From: Streptomyces capitiformicae
GTDB taxonomy: Bacteria; Actinomycetota; Actinomycetes; Streptomycetales; Streptomycetaceae
Reading direction: 5' to 3'
Assembly: GCF_002214185.1 (NCBI RefSeq)
Contig: NZ_CP022161.1
Span: forward strand, 1,240,001 to 1,304,000
Length of the DNA stretch: 64,000 nt
Part shown: piece after piece, positions 1 to 64,000 of the stretch
How positions within the stretch are numbered: the stretch's first letter is position 1
Layout: every line of letters begins with the position of its first letter
Position numbers and translations under genes: made by a program
The notes under the pieces: generated by a model
Databases searched by the model: none
Seen by the model: only the letters and a program-made list of their open reading frames with translations
What the model was told of the DNA's origin: nothing

Positions 1-1
1 G

Positions 2-670
2 ACCGAGTTCTCGCGGCTGTCGCCCGCCGACTTCGTCGTCAAGGTCCTCGTCGACAAGCTGCACGCCAAGGCCGTCGTGGAGGGCCCCAACTTCCGCTTC
101 GGCCACAAGGCCGCCGGGGACGTGGCGTTCCTCGCCGAGCAGGGCAAGACGTACGACTTCGAGGTGGAGGTCGTGGACCTGTTCGTCACCGGCGAGGCGG
201 GCGGCGGCGAGCCGTTCTCCTCGACCCTGACCCGGCGGCTGGTCGCCGAGGGGGATGTCGAGGGCGCCCGCGAGATCCTCGGCCGCCCGCACCGCGTCGA
301 GGGCGTCGTCGTACGCGGTGCCCAGCGCGGCCGCGAGTTGGGCTTCCCCACGGCCAACGTCGAGACCCTCCCGCACACCGCGATCCCCGCCGACGGCGTC
401 TACGCCGGGTGGCTGCACGTCGAGGGCGAGGCCATGCCGGCCGCGATCTCCGTCGGCACGAACCCCCAGTTCGACGGCACCGAGCGCACGGTGGAGGCGT
501 ACGCCATCGACCGGGTGGGGCTCGACCTCTACGGGCTCCATGTCGCCGTCGACTTCCTCGCGTTCGTGCGCGGGCAGGCGAAGTTCGATTCGCTGGAGGC
601 GCTGCTCGTGGCGATGGGGGAGGACGTGAAGAAGTGCCGGGAGTTGATCGCGGCGTATGAGGGGGAGTAG
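2..670 (+). CDS. ribF: Bifunctional riboflavin kinase/FAD synthetase, 3' part
   Basis: The gene enters from the left edge, so its start is not visible. The first visible residues still belong to the FAD-synthetase (nucleotidyltransferase) half (VEGPNFRFGHKAAGD). The riboflavin-kinase domain follows, with the hallmark GFPTANV motif and PADGVYAGW and GTNPQFDG segments. RibF phosphorylates riboflavin to FMN and adenylates FMN to FAD in the cytoplasm. It ends at TAG just before a strong hairpin shared with the convergent MinD-like gene. ribF next to the ESX locus is, as I recall, the arrangement in other Streptomyces. Confidence 0.95.
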   Translation, partial: TEFSRLSPADFVVKVLVDKLHAKAVVEGPNFRFGHKAAGDVAFLAEQGKTYDFEVEVVDLFVTGEAGGGEPFSSTLTRRLVAEGDVEGAREILGRPHRVEGVVVRGAQRGRELGFPTANVETLPHTAIPADGVYAGWLHVEGEAMPAAISVGTNPQFDGTERTVEAYAIDRVGLDLYGLHVAVDFLAFVRGQAKFDSLEALLVAMGEDVKKCRELIAAYEGE

Positions 671-689
671 CCCCACTGCGCTTCGGAAT

Positions 690-737
690 CGCAGAGGGCC
701 CGCACCGTTCGTTCGTGAACGGTGCGGGCCCTCTGCG
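690..737. terminator. Bidirectional hairpin terminator
   Basis: A perfect 21-bp inverted repeat (690-710 with 717-737) has a 6-nt loop. It lies between the convergent 3' ends of ribF and the MinD-like gene. It has no U-tract, as is normal for actinobacterial terminators. Confidence 0.85.
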
Positions 738-753
738 CTGTCAGCTAGGTCCG

Positions 754-3700
754 CTACTGCTGGGGCGGCGGGTTCTGGCCCTGGGGCGGATACGGCTGCT
801 GGTAGGGCTGCCCCGGCGCCGGCTGCCCGGGGTGGCCGTAAGGCTGCGGCGGTTGCTGGGGCTGCTGGCCGGGCTGTGGGGCGGCCTGGCCCGGGTAGGG
901 CTGACCGGGGTACGGCTGGGCCTGCTGCGGCGGGTAGGGCTGGCCCGGATACGGCTGGCCCGGCATCGGCGGGGCGGCGACCGGCGGCGGGTTGCCGTCG
1001 GACGTCCACAGGCCGTGCGACTGCTGGTGCCGGGCGATGTCCTCGGCGACCATCGCCGCGAGCGTGAAGTACGCCTCCCGCACCTTCGGCCGCATCATGT
1101 CGAGGTCCAACTCCGCACCGGCGGCGAGGTGTTCGTCGAAGGGCACGACGACCACGCCACGGCACCGGGTCTCGAAGTGCGCGACGATGTCCTCCACCTT
1201 GATCGTCTTACCGGTCTCGCGGACACCGGAGATGACGGTGATGGAGCGCGCCACCAGGTCCTGGTACCCGTGCGCGGAGAGCCAGTCCAGCGTCGTACTG
1301 GCGCTGCTCGCCCCGTCCACGGACGGCGTCGAGATGATGATGAGCTGGTCGGCGAGGTCGAGCACTCCGCGCATCGCGCTGTAGAGCAGACCCGTACCCG
1401 AGTCGGTCAGGATGATCGGGTACTGCTTGCCGAGGATGTCGATCGCGCGCCGGTAGTCCTCGTCGTTGAAGGTCGTGGAGACGGCAGGGTCGACGTCGTT
1501 GGCGATGATCTCCAGGCCGGAGGGGGCCTGGGAGGTGAACCGCCGGATGTCCATGTACGAGTTGAGGTACGGGATCGCCTGGACCAGGTCACGGATGGTG
1601 GCACCGGTCTCGCGCCGCACCCGGCGGCCGAGCGTGCCCGCGTCCGGGTTGGCGTCGATCGCGAGGATCTTGTCCTGGCGCTCGGTCGCGAGCGTGGAGC
1701 CGAGTGCCGTTGTGGTCGTCGTCTTGCCGACACCGCCCTTGAGGCTGATGACCGCGATCCGGTAGCAGGACAGCACCGGGGTCCTGATCAGCTCCAGCTT
1801 CCGCTGCCGCTCGGCTTCTTCCTTCTTACCACCGAGCTTGAACAGCCCACCGCCGGACGCCGGCCGACTGCTCCTCTGCTTCTGCTTCTTGCTGTTGAGC
1901 AGCCGGTCGGAGGACAGCTCCACCGCCGCCGTGTAACCGAGCGGCGCCACACCCGGGTTGGTGGGCTGCCGCTGATCGTGCTGCACGGGCTGCGGCCAGG
2001 CGGCACCAGTACGGGGGTCGACGGGCGCGGCGGCCTGGGGATGACCGGGCTGACCGGGGGCGCCTGCGGGGCCGGGCTGGCCCGGGTGGCCCGGATGGTT
2101 GGGCTGGCCGGGGATCTGGGGTTGCGGTTGACCGGGCTGGGCCGGGGGCTGGGGGAAGCCGTAGCCGCCTTGGGGAGTGGGGGAGTTGGGCGGGCCCTGG
2201 GGGTTCGGGGTCGGTGCGCCGGGGACGCCCTGCTGGGGTGCGGGGGCGCCGGGGTGCGGGAAGCCGTAACCCGCGGGGGGAGCGGGAGGCTGGGGATTGG
2301 GGGATTGCGGCGCGTTCGGGGGACCCGGCTGGGCTGGGGGCTGAGGGAAGCCGTAACCGCCCTGGGGAGGCACGGGCGCCTGGGGCGCGGGGGCGCCGGG
2401 GGGCGGGAAGCCGTAGCCGGGGGCGGGCGGAGCCGGGGGAGTGGGCTGGCCGGGCTGGGCCGGGGGCTGGGGGAAGCCGTAGCCCGCCGGGGTGGCCTGC
2501 TGGGGCGTGGGGCTCGGGGTCGGCGGCGTAGAGGGCGCACCGGGAGCACCTGGCGTGCCAGGCATACCGGGCGTACCGGGCGCGGCGTCGGCAGGGTTGC
2601 CCCAGGCCGCAGGCGCGCCCTGGGGAGCCTGCGGCTGGAACGGCTGCTGCGGCGGCAATGGCGGCTCCCCCTGTGCGGCAGCCGGCTGCGGCGCCCCGGG
2701 GAAGGCCTGCACGGGCGGGGCCGACGGCCCGGTCGGGGGCCACTGCGCCGCCGGGGCGGGCGCGGCGGGCTGGTACGCGGGCGGCAACGGCGGAAGCCCG
2801 CCCTGCGGCACCGGCGGCGGAGCCCAGGCGGGGGGAGTCTGCGGTTCGCCACCGGGCGAGTCCGCGGCGGGCGGGGCGTCCTGGGGCGCCGTGCTGCTCG
2901 GCGGGACGGCGTCCGAGGGCTCGGGGGTGGCGGGGGTTGGGTCGGCGGGCTCGTCGGCGCCCGGAACGGAATCCTGAGGAGTCGTGTCTCGAGGAGTCGC
3001 GTCCTGAGGAGTCGTGTCCTGAGGTGCGGCATCCGTCGGCTCCGCCTCGCCGGAGGCACCGTCCGGGGCGACCGCGTGCCCGGTCTGCTCACCCTCTACG
3101 GCATCGGCTTCGCTGTCCTGCGCGTCCGGTGTGACCTGGCCCTGTTCCTGGCCTTGCTCCGCGTCGGCAGGCGCTGCATCGGCGGACGGCTCGGCGGCCT
3201 CGGTGTCGGCGGCGCCGGACTCGGCGCTGTCCTGGCCCTGAACCTCGGCATCCGGACCGGCCTCCGCGTCGGGCACAGCGGCACCCTCGGATGCCTCGCC
3301 CTCCGCCTGCGGAGCGTTCAACTCGAAGTCGGCCCCACCCGCTTCACCACCGGAACCAGTACCAGCACTCGCGTCGGCGTCACCCTCCGGGGCCTTGGCC
3401 GAAGACACTTCCGCGATCTCACGCTTCAGCGCGGTGGCCGAGATCCGCATGGTCGCGCCGCTCTCGATGTCCCCGCTGTCGGCACCGGCCTGCTCGGGCA
3501 CGGGCGCCGGGGCGGGTGCGACCGGAGGCCACGGAGGCGGAAAGGAACCCCCCGACGCCGCACCCCCCGAAGCCCCGCCGGCCATGTCGACAGGCGGACC
3601 GACCGGCGGCGCGGGCGGCGGTGGCGTCACCGAACCGGCGGCGGGTCCAGCACTACCGGAATCCGAACCGCCCCCTCCCGACGAGGCGTTCTGCGTGTAC

Positions 3701-3822
3701 CAGGCAGGCGGCGCATAGTCGATGGTGAACTCGCCCGTCGTCTCGATGGCGGACTCGGCGTCGGACTGGTCATCGCCGGGCGTGGCCCAGCCCCCGCGGA
3801 TCCCGTCCCGATCGCTGTTCAC
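754..3822 (-). CDS. Proline-rich MinD/ParA-like ATPase of the type VII secretion locus
   Basis: This 1022-aa protein has three parts. Residues 1 to about 650 are low-complexity Pro/Ala/Gly/Gln sequence with repeated [16 protein letters not shown] blocks. Residues about 685-950 form a MinD/ParA ATPase with the deviant Walker A KGGVGKTT near residue 695 and an [13 protein letters not shown] segment. The tail is again Pro/Gln-rich (PGQPYPGQ repeats). It starts at GTG 3822, with AGGAGG four bases upstream. Similar proteins flank eccE/eccB in Streptomyces and resemble the mycobacterial EspI type of ESX-associated ATPases, so a regulatory or assembly role is inferred. The repeat-rich N-terminus is probably disordered. 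Confidence 0.85.
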
Positions 3823-4194
3823 AATTCCTCCTGGTGTGGTCGAGCACCCTCAAAGCCGTGCCGGGGCCGACCGTTCTTGTCGTTCGAGCCGTGTCGTCGT
3901 GACGTCGTGGCATCCGCCCCCGGGTCCAGCCTAATCACCACGAGCGCGACGACGGCAGGCCCGCCCACCCCTCAGCACCCGCCCGCTCCGTCGCACCCTG
4001 CCCTGAGATGGCGCACATATCCCCAACGAGGATGAACAAACCGGTCATTGCCGGTGAACAACTCGAAAGGGGAGGGAGACTGAACCGCCGGCGTACGACG
4101 GTCCCCGGGCGCGGGCGGCTACCGGCACCGAACGCTGCCGGTATGGAACGTACTGAACGGCTGCCGGCCGGATCGCCGAAGGCCGCCACGCCCG
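3823..4194. promoter_or_regulatory. Intergenic region with short palindrome upstream of the MinD-like gene
   Basis: This 372-bp stretch has no convincing gene. It should carry the promoter of the MinD-like gene (minus strand). The only structure I see is a palindrome ACCGG-N6-CCGGT at 4040-4055, a possible operator. No clear -35/-10 pair could be assigned. Confidence 0.4.
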
Positions 4195-4995
4195 TCAGTC
4201 CATCCGCCGGGGCGTACCCAGCAATCCGGTCTCGACGTCGGTCGGTTGGGTCATCACGTACTGCCGGTCACGGTCGGCGCACCAGAGGGTGACACCGTCG
4301 GCGAGCGTCGGCAGCGAATCGATGTCCGCGCGGGGCAGGGCCATGGTGCGCCCCAACTCCGCCGCCTCGTCGGGCGAGACCCGCTGCACACCGACGAGCC
4401 GGGCCTGCCGGATGAGCCGGGGGGCGGCCGGGCTGAGGTACGGCAGCAGCGTCAGGACGGACTGCCAGGGGCCGGCGACGACCCGTCCGCGCGGCGGACG
4501 CATACCGCAGTCCCGCACGACCAGCACGGGACCGCCGGCCGAGGCGCCCTGCGGCGGCACTCGCCCGACGTCGTACACGGCCAGGCCGTTCTGTCCGCCG
4601 CCCATGGCGTGCACCAACTGCATCCAGGCCGGTGCCCGCCCGGTCTCCACGGCGACCCTCGCCCCCGTGGCCGCCGCGCGCAGGGCGAGCACCTGGGCAG
4701 TCCACAGCCCGCCGATCAGAACGACGTCGTAGGGGGTGGGCCGGTTGATCCCGAGGACAGCGGGCCGGCTCTCGGCGTCGACGCCGATGACGACGCCGTC
4801 GTCCCCGACAGGCAGCGCGAGCGAGTCGAACTGCTCGACCGACAGCGCGTGCCGTCCGTGCCGGGGCCCGATCAGCCCGAACCCGGAACGCAGCCGCTCG
4901 CGCACCCGCTCACCCACGGAAGGCCCCGGGGCGGCTGAACCGGGGGCGGTGGCGCTGGAATCGGGCGCGTAGGGGCCCGTACCGGTCATGGTCAT
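4195..4995 (-). CDS. Conserved type VII secretion-associated protein (unknown function)
   Basis: A 266-aa protein with no signal peptide or obvious membrane span. Its N-terminal 30 residues are Pro/Ala/Ser-rich, and the rest is a globular domain with stretches such as VLGINRPTPYDVVLIGGLWTA. It does not match an enzyme family I recognise. Its ATG overlaps the TGA of eccE by one base, so the two are almost certainly translationally coupled and co-transcribed. Position and coupling, not motifs, support a role with the EccE/EccB membrane complex. Confidence 0.75.
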   Translation of the reverse strand: MTMTGTGPYAPDSSATAPGSAAPGPSVGERVRERLRSGFGLIGPRHGRHALSVEQFDSLALPVGDDGVVIGVDAESRPAVLGINRPTPYDVVLIGGLWTAQVLALRAAATGARVAVETGRAPAWMQLVHAMGGGQNGLAVYDVGRVPPQGASAGGPVLVVRDCGMRPPRGRVVAGPWQSVLTLLPYLSPAAPRLIRQARLVGVQRVSPDEAAELGRTMALPRADIDSLPTLADGVTLWCADRDRQYVMTQPTDVETGLLGTPRRMD

Positions 4996-6329
4996 CAGCG
5001 GACACCTCCGAGAGGCAGCGTTGCGAGGACACCCGGCAGCTGTTCACGGTCGAGCCGCGCGAGCCCGGTTCCGGCCTGCCGGGCCGCGTGCTCCAACGCC
5101 CGCCGGGCGGCGACGAGTTCGTCGTCGCTGCGCCCCGTCACCCGCACATGTCCGGTGATCGCCACTTCCTGCCGCACTCCGCGTGCCAAGGTCAGACTGA
5201 ACGTGGTGGCGAGCGTGGGCACGGCCGTCAGCTGCCCCACGAGCTGCGGAAGCGACGGGCCCCGACCGCCCAACTGCGGCCACCGCCGCACCCAGTAGGT
5301 CGTGTGCCGGCGGTTGTCGCACCGCCAGTTGCGCCCGGACTCCTCGGTCCGCCGTTGTGGAGTCTCCGTACGTCCCGCCTCGGCTGTCACCAGGGGATTG
5401 GCACAGGCGGAGGTGGCGACGGCAGCGATCAACTCCTGCTCGTCGAGCACGGTCGTGCGAAACCCGGCCCCGGTCAGCCGACTGGCCAGATGGTCCGCGA
5501 CCCGCACCACACACTTCTGTGCGCCCAGGAGACCGCCCCCGCGCGCGGCCACGGCCTCCGGGCACACTTCCGGGTCGAGCTTCAGCGCGATCCAGGTGAT
5601 CCGGATCGCTGGCGTACCCGTCTGGGCCTGCAACGGCGCGTAGTTGCTGACAGCCACCGACTGCTGGGGGAGCTGGATCGCGGGAGCAGGCTGGGTGTGC
5701 AGCACGATCTGCGCACCCTCCAGCCGGATGCCGTCCACCTCCAGCGCGTCCCGCACCAGCCTCAGCGGCAACGGCTGCCGGCTCCTGTCCGCCCGCAGCG
5801 CCGTCGCGTCCGCCTCGACCTGCAACACGACGCTGACGAACGTCCCGTCCCCGATGATCCCGACGCTCCGCCGGTCCCGTCCGCCGTACGCGTAGGTCCG
5901 CAGGGTCGGGTCGCACTCCACCGCGGGCGCGAGCCCCGGCTCGGTCCCGGGCGGTATGACCGCTTCGGCCGCCTTGCGCTGCCGCGCCTTCAACGCCCGT
6001 ACCGTGGCCAGCCATTCGGGCAGCGAGCGCCCCCGGCGACGTACCGCTGCGAGCAGTACGAGCACGATCGCGACGACGGCCGCGGGCACGAGCGCGAGGG
6101 GGTGCACGGCCCAGCCGACGAGCAACACGGCGGCGGCCGCTTCGACAAGGAGCACCTGCTGCAAACGGAACGCGCCGAAGTGCCCGGAGCCCGCCTTGAG
6201 ATGCGGTGTGAACGGACCGGGAGCGGGAGTCGTCACCGCGGGCGCGGACGGGGGCGTGACAGCGGGAGCGGAACGCCGGTCGGCCGCGTCTGTCCGCGAT
6301 CGTGATCGCGTCCGGCTTGCGGAAGCCAT
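4995..6329 (-). CDS. eccE: Type VII secretion membrane protein EccE
   Basis: A 444-aa protein with a basic, Arg/Ser-rich N-terminus, two closely spaced transmembrane segments (about residues 57-74 and 77-96), and a large soluble C-terminal domain. This is the EccE architecture. It sits directly between the coupled 266-aa protein and the divergent eccB. In mycobacterial ESX systems EccE lies at the periphery of the EccBCDE core in the membrane. ATG 6329 follows a G-rich stretch. Identity rests on topology and synteny more than on a diagnostic motif. Confidence 0.85.
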   Translation of the reverse strand: MASASRTRSRSRTDAADRRSAPAVTPPSAPAVTTPAPGPFTPHLKAGSGHFGAFRLQQVLLVEAAAAVLLVGWAVHPLALVPAAVVAIVLVLLAAVRRRGRSLPEWLATVRALKARQRKAAEAVIPPGTEPGLAPAVECDPTLRTYAYGGRDRRSVGIIGDGTFVSVVLQVEADATALRADRSRQPLPLRLVRDALEVDGIRLEGAQIVLHTQPAPAIQLPQQSVAVSNYAPLQAQTGTPAIRITWIALKLDPEVCPEAVAARGGGLLGAQKCVVRVADHLASRLTGAGFRTTVLDEQELIAAVATSACANPLVTAEAGRTETPQRRTEESGRNWRCDNRRHTTYWVRRWPQLGGRGPSLPQLVGQLTAVPTLATTFSLTLARGVRQEVAITGHVRVTGRSDDELVAARRALEHAARQAGTGLARLDREQLPGVLATLPLGGVR

Positions 6330-6503
6330 TGCTGCAAACCCCCCGTAGTCACCTGAAACGACCCACTCGACAGCGGCCTCGATGTGGAACGAACCCTACC
6401 CGCCCCACACGCACAACGGCTCAACGGGCATAGTAGGGGCGGTCTGACAGCGGAGGGCGGGGGCGTCGGCCCCCGGGCGCGGTACGGGGAGAAACAGGCA
6501 CTC
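6330..6503. promoter_or_regulatory. Divergent eccE/eccB promoter region
   Basis: 174 bp separate the divergent starts of eccE and eccB, so promoters for both arms of the ESX locus must lie here. No clear consensus boxes or operators were assigned. Confidence 0.4.
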
Positions 6504-8042
6504 ATGGCATCACGGCGGGACGAACTCAACGCCTACACGTTCGCGAAGCGACGCACTCTCGCGGCCTTTCTCCAGCCGTCCCCCTGGGGCTCGGAAGAGG
6601 GGGCTCCCAAGCCGTTGCGGGCCGTCGTGCCCAGCCTGATCGCCGGTGCCCTGGTCCTGGGCGTCTTCGGTGCCTGGGGCATGTTCCAGCCCACCGCGCC
6701 CAAGGAGTGGAACCAGCCGGGCACCCGGGTCATCGTGGGCAAGCAGTCCACGACACGCTATGTCGTGCTCAAGACGGACGGGACCACCCGCCTCCACCCC
6801 GTCCTCAACCTGGCCTCCGCCCGGCTTCTCATGAACGGCGCCGACTACCAGGTCGTCCAGATCAGCGACAAGATCCTCGACGCGGGCAAGCCGCCCCGCG
6901 GCCCCATCCTCGGCATCCCCTACGCACCGGACCGGCTGCCGACCGCCGACGAGGCGGGCAAAGCCAAGCGGTGGGCGGTGTGCGAGCAGCCCGGTGGCGA
7001 GGGAAGCACGGTCCAGGAGGCGACGTTCGTCCTGGCCGACCGGGACGTGAAGAGGACCGACGGCTCCGAACGCCTCTCCGGCGGCGAGGTCCTCTATGTC
7101 AGGACCCGCGCCGGAGACCGCTTTCTGGTGGACGCCGCCGGAAAGGCGTACCCCGTCGCGGGCGAAGCGACCGAGGAGGACGACCGGAAGCTGACGGACG
7201 CGCTCGTGGGCTCCAAACAGCCTCAGCTCGTCACGAAGGAATGGATCGACACCCTGCACAAGGGCGACCCGATCTCGTTCCCCGAACTCCCCTCCGGCGT
7301 GGGCGCACCGGCCGGGATCCAGGGCCAGCTCTCCGACGACGAGAGCAGGGTCGGCATGGTGCTGGTGACGGAGACAGGCGAGGGCGAGAGGTACTTCGTC
7401 GTGCTGCCGGGCCAGGTGAAACCCATCAGCGAGTTCACCGCCTGGCTGCTGATCAACTCGCCCAGGACCGCCGTCCTCAACATGAACGGCGAGGCTGTCA
7501 AGGTGGGCCTCCAGGACTTCACCGCCGACAGCGCCCCGTTCGACGGCCAGCCGGCGGACTGGCCGACGCGGCGCGCCTCCATGGTCAACTCCGCCTCCGC
7601 GGACTCGGGCCGCGACACCGTGTGCAGTGTCCTGAGGGACGTGGACGACGACAACGGCACGACGCTCCAGACCTGGGCGGGCACCGGGTACCCCGCGGAG
7701 ATCGCCGCAGGCGGGACGAGCACGTACGTCACCCCGGGAACGGGACTGCTCTACACACAGATCCAGGGCACCGACAGCGATTCGGGGTCACTCTTCCTCG
7801 TGACGGACACCGGCCTCAGGTACGCCGTTCAGGCGAACGGCGACAGCGACAGCGAGCGGTCCGGCGTAGGCACGGACGGCAAGCGGAAGACGTCGGACGG
7901 GACGCCGGAGCCGAGCGAGGCCCAGGTGAAGCTCGGCTACGAGAACGTCCGCCCGGCGAAGGTCCCGCTGGTCTGGTCGGAGTTCCTGGCCAAGGGCCCC
8001 CGCCTCGACACCAACAGCGCTCGCCAGCCGCAGGGTTCTTGA
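6504..8042 (+). CDS. eccB: Type VII secretion protein EccB
   Basis: A 512-aa protein starting at ATG 6504, preceded by a GGGGAG ribosome site. An in-frame upstream extension lacks family similarity. The N-terminal MASRRDELNAYTFAKRR segment is typical of EccB. One transmembrane helix (about residues 41-62) is followed by an extracytoplasmic domain with two cysteines near residues 159 and 372, placed as in the conserved EccB disulfide. EccB is part of the ESX core and projects outside the membrane. It is followed 66 bp later by mycP. Confidence 0.92.
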   Translation: MASRRDELNAYTFAKRRTLAAFLQPSPWGSEEGAPKPLRAVVPSLIAGALVLGVFGAWGMFQPTAPKEWNQPGTRVIVGKQSTTRYVVLKTDGTTRLHPVLNLASARLLMNGADYQVVQISDKILDAGKPPRGPILGIPYAPDRLPTADEAGKAKRWAVCEQPGGEGSTVQEATFVLADRDVKRTDGSERLSGGEVLYVRTRAGDRFLVDAAGKAYPVAGEATEEDDRKLTDALVGSKQPQLVTKEWIDTLHKGDPISFPELPSGVGAPAGIQGQLSDDESRVGMVLVTETGEGERYFVVLPGQVKPISEFTAWLLINSPRTAVLNMNGEAVKVGLQDFTADSAPFDGQPADWPTRRASMVNSASADSGRDTVCSVLRDVDDDNGTTLQTWAGTGYPAEIAAGGTSTYVTPGTGLLYTQIQGTDSDSGSLFLVTDTGLRYAVQANGDSDSERSGVGTDGKRKTSDGTPEPSEAQVKLGYENVRPAKVPLVWSEFLAKGPRLDTNSARQPQGS

Positions 8043-8108
8043 ACGCGCGCGTCCGCGCACCATCTCCGCAGCGGCTCCACACCACAGAAGGACGGGAGCG
8101 ACGTACAG

Positions 8109-9407
8109 GTGTCGCCGAAGAAGACAACTCTGCCGGCCGCGGCCGTGCTGCTGACCGCGCTGAGCACCGCACCGCCAGGGACCGGCCTCGACGCGTCCGA
8201 CGTACGCACCGTGTCCGACGTACGCACCGTGTCCGACGTACGCACCGTGTCCGATGGGCTCCACGCGCGTGTGCGGATCGACGGCAGTGGTGAGTGCACC
8301 TTCCCGGCCAAGCAGGTCAAGGGCACTCCCTGGTCGCTGCAGCGTGTGCTCCTCGACGAGCTCTGGCAGGGCACCGACAAGGGCAAGGGCATCCGGGTGG
8401 CGGTCATCGACACCGGAGTCGATGACGAGAACCCGCAGTTGAAGGCGGCCGTCGACAAGGCGGCCGGACGCGACTTCCTGGCCAAGGGCAAGAGCGCCGA
8501 TCCCACGAACGACCGGGAGGGGCACGGGACGAAGGTCGCGGGCATCATCGCGGCCCGACCGCACGACGGCACGGGCTTCGTGGGCCTCGCCCCCAACGCC
8601 ACGATCATCCCCATCCGTCAGAACGACGCCGAGAATAGCGGCGACTCGGACTCCATGGCGGAGGCGATCACCTACGCGGTCTCCCAGGGCGCCGACGTCA
8701 TCAACATCTCCCAGGACACGACCAAACCCCTGTCCGGCACGTCCACGCTTGCGCAGGCGGTACGCGCCGCCATCGCCAAGGGCGTCGTCGTGGTCGCCTC
8801 CGCGGGCAACGACGGCCTCGACGGCACGTACAAGAACACCTACCCGGCCGCCTTCCCCGGCGTCCTCGCGGTGGCGTCCTCCGACCGCAACAACGAACGA
8901 GCCTCCTTCTCCCAGGCGGGCGAGTTCGTGGGCGTGGCGGCCCCCGGTGTCGACATCGTGTCCACGGTCCCGGGCGGCGGCCAGTGCACGGACAACGGCA
9001 CCAGCTTCTCCGCCCCGTTCGTCGCCGGTGTCGCCGCACTCCTGAAGGAGAAGAACGAGGACTGGTCGACGGCCCAGATCGTGACCCAGATCGAGCAGAC
9101 GGCCGAACGCTCCGTCAACGGCCACGACAACTTCGTCGGCTGGGGCGTCGTCGACCCGGTCCGCGCCGTTCAGGATTCCGACGTCGCCGACCCACCCTCG
9201 TCGCCGACTCCGGACCCCGGTGTGTCCAAGGCCCCGGCCCCCGACACGGAAGCCTTTTCGCTGGCCGAAACACCCCACGAACGCGACGAGCGCTACGCCA
9301 CCTACACCCTTGGCCTCACCGCGGCCGTGGTCACGGTCATCACCGGCACGGCGGTCGTACTGCGCGATCTGCGCCGTCGGCACCGCGGAAAGGACGCCCG
9401 AGCATGA
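8109..9407 (+). CDS. mycP: Type VII secretion mycosin (subtilisin-like protease)
   Basis: A 432-aa S8 serine protease that starts at GTG. It has an N-terminal signal sequence (TTLPAAAVLLTALSTAPP), the catalytic triad in order (Asp in VAVIDTGVDD near residue 101, His in GHGTKVAGI near 138, Ser in GTSFSAPFVAG near 299), a Pro-rich linker, and a C-terminal transmembrane helix (about 398-418) with a basic cytoplasmic tail. This is the mycosin layout. Mycosins stabilise the ESX complex and cleave some substrates at the cell surface. A threefold VSDVRT repeat lies between signal peptide and protease domain. Confidence 0.93.
   Translation: MSPKKTTLPAAAVLLTALSTAPPGTGLDASDVRTVSDVRTVSDVRTVSDGLHARVRIDGSGECTFPAKQVKGTPWSLQRVLLDELWQGTDKGKGIRVAVIDTGVDDENPQLKAAVDKAAGRDFLAKGKSADPTNDREGHGTKVAGIIAARPHDGTGFVGLAPNATIIPIRQNDAENSGDSDSMAEAITYAVSQGADVINISQDTTKPLSGTSTLAQAVRAAIAKGVVVVASAGNDGLDGTYKNTYPAAFPGVLAVASSDRNNERASFSQAGEFVGVAAPGVDIVSTVPGGGQCTDNGTSFSAPFVAGVAALLKEKNEDWSTAQIVTQIEQTAERSVNGHDNFVGWGVVDPVRAVQDSDVADPPSSPTPDPGVSKAPAPDTEAFSLAETPHERDERYATYTLGLTAAVVTVITGTAVVLRDLRRRHRGKDARA
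8196..8249 (+). repeat. 18-bp tandem repeat, three copies, inside mycP
   Basis: Three perfect copies of TCCGACGTACGCACCGTG encode SDVRTV three times just after the signal peptide. The unit is a multiple of three, so the frame is kept. Confidence 0.95.
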
Positions 9408-9663
9408 CCCGACGTCCGGGAATCAGCGGGGAATCAGTCGGGAATCGGTTGAGAAGCCTCTCGTACGACTGGCGGACATGCGGCATGTGGGATTGGCACT
9501 TGCCGGGCAGCGAGAGCGTGAGACCCGGCACGTGAGGTGACTGCTCGGGGTCCGGTGAGACGAGCACCGAACCCCGGGACGATGGCTACCACGCAGCGGT
9601 CATCGGGCTGCCATCACCACACTCGTGGCTCCATTCCACCGCCGCACTCTCACTGCCGCACTC

Positions 9664-9987
9664 TCACTGCGGGGCGTCGGCCCCTTGCTCCAGCCCGCCG
9701 TTGTGAGGCGCCGGCTCCAGATCGAACTCCCCGTCCCGCGCCCCGAGCACAAAGGCGCGCCACTCGGCCTCCGTGTACCGCAGCACGGTGTCGGGATCGA
9801 GCGACGACCTCATGGCCACGGCACCCTCCGGCAGATAAGCGATCTCGACCCGCTCCTCATGCTCCTCGGTCCCCGGCGCGCTGTGCCACTCCACCCCCGA
9901 GATGTCGAGCGCATACAGCTCGTCCTTCTCGCGCTCTTTGCGTTCCTTGAGCGCCTTCTCAGCATCCTTGTCCAGCTCATCGGCCAT
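9664..9987 (-). CDS. DUF397-domain protein within the type VII locus
   Basis: A 107-aa protein. Residues 1-30 are a charged Lys/Glu helix (KALKERKEREKDEL). A DUF397-like domain follows (GVEWHSAP... VEIAYLPEGAVAMRSSLDPDTVLRYTEAEWRAFV). DUF397 proteins are small partners of XRE regulators in Streptomyces. This one is on the strand opposite mycP and the esx genes and has no XRE gene beside it; the nearest is at 12.4 kb. The assignment is by pattern (aromatic-Ser entry, V-R-S-S-D core, final W-x-x-F). Confidence 0.75.
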   Translation of the reverse strand: MADELDKDAEKALKERKEREKDELYALDISGVEWHSAPGTEEHEERVEIAYLPEGAVAMRSSLDPDTVLRYTEAEWRAFVLGARDGEFDLEPAPHNGGLEQGADAPQ

Positions 9988-10390
9988 GACGGCGCGATCC
10001 CTTCCCGACGTACGAACGAGCTACGGGGTCACAGTACTTGCGCGGTGGCATGCCCGTGACCGACAAACAGAACAGCGCTGTGTCACACCCCGCAATCCTC
10101 GCATCACCCCCCGTCGGCAACCGGAGTCCCTGTGCGGCCCTTGGTCCGACACCTGCCCGGCCCCTGAACCGCCCCTTACCACTTTGCAGTTGGAAGCGTC
10201 ACGTCAAGTGACTAGAGTGGTATGCGGTATCACGTGGGTGGTACGGCACGGGGGCGGTTGACACTGTGGCCGCGCGGCGCGCGACGATCACGGTGGTTCT
10301 TGCCCGCCTGGACCATCTGGGCGTCCGGCCTCGATGGACGCGTCGCGGCGGTCGATACCGCCGTCACATCAAGAGGAGGGTGGAGAACCT
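9988..10390. promoter_or_regulatory. esx promoter region
   Basis: A 403-bp gap between the divergent DUF397 gene and esxB. A good vegetative-type promoter for esxB is TTGGAA (10190-10195), 17 bp, TAGAGT (10213-10218). This predicts a leader of about 165 nt. No second structure was recognised in the leader. Confidence 0.55.
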
Positions 10391-10777
10391 GTGAGTGGGA
10401 CCGCGGACCAGAAACGCGAGAATGACCAACTCATCGCGCTGGCCAACAAGATCCAGAACTTCCACGTCGAGGTGAGCCGTCGTGTGACGTCGCTCAACAC
10501 CGTGGTGGACATGATCCAGGGCGGCTGGCAGGGCGCGGCGAGCCAGGAGTACGACAGGGTGCAGCGAGAGGTGAACGTTCACCTGAAGAAGCTCCAGGAC
10601 AACCTCGTCGACCTGGAAGACGTCATGCGCATGGCCGTCAACGGGTTCGACGAGCACGAGCAGGAGCGCATCGCGGAGATCCGGAGGGTGGACAACTCCG
10701 GGGAGTCCCAGGCCCAGGCCGAGGCGGGTATGAGGGGCCAGACGTACACCACCGACCGCATCACCAGCCTCGCCTGA
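10391..10777 (+). CDS. esxB: WXG100-family ESX protein, EsxB-like
   Basis: A 128-aa protein starting at GTG 10391, behind a GAGGAGGG/GGAG purine stretch. It is predicted all-helical with a central turn GGWQGAASQEY (WxG motif, about residue 45), followed by the long second helix. It has no signal peptide, as expected for a type VII substrate. The C-terminal extension after the second helix carries the kind of acidic/aromatic tail found in one partner of ESX heterodimers. It is 19 bp from esxA and presumably co-secreted with it. Confidence 0.88.
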   Translation: MSGTADQKRENDQLIALANKIQNFHVEVSRRVTSLNTVVDMIQGGWQGAASQEYDRVQREVNVHLKKLQDNLVDLEDVMRMAVNGFDEHEQERIAEIRRVDNSGESQAQAEAGMRGQTYTTDRITSLA

Positions 10778-10796
10778 GCCACGGAGGAGACCCACG

Positions 10797-11108
10797 ATGA
10801 GCACCAGCTACGACCGCACAGCGATCAGCTACGCCACAGTCACCCAGGCTGCGAGCGACGTCCGTAAGACCGCCACCGACCTCACACAGGAACTCGAAGC
10901 CCTCATGCAAGAGGTGAAGCGCGTCGCCGAGACCTGGGAGGGCGAGGCGAAGACGGCGTACGGAGACATCCAGCGCAAGAACACCACCGAGATGCAGGCG
11001 ATGACGGAAAAGCTCAACTTCATCGCCACCCTGCTGGACAGGTCGGTCGTCGGCTACCAGGGCACGGACCTGGACGGCGCGAAGCGCCTCCGCATGCTGA
11101 TGGGCTGA
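10797..11108 (+). CDS. esxA: WXG100-family ESX protein, EsxA-like
   Basis: A 103-aa helical-hairpin protein with TWEGEAKTAYGD (WxG turn) near residue 46. It follows esxB with a GGAGG site and ATG. It belongs to the ESAT-6/CFP-10 family of type VII substrates that form a four-helix dimer. Its length of about 100 aa is standard. Which partner corresponds to EsxA and which to EsxB is taken from gene order recalled from S. coelicolor. Confidence 0.9.
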   Translation: MSTSYDRTAISYATVTQAASDVRKTATDLTQELEALMQEVKRVAETWEGEAKTAYGDIQRKNTTEMQAMTEKLNFIATLLDRSVVGYQGTDLDGAKRLRMLMG

Positions 11109-11171
11109 CACACGGCTGAGGGGCGGGGGAGTCGGCGGGATACGCTGCCTCCCCCGTTGTGCTGGTGAAGG

Positions 11172-11885
11172 TCACCCGGCAGACTCCGGAGACTCCATGG
11201 GAACCTCGGCCCAGACCGTCAGCTCGCCGCCGTCCCGCAGTGTCCCCCACCGGACGGCCAGCGCTTGGGTGATCACCAGCCCGCGTCCGCGTTCCTGCTC
11301 CAACCCCAACAGTTCCGCCGACGCGGGCAGATCCGCGGATGTCGGCCTTCCACCCTCGTCCGTCACGCTGATCACAGCGGTGCGGGAGGTGAGGCCACAG
11401 TCAACGGTAATCGTGTGGCTGTCACTGTGCTCCAGAGCATTGGCGACGAGCTCTCCGGCGATCGTTTCCAGGTCGTCGATCACACTTTGGGGCAGTCCCC
11501 ACGAGTCGGCCGTGTCGCGGACGTGACGCCGGGCGAAGCACGCGGAGGTGAGATCGGTACCGGGGAGGGCGATCCGGCCGAAGCGTCGATGCTCCGCCGG
11601 CACCCCGCCGAGCCGAGCACCACGAGACTCGGCGATGAGCAACACATCGTGGAGCGCATCGGTCAACTGACCTGCCAGCGGCGCCCACTGACTGCCATCC
11701 GCACTCTGATCCGGCAACACGGCCCGCGCTCGCCCCAGAAGCCGGCCCGCGAGTCCGAGCTGCGTGCGCTCGATCCGGTCGGCCACCCGAGAGGCCGTGC
11801 CCTCGCCGTCGGTGAGGAGGAGACAGGGCTGGCCGTGGGAGCCGGTCCAGGGCAGGAGCCGTACATGCTTCCCCTCGTCGTTCAT
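11172..11885 (-). CDS. AbaA/RsbW-like ATP-binding regulatory protein
   Basis: A 237-aa protein whose second half is a GHKL ATPase domain of the anti-sigma type: N-box ELVANALEHSDSHT near residue 145, then SVTDEGGRP and the GRGLVIT lid/G2 region. The N-terminal 100 residues are a sensor-like region of unknown fold. Such proteins sit beside XRE/DUF397 pairs in the whiJ/abaA-type loci of Streptomyces that influence antibiotic production and development. Its ATG overlaps the stop of the upstream 72-aa gene by 4 bp (ATGA). Kinase activity on a partner is not shown. Confidence 0.85.
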   Translation of the reverse strand: MNDEGKHVRLLPWTGSHGQPCLLLTDGEGTASRVADRIERTQLGLAGRLLGRARAVLPDQSADGSQWAPLAGQLTDALHDVLLIAESRGARLGGVPAEHRRFGRIALPGTDLTSACFARRHVRDTADSWGLPQSVIDDLETIAGELVANALEHSDSHTITVDCGLTSRTAVISVTDEGGRPTSADLPASAELLGLEQERGRGLVITQALAVRWGTLRDGGELTVWAEVPMESPESAG

Positions 11886-12100
11886 GACGCAGTCCCCAGG
11901 TGGGTGTGGATATCGCGGCGCAGCGGCTGGACCCCTGCCTCCTCCTCGTGCTCATACGCGGCGAGGTAGCGGTGGGCGAGGGCTTGCGAGGTGCCGTCGA
12001 GGGGTTCGTACCAGCAGCGGACGGTGGGGGCTGCAGGCCCACGGTGCGCTGCGGGGCGCGGAACCCCAAACTGGCTCGGTAGTGGATCCAGTCGTCGCAT
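11882..12100 (-). CDS. Small hypothetical protein coupled to the AbaA-like ATPase
   Basis: A 72-aa protein starting at ATG 12100 behind AAGGGAG. A longer in-frame form exists but lacks a ribosome site. It contains an RCWYEPLDGTSQALAHRYLAAYEHEEEAG helix and no known domain. It overlaps the ATPase gene by ATGA, so the two form one operon. I do not recognise a function. Confidence 0.65.
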   Translation of the reverse strand: MRRLDPLPSQFGVPRPAAHRGPAAPTVRCWYEPLDGTSQALAHRYLAAYEHEEEAGVQPLRRDIHTHLGTAS

Positions 12101-12367
12101 GAGCACTCCCTTGATGAGGTGCGGCTGGCAAGGCGGATGTACACGCACACGTCAGACCACCGCGTTTGGTGACAGCTTCAGTACGCAGCGTGCTGGTTGA
12201 GTATGCTGCCATTGAATTTCAATGGTCGATACTCGATTGGCTCAACTCTCCCTCGACAAGGTGAACTTCAGGGCGGGAGGTGCGAGCTCCGGGTACCGCA
12301 TACGCTCTGCCTGGCGCTCCGCAGTCCGAGGGCAGGTGACTACGACGGCCGAGTAGGAGACGAGACG

Positions 12368-13246
12368 GTGACCGTACGAGGATCAGCGGGACCTGCTGGT
12401 CGCATGCAGATCGCCCGCGGGCTGAAAGCGCTGCGAGCCCGAGCCCGCCTCACACAGTCCGAAGTGGCCAAGCATGCTGGAGTTTCCGTCGGTACCGTCA
12501 ACCGGTACGAGACGTGGCAGGACCGCGCGAAGCTCCGGATCCCGACGGTGAGAGCGATCGCCGATACGTGTGGTGCCACACCGGAGGAGCTGGACACGCT
12601 GATCCAACTCGTCCGCAACCAGGAGAACGGCTGGTGGATGGACCATCCGGCAGTACCAGAGGTCCTGGACCCGCTGATGTCCTTTGAGGACGTCGCCGAG
12701 TACGAACACGTCTTCGCCAACGCTCTGGTGCCCGGCCTGCTTCAGACACCGCGTTACGCCCTCGCTCTCCACGAGGCACAGGACGTCCGAACGGGGGCCG
12801 ATGCCATCGCGAGCAAAGTGGACGCCCGCGTCAAGCGCCAAGCGATTCTGGAGCGGGCCCCGGCGCTACACCTGTGGGTGGTGCTGGACGATGCGGTCCT
12901 CCGGCGACGCGTCGGCGGCGTTGACGTCATGGCCGAACAGCTCGATCATCTGTACGCCATGGCGCAACGCCCCAACGTGGACATCCAGATTCTCCAGTTC
13001 ACCGCAGGCGCCCACGCGGCCGGCTCGGGCGGTCATTTCCTGATCCTCGGCCGTGACGACACAGGCGACCCGCTCGGCAATGTGAGTGTGGTCTATCTGG
13101 AACTCCACAAACGGGGGCTCTATCTCGACGCCCCCACCGATGTGCAGAGCTACAAGCTCATGTTCGACTACCTGCGATCACAAGCAGCCGACACGTCGGC
13201 CAGCCTCCAGCTGTTGGCCGAAGCGCGACAGGAGCTCAACCGATGA
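12368..13246 (+). CDS. XRE-family (WhiJ-like) transcriptional regulator with DUF5753
   Basis: A 292-aa protein from GTG 12368, chosen because AGGAG lies about 10 nt upstream; ATG 12404 is an alternative. The N-terminal helix-turn-helix (about residues 13-68: LTQSEVAKHAGVSVGTVNRYE) is followed by a DUF5753 ligand/partner-binding domain to the C-terminus. This class is always paired with a DUF397 protein, here overlapping by ATGA. It is divergent from the AbaA-like operon, completing a WhiJ-type regulatory set. Confidence 0.9.
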   Translation: MTVRGSAGPAGRMQIARGLKALRARARLTQSEVAKHAGVSVGTVNRYETWQDRAKLRIPTVRAIADTCGATPEELDTLIQLVRNQENGWWMDHPAVPEVLDPLMSFEDVAEYEHVFANALVPGLLQTPRYALALHEAQDVRTGADAIASKVDARVKRQAILERAPALHLWVVLDDAVLRRRVGGVDVMAEQLDHLYAMAQRPNVDIQILQFTAGAHAAGSGGHFLILGRDDTGDPLGNVSVVYLELHKRGLYLDAPTDVQSYKLMFDYLRSQAADTSASLQLLAEARQELNR

Positions 13247-13464
13247 ACGAGACACAGATAACCGACCGACTCGCAGCAACGGATTGGTTCAAGAGCAGTT
13301 ACAGCGCGGCGGACAACGAGTGCGTGGAGGTTTCACATGCTGCGCAACGCGTGGGTATACGTGACTCCAAAGCCATTGACCGGAGAGGATTTACCGTTGG
13401 CTCAGACGCGTTCGCTGCATTTGTTGCCAGCCTGAAGAACAGGTCCAGCGGCAGAATGGCCTGA
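13243..13464 (+). CDS. DUF397 protein partner of the XRE regulator
   Basis: A 73-aa DUF397 protein with the typical pattern WFKSSYSAADNECVEVS, IRDSK, and a final FAAFVASLK. It overlaps the regulator stop by four bases (ATGA). In the best-studied cases such pairs behave like a repressor and its small antagonist. That role is family knowledge, not visible here. Confidence 0.9.
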   Translation: MNETQITDRLAATDWFKSSYSAADNECVEVSHAAQRVGIRDSKAIDRRGFTVGSDAFAAFVASLKNRSSGRMA

Positions 13465-13697
13465 CAGCTTTACGTTCTGGCTCACATATGCCTGCAGTGG
13501 TTTCTTAGGCAGCCTGTTTGGAGACGGATACCCTGTCGATTCTCGCGATCGATTTCGGTTTCCGTCGAGCCGCCTGTTCGCGCCGAGGAACCATGTCACT
13601 GCCCCTGGATACAAATAGGTGCCACGCTGAAGGGTAATGCATGGAAAGAACTCAGTGCGTGCTGCAAGCTCGGTGGGAGAAAGAAAGATATCGAGTA

Positions 13698-14327
13698 TTA
13701 AGATCCTGAATCCATGGCCGGAATCTCATTGGGGAGATTTTTCACTTCCTGACATTTGCCAATTTTGTACGCATGCTTCGTCATCTGGAAGGAGAAGTCG
13801 GTCAATGCCTTCCGCAAGGCGTGTCCTTTGACGCGACTGTCCCCGATAACCCTTGCCTGGGTTACGAGTGCGTAAGACTCAACTGCTTCATTCGACTCCT
13901 TGCCAGGAGGAGTGCAAGGTACGTATACGGTGGCGAGGCCTGACACTGTGAGAGCACGGACATCACCACTCGATACCTTCATCACCTTGCCGTCGCCTTT
14001 TTCCTCGAAATGGCGAGTCCAACTGGTGATGGAGGCGTCACTAACCTCGCTTTCGCCAGAAATTATCGAGTTATTACTGGTCGTGATACGGCAAGCAAAG
14101 AGAAAGTCCTCACCCGGGGCGGTCTGACTCTCCCCGGCTTGAGCCTCACGGGTGTCCGGGAGAGCACTCGCCACTGTGGCACGATCGACAGCACCCGAAC
14201 AGACTTCTGCTGGCAATCGATTAAGCCCCATAGTGAAAAAGTATTTGTAACCGGAAAAGCATCCGAAAGCGAGGAGGAGGCCTGCTCCGCCTAGCGTCGC
14301 TACTCTCACTTCTTTCTTCATGGTCAT
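13698..14327 (-). CDS. Membrane-anchored hypothetical protein, lower GC
   Basis: A 209-aa protein with a single N-terminal membrane anchor (about residues 10-30, LGGAGLLLAFGCFSGYKYFF) and an exported domain with paired cysteines (CSGAV, LFACRI, YVPCTP, IGKCQEV). It starts at ATG 14327 or 14321, with no strong ribosome site visible. Codon use is clearly less GC-biased than its neighbours, suggesting recent acquisition. It shares size, topology and neighbourhood with the next lipoprotein, but I see no family I can name. Confidence 0.7.
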   Translation of the reverse strand: MTMKKEVRVATLGGAGLLLAFGCFSGYKYFFTMGLNRLPAEVCSGAVDRATVASALPDTREAQAGESQTAPGEDFLFACRITTSNNSIISGESEVSDASITSWTRHFEEKGDGKVMKVSSGDVRALTVSGLATVYVPCTPPGKESNEAVESYALVTQARVIGDSRVKGHALRKALTDFSFQMTKHAYKIGKCQEVKNLPNEIPAMDSGS

Positions 14328-14498
14328 AACCGCGATTCTAAGAATTCAGGCGCTCGGGCATCCCGCGCTTATCCGTCCAGGGACGTCCGACAACGCCTCC
14401 TGCTCCTTGAGCGCCAGCCAGGTTGACAACAAGCCCCAGGAGCACCTTGATGCCCAGGGCCTTCCTGCCACCGGACTCGCTGGAACACCCCCAAGTTC

Positions 14499-15074
14499 TT
14501 ATGAGCTGGGCGAGGCAGACGAAACTGGTGTGTTTGCCGACCAGAAATCTGAATTCTCGCTAGGGAGCGGCGGCTCGCTTCCGTCATATTCTGGAACGCC
14601 GGAAACTGGCTGCGGTGGTGCTACCGCGGATTTCTTGACGCAAGGAGTTGTAACCTCAAAGTGGGCCTGCCCCTGATAGCCGAAGAGCAAACGAATTTGG
14701 AACTGATCCGGTGTGATGAAGTAGGTTGCCGGATTCGTGGTGCTTTTGTTCGCGGTGCGATGGGTGAATCCTTGTTTCTCCCAGTAGCGTTCCACAACAC
14801 CCAAAAAACTACCCCTTCGTTCTGGGGAAATAATCGTCGTCACGGACACTCTCCGAGATACAGAGCAAGTCAAGTCCGTGAAGATCCCGTGCTCCCACTG
14901 CACTTGAGGCTTGATTGCCGTCATCGTTTCGGTCAGGATGCTGTCTGCTCTTTCAGCTGCTTGTTGCATTGTCATGTCGGACATGTTTTTACCTTCGCTG
15001 CCGTTATCTCCCAGCACGCCGCAGCCCGTAGCGAGGGCGACGACCATCACAGTCAACCCAACGCGTACTTTCAT
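14499..15074 (-). CDS. Putative lipoprotein, lower GC
   Basis: A 191-aa protein starting at ATG 15074 behind GGGAGGA. It has a lipoprotein signal (MKVRVGLTVMVVALATGC; Cys near residue 18) and an exported domain of unknown type. Its GC content is lower than the surroundings. Its start codon overlaps the stop of the eccC remnant, so the gene now sits directly at the broken edge of the ESX locus. Function is unknown. Confidence 0.75.
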   Translation of the reverse strand: MKVRVGLTVMVVALATGCGVLGDNGSEGKNMSDMTMQQAAERADSILTETMTAIKPQVQWEHGIFTDLTCSVSRRVSVTTIISPERRGSFLGVVERYWEKQGFTHRTANKSTTNPATYFITPDQFQIRLLFGYQGQAHFEVTTPCVKKSAVAPPQPVSGVPEYDGSEPPLPSENSDFWSANTPVSSASPSS

Positions 15075-15304
15075 AGATGATCCTCCCGGATGACTCCGTC
15101 CCCATTTGCGGATGTCATCGGTGCGTGCTCCAGTAAATGGTCCTCGGAGACCGCCTCCAGCATCGTCCGGCGGTAGTCGCCGACGACGATCCGGGCCTCC
15201 GAGGGGGTGTAGCGCTCGGCGATCTGCTTCGCGATCAGGCGCAGCAGGTTCGTCTTGCCCGACTCGCTCTCCCCGAAGACAACGGCCGAACGAACGAACC
15301 TGAA
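15071..15304 (-). pseudogene. eccC: eccC remnant (third ATPase domain fragment)
   Basis: One minus-strand frame reads through a P-loop and on into typical EccC/FtsK sequence: Walker A GESESGKT, LLRLIAKQIAERYTP, IVVGDYRRTMLEAV, then EDHLLEHAPM. The frame ends at TGA 15071, inside the start of the lipoprotein gene. Upstream of about 15300 similarity stops at the T-free repeat array. EccC is normally over 1300 aa with three ATPase domains, so this is a small leftover of the type VII motor. There is no start codon or upstream domain here. Confidence 0.85.
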
Positions 15305-15360
15305 ACCCCGTCAACCCGCCCTGACCAGCTGATCAGCGCCTCCCGCACACCGGGGGAACC

Positions 15361-15930
15361 TCACGGACCGAACCGAGCCGAGCCGGACCGAGTCGAACCG
15401 AGCCAGACCGAACCGAGCCCGACCAGGCCAGACCGAGCCGGACCGAGCCAAGCCGAGCCAGACCGAACCGAGCCCGACCAGGCCAGACCGAGCCGGACCG
15501 AGCCAAGCCGAGCCAGACCGAACCGAGCCCGACCAGGCCAGGCCGAGCCGGACCGAGCCAAGCCGAGCCAGACCGAACCGGACCGAGCCGAACCCGACCG
15601 GGCCAGACCGAGGCGAGCCAGACCGAACCGAGCCAGGTCGAGCCGGACCGAGCCGAGCCGGACCGAACCGAGCCGAGCCGAGCCGAGCCGGACGGAGTCG
15701 AACCGAGCCAAGCCGAGCCAGGCCGAGCCCGAGCCCGAGCCCGAGCCAGACCCGACCGGGCCGGAGCGAACCGAGCCAAGCCGACCGGGCCAGGCCGAGC
15801 CAGGCCGAGCCAGGCCGGAGCCGGGCCGTGGCCGGGATCGGGATCGGGCCAGGCCGAGCCGGGGCCGGAACCGGGCCGAGCCGGGGCCGGGGCCAGGCCA
15901 GGCTCGGACGTGGGTCCCGCGTGGAACCGG
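15361..15930. repeat. Low-complexity array with a 55-bp tandem unit
   Basis: About 570 bp are built from GACCGAGCC/GAGCCGGACC-like words with almost no T on the plus strand. Inside, a 55-bp unit repeats exactly in register at 15401, 15456 and 15511, with a partial fourth copy at 15566. Open frames over it encode only RTEPSRAEP-like low complexity and are not believable genes. The array separates the eccC remnant from the tailoring island. Confidence 0.9.
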
Positions 15931-15953
15931 ACGGGGCGATCCCCGTGAAAACA

Positions 15954-15988
15954 GCGCCGGACGGGCTGGTGACCAGCCCGTCCGGCGC
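15954..15988 (-). terminator. Hairpin terminator of the hydroxylase/methyltransferase operon
   Basis: A perfect 17-bp inverted repeat (15954-15970 with 15972-15988) lies 20 bp beyond the stop of the minus-strand monooxygenase. Confidence 0.8.
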
Positions 15989-16008
15989 CTGGGGGGGAAG
16001 GGGAACGC

Positions 16009-17607
16009 TCAGTCGCGGCCCAGCAAACGCAGCAGCGCGGTCGTCAGCTCCTCCTCCGGCTTGGCCGCGGCGCCCTGCGAACGCCAGGCGACGAAGCCGT
16101 CGCTGCGGACCAGGACGGCGCCCTCGGCCCCGATGCCGTACCGCGCGGGCAGCGCGTCGTCCGGGTCGGTGAGCCCCGCGCCGCCGACCCGGTGCGCCAC
16201 GAGCGGCGCGCCGAGGCGCTCGGCGACGGCGGCGGCCGCCGCCTCCCAGGCCTGGCCGCCGGCGGCGGTGACCAGGACCGGCCCGGAACCGTACAGGTCG
16301 AGCGAGGAGATGGTCTTCCCGTCACGCTCCAGCGTCACGTGCGGGGCCCTGGTGCCGGCCTCGCCACTGAGCTGCCGGGGCGGCACCGGCGGGCCGTCGG
16401 AGTAGCGGTAGCCGAAGACGGTGGTGCTGTAGCTCTCGGCCGGGCTGAGCCCGCCGTCCTCGCCGCCGTCCTGGCCGGTGCGGTCCTGCATCATCGCCAT
16501 GGTCTGCTGGAGGGTCATCCAGGCCACCGGCTGCCGCTCGGCCTGGTAGGTGTCGAGCAGCGCCTCCCCCGCGGTGCCGTCGAGCACCGCGGCCAGCTTC
16601 CAGGCCAGGTTGTGCGCGTCCTGGATGCCCAGGCTGGCGCCGAACCCGCCGGTGGGCGGGACCAGGTGGGCGGCGTCACCGACGAGGAAGACCCTGCCGC
16701 GGCGGTACTCCCTGGCGACCTGGGCGCCGATGATGAAGCTGAGCCACTTGGCGCCGCCCGCCGGCAGCTGCGCGACGATGCGCACCTTGAGGTCGGGCAG
16801 ACCGATGGCGGCCCGCACCAGCTCGATCGCCTGCTCCTCGGTGACCGTCTCCAAGGTGGTGTCCGGCGGCATCGGCGTGGCGAAGATCCAGCGCTGATCG
16901 CCGTCGTGCGCGAAGAGGATCGTCGAGGGTGCCGGCCGGTCGAGGTAGCAGACCCCGACCGGACGGCCGCGGGCCGCCTCGCTCAGATCGGCCTCGAACA
17001 GCACCGAGACCGTGGTCGCGAACTCGCCGGGGCCGTCGAGCTCGATGCCCAGGTCGGAGCGGACCGGGCTGCGACCGCCGTCGGCCGCGATCAGGTACCG
17101 GGCCCGCACGGTGCGCTCGGCCCCGCCCTCACGGTCCCGTAGGACGGCGGTGACGCCGTCGTCGTCCTGCTCGAAGGAGACGAGCTCGGTGGCGAAGGCG
17201 AGTTCGGCGCCGAGCTCGGTGGCCCGCTCGCGCAGCAGGTGCTCCAGCCGGTCCTGGTCGATGGGTGCCCACTCGCAGGGGCTGACCTCGCCGGTCGGGT
17301 CCGGGCTGTCCGTCGGCCCGCTGAAGTGCTCCTCGGCGGCCAGCGTCTCCGCCTTGATCATCTGGAGTTTGCTGAAGTCCGTGGCCAGGCTGGCTTCGGC
17401 CCAGATCCGAGACTCCAGCCCCGCCTGCCGGTAGACCTCGACCGTACGGGGATTGATGCCCCGCGAGCGGGGATGGCTGAGGGTGTCGGGGTGCCGCTCG
17501 ACGACCAGGGTGCTGACCCCGTGCCGGGCGAGGAAGACGGCGGTCGACAGGCCGGTGACAGCGCCCCCGACGACCAGCACTTGCACCTCGGAAGGCGCCT
17601 TGCTCAT
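16009..17607 (-). CDS. FAD-dependent aromatic polyketide hydroxylase (PgaE/RdmE type), FMO1
   Basis: A 532-aa class A flavoprotein monooxygenase. The N-terminal FAD site is VVGGAVTGLSTA, where the usual GGGPVG has become GGAVTG. The DG motif is AADGGRSPVR near residue 175, the GD motif GRVFLVGDAAHLVPPTGGFG near 305, and a thioredoxin-like C-terminal domain follows from about 400. That three-domain form is typical of NADPH-dependent hydroxylases acting on angucyclines and other type II polyketides. It lies 24 bp downstream of methyltransferase OMT1 in one operon. The substrate cannot be read from sequence. Confidence 0.92.
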   Translation of the reverse strand: MSKAPSEVQVLVVGGAVTGLSTAVFLARHGVSTLVVERHPDTLSHPRSRGINPRTVEVYRQAGLESRIWAEASLATDFSKLQMIKAETLAAEEHFSGPTDSPDPTGEVSPCEWAPIDQDRLEHLLRERATELGAELAFATELVSFEQDDDGVTAVLRDREGGAERTVRARYLIAADGGRSPVRSDLGIELDGPGEFATTVSVLFEADLSEAARGRPVGVCYLDRPAPSTILFAHDGDQRWIFATPMPPDTTLETVTEEQAIELVRAAIGLPDLKVRIVAQLPAGGAKWLSFIIGAQVAREYRRGRVFLVGDAAHLVPPTGGFGASLGIQDAHNLAWKLAAVLDGTAGEALLDTYQAERQPVAWMTLQQTMAMMQDRTGQDGGEDGGLSPAESYSTTVFGYRYSDGPPVPPRQLSGEAGTRAPHVTLERDGKTISSLDLYGSGPVLVTAAGGQAWEAAAAAVAERLGAPLVAHRVGGAGLTDPDDALPARYGIGAEGAVLVRSDGFVAWRSQGAAAKPEEELTTALLRLLGRD

Positions 17608-17631
17608 GGGGAGACTCCTCTCTGGTGGGGT

Positions 17632-18645
17632 TCAGGCCTTCTTGCGGCAGACAACGAGCGTGTCGTACTCGCTGAGCGGGGAGACCTCGACGGTGGAGAA
17701 GCCGACCTGCTTGGCGACCGCCACGGCCTCGGAGATCGGGTACTCCTCACCGCCGTCCGTGACGAGCAGCATGTCGAGGCTGATCACCAGGTTCTCGATG
17801 TGCGTGGACTCGTCCTCCAGCATCCGGTCGTAGATCAGCAGGGTCCCGCCGGGGTTGACGGCGTCGTACGCCTTCGCGATGAGCTCGGCGCGCTGGCTCT
17901 TGTCCCAGTCGTGCAGGACGTGCCCGAGGATGACGACGTCGGCGGTGGGCAGCGGGTCCGTGAAGAAGCTGCCGCCGTGGAAGGTGACGCGTTCGGTGAG
18001 GCCGTCCTCGGCGACCCGCTCGTCGAAGAGCGGTTCCATCGCCGGGAGGTCGAAGACGTGGCCCGTGAGGTGAGGGTGGTGCTTGGTGATGATGGAGCAC
18101 AGGTTGCCCCGGGCGCCGCCGACGTCGAGCACGGAGGCGTGGCCCGACCAGTCGTACTTCTGGGCGAGTTCGGGTCCGACGACGTGGGTGAGGGCGTCCA
18201 TCATGCCGACGAACTGGCGCAGGATGTGCGGGTTCTTCGTGACGGCGTCGAAGTCGCTGCCGGACTGCTGCTTCCCGGTGCGCAGGCCCTCGGAGAGCCG
18301 GCCCCACGCGGGGTAGAGGTTCCGGTTCGACCGCTCCAGGAAGCCGCCGACGTAGCTCTTCTTGCCGTGCACCAGGTAGGTGTCCGCGCCCGTGGTGTTG
18401 CGGTAACGCCCGTTCTCACGCTCCAGCAGGCCGAGGGCCGTGAGCAGGCTCAGGAAGTCCGACAGGCCACGCCCGTGCAGCTCCAGCGCGGACCTGATCT
18501 CCTCCTCGGTGGCCTGGCCCTTCTCGTGGAGCACCGTGAACAGGCGCAGCTCGACAGCGGTCAGCAGCGCCTTGGCGTCGCAAAACATGTTGCCGAGCCG
18601 GATGATCCCGGCAGGAGTACTGACGTCGGGAATGGTGTGCGTCAT
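17632..18645 (-). CDS. SAM-dependent O-methyltransferase, OMT1
   Basis: A 337-aa protein starting at ATG 18645 behind AAGGAG. It has an N-terminal winged-helix dimerisation domain and a C-terminal SAM fold with VLDVGGARGN near residue 175. GHVLHDWD near 241 keeps the His of the HDW motif that serves as catalytic base in many plant-type O-methyltransferases. It belongs to the DnrK/RdmB/TcmO-like family used on aromatic polyketides. It is paralogous to the 20.8- and 25.9-kb genes and is first in an operon with FMO1. Confidence 0.9.
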   Translation of the reverse strand: MTHTIPDVSTPAGIIRLGNMFCDAKALLTAVELRLFTVLHEKGQATEEEIRSALELHGRGLSDFLSLLTALGLLERENGRYRNTTGADTYLVHGKKSYVGGFLERSNRNLYPAWGRLSEGLRTGKQQSGSDFDAVTKNPHILRQFVGMMDALTHVVGPELAQKYDWSGHASVLDVGGARGNLCSIITKHHPHLTGHVFDLPAMEPLFDERVAEDGLTERVTFHGGSFFTDPLPTADVVILGHVLHDWDKSQRAELIAKAYDAVNPGGTLLIYDRMLEDESTHIENLVISLDMLLVTDGGEEYPISEAVAVAKQVGFSTVEVSPLSEYDTLVVCRKKA

Positions 18646-18760
18646 TCGCTTCTGCTCCTTCCAGCGCCTGCCGTGGCCGAGTGCCACGCGGCCGGCCGAC
18701 CGTCACACGGCTGAGTCGAGAGCGCCTTGAACAGAGACAGGGGCGGACCGGCGGGACGGT

Positions 18761-18844
18761 CGGAAGTCCCCACACCGGATCGCTGTTCCGGAAGTCCCCA
18801 CACCGGATCGCTGTTCCGGAAGTCCCCACACCGGATCGCTGTTC
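18761..18844. repeat. 28-bp tandem repeat, three perfect copies
   Basis: The unit begins CGGAAGTCCCCACACCGGAT and occurs at 18761, 18789 and 18817 without mismatch. It is flanked by an imperfect inverted repeat (GCGCCTTGAACA at about 18723 and TGTTCAAAGGCGC at about 18840). Iterated operators upstream of OMT1 are possible. Confidence 0.95.
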
Positions 18845-18883
18845 AAAGGCGCCCGGCACGCGCCCCGGACGCTGCCCAAGGGG

Positions 18884-19110
18884 GCTAGCCAGGGCCGGTT
18901 GCGAAAGTGGCCTCTGCCGCGCGACGCCCGGCACGCTCCCCACTCCCGGCTCCGCTCGAGCGGGAGGGGCCCTCATCGCCGCACCACCCGAAAGCACAAG
19001 TACACCCAGTACTAGCTAGGGCTTTCGGCCGGCACTCCGAAAGCACGCTCCCCCACGCCGCCGCGCAGCCGCCCTCGGGGCGACGAGGCCGCTGTCGCAC
19101 AGGCCCTGGC
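18884..19110. repeat. Interspersed intergenic element, copy A
   Basis: About 225 bp align with 38622-38860 in the same orientation. Both copies share TTGCGAAAGT near the left end, a CGCTCGAGCG palindrome in the middle, and GACGA...ACAGGCCCTGG at the right end. The intervening sequence has diverged and is not coding in either copy. Confidence 0.75.
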
Positions 19111-19209
19111 CGCGTACCCCGGACCGCTCCGCCTCCACCGCCCCTTGAGGCGGCGCAGCTATTCATCTCGCGTCCGTCCGAACGACCGGATCGTCCAGAG
19201 GGGACATGC

Positions 19210-20820
19210 ATGTACGACGTGAGGATCCCAGTACTGATCATCGGTGGAGGGCCCGTGGGCCTGTCCACCGCCCTCTTCAGCGGGCGACGTGGTGTGCGCA
19301 CGATGCTGCTGGAGAAGCGTGACAGCACCTCCACCCTGCCGCGCGCCCCGGGTCTGCAGGCCCGCACGATGGAACTGTTCCGGGCAGCGGGTCTCGGCCA
19401 GGACATCCGGGCCCTGGAGATGGGCGACTCCCACTCCTACTTCGAGGGCGGCATCATCAAGGTGCACACCTTCGCCGGCATCGATGACGCCGAGCTTCTG
19501 GAAGCCCCTTCGCTGGACGGGCCGACGGTCAGCCCCGAGCGGGTCATGGGCTGTGGTCAGGACCGCTACGAGAAGGTCCTGGCCGAGAAGGCGCGGGAGG
19601 CCGGCGCCGACGTCCGCTTCGGCACCCGTCTGATCTCCTTCGAGCAGGACGAGGACGGCGTCACCGCCGTCGCGGAGGAGAACGGCGGCAAGCGGTACAC
19701 CATCCGGGCCGACTACCTGGTGGGCGCGGACGGCGCCGGAAGCCTCACCCGGGAGTCGCTCGGGGTCGAGCGGAGCGGCCGCGGCACCGTCTTCAACGCC
19801 CTCAGCATCTACTTCCGGGCGCCCGAGCTGGAAAAGCTGCTGAAGGACCGTAAGTTCATCCTCTGCTACGCCAGTGCCAGCGGCACGCTGATGGGTCTGT
19901 CCCGGCTGCACGGCTGCGACCCCTGGCTGGCGACTCCCCTCTACTACCCGGAGAAGGGGGAGAAGCCGGAGGACTACACCGACGAGCGCTGCGTCGACAT
20001 CGTGCGCCGCTCGGCCGGCAAGGACATCGACGTGGAGGTCGTCGCCAAGGTGCCGTGGCGCGGCGCCCAGTTGGTCTCCGACACCTTCCGGGTGGGCCGG
20101 GTGTTCCTGGCCGGTGACGCCGCGCATGTGCACCCGCCGGCCGGTGGGTTCGGCGCCAACACCGGTATTCACGACGCCCACAACCTGTCCTGGAAGCTGG
20201 CCGCGGAGCTGCAGGGCTGGGGCACCGACGCCCTGCTGGACACGTACGACGCCGAGCGCCGCCCCCTGGGCACGGCCATGTCCGAGCAGGCGCTGGTCCG
20301 CAACCGGATCCGGCACGGCTACGCCACCGAGCAGGACAGGGCCGACTTCGTCGACGACGTCATCATCACGCTCGGCTACCGCTACCGCTCCTCGTCGGTG
20401 CTCGCTCCGGCGGACGCCAAGGTACTCACCCCCGACCTGGAGCTCACCGGCGAGCCCGGCACCCGCGCTCCCCACCTGTGGCTGCGCCGGGGCGAGGAGA
20501 CGATCTCCACGATCGACCTGTTCTGGGACTCGTACGTGCTGCTCACCGGCCCCGACGGCGCCCCCTGGGCCGAGGCGGCGACGAAGGTCGCGGAGAAACT
20601 CGGGATACCGCTGCGCACCCATGCGATCGGTCCGGACGAGGAGCTGCGGCCCACCGACCGCGAGTGGACCGAGGTCTACGGGGTGGGCCCGGCGGGCGCG
20701 GTGCTGGTCCGCCCGGACGCCTTCGTGTCCTGGCGATCGGCGGAGTCCGTGGCCGACCCGCTGGCGGTGCTGTCCGATGTGATCGCCCGTGTGTCCGGCC
20801 ATGAGCCGGCCACGGTCTGA
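19210..20820 (+). CDS. FAD-dependent aromatic polyketide hydroxylase, FMO2
   Basis: A 536-aa monooxygenase from ATG 19210, behind GAGGGG. It has a canonical FAD site IIGGGPVGLSTA, DG motif GADGAGSLTRE near residue 173, GD motif GRVFLAGDAAHVHPPAGGFG near 300, and a thioredoxin-like C-terminal domain (about 410-536). It has the same family and layout as FMO1 but is clearly diverged. It is followed 13 bp later by OMT2. Likely role: hydroxylation or oxidative rearrangement of an aromatic polyketide core. Confidence 0.92.
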   Translation: MYDVRIPVLIIGGGPVGLSTALFSGRRGVRTMLLEKRDSTSTLPRAPGLQARTMELFRAAGLGQDIRALEMGDSHSYFEGGIIKVHTFAGIDDAELLEAPSLDGPTVSPERVMGCGQDRYEKVLAEKAREAGADVRFGTRLISFEQDEDGVTAVAEENGGKRYTIRADYLVGADGAGSLTRESLGVERSGRGTVFNALSIYFRAPELEKLLKDRKFILCYASASGTLMGLSRLHGCDPWLATPLYYPEKGEKPEDYTDERCVDIVRRSAGKDIDVEVVAKVPWRGAQLVSDTFRVGRVFLAGDAAHVHPPAGGFGANTGIHDAHNLSWKLAAELQGWGTDALLDTYDAERRPLGTAMSEQALVRNRIRHGYATEQDRADFVDDVIITLGYRYRSSSVLAPADAKVLTPDLELTGEPGTRAPHLWLRRGEETISTIDLFWDSYVLLTGPDGAPWAEAATKVAEKLGIPLRTHAIGPDEELRPTDREWTEVYGVGPAGAVLVRPDAFVSWRSAESVADPLAVLSDVIARVSGHEPATV

Positions 20821-20833
20821 AAGGACCCCCGAG

Positions 20834-21868
20834 ATGCCCGAGATGACTGACACCGACACCGCCGCCGGACCGGCGGCCGTGCTGGGCCAGGCCATGGCGT
20901 TCCAGTCGGCGAAACTCGTCCTGACCGGGATGGAGCTGGGCCTGTTCGAGGCGCTGGCCGAGGAGCCTGGCGACGAGGAGGAGCTGCGCAAGCGGCTCGA
21001 CCTCCATCCCCGGGGCACCGGACACTTCCTGGCGGCCCTGACCGAGCTGGGATTCCTGGAGCGCGAGGAATCCGGGCGGTACCGCAACTCGGACACCACC
21101 CGGCGCTGCCTGGTGCCGGGCGGCGAGGGCTACCTGGGCGGCTTTCTGCGGGCCGCGGACCGGGTGATGTACCCGGCCTGGGGCCGGCTCTCCGAGTCGC
21201 TGCGCACCGGCGCGCCGCAGGCCGCCACCTTCAGCGGCGAGGACATGTTCGGCGAGCTGTACGACAGCGAGGAGAAGAAGGACGGGCTGGTCGGCATGGC
21301 CGAGGACGCCAGCCGTCCGCTCATCCCCGCGCTGGCGGCCGGCTTCGACTGGGCGGCCCACCACTCGGTGCTGGAGCTCGGCGGCTGTCGCGGCAACGTG
21401 CTGGCCGGGCTGGTCCGGGCCCATCCGCACCTGGACGCCCGCGTGTTCGATCTGCCACAGCTGGAGTCCGACTTCACCGCGCACATGGCGGCGATCGGGA
21501 TGACCGGCAAGGTCGGGTTCCACGGCGGGGACTTCTTCGCGGGTCCGCTGCCCGAGGCCGATGTGCTGATGATCGGCCACTCGCTCATCGACTGGAACGA
21601 CGAGCAGCGGCAGCGACTGGTCCGCAACGCCTTCGCGGCGGTGCGACCCGGTGGGGCGTTCCTGGTGTGGGACCCGGTCATCGTGGACGGGGAGGACAGC
21701 TACCTGAGGAACCTCATCCGCAGCCTCAACCTCCAGCTGATGACGCCGCACGGCACCGGGTACGACCTGGCCCAGTGCGCCGAGTGGATGCGGGCGGCCG
21801 GCTTCGCGTCCGTCAGCCACACCTCGCTCGGCCACGACGTCACCTTGGTCATCGCCAGGAAGGAGTGA
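20834..21868 (+). CDS. SAM-dependent methyltransferase-fold protein, OMT2
   Basis: A 344-aa protein; ATG 20834 was preferred over earlier in-frame starts because it follows the AAGGA site after the FMO2 stop. It has a winged-helix dimer domain, SAM motif VLELGGCRGN near residue 179, then GHSLIDWN near 247. The position of the usual catalytic His of the HDW motif is Ile here. Members of this family without that base can still methylate by proximity, or act as SAM-dependent hydroxylases (RdmB), so the reaction is uncertain. Confidence 0.88.
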   Translation: MPEMTDTDTAAGPAAVLGQAMAFQSAKLVLTGMELGLFEALAEEPGDEEELRKRLDLHPRGTGHFLAALTELGFLEREESGRYRNSDTTRRCLVPGGEGYLGGFLRAADRVMYPAWGRLSESLRTGAPQAATFSGEDMFGELYDSEEKKDGLVGMAEDASRPLIPALAAGFDWAAHHSVLELGGCRGNVLAGLVRAHPHLDARVFDLPQLESDFTAHMAAIGMTGKVGFHGGDFFAGPLPEADVLMIGHSLIDWNDEQRQRLVRNAFAAVRPGGAFLVWDPVIVDGEDSYLRNLIRSLNLQLMTPHGTGYDLAQCAEWMRAAGFASVSHTSLGHDVTLVIARKE

Positions 21869-21942
21869 CCCGCGGCCGCGCGTTCCCCGGCGCCGGATGC
21901 CCGCGCCGCTTCGGCGTCGCAGGCGCCCGGGGCCCGCGCCGC

Positions 21943-22419
21943 TCAGCCGCGGATCCGGGACACGTGTTTCTCCTGGATCTCGCGGCTGCCGCGGACGAAG
22001 TCCAGCAGCAGCCGGAGTTCCGCCGCCGAGTAGCGCTGCAGCCCCTCGTTCGCCTCCTCGGCGAGCGGCCGGTAGATCTCGTCCGCGGCCTGGCGGGTGC
22101 GGTCGCTGGCCCGTACGACGGACCTGCGCCGGTCGGCCGGATCCGGCTCCCGGGTCAGATAGCCGAGCCGGTCCAGCCGGTCCAGCATGGCCGTGACGCT
22201 GCCGGTGGTGAGTCCGAGCGCCGCACCCAGTTCCCCGGGTGCGGCGCTCTCACGCTGCAGCAGCACATCCAGGCAGCGCAGATCGGTCTGGTTGATTCCC
22301 AGCCGGGCGGCGGCCGCCGCGTCGACCGCCTCCACCGCGCCCTGCAGGGCACGGATCTCGCCGGCGAGTTCCCAGCACAGCGCCTCTTTGCTCAGGCCGT
22401 CCGCAGCTTCACTTGACAT
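21943..22419 (-). CDS. MarR-family transcriptional regulator
   Basis: A 158-aa winged-helix protein. The recognition region is GELGAALGLTTGSVTAMLDRLDRLGYL, with wing EPDPADRRRSVVRASD. It is divergent from the 22.5-kb gene. A perfect palindrome ACTTGACATTCAAGT covers its own start codon, pointing to autorepression. The same palindrome type stands upstream of the FMO3 gene at 30.5 kb. MarR proteins commonly sense phenolic ligands, so a pathway intermediate or product is a reasonable inducer. Confidence 0.9.
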   Translation of the reverse strand: MSSEAADGLSKEALCWELAGEIRALQGAVEAVDAAAAARLGINQTDLRCLDVLLQRESAAPGELGAALGLTTGSVTAMLDRLDRLGYLTREPDPADRRRSVVRASDRTRQAADEIYRPLAEEANEGLQRYSAAELRLLLDFVRGSREIQEKHVSRIRG

Positions 22420-22465
22420 TCAAGTATCTCGACCTTCAAGATAGAGGTACACCTTGAGAGTCAAG
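22411..22465. promoter_or_regulatory. MarR operator cluster 1
   Basis: Three sites of the pattern CTTGA-N3-TCAAG: ACTTGACATTCAAGT (22411-22425, perfect), ATCTCGACCTTCAAGAT (22426-22442, one mismatch pair), CTTGAGAGTCAAG (22453-22465, perfect). They lie between the divergent MarR gene and the 22.5-kb gene, and the first overlaps the MarR ATG. Confidence 0.8.
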
Positions 22466-22539
22466 ATAGTTGACCCCCAAGGAAAATCAAGCCGTATCAG
22501 ATCGGGAATGTTGCCCGGGTTCCAGGAAGGAACACTGTG

Positions 22540-23088
22540 ATGAACACCCCGCACCACACCGAACCGCACCACACCGCGACCGACGCCACCGCGACCGACG
22601 CCACCGCGCCCAGCGAGGACACCGTCCAGGTGGAGGCCTTCTACACCACGGAGAAGAAGCTCGGCCACTGGACCGAGGCCCGCCGGATCGATGTCCGGGC
22701 GAGGCGGTCCTCCCTCCATCTCGACCTGCGTTCCCACCGGATCCCCGAGGGCGAGATCGTGGTGCACCTGCACGCCGAGCGCTCCACGGTCAAGCTGCTG
22801 GTCCCGGACGGGGCCGTCGTGGACGAGACGGAACTGGAACTGCCGGACCGCTCGAAGGTCAAGGACGCCCAGCGGCACGCCCCCGCCGCCGACGACGGAC
22901 GGCGGATCCGGCTCACCGGGCGGCTGCAGCACAGCGAGATCAGGATCTCCCGCGGCGGCATGGCCAACCTCAGCACGATGTTCACCCGCGAGTTCGTCGA
23001 GGAGGCCCGCAGGGCGCACCGCGAGGGCGACCACCCCGCTCTCCCCGACCCGTCCCTGCCCGGCCCGCGGCCGAAGGACGACGTCTGA
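22540..23088 (+). CDS. MarR-controlled hypothetical protein with beta-rich central domain
   Basis: A 182-aa protein from ATG 22540 (GTG 22537 is also possible) behind AGGAAGGA. The first 30 residues are a His/Thr/Ala-rich tail containing the near-repeat TATDATATDATA. Residues 35-150 form a predicted beta-rich domain (GEIVVHLHAERSTVKLLVPDGAVVDETELELP). The region resembles the LiaF/DUF4097-like autotransported beta-helix folds only loosely. No catalytic motif or signal peptide was seen. Its promoter and first codons are duplicated upstream of FMO3. Confidence 0.7.
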   Translation: MNTPHHTEPHHTATDATATDATAPSEDTVQVEAFYTTEKKLGHWTEARRIDVRARRSSLHLDLRSHRIPEGEIVVHLHAERSTVKLLVPDGAVVDETELELPDRSKVKDAQRHAPAADDGRRIRLTGRLQHSEIRISRGGMANLSTMFTREFVEEARRAHREGDHPALPDPSLPGPRPKDDV

Positions 23089-23090
23089 GG

Positions 23091-23138
23091 GCCTGCCTGA
23101 CGGCCTGTCTGACGGCCTGTCTGACGGCCTGTCTGACG
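23091..23138. repeat. 12-bp tandem repeat, four copies
   Basis: GCCTGTCTGACG (first copy GCCTGCCTGACG) repeats at 23091, 23103, 23115 and 23127, immediately after the stop codon of the preceding gene. Confidence 0.9.
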
Positions 23139-23195
23139 GCTTTCGGCGACGTCTGACGGCCTTCGACAGAGTCTTGAGCGGCTCCCCCTAGGTTC

Positions 23196-23230
23196 GTGGC
23201 CTGCCCGTACACCCCCGGCGGGCAGGCCAC
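23196..23230 (+). terminator. Hairpin after the 22.5-kb gene
   Basis: GTGGCCTGCCC (23196-23206) pairs with GGGCAGGCCAC (23220-23230), an 11-bp stem with a 13-nt loop. It may terminate the upstream gene or form the 5' leader of the antiporter transcript. Confidence 0.6.
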
Positions 23231-23252
23231 GTCATACAGAGGGAGCCATTCG

Positions 23253-23354
23253 ATGCCCCAGGACCAGACTGAAGCGCCATTCGCCGGCCTCGCGGTGACG
23301 TCGGCACCCGCCCCGGCCCCTGTCGACAGGGAAGGGGGCTCCCGGTGGAACTGA
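23253..23354 (+). CDS. 33-aa leader ORF coupled to the antiporter gene
   Basis: A short frame from ATG 23253 with a good GGGAG site. It encodes 33 residues starting MPQDQTEAPFAGLAV and ending SRWN, with TGA at 23352-23354. The antiporter GTG (23345) lies inside its last codons, so ribosomes finishing the small ORF could re-initiate. No similarity is known to me. It may be a translational regulator rather than a functional peptide. Confidence 0.5.
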   Translation: MPQDQTEAPFAGLAVTSAPAPAPVDREGGSRWN

Positions 23355-24682
23355 GCACGTTGGTGACGCTGCTGCTCGATCTGACGGTGATCGTCGTCTT
23401 GGCGCGCCTGCTCGGTGCGCTGGCCCGGCGCCTGAAGCAGCCTGCCGTGATCGGCGAGATCCTCGGCGGGATCCTCCTCGGGCCGACGCTGTTCCACGGC
23501 GGGATAACCGCCTTCCTCTTCCCCGCCGAGGTCCGGCCGTCCCTGACGATGCTGGCGAGCATCGGCGTATGTGTGTTCATGTTCCTCGTCGGCCTGGAGT
23601 TCGACCGCGATCTGTTGCGCGGTCAGGGCCGCATCGCGGCAGGCGTGTCGCTCAGCGCGGTCGTCCTGCCGTTCTCCCTCGGAGCGCTGCTCGCCCTGCA
23701 CCTCGTGGACGACCATCCCACCGGGCACCGGCTCGCCTTCGTACTGTTCCTCGGTACGGCGATGTCCGTGACGGCGTTCCCCGTGCTCGCCCGCATCCTG
23801 ACCGACAAGGGCCTTATCGACACCCCCATCGGCGGACTGGCACTCGCCGCCGCGGCGGTCGACGACGTGCTCGCCTGGACGATGCTGGCCGTCGTGGCGG
23901 CGCTGGCCGGAGCCGGCGGCGCCCCCTGGCACGTCCTGCTCGTCCTGCCCTACGCCGCCGCGATGCTGTGGGTCGTACGACCGCTGCTGGCCCGGTTGGC
24001 CGAGCGCGGTGCGGCGGCGGGTCGGCCCACCGGGTGGCCGGCCGACGCGGGCGTACTGCTCGCCGTCGCGGCCGGACTGCTGCTGTCGGCCCAGGCGACC
24101 GAATGGATGGGCCTGCATCTGATCTTCGGAGCGTTCCTCTTCGGCATCGTCATGCCGCGTCAGGGTGCCTCGAGGCTGCGCGCGCACGCCCTGCCCCGGG
24201 TCGAGCGGATCTGCTCGACCCTGCTGCTCCCGGTGTTCTTCATGGTCGCCGGCCTCAAGGTCGACCTGTCGTCGATGGACGCCACGGCCTTCGGCGAGCT
24301 GGGCCTGATCCTCCTGGTGGCGATCGGAGGCAAGTTCGTCGGCGCGTTCCTCGGGGCCCGGCTCAATGGCGTGCGACCGCGGCACTCGGTCGTGCTGGCC
24401 GTTCTCATCAACACCCGCGGCCTCACCGAGCTGATCGTGCTGACGGTCGGACTGCAGATCGGGGTGCTGGATCAGCCCCTCTATTCGCTCATGGTCGTGA
24501 TGGCCCTGGTCACGACCGGCATGGCCGGCATCCTGCTGCCGTTCGTGTATCCCGATGAGCGGATACGTCAGGACCTGGCCGCCCGCGACCACGCGCCGCA
24601 CGCGCCGGACCCCGACGGGACCGCCACCGCGGACGACACGTCAACGCTGTCCCGTTCCCGCCCACCGCTCCCCGAGAGGTAA
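23345..24682 (+). CDS. CPA2-family cation/proton antiporter
   Basis: A 445-aa membrane protein with about 12 hydrophobic spans, no cytoplasmic NAD-binding domain, and the CPA2 signature regions: IGEILGGILLGPTLF, FLVGLEFDRDLL, and the NTRGLTELIVL stretch near the C-terminus. GTG 23345 follows GGGAAGGGG. Such antiporters accompany many aromatic-polyketide clusters and are usually proposed to handle pH or efflux stress. It may be under MarR control by read-through, although a hairpin intervenes. Confidence 0.88.
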   Translation: MELSTLVTLLLDLTVIVVLARLLGALARRLKQPAVIGEILGGILLGPTLFHGGITAFLFPAEVRPSLTMLASIGVCVFMFLVGLEFDRDLLRGQGRIAAGVSLSAVVLPFSLGALLALHLVDDHPTGHRLAFVLFLGTAMSVTAFPVLARILTDKGLIDTPIGGLALAAAAVDDVLAWTMLAVVAALAGAGGAPWHVLLVLPYAAAMLWVVRPLLARLAERGAAAGRPTGWPADAGVLLAVAAGLLLSAQATEWMGLHLIFGAFLFGIVMPRQGASRLRAHALPRVERICSTLLLPVFFMVAGLKVDLSSMDATAFGELGLILLVAIGGKFVGAFLGARLNGVRPRHSVVLAVLINTRGLTELIVLTVGLQIGVLDQPLYSLMVVMALVTTGMAGILLPFVYPDERIRQDLAARDHAPHAPDPDGTATADDTSTLSRSRPPLPER

Positions 24683-24712
24683 CCGTCCCACCCTCCACCC
24701 GACGCGGCTGAA

Positions 24713-24766
24713 GAGGCCGCCCACGGCCGGGCATGCCCAACCCCGTCCCCGGCCGTGGGCGGCCTC
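24713..24766 (+). terminator. Strong hairpin terminator of the antiporter gene
   Basis: A perfect 19-bp inverted repeat (24713-24731 with 24748-24766) begins 31 bp after the stop codon. Confidence 0.85.
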
Positions 24767-24959
24767 TCTGGCAGGACAGCCGCGGCGGCCAAGGCCCAGG
24801 GTCGCGAAAGTCCCGCACAGCACCCCCCAAGCGCCTGCACGCTCAAGTCGTACCGCCCCACCCGTACGCCCCACCCGTACGCCACACCCCTACGCCACAC
24901 CCGTACGCCACACCCGTATCCCCCACCACACGCTCTGCGCGCATACCCGGCGCGCACGG
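24767..24959. other. Non-coding stretch with CCCGTACGCC-type repeats
   Basis: Between the two convergent terminators lies sequence with no gene. From about 24861 to 24925 it consists of degenerate repeats of ACCCGTACGCC(AC). A GTCGCGAAAGTCC word near 24792 weakly recalls the left end of the interspersed element. Confidence 0.6.
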
Positions 24960-25002
24960 CGAGCCGGGCGGGCCGGCTTCGGTAGCCGGTCCGCCCGGCT
25001 CG
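24960..25002 (-). terminator. Hairpin terminator of the halogenase operon
   Basis: An 18-bp stem with one wobble pair (24961-24978 with 24984-25001) and a 5-nt loop lies 18 bp beyond the stop of the minus-strand oxidoreductase. Confidence 0.8.
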
Positions 25003-25019
25003 TGCCGGGAAGCGGGGGT

Positions 25020-25880
25020 TCAGCCCAGCGTGGCCTCCGCGAGCAGCTCCAGCTGGCTCGACTCCGCCGTGCAGGGGAAGATCAGCAGCTCGTCGCAGCC
25101 CGCCTCCGCGTACGCCGAGACGGTCTCGCGCAGCCCTTCGGCGCCGGTGATGACGGCCTTGGCGGCCATCTCGGCCTTGGGGCCGATGAAGGCGTAGTAC
25201 GCCCGCAGGTAGCGCTCAGCCACCTCGCGGGAGCCAGGGCCCAGGCACGCGTAGATCAACGCGACCAGCCGGGGTTTCTCCGCGCGCCCCGCCGTCCGCC
25301 AGGCCTGGCGGGCCCGGTCGGCCAGTTCCGCGTACCCGGTGGCCGAGCTGCCCCCGGCGATCCAGCCGTCCGCGTGCCGGGCGGCCCTGGCCATGGCGGC
25401 CGGAGTGTGCCCGCCCACGATCAGCTCGGGGCCGTTGTCGTCCGGGAAGAACGGACCGATGCCGGGCACCGGTCCCTTGCCCGCCCAGATGGCCTTCATC
25501 TCGGTGATCATGTCGTCCAGCCGTCGGCCGCGGTCCCGGTAGGGCGCGCCGGTGGCCTGGAAGTCGTCCTCCCTGCCGCCGGCCGCCACTCCCAGCGTCA
25601 GCCGCCCGCCGGAGAGCGCGTGGACGGTGGCCGCCTGCTTGGCGAGCACCGCCGTGCCCGGCCGGTAGGCGGCGATCAGGATGCTGGAGGTCAGCCGGAT
25701 CCGCTCGGTCACCGCGGCGGCGGCCGCGAGGGAGGTCAGGGACTCGTAGTTGTCGTACACCAGCCGGTCCAGCACGCCCAGACTGGCGAAGCCGTGGTTC
25801 TCGGCCTGCCTGGCCCAGGTGGTGAGCCGGTGCCCGTCGACGTCCGGCACGGTGGTGGGCAGCCCCACTCCTATCTCCAT
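25020..25880 (-). CDS. LLM-class (luciferase-like, F420/FMN-dependent) oxidoreductase
   Basis: A 286-aa TIM-barrel protein of the bacterial luciferase superfamily. It shows IGVGLPTTVPDVDGH at the N-terminus, the RIRLTSSILIAAYRPGTAVLAKQAATVHALSGGRLTLGVAAGGRE core and LIVGGHTPAAMARAARHADGW. It is the last gene of an operon with halogenase and OMT3. Relatives use F420H2 or FMNH2 for reductions or hydroxylations in polyketide pathways; the cofactor cannot be decided here. Confidence 0.9.
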   Translation of the reverse strand: MEIGVGLPTTVPDVDGHRLTTWARQAENHGFASLGVLDRLVYDNYESLTSLAAAAAVTERIRLTSSILIAAYRPGTAVLAKQAATVHALSGGRLTLGVAAGGREDDFQATGAPYRDRGRRLDDMITEMKAIWAGKGPVPGIGPFFPDDNGPELIVGGHTPAAMARAARHADGWIAGGSSATGYAELADRARQAWRTAGRAEKPRLVALIYACLGPGSREVAERYLRAYYAFIGPKAEMAAKAVITGAEGLRETVSAYAEAGCDELLIFPCTAESSQLELLAEATLG

Positions 25881-25896
25881 GGCGGGCTCCCTTCCC

Positions 25897-26916
25897 TCAG
25901 ACGGGCTTGCGGGCGACGAGCAGAGTGTTGCCGAGCAGCAGCGGATGGCGGGTGACCTCGCTGAACCCGGCCACGCGCATCCACTGTTCGCAGTCGCCGG
26001 GGTGGTAACCCGCCCCGGCCGGAGTCATCACCAGCATGTGCAGGCTCGACACCAGCGCGGGCAGGTGGGGCTCGTCCCCCGGCATCGGGTCGTACACCAG
26101 CAGCGCACCACCCGGGTTGACGGCCTCGAAAGCCTTCGCCACCAGCTGCTTGCGTTCGTCGACCGAGAAGTCGGCGAGCACATGACCGATGACCAGCACG
26201 TCCGCGGCGGGCAGCGGGTCGGCGAAGAAGTCCCCGCCGGTGAACTCCAGCCTGCCGTCCACCCCCAGGGCCTTGGCGTGCTCCGCGCACGGCTCGGCGT
26301 TCTGGGGGCGGTCGAAGACCTGGCCGGTCAGCCCCGGCCTCGCCTGGAGGATGAGCCCGGCGAGGTTGCCGCGCGCACCGCCGATGTCCGCCAGGGTGCG
26401 GAACCCGCTGAAGTCGACCGCCTCCAGCAGTTGCGGCACCAGCGGGGAGCTGAGGGCGTCCTGCATGGCGAGAAACGTCTGCCGGGCCCGAGGATCGTTC
26501 AGCATCTCCTCGAAGTCGCCCTCGGCCTGCGGCTTGCCGGTGCGCAGCGCCTCGGTGAGCCGTCCCCAGGCGGGGTAGAGCACGAAGTTCGCCCCGTCCA
26601 GGAAGCCGCCCCGGTAGTTCTCGCCGCGCACCAGGCACGTCTGGGCCAGCGTGCTGTTGTGGTAGCGGCCGTCCTTCTTCTCCAGCAGCCCGAGGGCCAC
26701 CAGGGCATCGAAGAAGTCGGTGGCGGCCCGCGCGTGCAGCCCGGTGGCGGCCCGCAGTTCCTCGGTCTCGGCGCTGCCTTCGGCGCTGTTCGCCACCGCG
26801 GTGAACACGCCGACCTCGAGAGCGCTGAGCAGCAGCTTGGAAACGGTGAAGCTGTGGCCGAGGCCGCTGATCTTGGTGATGTCCTCAGGGGAGACCGCTG
26901 TGTTCTGACTCGTCAT
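25897..26916 (-). CDS. SAM-dependent methyltransferase-fold protein, OMT3
   Basis: A 339-aa paralogue of OMT1 and OMT2, sharing the YPAWGRLTEALRTGKPQ segment. The SAM motif region is TLADIGGARGN, and the equivalent of the HDW catalytic motif reads GHVLADFS, so the His is replaced by Ala. Its ATG overlaps the halogenase stop by four bases (ATGA), and it is followed after 16 bp by the LLM oxidoreductase. The function may be O-methylation or a non-classical SAM reaction. Confidence 0.88.
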   Translation of the reverse strand: MTSQNTAVSPEDITKISGLGHSFTVSKLLLSALEVGVFTAVANSAEGSAETEELRAATGLHARAATDFFDALVALGLLEKKDGRYHNSTLAQTCLVRGENYRGGFLDGANFVLYPAWGRLTEALRTGKPQAEGDFEEMLNDPRARQTFLAMQDALSSPLVPQLLEAVDFSGFRTLADIGGARGNLAGLILQARPGLTGQVFDRPQNAEPCAEHAKALGVDGRLEFTGGDFFADPLPAADVLVIGHVLADFSVDERKQLVAKAFEAVNPGGALLVYDPMPGDEPHLPALVSSLHMLVMTPAGAGYHPGDCEQWMRVAGFSEVTRHPLLLGNTLLVARKPV

Positions 26917-28316
26917 CGGACCGGCGCTCCTTCCGCTCGCCGCAGGCCCAGGCGGGGCCCGAAGGACAGATACAGCCCGCCCACGGCGTTGGCCGGGCTC
27001 ATCGGAGCCTGCTTCTGCTCGTGGACCTTGTTGAGGTTGGCCAGCGGGTTCGGGTCACCGCTCTCCGCGCCGTTGAGGTGGGCGTGGACGCTGGCGTACA
27101 CGTCCTGTGCGTCGTCCATGTCGGCGATGCCGGTGACGATGCGGTCGAACGCCTCCTGCAGGTTGAGGTTGTCGCGCTGGTTCTGCGTGAGCCGCTGGGC
27201 GTTGTAGAAGTGGTGCTCCTTGCCGCGGTAGCTCTCGTAGAAGACGGACACCAGGACCAGCAGCCGTTCGTAGGCGTGCCGGTAGACGGTCTGGTAGAAC
27301 TCCCAGGCGTCCTCCTCCGCGACCTCTCCGCGCAGCACGCTGGCCAGGCTGGCGGCGCTCAGCATCCCGCTGTACGTGGCCAGGTGGACCCCGGTGGACA
27401 GCAGCGGGTCCAGGAAGCAGGCCGCGTCACCGCTGAGCAGATAGCCGGGCCCGCAGAAGCGGTCGGCGGTGTACGAGTAGTCCTGTTCCACCTTCATTCC
27501 GGACACCTGCTCGGCGCCGTCCAGCAGTCCCGCCACGGTCGGGCACTCGGCGACGACCTGGTCGTAGACCTCCTGGATGCCGCCCTGGGCGCGCTTCTTC
27601 TCGTTGAAGATGTCGCGCCCGGTGACCAGTCCGACGCTGGTGGTCCCGTCGTGCAGCGGGATGACCCAGAACCAGCCGTCGGGAGCCGAGCACACCGCGA
27701 TGGCGCCGTCCGGGCCCCGGTCGAGCCGCTTGACGCCCTTCCAGTAGCTCCAGGCGGCCACGTTCTGGAACACCTCGTGGTACTTCCGGCTGCGCTGCTG
27801 CCGGGCGGCGATCAGCCCGGTGCGGCCGGAGGCGTCGATCACGTAGTCGAAGGCGATCCGGCCGGACCGGCCGGGGTCCTTGGTGCCCACCCAACTGGCG
27901 GCCACCGGCCGGCCGTTCTCGAAGTGGACCTCCTTGACGGTGGTTTCCTCCACCACCGTCACCCCCAGCTCGGCCGCGTGCCGCAGCAGGATCTCGTCGA
28001 ACTCCGAACGCACCACCTGCCAGGCGTTGGTGCCGTCCGTACCGAGACCGCTGAAGTTGACCTCCCACTCTTCCGGGCCCCAGAAGAAGTAGGCACCGCC
28101 CTTCGGTTGGAAGCCGTGACGGTTCACCTTGTCCCAGACACCGAGGTATTCGAGGATCGGCCGGCAGGAGGGCAGGATCGACTCGCCGATGTGGTAGCGC
28201 GGGAACTTGTCCCGTTCCAGCAGCGTGACCTCGAATCCCTCCTTGGCCAGCAGACCGGCCGCCGTGGAGCCGGCGGGACCTCCCCCGATGACAAGAATCT
28301 GGGTGGAGTCGCGCAT
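26913..28316 (-). CDS. FADH2-dependent halogenase
   Basis: A 467-aa flavoprotein. ATG 28316 was chosen because the strong FAD motif ILVIGGGPAGSTAAGLLA follows within 10 residues and GGAG precedes it. It has the halogenase signature WxWxIP (GWFWVIPLHDG near residue 214) and the FPRYHIGESILPS segment of the phenol/pyrrole halogenase branch. It would chlorinate or brominate an aromatic ring, probably on a free or carrier-bound phenolic polyketide. It leads an operon with OMT3 and the LLM oxidoreductase. A separate flavin reductase is needed and is not seen in the window. Confidence 0.92.
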   Translation of the reverse strand: MRDSTQILVIGGGPAGSTAAGLLAKEGFEVTLLERDKFPRYHIGESILPSCRPILEYLGVWDKVNRHGFQPKGGAYFFWGPEEWEVNFSGLGTDGTNAWQVVRSEFDEILLRHAAELGVTVVEETTVKEVHFENGRPVAASWVGTKDPGRSGRIAFDYVIDASGRTGLIAARQQRSRKYHEVFQNVAAWSYWKGVKRLDRGPDGAIAVCSAPDGWFWVIPLHDGTTSVGLVTGRDIFNEKKRAQGGIQEVYDQVVAECPTVAGLLDGAEQVSGMKVEQDYSYTADRFCGPGYLLSGDAACFLDPLLSTGVHLATYSGMLSAASLASVLRGEVAEEDAWEFYQTVYRHAYERLLVLVSVFYESYRGKEHHFYNAQRLTQNQRDNLNLQEAFDRIVTGIADMDDAQDVYASVHAHLNGAESGDPNPLANLNKVHEQKQAPMSPANAVGGLYLSFGPRLGLRRAEGAPVR

Positions 28317-28502
28317 GAGCTCTCCAATCTCTGCGTCCCCGGGACGCGGTAGCGGGATGGGATGCCGCTGACCACCGTCGCTTCGGCCACTGGAAGAGGG
28401 GTGGAGGTGGGCTCGATGCGCCCCTCCAGCGGGACACGAGCTGGATTCGGCCACCTGATGGCCTAATGGGCCCCGCTCACCACAAGCAAAAGGAGTGACC
28501 CG
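28317..28502. promoter_or_regulatory. Divergent halogenase/VOC promoter region
   Basis: 186 bp between divergent starts. The plus-strand gene has an excellent AAAAGGAG site. No CTTGA-N3-TCAAG palindrome is present, so these genes may not be direct MarR targets. Confidence 0.45.
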
Positions 28503-29030
28503 ATGAGGACGTCGTTGAACGCGCGTAGATGGGCTGCGGGGACCGCGGCATCCGCGTTGCTGGTAGTCGGCCTGGGAAGCGTCGGAAACGCCACCGAAGC
28601 CAAGAAGGACAAGGGTGACGTAGTCGCGGCGGCGACCCGCTACGGGCAGCCGAACCTGTACACCAGCGACGTCGACAAGATGCTCGATTTCTACAGCAAG
28701 GCGCTGGGCTTCACGGTGGATCACCGGTTCCCGGCGGAAGGACCCGCGGTGTTCGGCACCGTGAGCAAGGGGGGCACTTACTACATCACCTTCACCACGT
28801 ACGACACGATCCGGACGTACACGGGCCTGAAGCACATCCAGAAGTCCGGGTTCAAGCAGTCGGACATCGCCGTGCTCGTCGACAACGTCGACCAGGCATT
28901 CGCCAAGGCCAAGAACGCCGGGGCGCATGTGCTCATGGCCCCCAAGGACCAGCCGTGGGGCGAGCGTCAGGCCTACATCTGTGACCCCGAGGGCAACCTC
29001 GTGCAGATCTCCACGCACACCGAGGGCTGA
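28503..29030 (+). CDS. Secreted VOC (glyoxalase/bleomycin-resistance fold) protein
   Basis: A 175-aa protein with a cleavable signal peptide (residues 1 to about 33: basic LNARRW, hydrophobic core, then GNATEA) and one VOC module (NLYTSDVDKMLDFYSKALGFTV ... SDIAVLVDNVDQAFAKAKNAGAHVLM ... YICDPEGNLVQIS). VOC enzymes are normally cytoplasmic, and export is unusual. A drug-binding or extracellular modifying role linked to the adjacent halogenase pathway is possible but unproven. The last codons and stop are duplicated just downstream. Confidence 0.88.
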   Translation: MRTSLNARRWAAGTAASALLVVGLGSVGNATEAKKDKGDVVAAATRYGQPNLYTSDVDKMLDFYSKALGFTVDHRFPAEGPAVFGTVSKGGTYYITFTTYDTIRTYTGLKHIQKSGFKQSDIAVLVDNVDQAFAKAKNAGAHVLMAPKDQPWGERQAYICDPEGNLVQISTHTEG

Positions 29031-29079
29031 TCACGCACACCGAGGGCTGATCACGAGCGCTCAGGAGCACGACGAGAGA

Positions 29080-29109
29080 GAGCCGGCAGGGCGCGTGCCC
29101 TGCCGGCTC
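29080..29109. terminator. Bidirectional hairpin terminator
   Basis: A perfect 13-bp stem (29080-29092 with 29097-29109) with GCGT loop lies between the convergent VOC and FMO3 genes. Confidence 0.85.
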
Positions 29110-29125
29110 CACCGGCCGCCGTCCG

Positions 29126-30337
29126 TCACAGGGCGGCGGCCGTCGCGTTCTCGGTCACCCGCTCCTCCCAGGAAACCCGGTACGAGTACACGGGAACGGT
29201 CGCCTTGACGCCGAGCTTCAGGAAGAACGGCAGGACCAGGTCCCGTACCGAGCGCTGGAAGCCGTTGGCCGCCGCCTTCTGGTTGCCGGTCCTGCGGCCC
29301 TCCTTGATGATCTTCTCCACCCGCTCCTGGCGGAGGGACTGGAAGGCCGCGAAGGCCTGCTGCGGGGTGGGAAGGTCGCGCAGGCACTTGGCCAGGACGA
29401 TCGCGTCCTCCATGGCCATGGAGGCCCCTTGCCCCACGTGCGGCGAGGTGGCGTGGGCGGCGTCGCCGACGAGGCAGACCCTGCCCCGGTGCCACAGCGG
29501 CAACGTGAGCATGTCGTAGATGGGGTAGCCGATGATGCCGCTCGCCGTGGAGTCGATGATGGCCGAGACGGGGTGGTGATCCTTGCGGTGGCGTTCCAGC
29601 AGCCGGGACTTCCACTCCTCGTGGGGAGTCCGCTCCGTCTCGCCCCGCGCGGGTTCCTTGGCCTGGTGGTAGTTCTCGAACCAGTAGACCTCTCCGCCCG
29701 GAATGGTCTGGTAGCCGAAGAAGCCCTTGTAGCAGAAGGACATCCGCATGACCCCGTCGGCCGGCGCGGCGTCCTTGGAACGGGTGTACCCGGCCGTGCC
29801 GATCACACCGGTGTACTCGGGGTGGGGAGCGTCGGGCATCACGGTGTACCGGGTCTTGGAGTGGATGCCGTCGCAGCCGATCAGGATGTCCGCCTCGGCG
29901 GTGGTGCCGTCGGCGAAGCGCACCCGGACACCGTCGCCGACCTCCTCCACACTCTCGAAGAACTTGCCGTACTCCACCCGGATTCCGCGGTTCACCGCGG
30001 CCTCGCGCAGGGCCTGGTTGAGCAGGCCCCGCTTCAGCAGCAGGGTCTCGGCGGGGTTCTCGCCGAGCTTCTTGCCGTGATGGTTGAGGAAGGCGGTGCT
30101 GGTGGTCTGGCTTCCCACGCGTTCGACGTCTTCGCGGACACCCAGGGTGTCCAGTACGGCCAGTCCGTTGGGTGCCAGGTTCAGAAAGGCACCGACGTCG
30201 TCACGGGGCTTTTCACTTCCCTCGTAGATGACGGCTTCGATTCCCGCCTTCTGCAGGAACATGGCCAAGACCGGCCCGGCGATACCGCAGCCGATCAGGG
30301 CCGCACTCCTTGTCCGGGTCGTCTCCACGTCACGCAT
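29126..30337 (-). CDS. FAD-dependent monooxygenase, TetX-like two-domain type, FMO3
   Basis: A 403-aa flavoprotein without the thioredoxin-like domain of FMO1/2. It has FAD motif LIGCGIAGPVLA, DG motif GCDGIHSKTRY and GD motif GRVCLVGDAAHATSPHVGQG near residue 290. Overall it resembles TetX/salicylate-hydroxylase-like enzymes. Its ATG lies within the end of a 45-aa leader ORF, and both are driven by the duplicated MarR-type promoter. It may be a tailoring enzyme or a self-protection enzyme that oxidises the product; the sequence does not decide. Confidence 0.88.
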   Translation of the reverse strand: MRDVETTRTRSAALIGCGIAGPVLAMFLQKAGIEAVIYEGSEKPRDDVGAFLNLAPNGLAVLDTLGVREDVERVGSQTTSTAFLNHHGKKLGENPAETLLLKRGLLNQALREAAVNRGIRVEYGKFFESVEEVGDGVRVRFADGTTAEADILIGCDGIHSKTRYTVMPDAPHPEYTGVIGTAGYTRSKDAAPADGVMRMSFCYKGFFGYQTIPGGEVYWFENYHQAKEPARGETERTPHEEWKSRLLERHRKDHHPVSAIIDSTASGIIGYPIYDMLTLPLWHRGRVCLVGDAAHATSPHVGQGASMAMEDAIVLAKCLRDLPTPQQAFAAFQSLRQERVEKIIKEGRRTGNQKAAANGFQRSVRDLVLPFFLKLGVKATVPVYSYRVSWEERVTENATAAAL

Positions 30338-30467
30338 CAGTCCACCTCGTCGTCTTGGATCGGCCCGCGGGCCGGCGCGGCACTACTGGCGCGTGACCGT
30401 AGCAACGCTCTGTGGGGATTCCGGTCGAAATCTGCTGGAGTGCGGCTGCGCTGTGCGGGGTGTTCAT
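30330..30467 (-). CDS. 45-aa leader ORF upstream of and overlapping FMO3
   Basis: It starts at ATG 30467 behind AGGAGGA and begins MNTPHSAAALQQIST. Its TGA (30332-30330) lies just inside the FMO3 start (30337), so translation is coupled. The promoter, ribosome site and first five codons (MNTPH) match those of the 22.5-kb gene; after that the two diverge. It looks like a promoter-plus-start segment copied from the 22.5-kb gene that now drives FMO3. The peptide itself need not have a function. Confidence 0.6.
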   Translation of the reverse strand: MNTPHSAAALQQISTGIPTERCYGHAPVVPRRPAGRSKTTRWTDA

Positions 30468-30600
30468 CACAGTGTTCCTCCTGGAACCCGGGCAACATTC
30501 CCGTTTTCGAAAAGGGCAACTCTCCTTGAGGGCCAACTCCCTTGACCGTCAAGGCACTTCTTTATCTTGAGGGTCGAGATACTTGATTGTCAAGTGAAGG
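30457..30600 (-). promoter_or_regulatory. MarR operator cluster 2 in duplicated promoter
   Basis: Sites: CTTGACCGTCAAG (30541-30553, perfect), ATCTTGAGGGTCGAGAT (30564-30580, one mismatch pair), ACTTGATTGTCAAGT (30581-30595, perfect). The whole segment is an inverted, slightly diverged copy of 22411-22549. The distance from outer palindrome to ATG is 128-129 nt in both. Confidence 0.85.
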
Positions 30601-30651
30601 CCGGGAAGTCCGGGCCCGAGTCGTTGCGCGGGGGCACTCCAGCGAGGGGCG

Positions 30652-32316
30652 TCAGTGGTGGGCGCTGTCGATCGTCCGCGGGGCGCCGCTCTCCGTACCC
30701 GGCTCCACAACGGTGAACTGCCCCATCATGCCCAGGTCTTCATGACGGAGAATGTGGCAGTGATACATGTACGGGGTCTTCGCGTCGGTGTGGGGCGGCA
30801 GCGCGACCGCCAGCCGCACGGTGTCTCCCGGAGGCACGCGCACGGTGTCCTTCGGCCCGCGCAGCCACGCGTCGGGCTTCTTCCCCGCGTACTCGATGAC
30901 GTTGAAGGTGGCTCCGTGGACGTGGAAGTTGTGCACCACCTCCGCGTCGCCGGTCACCTCCCAGATCTCGACCTCCCCGGCCGGACACACCTCGTCGATG
31001 CGGCTCATGTCCATGCTCTTGCCGTTGATCGTGAAGCTGTTGAACGCGAAGCTGCGGGTGCGCGCCTTCTCGGGAACGCTGATCGCGGAGGGAGCCCCGC
31101 GCAGGGTGTCGGGCAGTGGGCGGGACTCGGTGAGCCGGTCACGCGCCCGCACCTCGATCATGTCGAAGGTGTCCTCCTGGCCGCCGAGTCGGGCGGTCGG
31201 GAACTGCAGACCGAGCTCGGGCTCGAAACTGCGCAGCACGACCCGTTCCCCCGGTTTGAAGGCCACCACTATCTCGGCGCGTTCACCGGGGGTGAGCTGC
31301 AGCCGTCGCAGCGGTAGGGGCTTCTCCAGCAACCCGTTCTCCTGGGCGACCAGGTGGAACTCCCGGCTGTCGGTGAATCCCAGGTTGTAGGTCCTGGCGC
31401 CGGAGCCGTTCAGCAGCCTGAACCGCACCAGTGTGGTGGAGACCTGGACGTGCGGGTCATAGGTGCCGTTCACCAGGATGGTGTCACCGAGCACACCCGG
31501 ACTGCCCACGCCCGCCAGGCTCTGCATGAAGGTGGCCCCGCTCAGATCGAGGGTGCCGTCGTCGTTGAACTGCCGGTCCTGCAGGATCAGCGGAATGTCG
31601 TCCACACCATAGGAGTTGGGGAGACCGGACCGGTCCGCCTCGTCGTCCTCGATGATGAACATGCCGGCGAGGCCCCGCAGTACGTGGTCGGCCGTGCTTC
31701 CGTGCGGATGCGGGTGGTACCAGAGCGTCGCGGCCGGCTGGCTGATCTCCCACTCGGGGTTCCAGTCGGCTCCGGGCCGCACCATCTGGTGCGGGCCGCC
31801 GTCCATTTCGGCGGGCAGATGCATGCCGTGCCAGTGCAGTGTGGTCGCGTCCGGAAGGCTGTTGGTGAGCGACACCGACACCTTCTGTCCGCGGCGCGCC
31901 CGTAGCGTGGGCCCCAGGAGGGCGCCGTTGATCCCCCAGGTCGGCGTCTGCTTGCCGGGCAGCAGCTTGCTCTCGCCGGTCTGGGCGGTCAGCCGGAACA
32001 CACGGCGTCCGGATCCGTCGGGCTTCCCCTCCAACAGCGGGGGGATCCGCACCTTGTTGGCGAACGAGAGTTCACCGACATTGCTCAACTTGCGTCCGTT
32101 GTAGACCACGGCGAAGTTGGCCGCGTAGGCGCCGGCGCCCAGCAGGCCGACGCCCATGACACCGCCCGTGATCAGCAGAATCCTGCGTCGGATCGTCCGT
32201 GGGCGCTTCGTCGGCGCCTTCTGGCCGGGTCCGCTCTCGCCGCCGCGCACCACGGCCGATTCGTCCTCCCCGCTTCCCTTGTGATGGTCGGTCGTGGAAC
32301 TGTGGCTACCAGTCAT
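30652..32316 (-). CDS. Multicopper oxidase (CotA/bilirubin-oxidase-like)
   Basis: A 554-aa protein from ATG 32316. After a hydrophilic N-terminus comes an RRRIL-type hydrophobic export segment (about residues 42-68), possibly Tat. All copper ligands are present: HWHG near 160, WYHPHPHG near 200, HNFHVHG near 465, and HCHILRHEDLGMMGQF near 520. The three cupredoxin domains have the CotA/FtsP layout. Such laccases carry out phenol coupling, and some dimerise aromatic polyketides. Outside-membrane coupling or maturation of an island product is an inference from context. Confidence 0.92.
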   Translation of the reverse strand: MTGSHSSTTDHHKGSGEDESAVVRGGESGPGQKAPTKRPRTIRRRILLITGGVMGVGLLGAGAYAANFAVVYNGRKLSNVGELSFANKVRIPPLLEGKPDGSGRRVFRLTAQTGESKLLPGKQTPTWGINGALLGPTLRARRGQKVSVSLTNSLPDATTLHWHGMHLPAEMDGGPHQMVRPGADWNPEWEISQPAATLWYHPHPHGSTADHVLRGLAGMFIIEDDEADRSGLPNSYGVDDIPLILQDRQFNDDGTLDLSGATFMQSLAGVGSPGVLGDTILVNGTYDPHVQVSTTLVRFRLLNGSGARTYNLGFTDSREFHLVAQENGLLEKPLPLRRLQLTPGERAEIVVAFKPGERVVLRSFEPELGLQFPTARLGGQEDTFDMIEVRARDRLTESRPLPDTLRGAPSAISVPEKARTRSFAFNSFTINGKSMDMSRIDEVCPAGEVEIWEVTGDAEVVHNFHVHGATFNVIEYAGKKPDAWLRGPKDTVRVPPGDTVRLAVALPPHTDAKTPYMYHCHILRHEDLGMMGQFTVVEPGTESGAPRTIDSAHH

Positions 32317-32493
32317 GGGGCAATCATCGGGTCGCCCACTGGAGTCTTGCCTGAATATTGCTCGACTCCGGCTCAATTCCGTGGCCTCGCGCCGGCCACA
32401 CCCTCCCGCTTTTCGACCCGCTCGAGCGGTTCTCGAGGGGTGCCCCGCATGCTCCCGTACGTCCCCGTGCCCGCCACCGGATCAGGAGTCGAC
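32317..32493. promoter_or_regulatory. Divergent multicopper oxidase/SDR promoter region
   Basis: 177 bp between divergent genes. No MarR-type palindrome and no convincing promoter boxes were found. Confidence 0.4.
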
Positions 32494-33177
32494 GTGCCCC
32501 CTTCCCGTACCGCACTGGTGACCGGAGCGAACCGGGGGCTGGGCCTCGCGGTGGCCGCCCAGTTGCACGCCCGGGGACACCGGGTTCTGCTGGCCGCACG
32601 CGACGAGCGCGCGGCGGCCGAGGCCGCCGATCGACTGGGCGGCCAAGCCGTCCCCCTCGCGCTCGACGTCACCGACCAGGAGTCGGTGGACCGGGCGGTC
32701 AAGTACACCGGAGCCGTGGACGTCCTCATCAACAACGCCGGTGTGCAGCTGGACTGGGGGGAGTCCCCCTCGGCCGTCGACCTGGACCGGGTGCGGCACA
32801 CCCTCGAGGTGAACCTACTGGGCGCCTGGCGGATGGCCCAGGCGTTCCTGCCGGGCATGGTGGATCGCGGCTGGGGCAGGGTGGTCAACGTCTCCAGTGG
32901 CGCCGCGTCCTTCGCGTACGGCCCCGCGGCACAGTGCCCCGCCTACTCGGCGTCCAAGACGGCGCTGAACGCGCTGACCGTGATGCTGGCGAAGGAGACG
33001 GAGGGCACCGGGGTGCTGGTGAACTCCATCAACCCGGGGATGGTCAGGACCCGGATGCGCCCGGACGCCGAACAGTCCCCCCAGGAGGCCGCGCGGCACA
33101 TCGCCGACGCCGCCACGCTGCCGGACGACGGGCCTTCGGGGGTCTTCCTGCGCAGGGACACCACCATTCCGTGGTGA
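32494..33177 (+). CDS. Short-chain dehydrogenase/reductase
   Basis: A 227-aa classical SDR from GTG 32494 behind AGGAG. It has cofactor motif TGANRGLG, NNAG in VLINNAGVQ, active-site Ser in VVNVSSGAA and YSASK. The Arg after the second beta strand (AARDER) suggests NADPH. It lies between the multicopper oxidase and the MMPL exporter. It probably reduces or oxidises a ketone of the island product. Confidence 0.9.
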   Translation: MPPSRTALVTGANRGLGLAVAAQLHARGHRVLLAARDERAAAEAADRLGGQAVPLALDVTDQESVDRAVKYTGAVDVLINNAGVQLDWGESPSAVDLDRVRHTLEVNLLGAWRMAQAFLPGMVDRGWGRVVNVSSGAASFAYGPAAQCPAYSASKTALNALTVMLAKETEGTGVLVNSINPGMVRTRMRPDAEQSPQEAARHIADAATLPDDGPSGVFLRRDTTIPW

Positions 33178-33286
33178 AACCCCGGTGGCCGGGGCGGACC
33201 GCGTGATTCTAGTCAGGCTGTATACCGGCACGAGTGCCCGGTGAGTTGATGACCCCCCATCGTCCGACAAGGGGATCGCGACCATC

Positions 33287-35464
33287 ATGTCTACTCGTCC
33301 GCCCGACTCCGTTTCCGCTGAGCGGTCCGAACACGCCGGTGTCTTCTCCAAAATGGCGGGGTTCGCCGGTCGGCACCGATGGACAGCTCTGATCCTGTGG
33401 CTGGTTGTGCTCGTCGGCGTCTGGGTCGGCGCCTCGCGAGCGGGCGACCACTACCGCGACGACTACTCACTGCCGGGCACCCAGACCCAGCAAGCCCTTG
33501 AGGTGCTGCGGGAACACGGTGCGCAGAACGCCTGGAACACCGTCGAGATCGTGCTGCACGACAAGAACGGGCTCCGCGGCTCCGGAACCGAGTCCGATGT
33601 GGCCCGGATGCTGGAGCAGGTGGCCGAGCTGCCGGGCGTGGTCCAGGTCCGCAGCCCCTACGAGGACGAGTCCGCGATCTCGTCCGACGGCACCATCGGG
33701 TACGCCACCGTGGTCCTGGACCGTCCGGCCGAAGATGTGCCTGCCGAGCGGACCGAGCGGCTCCTGGAGACCGCGCGGGAAATACAGACGGACCGGCTGC
33801 AGGTGGAACTGGGCGGAGGCGCCGCGCGCAAACTGGCCGAGGGTCAGGGCGGCGGCGCGGAGGGAGCCGGGATCTTCGCGGCGCTGGTGATCCTGCTGTT
33901 CATGTTCGGCACGGTCATCGCCGCGGGCCTTCCGGTGATCACCGCCGTGTTCGCGGTCGGAACCACGCTGGGCATCATCGTGCTCGCCTCGCACCAGTTC
34001 ACCATCGCCAGCTACTCCCCCTATGTGATGACCCTGGTCGGCCTGGGCGTGGGCATCGACTACGCGCTGCTGATCTTCGCCCGCTACCGGACCGAGCTCG
34101 TCAAGGGCGTGGCCCCGGACCAGGCCTCGCGCGGCGCGTTGGAGGCGGCCGGCCGGACCGTCCTCTTCGCCGGCTGCACGGTGATCATCGCCCTGCTCGG
34201 CCTGGTCGCGCTCGGTCTCGGCGCGCTGCGGGGCATGGCGCTCTCGGTCGCGCTGACCGTGCTGCTCACCATGCTGGCCTCGCTGACGCTGCTGCCCGCG
34301 CTGCTCGCGATCTTCGGCAAGCGGTTCGCCCGGCAGTTCACGGAGCGGGCCCGCAAGCGTGCGGCCAAGGGCAGGGCGGAGGAGGGCGCCCGGTGGCGCG
34401 CCTGGGGACAGGCCGTACAGCGGCGTCCGTGGGCCGCGCTGGTGGTGCCCGTGGTGGCGCTGGGCGCTCTCGCGGTCCCCGTGGCGGATCTGCGGCTCGG
34501 CCTCGCGGACGCCGGCAACGACCCGGAGGGCACCACCAGCCGCGTGGCGTACGACCTGCTCGCGGAGGGGTTCGGCCCGGGATTCAACGGCCCTCTGGTC
34601 ATCGTGGCCGACGGTGGCGAGGGCGGCGACGCCGTGCGGGCGGCCCAGGCGGCCGCGGACACGCTCGGCGACACCCCGGGCATCGCCATGGTCAACGACC
34701 CGTTCCCCACCGAGGACGGCGCGGCCGCCATGGTCATCGCCGTCCCGAAGACCGCTCCGCAGGACACCGCGACCAAGGAGCTGGTGCACCGGCTGCGCGA
34801 CGATGTGCTGCCGAAGGTGACGGAGCGGACCGACGTCACCTACCTGGTCGGCGGGGCGACGGCGTCCGTGGTGGACTTCTCCGACTCCATCGAGGGACGC
34901 ATGCCGCTGTTCGTGGTGATCGTGATCGGACTCTCGGTGGTCCTGCTGATGGCGGTGTTCCGCTCGGTGCTGATCCCGCTGAAGGCCGCCGTGCTCAATC
35001 TCCTGAGCGTCGGTGCCGCGCTGGGCGCGGTCGCCCTGGTGTTCCAGCACGGCTGGTTCGGCGCGGAGCCGGGCCCCATCGAGGCGTTCCTGCCGACCAT
35101 GATCTTCGCCATCGTCTTCGGTCTGTCCATGGACTACGAGATCTTCCTGGTCTCCCGGATGCGCGAGGAGTGGCTCCGCTCCAAGGACGCGGCCAAGGCG
35201 GTCCGGGAAGGGCTGGCGCACACCGGAGCGGTCGTCACCGCGGCCGGCGCCGTCATGATCGTGGTGTTCGGCGCCTTCATGCTCAGCCAGGACCGCATGC
35301 TGCGGCAGTTCGGTTTCGGTCTCGCGGTGGCGATCTTCATCGACGCCGTCGTCATCCGCTGTCTCATCCTGCCGGCGGCCATGCGGCTGATGGGCCGCCA
35401 CGCCTGGTGGCTGCCGCGGGTGCTGGCCAGGGCACTTCCGGAGGTGAAGGTGGAGAAGCACTGA
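33287..35464 (+). CDS. MMPL/RND-family exporter
   Basis: A 725-aa membrane protein with the MMPL arrangement: first helix near residue 35, an extracytoplasmic loop, and five clustered helices, then the whole half repeated. It has the conserved GIDYALLIFARYR and SMDYEIFLVSRMREEW segments that carry the proton-relay Asp-Tyr pairs. Actinobacterial homologues export lipids, pigments and aromatic antibiotics, so this is the best self-resistance/export candidate of the island. It is followed by a strong terminator. Confidence 0.92.
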   Translation: MSTRPPDSVSAERSEHAGVFSKMAGFAGRHRWTALILWLVVLVGVWVGASRAGDHYRDDYSLPGTQTQQALEVLREHGAQNAWNTVEIVLHDKNGLRGSGTESDVARMLEQVAELPGVVQVRSPYEDESAISSDGTIGYATVVLDRPAEDVPAERTERLLETAREIQTDRLQVELGGGAARKLAEGQGGGAEGAGIFAALVILLFMFGTVIAAGLPVITAVFAVGTTLGIIVLASHQFTIASYSPYVMTLVGLGVGIDYALLIFARYRTELVKGVAPDQASRGALEAAGRTVLFAGCTVIIALLGLVALGLGALRGMALSVALTVLLTMLASLTLLPALLAIFGKRFARQFTERARKRAAKGRAEEGARWRAWGQAVQRRPWAALVVPVVALGALAVPVADLRLGLADAGNDPEGTTSRVAYDLLAEGFGPGFNGPLVIVADGGEGGDAVRAAQAAADTLGDTPGIAMVNDPFPTEDGAAAMVIAVPKTAPQDTATKELVHRLRDDVLPKVTERTDVTYLVGGATASVVDFSDSIEGRMPLFVVIVIGLSVVLLMAVFRSVLIPLKAAVLNLLSVGAALGAVALVFQHGWFGAEPGPIEAFLPTMIFAIVFGLSMDYEIFLVSRMREEWLRSKDAAKAVREGLAHTGAVVTAAGAVMIVVFGAFMLSQDRMLRQFGFGLAVAIFIDAVVIRCLILPAAMRLMGRHAWWLPRVLARALPEVKVEKH

Positions 35465-35468
35465 GCCG

Positions 35469-35502
35469 CGTCCGCCCGGCGGCAGCGGCCGCCGGGCGGA
35501 CG
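35469..35502 (+). terminator. Hairpin terminator after the MMPL gene
   Basis: A perfect 15-bp stem (35469-35483 with 35488-35502) with AGCG loop lies directly after the stop codon. Confidence 0.85.
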
Positions 35503-35554
35503 TACCGAACAGGACGTACCGAACAGGACGTACCGAACAGGACGTACCTAACAG
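35499..35554. repeat. 14-bp tandem repeat, four copies
   Basis: GACGTACCGAACAG repeats at 35499, 35513, 35527 and 35541; the last copy is GACGTACCTAACAG. It lies between the MMPL terminator and the end of the P450 remnant. Confidence 0.95.
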
Positions 35555-35590
35555 CCGCACCGGCGCGGGACCGCGCGGGTGCGGCGGGAA

Positions 35591-36423
35591 TCACCAGGTG
35601 ACCGGCAACGAGAGCAGTCCGCGGGAGACCGGGTGGTCCTTCCAGCGCAGCTCGTGCTCGGGGACGGCCAGCCGGATCGTGGGCAGCCTCCTGAGCAGGG
35701 TGGCCACGGCCACCTGGAGCTCCATCCGGGCCATCTGGGCGCCCAGACAGCGGTGAACGCCGTAGCCGAAGGCGAGATGGGAATTGGCCTCGCGGGCCAC
35801 ATCCACCCGCTCGGGTGCGTGGAAGACCGACGCGTCGTGGTTGGCCGAGCCGATCGCGGGGACCACGGCCTCACCCGCCCGTACGGTGACGCCGCCCAGG
35901 TCGACATCCTCCAGGGCGACCCTGGGCAGCGCTCCGCTGATCGCCGACGGGTTGTAGCGCGGCAGTTCCTCCACCGCGGTGGGCACGAGCTCGGGACGGG
36001 CGCGCAGCCGGTCCAGCTCGGCGGAGTGGAGCAGCAGGGTCAGTATCCCGCTGGAGATGGCGTTGACCGTGCTGAGGTAACCGGCGGTGAGCAGCAGGAA
36101 GGCGAAGCCGATCAGCTCCTTCTCGGTCAGCCTTCCGCCCTCGTCGCGCTCGGCGACCAGGGCGCCCAGCAGATCGTCGCCGGGGCGTTCGCGGCGCTCA
36201 CCGATCATGCCGGCGACGTACTCCTCGAGGTGGCCTCGTGCGGCCTTGATCTCTTCCTGGGAATGCCTCGTCATGCTGAAAGCGGTGTCCGTCCACGCGC
36301 ACAGCTGTGGACTGTCCTGCTGTGGAACTCCGAGGAGTTCCAGCACCAGCATGAGAGGCACGGGTAACGCGAGCCCGGGCAGCAGATCGCCCGGGGGACC
36401 CGCCTGGACGAGGTCGTCGACCG
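35591..36423 (-). pseudogene. Truncated cytochrome P450
   Basis: The frame gives the C-terminal two-thirds of a bacterial CYP: VDDLVQAGPPGDLL, the I-helix, ExxR (EELPR), and the heme loop FGYGVHRCLG with its Cys ligand. The first 130 or so residues of a normal 400-aa CYP are absent; a 16-bp minisatellite takes their place and no start is credible. The I-helix reads AGYLST where AG-x-(D/E)-T-T is usual, so the proton-delivery acid and first Thr are missing. It is probably dead. Before decay it would have belonged with the tailoring enzymes. Confidence 0.82.
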
Positions 36424-36424
36424 G

Positions 36425-36648
36425 GTATGCCCCGGCCGGCGGATACCCCGGCCGGCGGATACCCCGGCCGGCGGATACCCCGGCCGGCGGATACCCCGGC
36501 CGGCGGATACCCCGGCCGGCGGATACCCCGGCCGGCGGATACCCCGGCCTGCGGATACCCCGGCCTGCGGATACCCCGGCCTGCGGATACCCCGGCCTGC
36601 GGATGCCGCGGCCGGCGGATGCCGCGGCCGGCGGATGCCGCGGCCACA
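36425..36648. repeat. 16-bp minisatellite, about 14 units in three variant blocks
   Basis: Six copies of GGATACCCCGGCCGGC run from 36441, four of GGATACCCCGGCCTGC from 36537, and three of GGATGCCGCGGCCGGC-type from 36601; one degenerate unit precedes them. The period is strict. A 16-bp period cycles all three frames, so open frames across it (16-residue repeats such as GRRIPRPADTPAGGYP) are a by-product. Confidence 0.95.
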
Positions 36649-36735
36649 CAGGGTTCCGAGCCCCTGAGCCCGGACCGTGTCCGGGAAGCACGAAGGGCCC
36701 CAGCCACCGAAGCGTGTCCAAGGAGGTCGTGTTCC

Positions 36736-38563
36736 GTGTCAGAGCTCGCAGGATGGGTGGAGTTCGAGCATGCGCTCCCCGAAGGGCGGGACGCCATCGC
36801 GTCGATGGTCCGCGCGCTGCGCGCGGGCGACGCCGCGGGCGCCCGGTTCTGGACGGGGCCCGGAGCCGTCCTCGGCCTGCGCCCGTCCTCGGCCTGCGCC
36901 CGTCGCCGGCCGGCGCCCTGGACGCGGCCCCCGGACCGCTGGCGGGAGGGGAGGGCCCCGGCGCCCCCGTCTCGGCCGTCGTGTCGTTCGCCGGAGTATG
37001 CGACAACCGCGCCGAGTTGCCGCGGTCCCGTCCCGGTACGGCCGCCTCGGGCGCCGAAGCTGTCCTGCGGTCCTGGCTGGCGCTGGGCCGCGGCACCGTA
37101 GACCGGCTGCGCGGCTCCTACGCCCTTGCTGTGTGGGAGCCGGGGCGCGCGGAGCTGACCCTGGTCCGGGACCGGATGGGCACCCGCCCGCTGCACTACG
37201 TCCAGTTGGCGACCGGCGTGCTCTTCGCCTCCCGGCCCGACGCCCTGATGGCCCATCCGCTGGTGCGTGCGCGGCTGGACGAGGACGCCCCGCGCATGGT
37301 GCTGGCCGGCATCAACGTGCCGGGAAAGACGGTGTTCCGGGACATCCGGGAGGTCCCGGCGGGCCACCTCGTACGGTTCTCCCGGTCCGGCCGTACCGAG
37401 CACCGGTACTGGCGGCCGACAGCGGCGGAGCACCACGACGACATCCCCACCACCACCCGGCGGGTCCGCGAACTGCTGGCCGACGCCGTGGGTGAGGAGA
37501 GCGGCTGCCCGGACGGCCGCGTCGGCAGTCTGATGTCCGGTGAGCTGGACTCCAGCGCGCTCGCCGCGCTGCTCGCCGGACGGCACAACCGCCCGGTGCC
37601 CACCTTCGCGGTCGACTACCAGGGGTACGAGGAGAACTTCCGGCCGCACATCGTCCGGCCGGAACCCGACAGCCCGTTCGTCCGCGACATGGCCGCCCAT
37701 CTGGGAACCGACCGCACCGACGTGGTCCTCACCACCGGTGACCTCACCCGCGCCGAGGTATGGGCCCGCCTGGTGGCGGAGCTGGACCAGCCACGGCTGT
37801 TCGCGGACACCGAGCCCTCGATGGCCCTGCTGTACCGGGCCGTCGGGGGCGGGTCGAGGTCCTGCTGAGCGGTGAGGGCGCGGACGAGCTCTTCGGGGGC
37901 TTCCCGTGGTTCCACCATCCGCGCCGGGCGCAGGCTCCCGACTTCCCGTGGACGCCGACCACCGACGAGCTGGTCGGCACGCTGTTCGCCCCGGCGATAA
38001 AGGAACTCGAGGTCCTCGCGTTCCGGGCCGACCACTACCGTGACGCCCTCGCGGAGATTCCCGGCCTGCCCGGGGAGGAGCCGCTGGAGCGGCGGATGCG
38101 CGAGCTGACTTATCTGTTCGTCACCCGCTTCCTGCCCGAGCAACTGGATCGGGCCCACCGGTTCGGCGCGGCGGTCGCAGTCGACGTACGGCTGCCGTTC
38201 TGCGATCACCGGCTGGTGGAGTACGCCCTCAACATCCCCTGGAGCACCAAGACGTTCGACGGGTGGGAGAAGAGCGTGCTCCGCGCCGCCGTTGCGGATC
38301 TGCTGCCCGCGTCGGTGCTGGAGCGCCGGAAGTCCGGCTACCCCATGACGCACGACGACGGCTACGACCTGAAGCTCCGCACCGAACTGGGCGAGTTGGC
38401 CAACCGGCCGGACGCGCCGGTGCTGCCGCTGTTGGACATGGACGTGGTGCGCGGACTGCGGCGGGACCCGGCCGGGGAGCCCCGGCTCAGCCGCACCGAG
38501 CTGGAACTGGCGCTCAAGCTCAACACCTGGCTGGAACACCACGAGCTCACCCTGCCGGGCTGA
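36736..38563 (+). pseudogene. Asparagine-synthetase-like amide synthetase with two frameshifts
   Basis: GTG 36736 follows AAGGAGG. The N-terminus MSELAGWVEF aligns with the class II glutaminase start MCGIAGWVDF, with Ser where the catalytic Cys2 belongs. A 17-bp tandem duplication (36871-36887 and 36888-36904) shifts the frame; removing one copy restores it (GLRPSPAGALDAAP). A second slip lies in a G-run near 37850, between SMALLYRAVG and VEVLLSGEGADELFGG. The synthetase domain is otherwise complete, with the SGELDSSALAALL (SGGxDSS-like) ATP motif. Relatives make amides in pentangular polyphenols (FdmV-type) or beta-lactams. Two frameshifts argue for a dead gene unless they are sequencing errors. 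Confidence 0.8.
36871..36904 (+). repeat. 17-bp tandem duplication causing a frameshift
   Basis: CTCGGCCTGCGCCCGTC occurs twice back to back inside the asparagine-synthetase-like gene. The length is not a multiple of three. Confidence 0.95.
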
Positions 38564-38587
38564 CACCCCGGTCCGGCGTCACGAGGA

Positions 38588-38620
38588 AGCCGCCGGGACG
38601 CCCCACGCGTCCCGGCGGCT
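38588..38620. terminator. Hairpin terminator
   Basis: A perfect 13-bp stem (38588-38600 with 38608-38620), 7-nt loop, lies 25 bp after the end of the amide-synthetase-like gene. Confidence 0.8.
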
Positions 38621-38621
38621 C

Positions 38622-38860
38622 GCTAGGGCGTGTTGCGAAAGTCCCGTCTGCCCCGCGACGCCATGCACGCTCCCCCGCTCTCGGCTCCGCTCGAGCGGGA
38701 GGGACCCCCACCGCCGCACCGGGCACACACCCAAGTACATCCAAGTGCGAGGGTGTATGCCCGGCACACCGAGGGCACGCAACTACGCGGACATCAGCCG
38801 CTGCCGCGGGCGCGGGGCCGCCCTCCGGGCGACGACGGGAAGGTGACGACAGGCCCTGGT
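38622..38860. repeat. Interspersed intergenic element, copy B
   Basis: Homologous to 18884-19110: CTAGGGCGTGTTGCGAAAGT at the left, CGCTCGAGCG palindrome in the middle, GACGACAGGCCCTGG at the right. It fills the gap between the amide-synthetase-like gene and the ABM gene. No gene is supported inside it. Confidence 0.75.
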
Positions 38861-38881
38861 GACACCGGCGGACTCAGGGCC

Positions 38882-39205
38882 CTACCGGGCGGACGTGCCC
38901 TGCAGCAGGCATACGGTCTGTGTCAGCCGCATCTCTCCGCCGCGCCGGTACGGGGCCAGGAGGCGCCGGTTCTCGACGTGCTCCTCGCTGTGCTCGAACC
39001 GATGGAAGCTGGGCGCATCGACCCAGTCGGTGACGACGTAGTAGACGTCCTCCTCGTCCGCCGACCGGGCGAGGGACTGGCAGAGATTGCCCGGCTGGGC
39101 GGCGATGCCCCTGCCCACCTCCTGCCACACCTTCTCGAACTCGGCGCCCCGGCCAGGGACTGTCTCCATGCGGAGCATCACACGGAAAGGAAGGGAATCC
39201 GGCAT
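38882..39205 (-). CDS. Antibiotic biosynthesis monooxygenase (ABM-domain) protein
   Basis: A 107-aa dimeric ferredoxin-like-fold protein. It shows FRVMLRMETVPGRGAEFEKVWQEV, YYVVTDWVDAPSFHRFEHSEEH and a closing MRLTQTVCLL strand. A GGAGG site precedes ATG 39205. Relatives such as ActVA-Orf6 and TcmH oxidise anthrone-type polyketides to quinones without metal or cofactor. Some members of the fold are cyclases, so quinone formation is likely but not certain. It lies at the right edge of the tailoring island. Confidence 0.88.
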   Translation of the reverse strand: MPDSLPFRVMLRMETVPGRGAEFEKVWQEVGRGIAAQPGNLCQSLARSADEEDVYYVVTDWVDAPSFHRFEHSEEHVENRRLLAPYRRGGEMRLTQTVCLLQGTSAR

Positions 39206-39375
39206 CTGACTGGCCTCCGACGCGTGACGGGGTCGACTCGGGGCGCCCAGTCTCCGTGACTCGGCTCGACGGCAGCTCGAGGGACACCTCGACTCGTCCT
39301 CGACCGGTCTCCGACACCGCGGCGGGAGTCTCTCCTTCTCTCCCCGTGCTCTCCCAGTGACCCCTTGGAGGATCC
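39206..39375. promoter_or_regulatory. Divergent ABM/POT transporter promoter region
   Basis: 170 bp between divergent starts. Both genes have GGAGG sites, but no promoter or operator was identified. Confidence 0.35.
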
Positions 39376-40887
39376 ATGACCGCGCCGCCGGCCCAGTCCC
39401 CCACCGTCCAGCCGTCGGGTCCGTCCGGACGTACCGGCCGACGAGGTCCCCTGGGTTGGCCTCGCTGGTTCACCACGTTGTTCGGCACCGACATCTGGGA
39501 GCGGTTCAGCTTCTACGGGATGACCGCGATCCTCGTCCTCTACGCCACGGAGCCGACCGCCGACGGTGGGCTCGGGATGACCAACGAGGACGCCACGCTG
39601 CTCTTCGGCCTGTACATGGCCTCGGTGTTCCTCTGCTCCGTACCTGGCGGCTGGCTCGGCGACCGGCTGTTCGGTTCCTCTCGCGCCGTCCTGTACGGGG
39701 GCGTTCTGATCGGGCTCGGGCATCTGTCGCTGGCCCTGCCCGGACAGGCGTTCTTCTATCCGGGGCTGCTGCTGATCGCGGGCGGCACCGGGCTGCTCAA
39801 GCCCAACATGGCCAATCTGCTGAGCGCCTTCTACGCTCCTGGGGACCGGGCCGGCCGGGACGCCGGATTCGCGATCTTCTATATGAGCGTCCAGGTCAGC
39901 GCGCTGGTGGCGCCCGTCGTGGTCGGGGCGGTCGGCGAGACCGTCGACTGGCATCTGGGTTTCGGGCTCGCGGCCGTCGGCATGGCCATCGGGCTGCTCC
40001 AGTACGCGCGCGGCTCGCACCACTTCGGTGAGACCGGCCGGGCACCCGAACGCGCCGCCACCCCCGCCCAGCGGACCCGGGTGCTGCGGGCCAGCGGTCT
40101 CACGCTGGCCGTGGTCGTCATCGCCTACGGCGCGGACGCGGCCGCGGGGTCCTTCAGGATCGCTCATGTCATGGGGCTGATCGGGCTGCTGACCGTCGTC
40201 GTACCTGTGGTCTTCTTCTGGCGGCTGATCCGCAACCCGCTGCTGACCCCGCCGGAGCGGGTCCGGGTGAAGACCTACATCTGGCTGTTCCTGGCCTCGG
40301 CCCTGTTCTGGGCGATGTTCCTGCAGGGCGGCTCCGTCTTCTCGATCTTCGCCAAGGAGTCCACGGACCGCTCGGTGCTCGGCTTCACCGTGCCCACCAG
40401 CTGGTTCCAGTCCGCGACACCGCTGTTCGTGCTGCTCACCGCCCCGCTGTTCGCCTCGCTGTGGAAGCGCGCGGGGGACCGGATCGGCACCGCCGTCAAG
40501 TTCGGTATCGGCATGGCGTGCACCGCGGTCGCCTTCGGTGTGATGGCGCTGGCCGCGTGGCGGGCCGCGTCGGCGGAGGGCGGCCTGGTGTCACCGTGGT
40601 GGCTGGTGATCGCGTTCCTGCTGCTGGCCGCCGGGGAAGTGGCTTTCGCCCCGGTCGGGATGAGCGCCACCACCGCCGTGGCACCGGCGACCTTCGTCAG
40701 CCAGATGGTGGGATTGTTCTGGCTGGCCGGAGCGCTTGGCGGCGGCCTGGGCGGCAACGCCCTGAAGGTGTCGGGCGACGAGTCGCCGTCCGCCGGCTAT
40801 TTCCTCGCGTTGAGCCTGGTCACGCTGGCGGCCGCGGTGGCCCTGGTACTGGCCCGCGGGCCGCTGGGCCGGCGGCTGGGCGTGTGA
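39376..40887 (+). CDS. POT/PTR2-family proton-coupled transporter
   Basis: A 503-aa major-facilitator protein with about 14 spans. The family N-terminal motif is GTDIWERFSFYGM, where the usual first Glu of ExxER is Asp, and GGWLGDRLFG follows in the loop after helix 2. GGAGG precedes the ATG. Family members import di/tripeptides or nitrate-like solutes with protons, and a few export drugs. Whether it belongs to the island or the background is unclear. Confidence 0.9.
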   Translation: MTAPPAQSPTVQPSGPSGRTGRRGPLGWPRWFTTLFGTDIWERFSFYGMTAILVLYATEPTADGGLGMTNEDATLLFGLYMASVFLCSVPGGWLGDRLFGSSRAVLYGGVLIGLGHLSLALPGQAFFYPGLLLIAGGTGLLKPNMANLLSAFYAPGDRAGRDAGFAIFYMSVQVSALVAPVVVGAVGETVDWHLGFGLAAVGMAIGLLQYARGSHHFGETGRAPERAATPAQRTRVLRASGLTLAVVVIAYGADAAAGSFRIAHVMGLIGLLTVVVPVVFFWRLIRNPLLTPPERVRVKTYIWLFLASALFWAMFLQGGSVFSIFAKESTDRSVLGFTVPTSWFQSATPLFVLLTAPLFASLWKRAGDRIGTAVKFGIGMACTAVAFGVMALAAWRAASAEGGLVSPWWLVIAFLLLAAGEVAFAPVGMSATTAVAPATFVSQMVGLFWLAGALGGGLGGNALKVSGDESPSAGYFLALSLVTLAAAVALVLARGPLGRRLGV

Positions 40888-40936
40888 CCACCGCCCCGGC
40901 GCCCCTGTCCCAGACCTGTCCCTGGAGGTGTTCGCC

Positions 40937-41140
40937 TTGACAGTACCGACAGCAACCATCGCTCCGGCACCGGAGCGGGAACGGCACGCACGGCAGGACC
41001 GTGATGCCCACGAGACCCCGGCCCGCGGACCACGGCCCCACGAGCCCGAGCCCAGGACCGCCCAGCAGCCGGTCCTACTGGCCGGCGAGGACGAGGACGC
41101 CTGCCGCGAGGAGCCGCACATCTGGCGGGGCATCGACTGA
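40937..41140 (+). CDS. Small hypothetical protein
   Basis: About 67 residues if started at TTG 40937 (GGAGG nine bases upstream), or 70 from GTG 40928. It is Arg/Glu/Pro-rich with an acidic C-terminus ([17 protein letters not shown]). It has no recognised domain and may be spurious. It is kept because the ribosome site is good and the gap would otherwise be empty. Confidence 0.35.
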
Positions 41141-41146
41141 CGACCC

Positions 41147-41234
41147 CGGTGATCCGATCGCCCGCGAGGCGGGGAATGCGACTCACCGGAACACCCACCG
41201 GCGCGCCCCCGCCCCGCGGACGATCGGATCACCG
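41147..41234. repeat. 88-bp inverted-repeat element (possible MITE)
   Basis: The ends CGGTGATCCGATCG (41147-41160) and CGATCGGATCACCG (41221-41234) are perfect inverted repeats. The pairing continues inward imperfectly through CCGCGAGGCGGGG and CCCCGCCCCGCGG, giving an arm of about 28 nt. It is non-coding. It could be a small non-autonomous element or a hairpin regulator. Confidence 0.65.
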
Positions 41235-41329
41235 CCGTGAAGCCCCAGGACGGTGGCGGGGATGCACAACAGTGCCGCCGCCGTGGTCGCGTGCCACGCC
41301 GGGTGCGACGGTCCACCGGTGCGTAGCGC

Positions 41330-42011
41330 GGACCTTGATCGAGGGCGGCGGCGACCTGGAGACCGCTTACGCCGTGCAGCAGTTGGGCGTCCGGCGCGGC
41401 CAGGACACGGGCCGCCGGATCGTCGGCCGCAAGATCGGTCTGACCTCCGTGGCCGTACAGCGCCAACTGGGCGTGGATCAGCCCGACTTCGGGGCCGACG
41501 GCGTCCGCGACCGCTTCCGCGCCTACCGCGACGTACTCGATCCCACCACCGAACTCGGCATCCACGCCCACCACAACCTCGCCCTCGGTGTGGCCAACAC
41601 CGTCGTCGCCGTCGAGAGCGGCGCGGCCCGGGTCGACGCCTCGCTCGCCGGGCAGGGCGCGGGCGCGGGCGCGGGCAACTGCCCCTGGAGGCGTTCGTCG
41701 CGGTCGCCGACCTGATGGGCTGGGCTCACGCCTGCGACCTGTTCCCGCTGATGGACGCCGCCGACGACCTCGTACGACCGCTGCAGGACCGCGAGGTGCG
41801 GGTGGACCGCGAGACCCTCAGCCTCGGCTACGCGGGCGTGTACTCCAGCTTCCTGCGCCACGCCGAGACCGCCGCCACCCGCTACGGCCTGGACACCCGA
41901 AGCATCCTCGTCGAGGTCGGCCGGCGCGGCATGGTCGGCGGCCAGGAAGACATGATCACGGACATCGCGCTGGACCTGGTGACTGGCAACACCGGCGCCG
42001 ACCAGGGCTGA
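41330..42011 (+). pseudogene. mhpD-mhpE deletion chimera with frameshift
   Basis: The first 55 codons or so ([41 protein letters not shown]) are the N-terminal part of 2-keto-4-pentenoate hydratase (MhpD). At about 41500 the sequence switches to the C-terminal half of 4-hydroxy-2-oxovalerate aldolase (Mhp[51 protein letters not shown]). One C is missing in the run near 41683, breaking the aldolase frame. The acylating aldehyde dehydrogenase gene expected between the two is gone. It is a remnant of meta-cleavage (catechol) degradation. Confidence 0.85.
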
Positions 42012-42066
42012 CGAGGTCGTACGGCCGCCCGCCGGAGCGTCGGTGGGCGGCCGTACCCTTGCCTCC

Positions 42067-42930
42067 GTGGAGGACTACGACATCCTGGACACGCCGGACA
42101 GCGACGCCTCGGACGGGCCGTCGCCGCGCCCGCGGTCGCTCATGCTCGCCTTCTTCGGCAACCACGTCGTCGAAGAGGAGGACCGTGACCTGTGCGTGTA
42201 CTCGGGCAGCATCATCGACGTGCTCGGCCGCGTCGGCGTCGGTGAACAGGCCGTACGTTCCACGCTGACCCGCATGGTCAACCGCGGCCTGCTGCGACGC
42301 CAACGCGAGGGCCGCAAGATGTACTTCGGCCTGACCCGGCAGGCGACGCGCGTCCTGCTGGACGGCCGCACCCGTATCTGGAAACAGGGCGCCGTCAACG
42401 ACGACTGGGACGGCACCTGGACCCTGCTCGGCTTCTCCCTGCCCGACTCCTGGAAGCGCCAGCGCCACGATCTGCGCTCACGGCTCACCTGGTCCGGATT
42501 CGGCGCGCTGTACAGCGGGTTGTGGATCGCTCCCGGTGAGGTCGACGTCACCGGTGTCGTCGCGGAGCTCGGGCTCACCGACCACGTCAAGATCTTCCAT
42601 GCTCAGGCCGAGGTGTCCACCGACATCGATCTGATGGTCCGTGACACCTGGGACCTGGAATCCATCGCCGCCCGCTATGTCACCTTCGGCAAGCGGTGGA
42701 CGCCCCACCTGGGCGGGGGCGTCGGGGACGACCCGATCGGCACCCGGCTGCGGCTGGTCAGCGAATGGCTGTGGACCATCCGTACCGACCCCCGGCTGCC
42801 CACCCGGCACCTTCCCCCGTCCTGGCCGGCCCGCCCGGCCCAGGAGACCTTCCGACGCGTCGCCGAACAGGTCACGGAGCCCGCCCGGGACGTTGCCCGC
42901 GAGCTGCTGGACACGGTCCCGGCGCGCTGA
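42067..42930 (+). CDS. PaaX-family transcriptional regulator
   Basis: A 287-aa protein from GTG 42067. It has an N-terminal winged helix (SLMLAFFGNHV ... GVGEQAVRSTLTRMVNRGLLRRQREGRKMYFGLT) and the PaaX core WDGTWTLLGFSLPD ... ALYSGLWIAP. PaaX proteins repress phenylacetate and related aromatic catabolism in response to CoA esters. A TACCCT box lies nine bases before the GTG, so the mRNA may be leaderless. It may once have controlled the now broken mhp genes. Confidence 0.9.
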   Translation: MEDYDILDTPDSDASDGPSPRPRSLMLAFFGNHVVEEEDRDLCVYSGSIIDVLGRVGVGEQAVRSTLTRMVNRGLLRRQREGRKMYFGLTRQATRVLLDGRTRIWKQGAVNDDWDGTWTLLGFSLPDSWKRQRHDLRSRLTWSGFGALYSGLWIAPGEVDVTGVVAELGLTDHVKIFHAQAEVSTDIDLMVRDTWDLESIAARYVTFGKRWTPHLGGGVGDDPIGTRLRLVSEWLWTIRTDPRLPTRHLPPSWPARPAQETFRRVAEQVTEPARDVARELLDTVPAR

Positions 42931-42961
42931 GCCGGGCCGGGCCACGGCCGGTCACGGGCGT

Positions 42962-44185
42962 TCAGCGGACCAGTCGGGCGGGCTCGGCGGCCTTGCCCAG
43001 CAGCCACTCCAGGGGGCCGCGCCGGAAGAAGCGGGACCAGAGCGTGGCGAAGACCGTCACGGCGACGAGGAAGCCGAGCAGCACGTGCGGCGGGGAACCG
43101 GGCAGTTCCTCGATGCCGAGGGCCTGGATGCCGACGACGTGGAGGACGTACGCGGTCAGGGACATCGTGCCGACGGTGATGACCGGTCGGGCGAGGCGGT
43201 GCAGACGCGGGAAGGCGTCCACGGCGGCCAGGCAGGCGATCAGGACGAGGACCGCGACACCGGAGTTGCCCACGATGGACAGTGTCGTCTCGCTGTGCGG
43301 CGCGGCCACCAGAAGCTCGGCCGGGCTGTCACCGCTCGGGTAGCCCCAGGTGTCGGACCACCAGGCCGACGCTGCCGAACCGCCGTCCTCCCCACCCGAC
43401 TCGGCGACCGCCGCGAGGGCGCCGGGAACCAGATGCAGGGCCAGCCAGGAGCCGCCGTACCCGAGGACGGCGAGACCGGCACCGGTGAGCGCGAGACGCA
43501 GGCGTACGGCGGTGGCGGCCGGATCGAGGCGGGCCACGGCCATGCCGGCGACGACGAAGGGGATCCAGGTCAGGGCGGGGTAGCTGCCGGTGAAGAGGAG
43601 CGACAGGAGGCCGTCGGCGTCGGCGGGCCAGGTCCAAATGCCGCCGGGTTCGTCGGCGTCGAGCGCGCGATGGACGACGTACAGGATCTGCGGCAGGACC
43701 AGCGCGGCGGCTCCGGCGATGATCGCCAGCGGGCGGGCGCCCAGCCGGTACAGGGGCAGGACGAGCAGGAAGTACAGGCCGTAGAAGGCGAGGATGACCT
43801 CGACCGCGGTGCCGGTCAGGGTGAGTCCGGTGCCCACGACGAGCAGGACGAGCGCCCGGATCACCACCTTGGCGACGGCCTGCCGGCCCGCCCGGCCCGT
43901 CTTCGGGGCGTGCCGACCGGTGATCAGGATGATCGAGAAGCCGGCCAGGAAGGCGAAGAGCGCGGAGGCCCGGCCGTGCGACAGCTCCATGACGAAGCCG
44001 ACCGCTCCGCCCTCCGAGGGGTCGGGCCCGACATGCGCGGCGTACATCCCGAACACCGCGAGCCCTCTGGCCAGGTCCACACCGATCAGCCGGCCTGTCG
44101 AGGCGCCGGGGCTGGGGGTTCCGGAGGTATGGGGCGAGACAGCGGCCGGTTTCCCGGTCGCCGGGTCGACTGCGTTCTGGGTCAT
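42962..44185 (-). CDS. DUF418/DUF1624-like multispan membrane protein
   Basis: A 407-aa membrane protein with about 10 spans. It begins RLIGVDLARGLAVFGMYAAHV, the RxxxxDxxRG signature of the DUF418/heparan-N-acetyltransferase-like acyltransferase group. ATG 44185 was chosen because the signature follows a short Pro/Ser/Thr tail; upstream sequence is non-homologous. It probably transfers an acyl group to a cell-surface sugar. The substrate is unknown. Confidence 0.82.
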   Translation of the reverse strand: MTQNAVDPATGKPAAVSPHTSGTPSPGASTGRLIGVDLARGLAVFGMYAAHVGPDPSEGGAVGFVMELSHGRASALFAFLAGFSIILITGRHAPKTGRAGRQAVAKVVIRALVLLVVGTGLTLTGTAVEVILAFYGLYFLLVLPLYRLGARPLAIIAGAAALVLPQILYVVHRALDADEPGGIWTWPADADGLLSLLFTGSYPALTWIPFVVAGMAVARLDPAATAVRLRLALTGAGLAVLGYGGSWLALHLVPGALAAVAESGGEDGGSAASAWWSDTWGYPSGDSPAELLVAAPHSETTLSIVGNSGVAVLVLIACLAAVDAFPRLHRLARPVITVGTMSLTAYVLHVVGIQALGIEELPGSPPHVLLGFLVAVTVFATLWSRFFRRGPLEWLLGKAAEPARLVR

Positions 44186-44448
44186 GCCTTCAGGCTGGGG
44201 AGGGGCCCGAGCGCGGAGTATCCGGCAGGTGTCCGGTCCGACCCCGCCACCCGGCGGGGCGCGCGCCACCTCGCGGGGGCGCTCCGGTTCTCGTGTGCCC
44301 CCTTGACGCCGGAACGCTCTCGCCAAGTGGGGAGAGTGTCCCGATCGGCCGTCTCACGAGGGCTTCCCGTTCTACGGTCGACCCGGTGGTGGGCGACAAC
44401 GACGTGCGGCCGGCGACGTTCACGCAGGGATGACGAGGCGGAACGCGC

Positions 44449-44779
44449 GTGATCCGGGTGATGGTGGTCGACGAATGGCCCTGGTGCGGTCCGGCTTAAA
44501 GCCAGAGCCATCCCGGGGCGGGCCCGGCGATCGACGACGTCGAGGCGGCCCGGGTGGGACGGCTGACCGAGCGGGAGCGCGAGGTGCTCGTGCTGGTAGC
44601 GGAGGGGTTGTCTCAACGCCGACGCCGACGCCGACGTCGGCGACCGTGTCCGTCTCGGCGCGGGCACGGTGAAGGACCACGTCAGCGCGTTCCTGACCAA
44701 GTTGCGGGGTGGGCAGCCGGGTCCGGGCGGCCCTGCTCGCCCAGCGGGCCGGGCTACTGGACGACGGAGGGCGGCGCTC
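44449..44779 (+). pseudogene. Wrecked NarL/LuxR-type response regulator
   Basis: The fragment begins VIRVMVVDE, as response regulators do, then jumps almost at once to the C-terminal HTH (VGRLTEREREVLVLVAEGLS ... GTVKDHVSAFLTKLR ... VGSRVRAALLAQRAGLLDDG). The entire receiver domain is missing, and the pieces lie in different frames. A GACGCC expansion replaces the HTH centre. It would have been the partner of the histidine kinase at 45.3 kb. Confidence 0.82.
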
Positions 44780-44953
44780 GTCGGGGACCGGGCGATGACA
44801 GGGTGCGGGGCCGGGAGGGAGGGGCGGCCGGTGACAGCGGGCGGGGGCCGGGAGGGACGACCGACGACGGCACCCCGAGCCCGGAGGGAAGAACGACCGA
44901 CAACAGCGCCCGAAGCCCGGAGCGGGGGACGACCGATGACCACATCCCAAACC
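44780..44953. other. Non-coding stretch between regulator remnant and minisatellite
   Basis: G-rich sequence made of CGGGAGGGACGACCGACGAC-like words, probably degenerate units related to the adjacent array. No gene is supported. Confidence 0.6.
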
Positions 44954-45241
44954 CAAACCAAGAACCCACCGCCAACAGCACCCCGAGCCCGAACCGAGGA
45001 CCCACCGAGCACAGCACCCCCAACCCGAACCGACGACCCACCAAACACAACACCCCCAACCCGAACCGACGACCCACCAAACACAACACCCCCAACCCGA
45101 ACCGACGACCCACCAAACACAACACCCCCAACCCGAACCGACGACCCACCAAACACAACACCCCCAACCCGAACCGACGACCCACCAAACACAACACCCC
45201 CAACCCGAACCGACGACCCACCAAACACAACACCCCCAACC
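44954..45241. repeat. 36-bp minisatellite, T-free on the plus strand
   Basis: Six perfect 36-bp units start at 45026, 45062, 45098, 45134, 45170 and 45206, preceded by two degenerate ones (44954, 44990). In one frame each unit would encode RTDDPPNTTPPT. Perfect units contain no T and few G on this strand. The array is not a CRISPR, because there are no spacers. Confidence 0.95.
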
Positions 45242-45294
45242 CGGAGCGAGCGGCCTGCGATCGCGGTGTCCGGGGCCACGGCGGGGGTCGGCCG

Positions 45295-46419
45295 GTGACC
45301 GGGTGCAGGGGCTGGTGGGCGCGGGTGCCGGAGCCCGTCGTCGATGGTGTCGTCGTGGCGATCGCGGCCGCCGATGTCGCGCTGAACCAGTGGGACGCCT
45401 CCCCCACCGCGACGGCGATCGCCGGAGCGGGCTGTGCCGGGCTCGCACTCCGCAGGCTCTTCCCGCTGCCGGTGTTCGCGTGCACGATCCCGGGCGCCCT
45501 GATGCTGGACATCGTGTTCGCCCCGTTCGCGGCCCTGTTCACCCTGGCCGAACGGTCCCGCGACCGCCGTCTGCTCGGTGTGTGCGCGGTGGTGATGGCC
45601 GTCGCGTCCGCCACCCCGTGGCCGCTGCACCACGCCACCCCGCAGGACAGGACCTGGACGGTGGTCTACTTCTTCTACACCCTCGCCACGGCCGCCGCGC
45701 CCGTCCTGCTGGGCCAACTCGTCCAGGCCAGGCGGGACTTGGCCCGGCGGCTCGTCGAGATCGAGGAGGCGCGGGAGCATGAACGGCTGCTCCACTCCCA
45801 GGCCGTCCTCGCCCGTGAACGCGCCCAGCTGGCCCGCGAGATGCACGACGTCGTCTCGCATCAGGTCAGTTTGATCGCCGTACAGGCCGGTGCCCTCCAA
45901 GTGGCCGCCGCAGACCCGGACTTCAAGGAGGGCGCCCGTACGATCCGCTCCCTCAGCGTCGACACCCTCGACGAACTGCGCCACATGGTGACCCTGCTCA
46001 GGGCCTCCGGCGGCCGCGCCACGGAACTCACCCCGCAGCCCACGCTCGCCGACCTCCAGACGCTCGTCGCCACCAGCGGCATCGACACGGCCCTCACCGG
46101 TGAACTCCCGCCGGACGTCGGCACCACCGGGCAGCGCGCCGTCTACCGCACCGTGCAGGAAGCCCTCACCAACGTCCGCAAACACGCGCCCGGCGCCTCC
46201 GCGACCGTACGGCTGTGGCGGGCCGACGACGGTACCGCCTTCGGTGTCACCGTCACGAACACCCCACCGACCCGCCCCTCGCTCCCTCTCCCCGGCTCCC
46301 GCCAGGGCCTCGTCGGGCTCAAGGAGCGCGCCGAACTCCTGGGCGGAGCCTTCGAGTCGGGCCCCACACCACAGGGCGGTTACGAGGTGAGCCTGCGGAT
46401 ACCGGCCCACAGCGACTGA
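45295..46419 (+). CDS. HisKA_3-type sensor histidine kinase
   Basis: A 374-aa kinase from GTG 45295 (weak G-rich ribosome site). It has several N-terminal membrane spans (about residues 15-125), a coiled linker, the dimerisation/phospho-acceptor box REMHDVVSHQVSLIAVQAGA and a GHKL ATPase domain with N-box VQEALTNVRKHAPG and LVGLKERAELLGG. It is the DesK/NarX-like class. Its expected response regulator immediately upstream is destroyed, so it is either orphaned or uses another partner. Confidence 0.9.
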   Translation: MTGCRGWWARVPEPVVDGVVVAIAAADVALNQWDASPTATAIAGAGCAGLALRRLFPLPVFACTIPGALMLDIVFAPFAALFTLAERSRDRRLLGVCAVVMAVASATPWPLHHATPQDRTWTVVYFFYTLATAAAPVLLGQLVQARRDLARRLVEIEEAREHERLLHSQAVLARERAQLAREMHDVVSHQVSLIAVQAGALQVAAADPDFKEGARTIRSLSVDTLDELRHMVTLLRASGGRATELTPQPTLADLQTLVATSGIDTALTGELPPDVGTTGQRAVYRTVQEALTNVRKHAPGASATVRLWRADDGTAFGVTVTNTPPTRPSLPLPGSRQGLVGLKERAELLGGAFESGPTPQGGYEVSLRIPAHSD

Positions 46420-46436
46420 CAGCCGTCGACCGCACC

Positions 46437-48704
46437 TCAGGAGCGGTTGCCCGGAGCGCACTCGACCCAGACCGTCTTGCCGTGGCGGGCGTGGCGGGTT
46501 CCCCAGCGGTCGGCGAGTTGGGCGACCAGGAACAGTCCGCGTCCGCCCTCGTCGAAGACGCGGGCCCGGCGCAGGTGCGGGGTGGTGCTGCCGGCGTCGG
46601 AGACCTCGCACATGAGGGTGCGGTCGTGGATGAGGCGCAACCTGATCGGCGGGCGGCCATAGCGGATGGCGTTGGTGACGAGTTCGCTGACCACCAGCTC
46701 AGCGGTGAACTCGAGTTCCTCCAGCCCCCAGACGCCCAACTGCCGGGACACGTTCGCCCGGGCCCCGGCGACGGCGGCGGGGCCCGCCTCCACGTCCCAG
46801 GTGACGACCTGCCCCGCTCCGAGGGCACGGGTGCGGGCCAGCAGCAGGGCGACGTCGTCGGGCGGCCGGGCGGGCAGCAGGGCTTCGAGTACGGCGTCGC
46901 AGGCGGCCTCCAGAGAAGGGGCGGGCCGGGCGAGGGCGTCGCGGAGTGCGGCGAGACCCGCGCCGGCGTCCTGGCCGCGTGCCTCCAGCAGGCCGTCCGT
47001 GTAGAGGGCGATCAGACTCCCCTCGGCCAACTCGAACTCCGCCGCCTCGAACGGCAGCCCACCCAGCCCCAACGGCGGCCCGGGCGGCAGATCGAGAACG
47101 TCGACGGTGCCGTCCAGAGCCACCACGGCAGGCAGCACATGCCCCGCCCGGGCGACGGTGCAACGGCGCGAGACGGGGTCGTACACGGCATACAGACAGG
47201 TGGCCGCGGAGTCCCCGCCGGCCTCCTCCTCCCACTCCGTCTCGGTGGCCGCTTCGGTGGACAGGCGGATCACGACGTCGTCGAGGTGGGTGAGGAGTTC
47301 GTCGGGAGGCAGGTCGATGTCGGCCAGGGTGCGTACGGCGGTGCGCAGGCGGCCCATGGTGGCGGCGGCGTGGATGCCGTGGCCGGCGACGTCGCCCACG
47401 ACGAGGGCGACCCGGGCTCCGGAGAGCGGGATGACGTCGTACCAGTCGCCGCCCACGCCCGCCCTGTCGCCGGCGGGCAGGTAGCGGAAGGCGACCTCCA
47501 CCGCGGACTGCGGGGGCGTACGGCGCGGGAGGAGGCTGCGTTGCAGGGTGAGGGCGGTGGCGCGGGCGTGTGTGTAGCGGCGGGCGTTGTCGACGGCCAC
47601 CGCCGCCCGCGCCGCGATCTCCTGGGCGAGGAGCAGATCCTCGTCGCCGAACGGCTCGGGGTTGCGGTGCCGGAAGAACTGGGCGACCCCCAGGGTGGCC
47701 TCCCGCGCACGCAGCGGAACGACCAGGGTCGAGTGGGCCGGGGCCAGGGCCGGGTCGGTGCCGTCCGCGCGGTGGTGCCGGGAGGGGTGGCCGGTGGCCA
47801 GGGCGCGGGCCGGCGGCGACCCATTCGGAAACGTGTGCGACTGCCGTGGGGCGGTCATCGACGCCCGGCCCGACGCCCGGCCCGACGCCCGGCCCGACGC
47901 CCGGCCCGACGCCCGGTCCGACGCCCGGTCCGACGCCGGGTCGGGCCCCACGACCGACCGCAGAGCGACCCGACGCACTACGAGCGGGCCCTCCGGCGGG
48001 GTGCTGTCGTGACCGTGCAGCACGGAGTCGAGCAGGTCGACGGTGACGAGGTCGGCGAACGGTTCGGGGGCGCGGCCGGCGAAGGAATCGCCGTGGGAAC
48101 CGATGGAACCGATGGAACCGATGGAACCGGCGGAGGACTCGGTGGCGAAATCCGCGAGTTCCTGGGTGGTGCGGCCGATGTCCAGGGTGGTGCCGATGCG
48201 CATGCTCGCCTCGTTCACCAGGGACAGCCGCCACCGCAGCCGACGGTCCCGCTCCTCGGTGTACGCCACGAAGCCCCGCCTGGACGAGCGGTCCAGATAC
48301 CCGGTCGCCGCCGCGATCAGCCTGCGCGCCGCCGCGCTGACCAGCTCGGAGTCGTCGGTGAACCGGGGCAGCTCCTGGAGCAGTCGGTCCAGGAGGATGC
48401 CCTGCCCGACCCGGAAGGCCTGCAGCACCAGACTGAAGGGGACGCCGTACCGGGCCAGCCGGCGTATGCGCACCAGCTCGGCGGCCGGCCCCTCGATCCC
48501 GTCCGGCCCGGCACCGCGTTCGAGACCGGAGAGCACAGCGACCACGTGCCCGGCGACGTTCTCCGAGGTCATGGCGTCGGCGTGCTCCCACAGTTCGGGC
48601 ACGTCCCGCCGCAGGCACCGCTCCACCTCGGCGATCAGCTCGTCCGCTCTCGATCCGAGCTCACCCGCGGCACGGGACACCAGACCGTCAGCCGTGAGGT
48701 CCAC
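46437..48704 (-). CDS. SpoIIE-type PP2C phosphatase with GAF and anti-sigma ATPase domains
   Basis: A 755-aa multidomain protein; GTG 48704 was chosen because recognisable sequence starts there. Order: an N-terminal RsbRD-like helical domain (about 1-180), a GAF domain interrupted by a DRASGRAS repeat (about 195-400), a SpoIIE phosphatase domain (DRAGVGGDWYDVIPL, VGDVAGHGIHAAATM; about 410-620), and a C-terminal GHKL ATPase (SELVTNAIRYG, GRGLFLVAQLADRWG). These proteins set the phosphorylation state of anti-anti-sigma factors and can also bind them, controlling stress or developmental sigma factors. Confidence 0.9.
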   Translation of the reverse strand: MDLTADGLVSRAAGELGSRADELIAEVERCLRRDVPELWEHADAMTSENVAGHVVAVLSGLERGAGPDGIEGPAAELVRIRRLARYGVPFSLVLQAFRVGQGILLDRLLQELPRFTDDSELVSAAARRLIAAATGYLDRSSRRGFVAYTEERDRRLRWRLSLVNEASMRIGTTLDIGRTTQELADFATESSAGSIGSIGSIGSHGDSFAGRAPEPFADLVTVDLLDSVLHGHDSTPPEGPLVVRRVALRSVVGPDPASDRASDRASGRASGRASGRASGRASMTAPRQSHTFPNGSPPARALATGHPSRHHRADGTDPALAPAHSTLVVPLRAREATLGVAQFFRHRNPEPFGDEDLLLAQEIAARAAVAVDNARRYTHARATALTLQRSLLPRRTPPQSAVEVAFRYLPAGDRAGVGGDWYDVIPLSGARVALVVGDVAGHGIHAAATMGRLRTAVRTLADIDLPPDELLTHLDDVVIRLSTEAATETEWEEEAGGDSAATCLYAVYDPVSRRCTVARAGHVLPAVVALDGTVDVLDLPPGPPLGLGGLPFEAAEFELAEGSLIALYTDGLLEARGQDAGAGLAALRDALARPAPSLEAACDAVLEALLPARPPDDVALLLARTRALGAGQVVTWDVEAGPAAVAGARANVSRQLGVWGLEELEFTAELVVSELVTNAIRYGRPPIRLRLIHDRTLMCEVSDAGSTTPHLRRARVFDEGGRGLFLVAQLADRWGTRHARHGKTVWVECAPGNRS
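47859..47942 (-). repeat. 12-bp tandem repeat, seven copies, inside the phosphatase gene
   Basis: CGACGCCCGGCC-type units occur at 47859, 47871, 47883, 47895, 47907, 47919 and 47931; the last two or three vary by one base. They encode the (G/D)RAS repeats within the GAF domain. The frame is kept. Confidence 0.9.
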
Positions 48705-48907
48705 AGTCCCGACGTTACGCGCCGACCGGCCGCGCACGCCTCTCGGCCACGTGACGCATCCCACCCCGGGCCCCGCGCCGACCGGATCCGGCCTGCTCAC
48801 CGCCGGCCGGAGACAGGGTCCGCCGCAAAGGCCCGTAAAGGTGGCCGGTTATTGTGACGAGCGAGACGAGGCAAATCGAACGTATGCGGGCTGGCGGAGG
48901 GCACGTG

Positions 48908-50476
48908 GTGTCGGACGAAGGGCGGCTCATCGCCGGGCGCTACCGGCTCACGGAGCAGATCGGCCGTGGCGGTATGGGCACGGTGTGGCGGGCGGGGGAC
49001 GAGGTCCTCGACCGCCAGGTCGCGCTGAAACGGCTGCACGTACAGCCGCACCTCTCCCCCGACGACCTGGTCAGGCTCTACGAGCGCACCCGCCGTGAGG
49101 CGCGCAGCGCCGCCCGTATCGCGCATCCCAACGTGATCGTCGTCCATGACGTCGTGGACGACCACCTCGACGCCGGTGACGGATACGGCGAGGCCGGCGA
49201 CGGGCGGCCCTGCATCGTCATGGAGTACGTCCCGGCGCCCACGCTCGCCGATCTCCTCGGGGACGGCCGGACCATTCCGCCCGAGGACTCGGCCCGTATC
49301 GGCCTGGGCATGGTCGCCGCGCTGCGCGCCGCCCACGCCGCCGGTGTACTGCACCGCGACGTCAAGCCCGGCAACGTCCTGCTCGGCGCCGAGGGACGGG
49401 TCGTCCTCACCGACTTCGGCATCGCGATGACGGCCGACGCCTCGACCCTGACCAAGACGGGCGAGATGGTCGGCTCCATCCACTACATGGCCCCCGAGCG
49501 CATCCGTGGCCAGACGCCCGGCCCCGCCTCGGACCTGTGGGCGCTGGGCGCCACGCTGTACCAGGCGGTGGAGGGACGCCCGCCGTTCCGCCGCCTCACC
49601 GCGATGGAGGCCGCGTATGCCATCGCCGTGGATCCGCTGGAGCCGCTGAAGCAGGGCGGCGCGCTGGAACCCCTCATCGTGGCCCTCCTGTCCAAGGATC
49701 CCGCCGACCGCCCCACGGCGGAGCAGACGGAGGAGGCGCTGCGCGCCGTGGTGTCCGGGGTGACGACGGTGACGCTGCCGAAGCCGGCCTCGCAGGGCTC
49801 GGGCGCCGAGCCGCCGGAGACGGGGCGGGGCCGGGGGCGTGGGAGCCGGGGCGCGGAGCCTGGGCGTGGGCGGGGCAAGCGGGTCCTGGTGCCGGTCGGC
49901 GTCGCGCTCGCCGTCGTGGCCACGGTCGTCGGGGCCACGCTCTACATGCGGGCGGACAACACCACGAACGACTCCGACTCCCGGCAGAACGCGGGTGCCG
50001 CGACCCCCTCGTACTCCCCCTCCCCCGTCCCCGACGGCTTCCACCTGGTCAAGGAGGAGAGCCTCGGGGTCTCCTTCCCCGTGCCGGACGGCTGGAAGCC
50101 AAACAAGCGGACGGCTGAGCAGGTCACCTACGTCGACCCGACCCGCTTGGCCGAAATCAGGATCGGCGTCGTGGATCCTGCGGGCTCGCACCCCATTGCC
50201 CACTTCGCCGACATCGAGGCGAACACGAAGGTCAACTACCCCAACACGTACCGGAAGCTGCGTATGCAGAAGACCACCTTCCGCGGACAGCCGGCCGCCA
50301 TCTGGGAGTTCACGTTCCAGGGCCGGGCCCGGGCCTTCCGCGCCATCGACCTCGGCTTCGGCCGGGAGGGCGAGCGCGAGTACGACATCTATCTCTCGGC
50401 CCCCGACGAGAAGTGGGACACCTACCGCCCGGTCTTCGACAAGGTGAGGGACGGCTTCGTCACGAGCGGGTCCTGA
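48908..50476 (+). CDS. Hanks-type Ser/Thr protein kinase, membrane-anchored
   Basis: A 522-aa protein from GTG 48908 (GGAGG seven bases upstream; GTG 48905 and 48854 are alternatives). The kinase domain (about 10-275) has GRGGMGTVW, VALKRL, HRDVKPGN, DFGIAM and MAPERI. An Arg/Gly-rich linker leads to one transmembrane helix near residue 345 (VLVPVGVALAVVATVVGATLYM). The external C-terminal domain (about 385-522) is not PASTA but a beta-rich module of unknown ligand. It is divergent from the phosphatase gene. Confidence 0.93.
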   Translation: MSDEGRLIAGRYRLTEQIGRGGMGTVWRAGDEVLDRQVALKRLHVQPHLSPDDLVRLYERTRREARSAARIAHPNVIVVHDVVDDHLDAGDGYGEAGDGRPCIVMEYVPAPTLADLLGDGRTIPPEDSARIGLGMVAALRAAHAAGVLHRDVKPGNVLLGAEGRVVLTDFGIAMTADASTLTKTGEMVGSIHYMAPERIRGQTPGPASDLWALGATLYQAVEGRPPFRRLTAMEAAYAIAVDPLEPLKQGGALEPLIVALLSKDPADRPTAEQTEEALRAVVSGVTTVTLPKPASQGSGAEPPETGRGRGRGSRGAEPGRGRGKRVLVPVGVALAVVATVVGATLYMRADNTTNDSDSRQNAGAATPSYSPSPVPDGFHLVKEESLGVSFPVPDGWKPNKRTAEQVTYVDPTRLAEIRIGVVDPAGSHPIAHFADIEANTKVNYPNTYRKLRMQKTTFRGQPAAIWEFTFQGRARAFRAIDLGFGREGEREYDIYLSAPDEKWDTYRPVFDKVRDGFVTSGS

Positions 50477-50491
50477 CCGCCGCGCCGCCTC

Positions 50492-52012
50492 TCATTCCCC
50501 CTGGGGCCCCGTCGGCGCCACATGCACCCGGAACCCGGCGATCCGGTGGGCGGGCCAGGCGCGGGCGTACCGGGGTGGGCGGCCACCCGGGGCGACGAGG
50601 GTGGCGACCGGGACGCGCTCGGCGGTGCGCAGGATGCCCTCGCGGGTGATGTTGGCGTTGTTGCCGCGGGTGTTGCCGGAGGCACAGCCGGCGTAGTAGG
50701 CGATGGGGATGGCGGTGTCACCGGTCAGCAGGCAGGGCGGCCGAACGCCCAGTCGCCGCAGTTCGGCGGCGGCGCGATCCCAGTCGCGGCGGGCCGAGGT
50801 CGTGCGCTCGACGGTGCTCGACAACACCACGTACTGCACCGCCAGATGCCCGACGAGCCCGAGCGCCACGAGCGTCCCGACCACCGGGCGCCAGGCGCCG
50901 CCCGGCCCGGTGACGAGCGTCAGCAGCGCGTCGGCGACCGGGATCACGAGCAGGGCGTACGCGGGGAGCAGGAAGCGGGGAGCGGCGTACCCGATGAGGA
51001 AGAGGTAGGGCACGGCGGCCGTCGCGGCGCAGGCCAGCACCACCAGCGTGGGTGTCCCGCGCCGCGCCCTGAGCGCCACGGCCACCCCGAGCGCGGCGAG
51101 CAGCGGCAGGACGAACCACCATGCCATGACCACCACATGCGGCATGTCACCGGTGCAGGGACGGCACAGTATCCGCCCGCCCAGGCTGCGCAGCTGATCG
51201 TCGACGGCGATGTTCCACCCCAGCCCGCCCTGGATCCGCGAGGCATCGGCGAGCCGCTGCCCCAGCCCGCCGTACTGGACGTACGCCTCGACGACCCACG
51301 CCCCGGCCCCGGTGCCGAGCCCGGCCGACATCGCGAGCAGCAGCCGCGGATGCCACCACCGCCGTACGCCCACGAGCAGAACGAACAGCGGAAGCGTCAC
51401 CCACACGGTGTCGGTGGGCCGCATCCACGCCATCAGCGCGGTTCCGGCGGCCGCGCCCCACAAGGCAGCCCGGTCCGCGGAGTCGGCCCGCGCGCGCAGG
51501 AAGCACCCCACGCAGATGAGCGCACCGACCGCGACCCAGTAGTTGGGCATGGCCTGCGGCCCGTAGAAGAGGGTCACCCACAAGGTGGCGAACAGCGCGC
51601 CCGCGAGTGCCAGTACGCGCACCGGGAACAGCCCCCGCCAGGCGCGCAGGGCGAGGTACAGCCCCAGCCCGGCCAGCACCGCCAGATAGACGCGCAGCAC
51701 CACGGTGGACGACGACCACGAGGCGACCGGTGCCACCAGCAGCGGGACACCACGGGCGCGCGGCGCGCTGAAGAACGACGCCGGCGCGTGCGGACTGACC
51801 TGACTGACGTACACCACCTCGTCCCAGCCGAGCCCCAACCACGGCGGTACGAGGACGAGTTGAGCCAGTGTGAACGCGCCGGCCACGGCGAGGATCGGCG
51901 CAAAGACGGAGAGACGGGCGGCCACGTCGGCCGACGGGCCTGCCGACGCGACGGCCCGCGTCTTCGTACCGGTCTGGGTGCCACCCGAGACGCCGTTCGA
52001 ACTGATGCGCAT
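50492..52012 (-). CDS. Multispan membrane glycosyltransferase-like protein (GT-C type)
   Basis: A 506-aa protein with about 11 transmembrane spans. The first extracytoplasmic loop carries WDEVVY, the Asp-Glu pair expected for polyprenyl-phosphate-sugar-dependent GT-C enzymes (PMT/ArnT-like), and a soluble C-terminal end follows. It is likely to add a sugar to a surface polymer or lipid. It is divergent from the hexapeptide-acyltransferase fusion, which may modify the same glycan. Confidence 0.75.
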   Translation of the reverse strand: MRISSNGVSGGTQTGTKTRAVASAGPSADVAARLSVFAPILAVAGAFTLAQLVLVPPWLGLGWDEVVYVSQVSPHAPASFFSAPRARGVPLLVAPVASWSSSTVVLRVYLAVLAGLGLYLALRAWRGLFPVRVLALAGALFATLWVTLFYGPQAMPNYWVAVGALICVGCFLRARADSADRAALWGAAAGTALMAWMRPTDTVWVTLPLFVLLVGVRRWWHPRLLLAMSAGLGTGAGAWVVEAYVQYGGLGQRLADASRIQGGLGWNIAVDDQLRSLGGRILCRPCTGDMPHVVVMAWWFVLPLLAALGVAVALRARRGTPTLVVLACAATAAVPYLFLIGYAAPRFLLPAYALLVIPVADALLTLVTGPGGAWRPVVGTLVALGLVGHLAVQYVVLSSTVERTTSARRDWDRAAAELRRLGVRPPCLLTGDTAIPIAYYAGCASGNTRGNNANITREGILRTAERVPVATLVAPGGRPPRYARAWPAHRIAGFRVHVAPTGPQGE

Positions 52013-52122
52013 ACCCCGCCTTAGAAGCCACCCATTAATCCGACAAAAGGATTGATTACTCGCCCTCGGTCAGGAGGCGAGGCGCACCGGCCGGTGGCTC
52101 TCCTTCACCCGCCCAGCCTAAC

Positions 52123-53814
52123 GTGCGGCTCATGGATCACCGACAGCCGCCGTCCGTAAGCCACTTCGACCACTGCCCCTGGCTGTTCGAGAAGGAAGCG
52201 ACGGAGGACCAGCGAGCCGCGCAACGGGAGCGGCAGCGGTCGCTCGGCGGGGACAACGAGATCGGCGAGCGGTGCTACGTGGCCGAGTCGGCGGCGGTGT
52301 TCCCCGACCTCCTACGGCTGGGCGACGACTCGTACATCGCCGCCCACGCCTATGTCACCGGAGACCTGACCACCGGCACGGACTGCACCCTGAACCCGTT
52401 CACCGTGGTACGCGGCACGGTCGAGCTGGGCAGTGCCGTGCGCATCGGCGCCCACACCTCCCTCCTCGGCTTCAACCACTCCACCGCCCCCGACCGCCCC
52501 GTCTTCCGGCAACCGCACACCAGCCGCGGCATCACCGTCGGCGACGACGTCTGGATCGGCTCCCACGTGGTCGTGGTCGACGGCGTCACCATCGGCGACC
52601 ACTGCGTCATCGGCGCGGGGTCCGTCGTCACGAAGGACATGCCGGCGTGGACGGTGGCGGCCGGAAACCCGGCCCGCCGGATACGCGACCGCCGGGAGAC
52701 GAGGAGAGAAACCGGTGACGGTGACGTGCTGGCCCGGTTCGCCGACACCGCCCGCGCCCAGGCCGCCGACCTCCTGGCCCGCTGCTGGACCGGCGACCGC
52801 TACGTCGACCGCCCAGGCGCCGAGCCGACCGTACGAGCGCATTGCGACGCCGTGGAGATCGCCGACCTGCTGCTGGGGACCGCCCCTGAGCAACTCGGCA
52901 GCGACGAACACATCGAGCGGCTGAGCGCCCTCCAGGACAAGGAAACGGGCTTGGTACCCGAGTTCGGTGAGCGGGTTCCCCCGATGGACGCGGACGGCTT
53001 CATCGGCGAGGGCGCTCCTCTCTACCACGTACTGTCCGTGGGCTACGCGCTGGACCTCCTGGGCGCCGCCCTCCCCCAACCGGTCCACGGCGTACGGAAC
53101 ATGACGGCCGATCAACTCATCACCCGTCTGGAAGGGTTGCCCTGGCGCGACCACGCCTGGGGCGCCGGCGCCTGGATCGACACCTGGGCCACGGCCGCCC
53201 ACTGGAACCTCCGCCACACCGACGGCGACGGTATGACCCCGGGCTCCCTCGAAGCCCTCTTCGGCTGGCTGCTGACCCGAGCGGACCCCTGGACCGCCAT
53301 GTGGGGCAGCCCTTCGACCGCCACCGGACGCCTCCAGGTCGTGAACGGCTACTACCGGCTCACCCGCGGCTCCTTCGCCCAGTTCGGAGTGCCCGTCCCG
53401 CATCCGGAGCGGGTCGTGGACGCGGTGCTGGACCATGCCCGTGACACCCGCTGGTTCGGTGCGGGCCGCGAGAACGCCTGCAACGTCCTGGACGTCGCCC
53501 ATCCGCTGTGGCTGTGCACACGGCAGCCGGCCGGCGGGGGTGGACGGGACGACGGCTACCGGTCCGCCGAGATCCGCTCCTGGGCCGAACGGCAGCTCAC
53601 GGCCACCCTGGCCCGCTGGCAGGATGGAAAGGGCTTCGGGTTCGGGCCGGGTACGGCAGGGCCGGGGCCGGAGGCGGGTTTGCAGGGTACGGAGATGTGG
53701 CTGGCCATCCTCTGGCTGCTGGCGGACCTGCTGGGCCGCTCCGACGCACTGGGATACCGACCTCGGGGAGTGCACCGGCCGGAGCCGGGGGATGCGTGTA
53801 CGCCGGTCGGATGA
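52123..53814 (+). CDS. Hexapeptide acyltransferase fused to an alpha-helical (toroid-like) domain
   Basis: A 563-aa protein (GTG 52123, or ATG 52132). Residues about 40-195 form a left-handed beta-helix acyltransferase, with hexapeptide repeats and the end motif DVWIGSHVVVVDGVTIGDHCVIGAGSVVTKDMPAWTVAAGNPAR. Residues about 210-545 are a helical domain rich in W/H/G (WGAGAWIDTWATAAHWN, ACNVLDVAHPLWLC) that recalls alpha/alpha-toroid glycan enzymes. The first half suggests O-acetylation of a sugar. The function of the second half is unknown. Confidence 0.8.
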   Translation: MRLMDHRQPPSVSHFDHCPWLFEKEATEDQRAAQRERQRSLGGDNEIGERCYVAESAAVFPDLLRLGDDSYIAAHAYVTGDLTTGTDCTLNPFTVVRGTVELGSAVRIGAHTSLLGFNHSTAPDRPVFRQPHTSRGITVGDDVWIGSHVVVVDGVTIGDHCVIGAGSVVTKDMPAWTVAAGNPARRIRDRRETRRETGDGDVLARFADTARAQAADLLARCWTGDRYVDRPGAEPTVRAHCDAVEIADLLLGTAPEQLGSDEHIERLSALQDKETGLVPEFGERVPPMDADGFIGEGAPLYHVLSVGYALDLLGAALPQPVHGVRNMTADQLITRLEGLPWRDHAWGAGAWIDTWATAAHWNLRHTDGDGMTPGSLEALFGWLLTRADPWTAMWGSPSTATGRLQVVNGYYRLTRGSFAQFGVPVPHPERVVDAVLDHARDTRWFGAGRENACNVLDVAHPLWLCTRQPAGGGGRDDGYRSAEIRSWAERQLTATLARWQDGKGFGFGPGTAGPGPEAGLQGTEMWLAILWLLADLLGRSDALGYRPRGVHRPEPGDACTPVG

Positions 53815-53905
53815 GGCGGGCGAGGCCAACCCCGGGGCTGATGCCAAGGGTTGGCGGCTCGATCACCCTACGGTTGGAGGCCTGCGGTCGCGATCGCCCG
53901 CATCC

Positions 53906-54820
53906 TCACGCCGCCCCGTCCTTCGACGTCGCCACGGGGGCGGTGAGGTCCTCCTCTTCGGGGAGTTCCTCGACGTCGACGCCACGGACCTGAGCCAGCT
54001 CGTGTTTGAGGGCGGCGAGTTCGGTGCCGCCGGCCATGTGGTTGGTGAGTTCTTCGAGGCTGACCTGGTCGCGGGCGGCGGAGAGTTCCATGGTGCCCAG
54101 GCGCAGGACGCTGAAGTGGTCGCCGACCATGTAGGCGTGGTGGGGATTGTGGGTAATGAAGATGACGCCGAGGCCGCGGTCGCGGGCGGCCGCGATGTAC
54201 TTCAGCACCACGCCCGACTGTTTGACGCCGAGGGCGGCGGTCGGCTCGTCCAGGATGAGCACCCGGGCGCCGAAGTAGACCGCGCGGGCGATCGCGACGC
54301 ACTGGCGCTGGCCGCCGGAGAGGGTACCGATGGGCTGGTCGAGGTCGTCCAGGACGATGCCCATGTTCCGGAGTTCCTCGTCCGCGGTCTTCTTCATCCT
54401 CTCGATGTCGAGGCGGCGGATCGGCCAGGGGCCCTTGGTCATCTCCGAGCCCAGGAAGAAGTTCCGCCACACCGGCATCAGCGGGACCACGGCGAGGTCC
54501 TGGTACACCGTGGCGATGCCCTTGTCGAGGGCCTCACGCGGGGTGACGAAACGTACCGGTTCGCCGTCCACGAGGAACTCGCCCTCGGTGTGCTGGTGCA
54601 GACCCGAGATGATCTTGATGAGTGTGGACTTGCCGGCGCCGTTGTCGCCCAGCACGCAGGTCACCTTGCCGGGGTGCACCTGCAGGCTCACCCCGTGCAG
54701 GGCACGGACGTTGCCGTACGACTTGCCCGCACCGCGCAGCTCCACGACCGGCTTGGCCGGCCCGGGCACCGCGTCCTTGACCGCGGACTGCGCGGCGGTG
54801 CTTCCGTTGGTGTCAGTCAT
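53906..54820 (-). CDS. Sugar ABC transporter ATP-binding protein (ribose/fructose type)
   Basis: A 304-aa single ABC module with Walker [14 protein letters not shown] near residue 60, signature LSGGQRQ, Walker [13 protein letters not shown] and an extended C-terminus. RbsA-type proteins usually have two fused modules; this is the single-module FrcA-like form. It starts 6 bp after the permease stop and is the last gene of a binding protein-permease-ATPase operon. Confidence 0.92.
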
Positions 54821-54826
54821 GGGTCC

Positions 54827-55900
54827 TCACCTCCGGGTCGCCTGGTGGCGGACCCACAGATTGACGAGGGCGGCGAGCAGCAGCATCGCGCCGAGGAACG
54901 CCTTGAACCAGTCGGGGTTCCAGCCGGCGTACACGATGCCCTGGTTGACCATGCCGAAGATGAAGGCGCCGATGACCGGGCCGATGGCGGAGCCGTAGCC
55001 GCCGGTGAGCAGACAGCCGCCGATCACCGCGGCAATGATGTACAGGAACTCGTTGCCCACGCCCTCGTTGGACTGCACCGTGTTGAACGAGAACAGCAGG
55101 TGCATGCCCACGAACCAGGCGCCCGCGCCGACGCCCATGAACAGGGCGATCTTGGTGAGGTTGACCGGTACGCCCACCGCACGCGCGGAGTCCCTGTTGC
55201 CGCCGACCGCGAAGATCCAGTTGCCGAACCTGGTGCGCAGCAGCAGCCAGGTCGCGATCCCGGCGAAGACCAGCCAGTAGAAGATCGTGACCTTGAAGTC
55301 CACGCCGCCGATGGACACTTCGGAGGCGAAGACGCTCTTGGCCTGGTCGAAGCCGTCCATCTCGGCGATCGAGTCGCTGGCCACGTTGCCGGTGAAGATC
55401 TTCGTCACGGCGAGGTTGGAGCCCTGGAGGATCAGGAACGAGCCCAGGGTCACCAGGAAGCTGGGCAGACCGGTCTTGATCAGCAGCCAGCCGTTGAACG
55501 CGCCGACCGCCAACGACACGACCAGCGCGACGATCACGCCGCTCCACACGTTGAGCGTCAGCTGGAAGCTGAGAATCGCGGCGGTCAGCGCGGAGCTGGT
55601 CACCGCGACACCGGCGGACAGGTCGAACTCGCCGCCGATCATCAACAACGCCACGGGCAGCGCCATGATGCCCATGACCGACGCCTGGTAGAGCACGGTG
55701 GCCAGCGAGCCGGCCTCGCGGAAGGAAGGGGCCACCGCGAAGAAGAAGGCGTACACGCCGATGGCGGCGATCAGCGCGCCGACCTCGGGGCGGGCCAACA
55801 GGCGGCGCCCCAGGGAGCGTTGTGTGGTACGGCCGTCCTTCTGGGTGGCCGGCGGAGCCGGCGGCGAGGAGCTCGCCGCCGGTGCCGTTGCTTGGGTCAT
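54827..55900 (-). CDS. Sugar ABC transporter permease (RbsC/XylH family)
   Basis: A 357-aa protein with a short Pro/Ser-rich N-terminus and about 9-10 membrane spans. It carries the family segments VALLMIGGEFDLSAGVAVT and FAVGGNRDSARAVGVPV. It is the channel subunit for the adjacent ATPase and binding protein, spaced 6-7 bp from each. Confidence 0.92.
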   Translation of the reverse strand: MTQATAPAASSSPPAPPATQKDGRTTQRSLGRRLLARPEVGALIAAIGVYAFFFAVAPSFREAGSLATVLYQASVMGIMALPVALLMIGGEFDLSAGVAVTSSALTAAILSFQLTLNVWSGVIVALVVSLAVGAFNGWLLIKTGLPSFLVTLGSFLILQGSNLAVTKIFTGNVASDSIAEMDGFDQAKSVFASEVSIGGVDFKVTIFYWLVFAGIATWLLLRTRFGNWIFAVGGNRDSARAVGVPVNLTKIALFMGVGAGAWFVGMHLLFSFNTVQSNEGVGNEFLYIIAAVIGGCLLTGGYGSAIGPVIGAFIFGMVNQGIVYAGWNPDWFKAFLGAMLLLAALVNLWVRHQATRR

Positions 55901-55907
55901 GGTCGGA

Positions 55908-56927
55908 TCACCGGGTGCCCTTCGCGGCGAAGGAGGCGATCGTGTCGACGTTGTCCTTGTCGACGAAGGCCGGCCCGGTCAGGACCGGTGCCTCACCGCC
56001 GCCGCTGTAGTTGCCGTTGTTCTTGTAGAGCCACAGCGAGTCCACGGCCAGGTAGCCCTGGAGGTAGGGCTGCTGGTCCACGGCGAACTCGATGGTGCCC
56101 GCCTTGATGGCGTCCGTCAGTTCCTTGTTCAGGTCGAAGGTGGCGACCTTCGCCTTGCTGCCCGCGTCGTCCACCGACTGCACGGCGGTCAGCGCGATCG
56201 GGGCGCCGAGGGTGATGACCTCGTCGATGGAGGTGTCCTGCTTGAGCTTGGCGGTGACGGTGGACTTCACCGACGGCATGTCGGTGCCGTTGACGTAGAG
56301 GTTCTCGGTCTCGCCCTCGAACGTCTTCTTCACACCGGCGCAGCGAGCCTCGAGCGAGACGTTGCCCTGCTCGTGGACGACGCAGACGGCGTGCTTGGCG
56401 CCGGTCTCGTTGAGCTTCTTGCCGAAGGCCTCACCGGAGACCGTCTCGTCCTGCCCGAAGAACGAGAGCAGCCCCTGCTCCTGCCACACGTCCATACCGG
56501 AGTTCAGACCGACGACGGGGATGCCGGCCTTCTCCGCCTTGGCTATGACGCCCTTCATGGCGTCCGGCTTGGCGAGGGTGACGGCGATGCCGTCGACCTT
56601 CTGGTCGATCGCGTTCTGCACGAGGTTGGCCTGGTTGGCCGCGTTCGGGTCGTTGGAGTAGACGAGCTTGACGTTGTCCTTGGCGGCCGCCGTCTCGGCG
56701 CCCTTGCGGACGATGTCCCAGAAGGTGTCGCCCTGCCCGGCGTGGGTCACCATCGCGACCGTCATCTGCGGGGTGTCGGCCTTACCCGCGGAGGCGTTCG
56801 TTCCGCCCTCCTCGGCCTCCTTACCGCCGGATTCGCTGGAGCATCCCGCGATCAGCAGCGCGGATGCCGCGGCCAGCGCGAAGAAGGGGGCCACTCTGCG
56901 CGAGCGGGGGTGAAACGTGCGGTCCAT
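55908..56927 (-). CDS. Sugar-binding lipoprotein (RbsB-like)
   Basis: A 339-aa periplasmic-binding-protein type I fold, lipid-anchored. The signal ends in the lipobox LLIAGCSSE (Cys near residue 29). It shows MTVAMVTHAGQGDTFWDIVRKGAETAA, VDGIAVTLAKPDAMKGVI and VDQQPYLQGYLAVDSL, as in the ribose/inositol group. It heads the operon. The precise sugar cannot be assigned. Confidence 0.92.
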   Translation of the reverse strand: MDRTFHPRSRRVAPFFALAAASALLIAGCSSESGGKEAEEGGTNASAGKADTPQMTVAMVTHAGQGDTFWDIVRKGAETAAAKDNVKLVYSNDPNAANQANLVQNAIDQKVDGIAVTLAKPDAMKGVIAKAEKAGIPVVGLNSGMDVWQEQGLLSFFGQDETVSGEAFGKKLNETGAKHAVCVVHEQGNVSLEARCAGVKKTFEGETENLYVNGTDMPSVKSTVTAKLKQDTSIDEVITLGAPIALTAVQSVDDAGSKAKVATFDLNKELTDAIKAGTIEFAVDQQPYLQGYLAVDSLWLYKNNGNYSGGGEAPVLTGPAFVDKDNVDTIASFAAKGTR

Positions 56928-57086
56928 CTTTCCTGCACCTCACTGTGCGACGGGGGGAAAGGAGCGGGACAGCGTCGGGCGGGGGTGCCCGCGCGGGCCC
57001 GGACGTGAAAGTCCGGATCATTGTGCCGGTAGGCCGACCGCGCCGTTTCGTCGGGCTCTCGCGTCGGGCTCTTCCGTTGGGACGGG

Positions 57087-57116
57087 ATACAAACCGCTGA
57101 CACACCCGCCTGTCAA
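57087..57116 (-). promoter_or_regulatory. Promoter of the ribose-type ABC operon
   Basis: On the minus strand TTGACA (57111-57116) is followed after 18 bp by TTGTAT (57087-57092). The predicted start lies about 150 nt before the binding-protein gene. Confidence 0.6.
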
Positions 57117-57218
57117 TACTTTGTTAAGACATCATTTCACGAGCAGGTCTTTATGTCAGAACAAAGTCTTACCGACCCGAGCGCCCGCGCCCCGGGAGCC
57201 ACATGTAAGGACAATGCA

Positions 57219-57257
57219 ATGACAGGGGTTCCTGTCATCCAGACGGACGGATACCCT
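57219..57257 (+). promoter_or_regulatory. GntR promoter with overlapping palindromic operator
   Basis: ATGACAGG-N4-CCTGTCAT (57219-57238) is a perfect 8-bp-arm palindrome. It overlaps a possible -35 (TTCCTG, 57229-57234); a TACCCT -10 (57252-57257) lies 17 bp on. GTG 57264 starts 7 bases later, so transcription and translation may begin together. Confidence 0.6.
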
Positions 57258-57263
57258 CATAGC

Positions 57264-58028
57264 GTGACCAGTGCGACCACAGGGAGTACGCAGAGCCTCG
57301 GCCTCAGCGTCGACCGGAGCAGCCCGGTGCCGCTGTACTACCAGCTGGCCCGGCAGCTGGAGTCCGCGATCGAGCACGGCGCACTGGGCCCGGGCAGCCT
57401 GCTGGGCAACGAGATCGAGCTCGCGGGCCGCCTCGGCCTGTCCCGGCCGACCGTACGGCAGGCCATCCAGTCGCTGGTCGACAAGGGCCTGCTCGTACGC
57501 CGCCGGGGCGTGGGAACACAGGTGGTCCACAGCCAGGTCAAGCGGCCGCTGGAGCTGAGCAGCCTGTACGACGACCTGGAGGCGGCCGGGCAGCAGCCCA
57601 CGACCCGGGTGCTGCTGAGCGAGGTCCGGACCGCCTCCGACGAGGTCGCCGCCGCCCTGGGTATCGCCGAGGGCACCGAGGTGCACCTGTTCGAGCGGTT
57701 GCGCCTCACCCACGGCCAGCCGGTGGCGTTCCTGTCGAACTACGTCCCGGCGGGACTGCTGGACCTCGACACCGAACGGCTGGAGTCGACGGGCCTGTAC
57801 CGGATGATGCGCAACGCCGGCATCACCCTGCACAGCGCCCACCAGACCGTCGGCGCCCGGAACGCGAACGCCGGCGAGGCCGAGCGGCTCGGCGAGCCCG
57901 AGGGCGCCGCCCTGCTCACCATGCAGCGCACGGCGTACGACGACACCGGCCGCGCGGTCGAGTACGGCAGCCACATCTACCGTGCCTCGCGCTACTCCTT
58001 CGACTTCCAGCTACTCGTCCGCAACTGA
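57264..58028 (+). CDS. GntR-family (HutC subfamily) regulator of the sugar ABC operon
   Basis: A 254-aa protein from GTG 57264; ATG 57219 or 57153 would add non-conserved residues and cover the operator. It has an N-terminal GntR winged helix (PLYYQLARQLESAIEHGALGPGSLL ... RLGLSRPTVRQAIQSLVDKGLLVRRRGVGTQVV) and a UTRA effector domain (VHLFERLRLTHGQPVAFLSNYVP ... YDDTGRAVEYGSHIYRASRYSFDF). It is divergent from the ABC operon and likely represses it until a sugar phosphate is present. Confidence 0.92.
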   Translation: MTSATTGSTQSLGLSVDRSSPVPLYYQLARQLESAIEHGALGPGSLLGNEIELAGRLGLSRPTVRQAIQSLVDKGLLVRRRGVGTQVVHSQVKRPLELSSLYDDLEAAGQQPTTRVLLSEVRTASDEVAAALGIAEGTEVHLFERLRLTHGQPVAFLSNYVPAGLLDLDTERLESTGLYRMMRNAGITLHSAHQTVGARNANAGEAERLGEPEGAALLTMQRTAYDDTGRAVEYGSHIYRASRYSFDFQLLVRN

Positions 58029-58049
58029 CCGTCCCCGCACGGCAGTTGT

Positions 58050-59201
58050 TCAGAGGCTCACCCACGCCCCGGACTCCGCCGAGCGGCTCATCGCGTCCAG
58101 TGCGGTGGCGCTGTGCACGGCGTCGTCCAGGGTGGTGCCGTACGGGGTGCCCTCGGCGATGGAGCGGAGGAAGTGGTACGCCTCGATGACCTTGAGGTCG
58201 TCGTAGCCCATGGCGTTGGCGGAGCCCGGCTGGAAGGCGGCGTACTCGCCGTGGCCGGGGCCGACGAAGAGGGTGCTGACGGCCTGGTCCTGGTAGGCGT
58301 CTCCCCTGCTGACGGCCAGTTCGCCCATGCGGCGGAAGTCCCAGGAGACGGCGCCCTTGGTGCCGTGGACCTCGAAGCCGTAGTTGTTCTGCTCGCCGAC
58401 GGAGACCCGGCAGGCCTCCAGGACGCCGCGGGCGCCGGAGGCGAAGCGGAGCAGGCAGCTGACGTAGTCCTCGTTCTCCACAGGGCCGAGTTCGCCGCCG
58501 CTCGCACGGGTGTGCCCGGCGGTGGCGCCGGTGGGGCGGGCCCGTTCGGGGACGAAGACCGCGGTGTCGGCGGTGAGAGCGGCGATGTCGCCGAGGAGGA
58601 AGCGGGCGAGGTCGACGCCGTGCGAGGCGAGGTCGCCGAGGACCCCGCTGCCGCCGCGCTCGCGCTCGTACCGCCAGGTCAGCGCGGAGTCGGGGTGGGC
58701 GGCGTAGTCGCTGAAGAGGCGGATCCGGACGTGGGTGACGGTGCCGATCTCGCCGGCGGCGATCAGTTCGCGGGCGGCCGCGACGGCGGGCGCGTTGCGG
58801 TAGTTGAAGCCGACGGCGCCCTGGACGCCGGCCTCGGCGACCGCGTCGGCCACGGCGCGGGCGTCGGCGGCGGTGAGGCCGACGGGCTTCTCGATCCAGA
58901 TGTGCTTGCCGGCCTCGGCCATGGCGACACCGATCTCCCGGTGGAGGAAGTTCGGCGCGGTGATGCTCACGGCCTGGACCCGGGGGTCGGCGGCCACCTC
59001 GCGCCAGTCGCGGGCGGTGGCGGCGAATCCGTACCGCTCAGCCGCCTCCTCCGCACGCCCCGGGACCTCTTCGGCGACGGTGATCAGCTCCGGCCGTACG
59101 GTCAGCCGCGGGAAGTGGTGCGGCACGCGGGCGTACGCCTGGGTGTGCACCCGTCCCATCCAGCCGAACCCCACGACGGCGACACCGAGCGCACTCACCA
59201 T
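58050..59201 (-). CDS. Gfo/Idh/MocA-family NAD(P)-dependent oxidoreductase
   Basis: A 383-aa protein (ATG 59201; ATG 59213 is also in frame). The Rossmann motif VVGFGWMGRVH is at the N-terminus. The catalytic-region WIEKPVGL lies near residue 105, followed by NYRNAPAVAAARELI and the GVLGDLASHGVDLARFLLG region. It probably dehydrogenates the sugar or inositol imported by the neighbouring ABC system. It is convergent to the GntR gene. Confidence 0.9.
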   Translation of the reverse strand: MVSALGVAVVGFGWMGRVHTQAYARVPHHFPRLTVRPELITVAEEVPGRAEEAAERYGFAATARDWREVAADPRVQAVSITAPNFLHREIGVAMAEAGKHIWIEKPVGLTAADARAVADAVAEAGVQGAVGFNYRNAPAVAAARELIAAGEIGTVTHVRIRLFSDYAAHPDSALTWRYERERGGSGVLGDLASHGVDLARFLLGDIAALTADTAVFVPERARPTGATAGHTRASGGELGPVENEDYVSCLLRFASGARGVLEACRVSVGEQNNYGFEVHGTKGAVSWDFRRMGELAVSRGDAYQDQAVSTLFVGPGHGEYAAFQPGSANAMGYDDLKVIEAYHFLRSIAEGTPYGTTLDDAVHSATALDAMSRSAESGAWVSL

Positions 59202-59281
59202 GACTGCCTTCACCCTTTTGGACCGGTCCAGAACGTGCGTACGCGGCTCACCTTGCGGGCCGACTTCGCAACTGTCAAAGG

Positions 59282-59554
59282 GGATTCTTCCCTCACGAGA
59301 GCTTCTCCCCCGGCGCGGTCAAGACCATCGGCGCCCTGGAGGCCCTGGCGGCAATCGGCCTGATCCTGCCGGCCGCCGTGGACATCGCCCCGATATTCGT
59401 CCCGCTCGCGGCGACCGGCCTGGTCCTCATCATGATCGGCGCGGTGATCTTCCACGCCCGCCGCAAGGAGAACCAGGCGATCCTCATCAGCGTGGTGCTG
59501 CTGGCACTGGCGGCCGTGGTGGCTTGGGGCCGGTTCGGGCCGTACGCCTTCTAG
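59282..59554 (+). pseudogene. DoxX-family C-terminal remnant
   Basis: The frame reads PGAVKTIGALEALAAIGLIL ... PLAATGLVLIMIGAVIFHARRKE ... GRFGPYAF, the second half of a DoxX-like small membrane protein. No start codon or first helix precedes it. The TAG stop (59552-59554) overlaps the stop of the convergent membrane gene. Confidence 0.8.
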
Positions 59555-60147
59555 GCCGTTCCAGTCGCCCGTACGTCCACGGCGGTGAGCGCCAGGGCCA
59601 GCAGGCCCGGGGCGAGGAAGGCGAGCGGGAGCAGCATCCAGGCGCACAGGGCGGCGGCCGCCAGGGCCAGCAGCACCAGGCCGCTGCCTCCCACGTCCCG
59701 TACCCCGTCCCGCGCCGCCCTCCGTACCGCCTCGGGCCAGTCGGTGGTGGACTCGGGGCGGGCGCAGGCGCGCAGGCCGACCACGGTGGCGCAGATGGTC
59801 ACGGCGGCGGCGAGGAGCGCGAAGGCGGGGCCGCCCGGGAGTCCGGCGCCGACGAGAGCGAGGTCGACCAGGACGAGGGCCAGCGCGGCGAGGGTGACGA
59901 GCCCGGCGGCCAGGTCGCCGACGCGCAGGCGGGGCCTCAGCTCCGCGAAGAACCGCCCGGCTGTGGCCGGACGTCCCTCCCGCGCTCCCCGCAGTACCGC
60001 GCACGCCGTCGACAGGGCCGCGGGCAGGGTCAGCAGCGGCAGGCTCACCACCGCCACGGCGATGCCCACGCTCAGCACGTCAGCGAAGAGCGTCATCCGG
60101 GGCCCGAAGACCTCGCCCGCCTCCCGGCTGGTCCGCACACCGCTCAC
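59551..60147 (-). CDS. YesL/DUF624-like membrane protein
   Basis: A 198-aa protein from GTG 60147, overlapping the permease stop (GTGA). It has about 5 membrane spans, beginning LFADVLSVGIAVAVVSLPLLTLPAAL, which matches the YesL/DUF624 pattern of proteins encoded with carbohydrate ABC systems. It is the last gene of the operon. Function is unknown. Confidence 0.75.
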   Translation of the reverse strand: MSGVRTSREAGEVFGPRMTLFADVLSVGIAVAVVSLPLLTLPAALSTACAVLRGAREGRPATAGRFFAELRPRLRVGDLAAGLVTLAALALVLVDLALVGAGLPGGPAFALLAAAVTICATVVGLRACARPESTTDWPEAVRRAARDGVRDVGGSGLVLLALAAAALCAWMLLPLAFLAPGLLALALTAVDVRATGTA

Positions 60148-61016
60148 CCCTTGATCCCGGAGTTGGCCATGCCCTCCACCAGGAACCGCTGGAAGGCGAG
60201 GAAGAACAGGACGATCGGCAGCAGGGCGATCACCGACATGGCGAACATCGGGCCGAAGGCCGAGGTGCTCGACGCGTCCACGAACGACCTGAGGGCCAGC
60301 GTGAGCGTGAACTTCTCGGGTGAGAAGAGATAGATCAGCTGGGTGAAGAAGTCGTTCCAGGTCCAGATGAAGGTGAAGATCGCGGTCGTGATCAGGGCGG
60401 GTCGCGTCAACGGCAGGATCACCAGCAGGAAACTCCGGAACGGCCCGCAACCGTCGATCCGCGCCGCCTCCTCCAGTTCCCTCGGCAGTCCGCGCATGAA
60501 CTGCACGATGAGGAAGACGAAGAAGGCTTCCGTGGCGAGGAATTTCGGCAGGATCAGCGGCCAGTAGGTGTTCACCATGCCGAGCTGGTTGAAGATGATG
60601 TACTGCGGGATCAGCACCGCGTGATGCGGCAGCATGATCGTCGCGATCATGAAGGCGAAGAGCGGCCCCCGGAAGCGGAACCGCAGACGGGCGAAGGCGT
60701 AGGCCGCGAGGGAGCAGGACAGGACGTTCCCGACGACCGCGCCGCCGGCGATCAGCAGGGAGTTGCCGAGCAGCCGGCCGACCGAGATGTCGTTCACGCC
60801 CTCCAGCGCCGTCTCGTAGTTGGACCATTCCAGTCGGCCGGGCAGCAGGTCGAGGCTCGCGATGACCTCGTCCGCCGGCTTCAGCGAGGTCGCGAGGAGC
60901 CAGGCCAGCGGGTACAGCATGACCAGGAGCGCGGCCAGACAGCCGGCGTGCAGGGCCACACGGCCCCAGGCAACCGGCTTGCGGGCAACGGGAGTTGAGG
61001 TGGTCGTGGTGGTCAT
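60144..61016 (-). CDS. Carbohydrate ABC transporter permease (MalG family)
   Basis: A 290-aa protein with six spans and the inner-membrane-permease EAA loop EEAARIDGCGPFRSFLLVILPL. It ends with a MalG-like GMANSGIKG. Its ATG overlaps the upstream permease stop by four bases. It forms the channel with the MalF-type partner. No ATPase is encoded in this operon; Streptomyces commonly share the MsiK ATPase for such systems. Confidence 0.93.
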   Translation of the reverse strand: MTTTTTSTPVARKPVAWGRVALHAGCLAALLVMLYPLAWLLATSLKPADEVIASLDLLPGRLEWSNYETALEGVNDISVGRLLGNSLLIAGGAVVGNVLSCSLAAYAFARLRFRFRGPLFAFMIATIMLPHHAVLIPQYIIFNQLGMVNTYWPLILPKFLATEAFFVFLIVQFMRGLPRELEEAARIDGCGPFRSFLLVILPLTRPALITTAIFTFIWTWNDFFTQLIYLFSPEKFTLTLALRSFVDASSTSAFGPMFAMSVIALLPIVLFFLAFQRFLVEGMANSGIKG

Positions 61017-61951
61017 CGGTCCCCCTCGGAGGCGTAGAAGACCCAGGAGCGGGACGTGCGGAACAGGACGGCGGTGACCACGCCGATGACGATCAGCAGG
61101 ACCCAGGCCATGGCGGAGGCGTAGCCCATGTGGGAGGCGACGAAGCCCCGGTCGTAGAGGTAGAGCGTGTAGAAGAGGGTGGAGTCGGCGGGGCCGCCCT
61201 TGCCGGCGCTGATCGCGAAGGCGGGGGTGAAGACCTGGAAGGCCTGGATGGTCTGGAGGACCAAGTTGAAGAAGATCACCGGCGACAGCATGGGGACCGT
61301 GATCGACAGGAACTGGCGCCACCTTCCCGCGCCGTCCACCTCGGCCGCCTCGTACAACTCCCCCGGGATCTGCTGGAGTCCGGCGAGGAAGATGACCATC
61401 GGGGCACCGAACTGCCACACGGTCAGCAGGGCCACCGCGAGCAGCGCCCAGCCTGGTTTGAAGACCCAGCCGCCGGTGCCGAAGAGGTTGTCGATCGTGC
61501 CCCCGTCGTTGAAGATCGCCCGCCAGACGAGGGCGATGGACATGGAGGCGCCGAGCAGGGAGGGGGCGTAGAACGCCGAGCGGTAGAAGCCCTTGCCGCG
61601 CTTCATGTTCTTCAGGGCGAGGGCCACGATGAGCGCGAGGGCGAGTTGCAGGGGGACGGCGATGACGACGTACGTCAGGGTCGCCACGACCGAGCGCCAG
61701 TAGCGCGGGTCCTCGGTGAACATCTGCGTGTAGTTGCGCAGGCCCACCCAGTTCGGGGAGTTGAACAGGTCGTAGTCGGTGAAGGAGAGGTAGAGCGAGA
61801 CGGCCATGGGGAGCAGCGTCAGGACGCAGGCCCCGAGCACCCAGGGCGAGAGGAACACCCATGCGGCGCCCTCGCGGCGCCGGCGCGGGGGCCTCGGTAC
61901 GGCGGCGGCTTCCGGGGCGGGTGCGGCCTTCGGCATCTGTGCGGTGGTCAT
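61013..61951 (-). CDS. Carbohydrate ABC transporter permease (MalF family)
   Basis: A 312-aa protein with a Pro/Arg-rich N-terminus, six spans (first: GAAWVFLSPWVLGACVLTLLPMAVSLYLSF), and the EAA loop YEAAEVDGAGRWRQFLSITVPML. Its ATG overlaps the binding-protein stop (ATGA), and its own stop overlaps the MalG-type gene. Confidence 0.93.
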   Translation of the reverse strand: MTTAQMPKAAPAPEAAAVPRPPRRRREGAAWVFLSPWVLGACVLTLLPMAVSLYLSFTDYDLFNSPNWVGLRNYTQMFTEDPRYWRSVVATLTYVVIAVPLQLALALIVALALKNMKRGKGFYRSAFYAPSLLGASMSIALVWRAIFNDGGTIDNLFGTGGWVFKPGWALLAVALLTVWQFGAPMVIFLAGLQQIPGELYEAAEVDGAGRWRQFLSITVPMLSPVIFFNLVLQTIQAFQVFTPAFAISAGKGGPADSTLFYTLYLYDRGFVASHMGYASAMAWVLLIVIGVVTAVLFRTSRSWVFYASEGDR

Positions 61952-63234
61952 GACCTCAGCTCCGCCTTCGCCTCGGTGATGTAGTTCTCGGCGGCCTCGC
62001 GGGGGGACATCCGCTGGTACGACACCTGGTCGTAGTCGCGCATGAAGGTGGTCTGCAGCGCGGTGTCGCCCGACGGGGGTGCCTGGGGCGGGGCGTCGAG
62101 CTTGCCTTCGACCGTGGCCTGGTAGTCGTAGATGGTCTTGTCGAAGTCCTTGAGGTCGGCGGCGATGTCCTCGCGGATCGACTCGTTGACGGGGATGCCC
62201 CGGGTCGCGCCGAGGATCTTCGCGGCGTCCTTGTCGTTGAGCATGAAGTCGACGAGCTTCGCGGACTCCTCGGGATGGCCGGAGTCGGCGGCCACGCCCA
62301 TGAACATGGAGGGCTTGAAGTACTGGCCGGGTGTGCCGTCCTCGCCCGCGGGCATGGGGGCGAGCGAGATCCCGGTGGGGACGAGGGCGAGGTAACCGCT
62401 CGCGGGGGCGTCCCAGTTGACGTCCGAGGCGGCCTTTCCGCGGCCGAGCGGGGTGTTCTCGACACTGCCGTCGAGCTGGGTGGTCTGCTCGGCGGGCGAG
62501 ACGGCACCTTCGCGGCGCAGCTTGTCGGTGAACGTCCACCAGCGGGTCAAGTCGTCGGCGGTGAAGCCGAGTCGGCGGTCCTCGGTGTACAGGGTCCTGC
62601 CCTGGCCGCGCAGCCAGACCTCGAAGGCGTCCTCGCTCTGGCCGGGATCGGTGCCGCCGGGCTCGCCGGTCTTCTCGGCCACCGTCCGCATCGCGTCGGC
62701 CCATTGGCTCCAGGTCCAGCCCACCCGGGGCGGCTCCAGTCCAGCGGCCTTCCACTGCTCGGTGTCGTAGACCATGGTCTCGGTGCCGCGGCCCTGCGGG
62801 ATGGCGTACTGCCTGCCGTCCACCTTGCCGGTGGCGAGCAGTCCCGGCTCCAACTCGCTGGTCCTCAACGCCTGTTGCTGCTTGCTCAGGTCGAGCAGCA
62901 CGCCCCCGGTGGCGTACTGGTCGATCATCCGGTAGTCGAGCTGCATCACGTCGGGGGCGTCGCCGCCGGCGGCCTGTGTGGCGAGCTTCTGCTTGTAGGC
63001 CTCGTAGCCGGTGAAGGAGGTCTGTACGTCGATCCCGGGGTTTCTCTCCTCGAAGAGGTCGACCGCCGCCTGGGTCTTCGCCGCCCGGTCCGGGTTGCCC
63101 CACCAGGTGTAGCGCAGCACGACCTTGCCGCCCGCGCGAGACGACTCGTCCGCGTCCGAGCAGCCCGCGAGCACCGCGCACAGGGCGAGGACCACGGCCG
63201 TCGCACAGGACTTCCTTGTCCTGTTTCCGGGCAT
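61948..63234 (-). CDS. Sugar-binding lipoprotein (MalE/UgpB type)
   Basis: A 428-aa extracellular binding protein from ATG 63234 behind GAGGTG. The lipobox is AVLAGCSDA (Cys near residue 25), then LRYTWWGNPDRAAKTQAAVDLFEERNPGI and DVMQLDYRMIDQYA, typical of family 1 solute-binding proteins. It heads the operon, downstream of a LacI-type palindrome. The substrate is probably an oligosaccharide and is not identified. Confidence 0.93.
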   Translation of the reverse strand: MPGNRTRKSCATAVVLALCAVLAGCSDADESSRAGGKVVLRYTWWGNPDRAAKTQAAVDLFEERNPGIDVQTSFTGYEAYKQKLATQAAGGDAPDVMQLDYRMIDQYATGGVLLDLSKQQQALRTSELEPGLLATGKVDGRQYAIPQGRGTETMVYDTEQWKAAGLEPPRVGWTWSQWADAMRTVAEKTGEPGGTDPGQSEDAFEVWLRGQGRTLYTEDRRLGFTADDLTRWWTFTDKLRREGAVSPAEQTTQLDGSVENTPLGRGKAASDVNWDAPASGYLALVPTGISLAPMPAGEDGTPGQYFKPSMFMGVAADSGHPEESAKLVDFMLNDKDAAKILGATRGIPVNESIREDIAADLKDFDKTIYDYQATVEGKLDAPPQAPPSGDTALQTTFMRDYDQVSYQRMSPREAAENYITEAKAELRS

Positions 63235-63254
63235 GAGTGGGTCACCTCTTTCAC

Positions 63255-63269
63255 TAGAAAGCGCTTCCA
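63255..63269. promoter_or_regulatory. LacI-family-type operator
   Basis: AGAAAGCGCTTCCA is an almost perfect palindrome centred on GCGC, the hallmark of LacI-family sites such as those controlling Streptomyces sugar operons. It lies between the divergent binding-protein gene and the Gfo/Idh gene. No LacI gene is visible. Confidence 0.7.
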
Positions 63270-63298
63270 CCCCCTGCATGACCCTAGGGAAGGTCCGT

Positions 63299-64000
63299 AT
63301 GACACGACAAGACCCCGGCACCGATTCCCTGGAACGCCGCCGCCGTGCCGCCGTGGTGGGTCTCGGCGCCCGCGCCCGGATGTTCACCGAGGCACTGACG
63401 GGCCCCTTCGCTGACCGGATCGACCTGGTGGGCCTCTGCGACACCAACGCGCGCCGCATGGCCGTCCACAACGACTGGATCACGGCCGACCACCCGAGCC
63501 GTGCGCCCGTACCGGCTTACGGGGCAGGGGAGTTCGCGGAGATGCTGCGCCGCGAGCGCGTCGACCTGGTCGTCGTGACGAGCGTGGACCGGACCCACGA
63601 CCACTACATCGTGGGCGCGCTGGAGGCGGGCTGCGACGTGGTCACCGAGAAGCCGATGACCACCGACGCCGAGCGCGCCCGCCGCATCCTGGACGCCCGC
63701 CGCCGGACGGGCCGCGAGGTGCGCGTCTCCTTCAACTACCGCTACAACCCGGTGCATTCGGCGGTACGGCAGCTGATCGCGGGCGGCGAGATCGGCGAGG
63801 TCGGCTCGGTGCACTTCGAGTGGCTGCTCGATCTGCGGCACGGCGCCGACTACTTCCGCCGCTGGCACCGCGACAGAGCCGACTCAGGTGGCCTCCTGGT
63901 CCACAAGTCGACCCATCACTTCGACCTGGTCAACTGGTGGCTCGACAGCCGCCCCGAGACCGTCTTCGCCCAGGGCGGTCTCTTCTTCTACGGCGAGGAG
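63299..64000 (+). CDS. Gfo/Idh/MocA-family oxidoreductase, 5' part
   Basis: ATG 63299 follows GGAAGG, and the frame runs open past the right edge (234 codons visible). It has the Rossmann motif VVGLGARARMF, VVVTSVDRTHDHYIVGALEAGCDVVTEKPM with the catalytic-region EKP, then FNYRYNPVHSAVRQLI and GGLLVHKSTHHFDLVNWWL. It probably acts on the sugar imported by the divergent MalEFG-type system. It is a different paralogue from the 58-kb gene. Confidence 0.9.
   Translation, partial: MTRQDPGTDSLERRRRAAVVGLGARARMFTEALTGPFADRIDLVGLCDTNARRMAVHNDWITADHPSRAPVPAYGAGEFAEMLRRERVDLVVVTSVDRTHDHYIVGALEAGCDVVTEKPMTTDAERARRILDARRRTGREVRVSFNYRYNPVHSAVRQLIAGGEIGEVGSVHFEWLLDLRHGADYFRRWHRDRADSGGLLVHKSTHHFDLVNWWLDSRPETVFAQGGLFFYGEE

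Follow-up and report, generated by a model that had tools for sequence, protein, structure and literature searches.

A ketosynthase-free tailoring island in Streptomyces capitiformicae as the probable third of a dispersed xantholipin/lysolipin-type pathway

What does a halogenase do in the company of many other tailoring, regulatory and export genes when there is no ketosynthase among them? The question is raised by block A, which occupies 15.93-41.14 kb of the 64,000-nucleotide stretch of the Streptomyces capitiformicae chromosome that was analysed (the window). The grouping is not a product of chance, since other Streptomyces carry largely the same set of genes. It was concluded that the window probably holds the tailoring, export and MarR third of a pathway to a xantholipin/lysolipin-type chlorinated polycyclic xanthone, spread over three distant loci that act in trans.

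Gene content, edges and enzyme kinship of block A

Homology places the limits of block A at ~15930 and ~41142, slightly past the end given in an earlier note (39205); DNA homology between the window and WC-3618 stops at ~41142, beyond the POT/MFS gene. Pfam assignments bore out most of the gene content described in that note, namely three flavin hydroxylases, three methyltransferases, a halogenase, an LLM oxidoreductase, a multicopper oxidase, an SDR, an ABM protein, a regulator and exporters. The open genes are as follows.

16009..17607, minus strand: FMO1, aromatic hydroxylase, candidate XanO5-type (FAD_binding_3 and Rng_hyd_C)
17632..18645, minus strand: OMT1, O-methyltransferase (Methyltransf_2 and Dimerisation)
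19210..20820, plus strand: FMO2, candidate XanO4-type Baeyer-Villiger xanthone-forming monooxygenase (Pfam, identities, tree)
20834..21868, plus strand: OMT2, O-methyltransferase (Pfam)
21943..22419, minus strand: MarR-family regulator (Pfam, gene call; longest open reading frame, start may be nearer 22335)
22537..23088, plus strand: conserved 183-residue protein (orthologues in relatives; no family match in Pfam or NCBIfam at E<=0.001)
23345..24682, plus strand: Na+/H+ exchanger-family transporter (PF00999)
25020..25880, minus strand: LLM-class oxidoreductase (Pfam; closest NCBIfam model F420-type, score under its cut-off)
25897..26916, minus strand: OMT3, O-methyltransferase (Pfam)
26913..28316, minus strand: FAD-dependent halogenase, XanH/lysolipin-type candidate (PF04820; motifs GGGPAG and WFWVIP)
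28503..29030, plus strand: glyoxalase-fold protein (Pfam)
29126..30337, minus strand: FMO3, flavin monooxygenase (Pfam)
30652..32253, minus strand: multicopper oxidase (Pfam)
32281..33177, plus strand: SDR oxidoreductase (Pfam)
33287..35464, plus strand: MMPL-family exporter (Pfam)
38882..39205, minus strand: ABM-family protein (Pfam)
39376..40887, plus strand: POT/MFS transporter (Pfam)

The Na+/H+ exchanger-family transporter and the glyoxalase-fold protein were missing from the earlier list. The dinucleotide motif of FMO1 (GGAVTG) differs from the GxGxxG pattern. An Rfam gathering scan of the whole window gave 0 matches.

The absence of a polyketide synthase core from the island, as claimed earlier, was upheld: among 65 matches to the ketosynthase family PF00109 in a whole-genome search, none falls within 1.240-1.304 Mb. 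KS, CLF and ACP genes just outside the window, which had been named beforehand as evidence against the earlier reading, were looked for and not found; when the genes called in 1.230-1.330 Mb were compared by BLASTP with reference core genes (E<=1e-10, at which a short ACP could escape), no relatives of KS, CLF, ACP or cyclase emerged. A P450 and an amide synthetase had also been listed, and here the homology stood but the intact genes did not: the P450 is truncated, its homology beginning at residue 135 of a 410-residue relative, and the synthetase runs over three frames. Because both are relics, the earlier list overstates the island's own capacity. These remnants and the sequences at the edges are listed below.

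15074..15310, minus strand: EccC (type VII secretion ATPase) fragment, left edge (phmmer to the EccC/FtsK-SpoIIIE chains 4nh0, 4n1a and 6j19)
15364..15903, no strand: degenerate low-complexity repeat of CCGAG-like units, separating the flank from the FMO1 terminator (TRF and sequence read)
35594..36421, minus strand: P450 remnant, ~first 134 residues missing, abutting a tandem array of 13.5 copies of 16 bp (36430-36645)
36745..38554, plus strand: amide (asparagine) synthetase remnant in three frames (homology)
41253..42011, plus strand: decayed DmpG-like aldolase remnant, right edge (DmpG_comm match only; frames read)

The repeat at the left edge is probably a breakpoint scar. A tRNA-Pro called by ARAGORN (15682-15778) was rejected as an integration site, because the call falls within this repeat and was judged an artefact. 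Relatives of the flanks were sought in six genomes, where EccB of the left flank has relatives in four (54-64% identity) and PaaX of the right flank in three (54-66%). Both are present in G219 and G295, on separate contigs, and hence no empty site was demonstrated.

Kinship of the enzymes points to a xantholipin/lysolipin-type chlorinated polycyclic xanthone as the likely product, in line with the class guessed in the earlier note. The halogenase is 70% identical to A7DWL5, which we take to be the lysolipin halogenase of S. tendae, and 71% identical to an Actinoalloteichus protein; together with its motifs, this kinship makes it a candidate XanH-type FAD halogenase. FMO2 is 79% identical to an enzyme of S. 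chrestomyceticus and 72% to one of S. tendae, and in a tree it groups with the former and close to the latter, each species having several monooxygenases; FMO1 groups with Actinoalloteichus enzymes. OMT1-3, assigned by Pfam, correspond in number to the three O-methyltransferases of a xantholipin/lysolipin-type pathway. In sequence searches of the PDB, the halogenase matched RadH and CmlS, FMO2 matched RubL and GrhO5, and FMO3 matched 6-hydroxynicotinate monooxygenase, all from other pathways; the LLM protein had no match at E<=1e-15.

Blocks B and C elsewhere in the chromosome

The assembly contains an orthologous PKS core (block B) at 6.800-6.815 Mb and a further group of genes (block C) at 10.677-10.685 Mb, which puts the three loci at 1.26, 6.80 and 10.68 Mb; A and B are 5.5 Mb apart, B and C 3.9 Mb. 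Block B encodes KS-alpha, CLF, ACP, a ketoreductase, cyclases, a SARP, a thioesterase and a phosphopantetheinyl transferase; its KS-alpha, CLF and ACP make up a minimal type II PKS, accompanied by cyclase families of the pentangular type, and this set is absent from the window. Expected motifs were found in KS (Cys, STGCTSGLD), CLF (Gln, GAYQSIA) and ACP (Ser, GYDSL), as well as in the halogenase and in the amide synthetase and P450 of block C; the KS motif was matched with the third pattern tried, two narrower ones having matched nothing. Block C comprises genes for an amide synthetase, a P450, a ferredoxin-like protein of 65 residues, a glycosyltransferase and a SAM synthetase. Its amide synthetase (10.6796-10.6815 Mb), a candidate of the XanA type, is intact and 93% identical to a gene beside the S. 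niveiscabiei core that has GATase and Asn synthase domains, and its P450, which may be of the XanO2 methylenedioxy type, has the heme motif. Intact counterparts of the two genes that are broken in the window are thus present at 10.68 Mb. The earlier proposal of half a split cluster or a trans-acting tailoring set gains support, but with three pieces rather than two.

Genes that are distant here are neighbors elsewhere. Of 17 genomes compared by coordinates, the source genome counted among them, 13 have a type II KS-alpha on the contig of the orthologous halogenase, ~8-41 kb from it; in the seven linked genomes in which it was measured (G088, G138, G218, G298, G300, G303 and G304), the KS is 84-86% identical to that of block B. 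B and C genes share one contig in S. niveiscabiei, as do C genes and the left half of A in WC-3618. An FMO2 orthologue (E<=1e-215) occurs in 9 of 392 genomes of the genus, and in each of these nine there is also a KS whose identity to that of B is 79% or more; a search of 199 genomes for FMO1 relatives returned the source genome and G088 only. A second split, differently placed, is seen in the draft genome of a more distant species that is probably S. mashuensis. The view that the split already existed in WC-3618 and S. hygroscopicus had been suggested by core and tailoring genes lying on different contigs, but it was withdrawn, since the flanking genes turned out to belong to the SAM cycle: contigs with the tailoring genes start inside a metH-like gene (recognized by eye) and those with the core end just past MTHFR, and core and tailoring genes may be contiguous in both. 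In S. niveiscabiei, the contig ends of both C and A lie in terminator hairpins, ~100 bp apart in WC-3618.

Operator-like sequences, which resemble MarR operators, stand at two promoters of the window.

22412..22465, no strand: operator-like triplet CTTGANNNTCAAG, two copies exact and one with 1 mismatch, between the MarR gene and the 183-residue gene
30541..30594, no strand: second operator-like triplet upstream of FMO3, again with two exact copies and one carrying 1 mismatch

The motif was not found upstream of block B or C pathway genes at <=1 mismatch. One operator common to all three blocks was accordingly rejected, and nothing found ties the control of all blocks together.

In the proposed pathway, block B would assemble the pentangular skeleton and fold it, and block A would methylate it; FMO2 would turn anthraquinone into xanthone, FMO1 and FMO3 would hydroxylate, the halogenase would chlorinate, and the transporters of block A would then export the product. 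Block C would form the amide, the ring made by P450 and ferredoxin, and the sugar link, and would supply SAM. The blocks would cooperate in trans via diffusible intermediates, with block A as its own MarR regulon, having operator triplets at two promoters, and block B under its own SARP.

Divergence, selection and alternative explanations

The three blocks have diverged to a similar degree from two relatives (dS ~0.2 and ~0.5), and all are under purifying selection that is not relaxed on the source branch. This bears on the possibility that the split ended production and left block A as a stranded, non-functional leftover in which decay is just beginning, which we consider unlikely. Such an outcome would fit the broken P450 and amide synthetase and the gene remnants at both edges; furthermore, the split is not necessarily old, and if it is recent, purifying selection could mostly date from before it. 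However, the remaining tailoring genes of block A have open frames about as long as those of related genes, and its nonsynonymous/synonymous ratio on the source's own branch (0.27; B 0.21, C 0.20) is not higher than on the WC-3618 branch (0.34; B 0.35, C 0.29). Retention of the operator-like triplets and of an intact amide synthetase and P450 in block C likewise argues against it. The decaying cluster considered in the earlier note is disfavored by the first two of these points, the open frames and the ratio.

A different core might now be served by block A, for example the type II PKS at 0.786 Mb, leaving block B and FMO6 to make another compound. A second KS/CLF pair does lie at 786-788 kb, and B-type cores are found in other species without FMO2 or halogenase. 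Trees are also in conflict, the block B KS grouping with G219/G286 and the window FMO2 with G298/G303/G088, which suggests that core and tailoring genes may have recombined. Against this, the KS at 0.786 Mb is 72% identical to that of block B, compared with 84-86% for the cassette-adjoining KS of the seven genomes measured, and few tailoring genes belong to block B itself in the 93 kb that were mapped; the explanation is therefore regarded as improbable.

It is very improbable that misassembly turned a single intact cluster into three loci, and the split is presumably real in the cell: contigs of relatives do end in terminator hairpins and within metH, as in a region that is hard to assemble, but the assembly is a single contig of 10.99 Mb (99.97% complete), the outer side of block B keeps the gene order of relatives (judged by gene lengths), unrelated genes, remnants and a repeat lie at the edges of A and C, and the second split genome is divided differently, on contigs of 104 and 164 kb.

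The dispersed, trans-acting pathway thus remains the preferred explanation. Its broader form, in which a working pathway runs from three separately controlled loci up to 9.4 Mb apart, the class has been broken up at least twice independently, and type II polyketide xanthones do not need clustering given tailoring enzymes that act on diffusible intermediates, has about an even chance of being correct. Genome mining presumes that the core and tailoring genes of a polyketide adjoin, and ordinary cluster-based searches would miss a pathway whose skeleton and tailoring genes are megabases apart. If the pathway works, it is an experiment of nature on whether the production of such antibiotics depends on clustering, and PKS-free tailoring islands elsewhere become leads rather than debris.

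Comparison with known systems

No comparably dispersed xanthone pathway turned up in the open-access listings that were searched. FMO1 is 93% identical to a protein in a protein cluster of Streptomyces sp. NBC_01538, whose locus is described as a xantholipin BGC variant; its XanO2, XanH, XanO4 and XanF homologues came from a search that required co-location inside 60 kb (PMC13200232). In the present genome the pathway genes are not co-located in that sense, and the rule should pick up neither this genome nor the probable S. mashuensis genome. The order OMT2-FMO2-OMT1-FMO1 equals the locus-tag order MT-BVMO-MT-XanO5 homologue in the MBL-AB01 cluster.

Closer to home, S. smyrnaeus, S. albus, S. 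qinglanensis and others (L033-L040, L051) have similar tailoring genes, with halogenases 80-82% identical and a KS on the same contig; unlike in the source genome, the stretch from KS to halogenase is unbroken, and in five of these contiguous relatives that were compared, the core belongs to a different sub-clade (KS 84-86%, CLF 69-75%). Albofungin, from S. chrestomyceticus/S. tumemacerans, shares FMO2 kin (79%), an amide synthetase and xanthone logic (PMC9469721), but differs in its one cluster of 60-72 kb and its hydrazine modification. A multicopper oxidase and a MarR-associated operator-like array may set the source genome apart from xantholipin and lysolipin (xan of S. flavogriseus; S. 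tendae), with which it shares a type II PKS core, three methyltransferases, an amide synthetase and a P450, as well as a candidate XanH-like halogenase and XanO4-like monooxygenase. The known clusters are nevertheless single, xan being one cluster of 52 kb (PMC9327801), whereas here the genes lie at three sites in the chromosome.

Gene content of block A and of blocks B and C

The window spans bases 1,240,001-1,304,000 of a single contig of 10,989,391 bases, and the genome is 99.97% complete. Gene calling and Pfam searches bore out the tailoring genes that the earlier note had listed for the window island (block A) at 16.0-40.9 kb, namely three flavin monooxygenases (FMO1-3), three O-methyltransferases (OMT1-3), a halogenase, an LLM oxidoreductase, a multicopper oxidase, an SDR, an ABM protein, a MarR regulator, and MMPL and POT-family transporters; the list had omitted a Na+/H+ exchanger-family transporter and a glyoxalase-fold protein. 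Two of the listed genes, for the P450 and the amide synthetase, are not intact: the P450 lacks its first ~134 residues and adjoins an array of 16 bp x 13.5, while coding for the amide synthetase is split across three reading frames. Near-perfect tandem arrays lie at window positions 36430-36645 (16 bp x 13.5) and 44975-45243 (36 bp x 7.5). The claim that the island lacks a polyketide synthase (PKS) core also held, as none of the 65 PF00109 matches of the whole genome is a ketosynthase (KS) in the window, and BLASTP of called genes against the core-gene reference set (E<=1e-10) found no core gene within 1.230-1.330 Mb.

An orthologous core and a third gene set lie elsewhere in the genome, with A and B 5.5 Mb and B and C 3.9 Mb apart.

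Blocks B and C (contig coordinates)
~6,800,079-6,814,998: block B, orthologous PKS core
10,677,398-10,685,262: block C, genes for ferredoxin-like, P450, TENA-like, amide synthetase, EryCIII-like glycosyltransferase, MetK and PfkB kinase proteins

Block B encodes KS-alpha (95% identical to that of strain WC-3618, 94% to that of S. niveiscabiei), CLF, ACP, ketoreductase, polyketide cyclase, ABM, cupin, SchA/CurD-like and anthrone-oxygenase-like proteins, a SARP, a thioesterase and a phosphopantetheinyl transferase; FMO6 lies on the edge of the block, and MTHFR adjoins the block. In the 93 kb mapped at block B, BLASTP (E<=1e-10) detected no relatives of the window methyltransferases or halogenase. 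Pfam names of the first five block C genes were taken from S. niveiscabiei orthologues, and its 65-aa gene is read as ferredoxin-like from its cysteines. SAM-cycle genes accompany this cluster family (MTHFR, MetK, PfkB kinase, MetH by eye; L157:2981-5262, L055:2192-3082, starts of L159 and L160) and presumably feed the methyltransferases; the contigs of two relatives break within a metH-like gene. The genome also carries a second type II PKS cluster at 771-811 kb (L053/L054; KS/CLF at 786-788 kb) with its own monooxygenases and a KS 72% identical to that of block B, and, at ~2.662 Mb (L165), another full-length amide-synthetase-like gene, which shares 50% identity with that of S. niveiscabiei and has large genes of 1083 and 2079 aa in its region.

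Contiguity in relatives and edges of the blocks

In S. niveiscabiei one contig carries the core and then the block C genes; in WC-3618 a single contig joins the C genes to FMO1; and in G298 core, tailoring and C genes all share a contig. Because the gene sets are joined in these three genomes, gene order indicates that blocks A, B and C are parts of what was a single ancestral set. Positions of the halogenase and type II KS-alpha, the latter searched with the 0.786-Mb KS, were compared in 17 genomes (own, G035, G088, G138, G218, G295-G301, G303-G306 and G311). The two genes share a contig in 13, ~8 to 41 kb apart, and in the seven of these that were compared the adjacent KS is 84-86% identical to the block B KS. 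They do not share a contig in our genome, G035, S. niveiscabiei (G295) and WC-3618 (G296); the last two, like S. hygroscopicus (G286), are callable neither as split nor as intact. The count excludes G302 (coordinates identical to G138), G307-G310, G312 and G313 (KS searched; no halogenase coordinates in the same numbering), G055 and G173 (halogenases just 51-53% identical) and the Amycolatopsis loci L048-L050 (no KS search). The halogenase search of genome contigs had returned 22 loci, of which Streptomyces loci L031-L040 and L051 share much of the window tailoring set. In MUM 178J and PR69 (L036, L051) the halogenase cassette stops after the LLM gene and gives way to hydrogenase-maturation genes; FMO2 orthologues exist in both, beyond the stretches read. 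Amycolatopsis halogenases (L047-L050; 64-66% identical to the window's) are each paired in tandem with a further halogenase relative (37-38%), amid different surrounding genes.

A second split was observed in G035 (probable S. mashuensis), a draft genome of ~40 contigs. Its halogenase (68%), three OMT relatives, FMO2 (70%), LLM, ketoreductase and anthrone-oxygenase-like genes occupy ~89-105 kb of a 164.5-kb contig that gave no hit in the KS search, and KS (79%), CLF, an ACP-like gene (40%), cyclases, amide synthetase (74%), P450 and glycosyltransferase genes lie at ~25-37 kb of a 104.6-kb contig. Because its breakpoints differ from ours, this split looks independent.

Homology at the left of block A stops in the FMO1 terminator, beside a low-complexity repeat (15364-15903) and an EccC (type VII secretion ATPase) fragment at 15074-15310. 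Further left, at 4995-11108, are type VII secretion genes for EccE, EccB, an S8 protease and two WXG100 proteins, and the ESX locus may have been disrupted at the edge of the island or close to it. A tRNA-Pro call at 15682-15778 sits inside the repeat and is probably false. At the right, homology stops at ~41142, ~255 bp beyond the POT gene, and is followed by a decayed aldolase remnant. The block C edge is just past the terminator of the 65-aa gene, the same point at which WC-3618 runs into FMO1. No empty site for block A was found among relatives of the flank genes in other genomes.

Divergence, gene histories and regulation

Reciprocal best matches were obtained for 37 of 38 reference genes in WC-3618 and 36 of 38 in S. 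niveiscabiei, with overlapping synonymous divergence among blocks (~0.10-0.33 and ~0.32-0.93, respectively) and dN/dS of 0.06-0.66, mostly 0.1-0.35. Simple parsimony on 35 genes, with S. niveiscabiei as outgroup, gave nonsynonymous/synonymous ratios of 0.27 (A), 0.21 (B) and 0.20 (C) on our branch and 0.34, 0.35 and 0.29 on that of WC-3618. These counts give no sign that selection has relaxed on our lineage, although after a recent split there would have been little time for such relaxation.

In the KS tree, our block B groups with WC-3618, S. niveiscabiei, G219 and G286 (98/93); in the FMO2 tree, our sequence, WC-3618 and S. niveiscabiei group with G298, G303 and G088 (91/88), with G219 and G286 outside. 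Because the trees group differently, they indicate partly different histories for core and tailoring genes. FMO2 matches at the cut-off are absent from all seven genomes with neighbouring KS-clade cores (G012, G046, G106, G130, G148, G209, G261). G219 and G286 carry FMO2, with no halogenase match at 1e-150. An FMO2 orthologue (E<=1e-215) occurs in 9 of 392 Streptomyces genomes, and all nine also encode a KS with 79% or greater identity to that of block B; because they are kin, these are not nine independent events.

A palindrome, CTTGANNNTCAAG, lies upstream of MarR, exact in three of six aligned genomes and with a mismatch in the three more distant ones. It forms triplets at window positions 22412-22465 and, upstream of FMO3, 30541-30594; of eight window matches with at most one mismatch (0.48 expected from shuffles), six are in triplets. 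Exact sites number eight genome-wide, four of them in the two triplets, against five for the reversed pattern, so there is no clear genome-wide enrichment and the clustering in the window is the point. Both WC-3618 contigs carrying block A halves have triplets (at most one mismatch). Because no site with up to one mismatch was found upstream of block B or C pathway genes, MarR, by presumed binding to these putative sites, probably acts on block A alone.

Predicted product and known pathways

The best guess at the product is a chlorinated xanthone of xantholipin/lysolipin-like type that may be glycosylated. Identity of the halogenase is 70% to a 'putative non-heme halogenase' of S. tendae and 71% to an Actinoalloteichus one. 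FMO2, separated from FMO1 in a tree with some weak or open forks, is 79% identical to an S. chrestomyceticus enzyme and 72% to one of S. tendae; S. chrestomyceticus is an albofungin producer (PMC9469721) and S. tendae Tu 4042 a lysolipin producer (PMC9327801). XanH is reported to accept a substrate that diffuses freely, as would be helpful for action in trans, but XanM1 is proposed to work on an ACP-bound intermediate, which would require closer contact with the core (PMC9327801).

Split pathways of other kinds are known. Among the matches listed, covering open-access titles and abstract openings, none describes a type II polyketide pathway, xantholipin-type or other, over distant loci; a 'split BGC' passage of PMC10897937 concerns fragmented assemblies.

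Window FMO1 is 93% identical to a protein cluster that includes Streptomyces sp. NBC_01538, described in PMC13200232 as a xantholipin-cluster variant whose four marker genes were retrieved by a 60-kb co-location search. Because the markers came from such a search, the split probably arose after our lineage parted from that of NBC_01538. In WC-3618, contig C12 (L159/L167) carries the left half of block A, then a P450 relative and genes of 443 and 1762 aa; the product of the last may be the NRPS-like protein that PMC13200232 mentions for NBC_01538. The window order OMT2-FMO2-OMT1-FMO1 matches that of the xanthone MBL-AB01 locus tags given in PMC12838262: methyltransferase, atypical Baeyer-Villiger monooxygenase, methyltransferase and XanO5 homologue.
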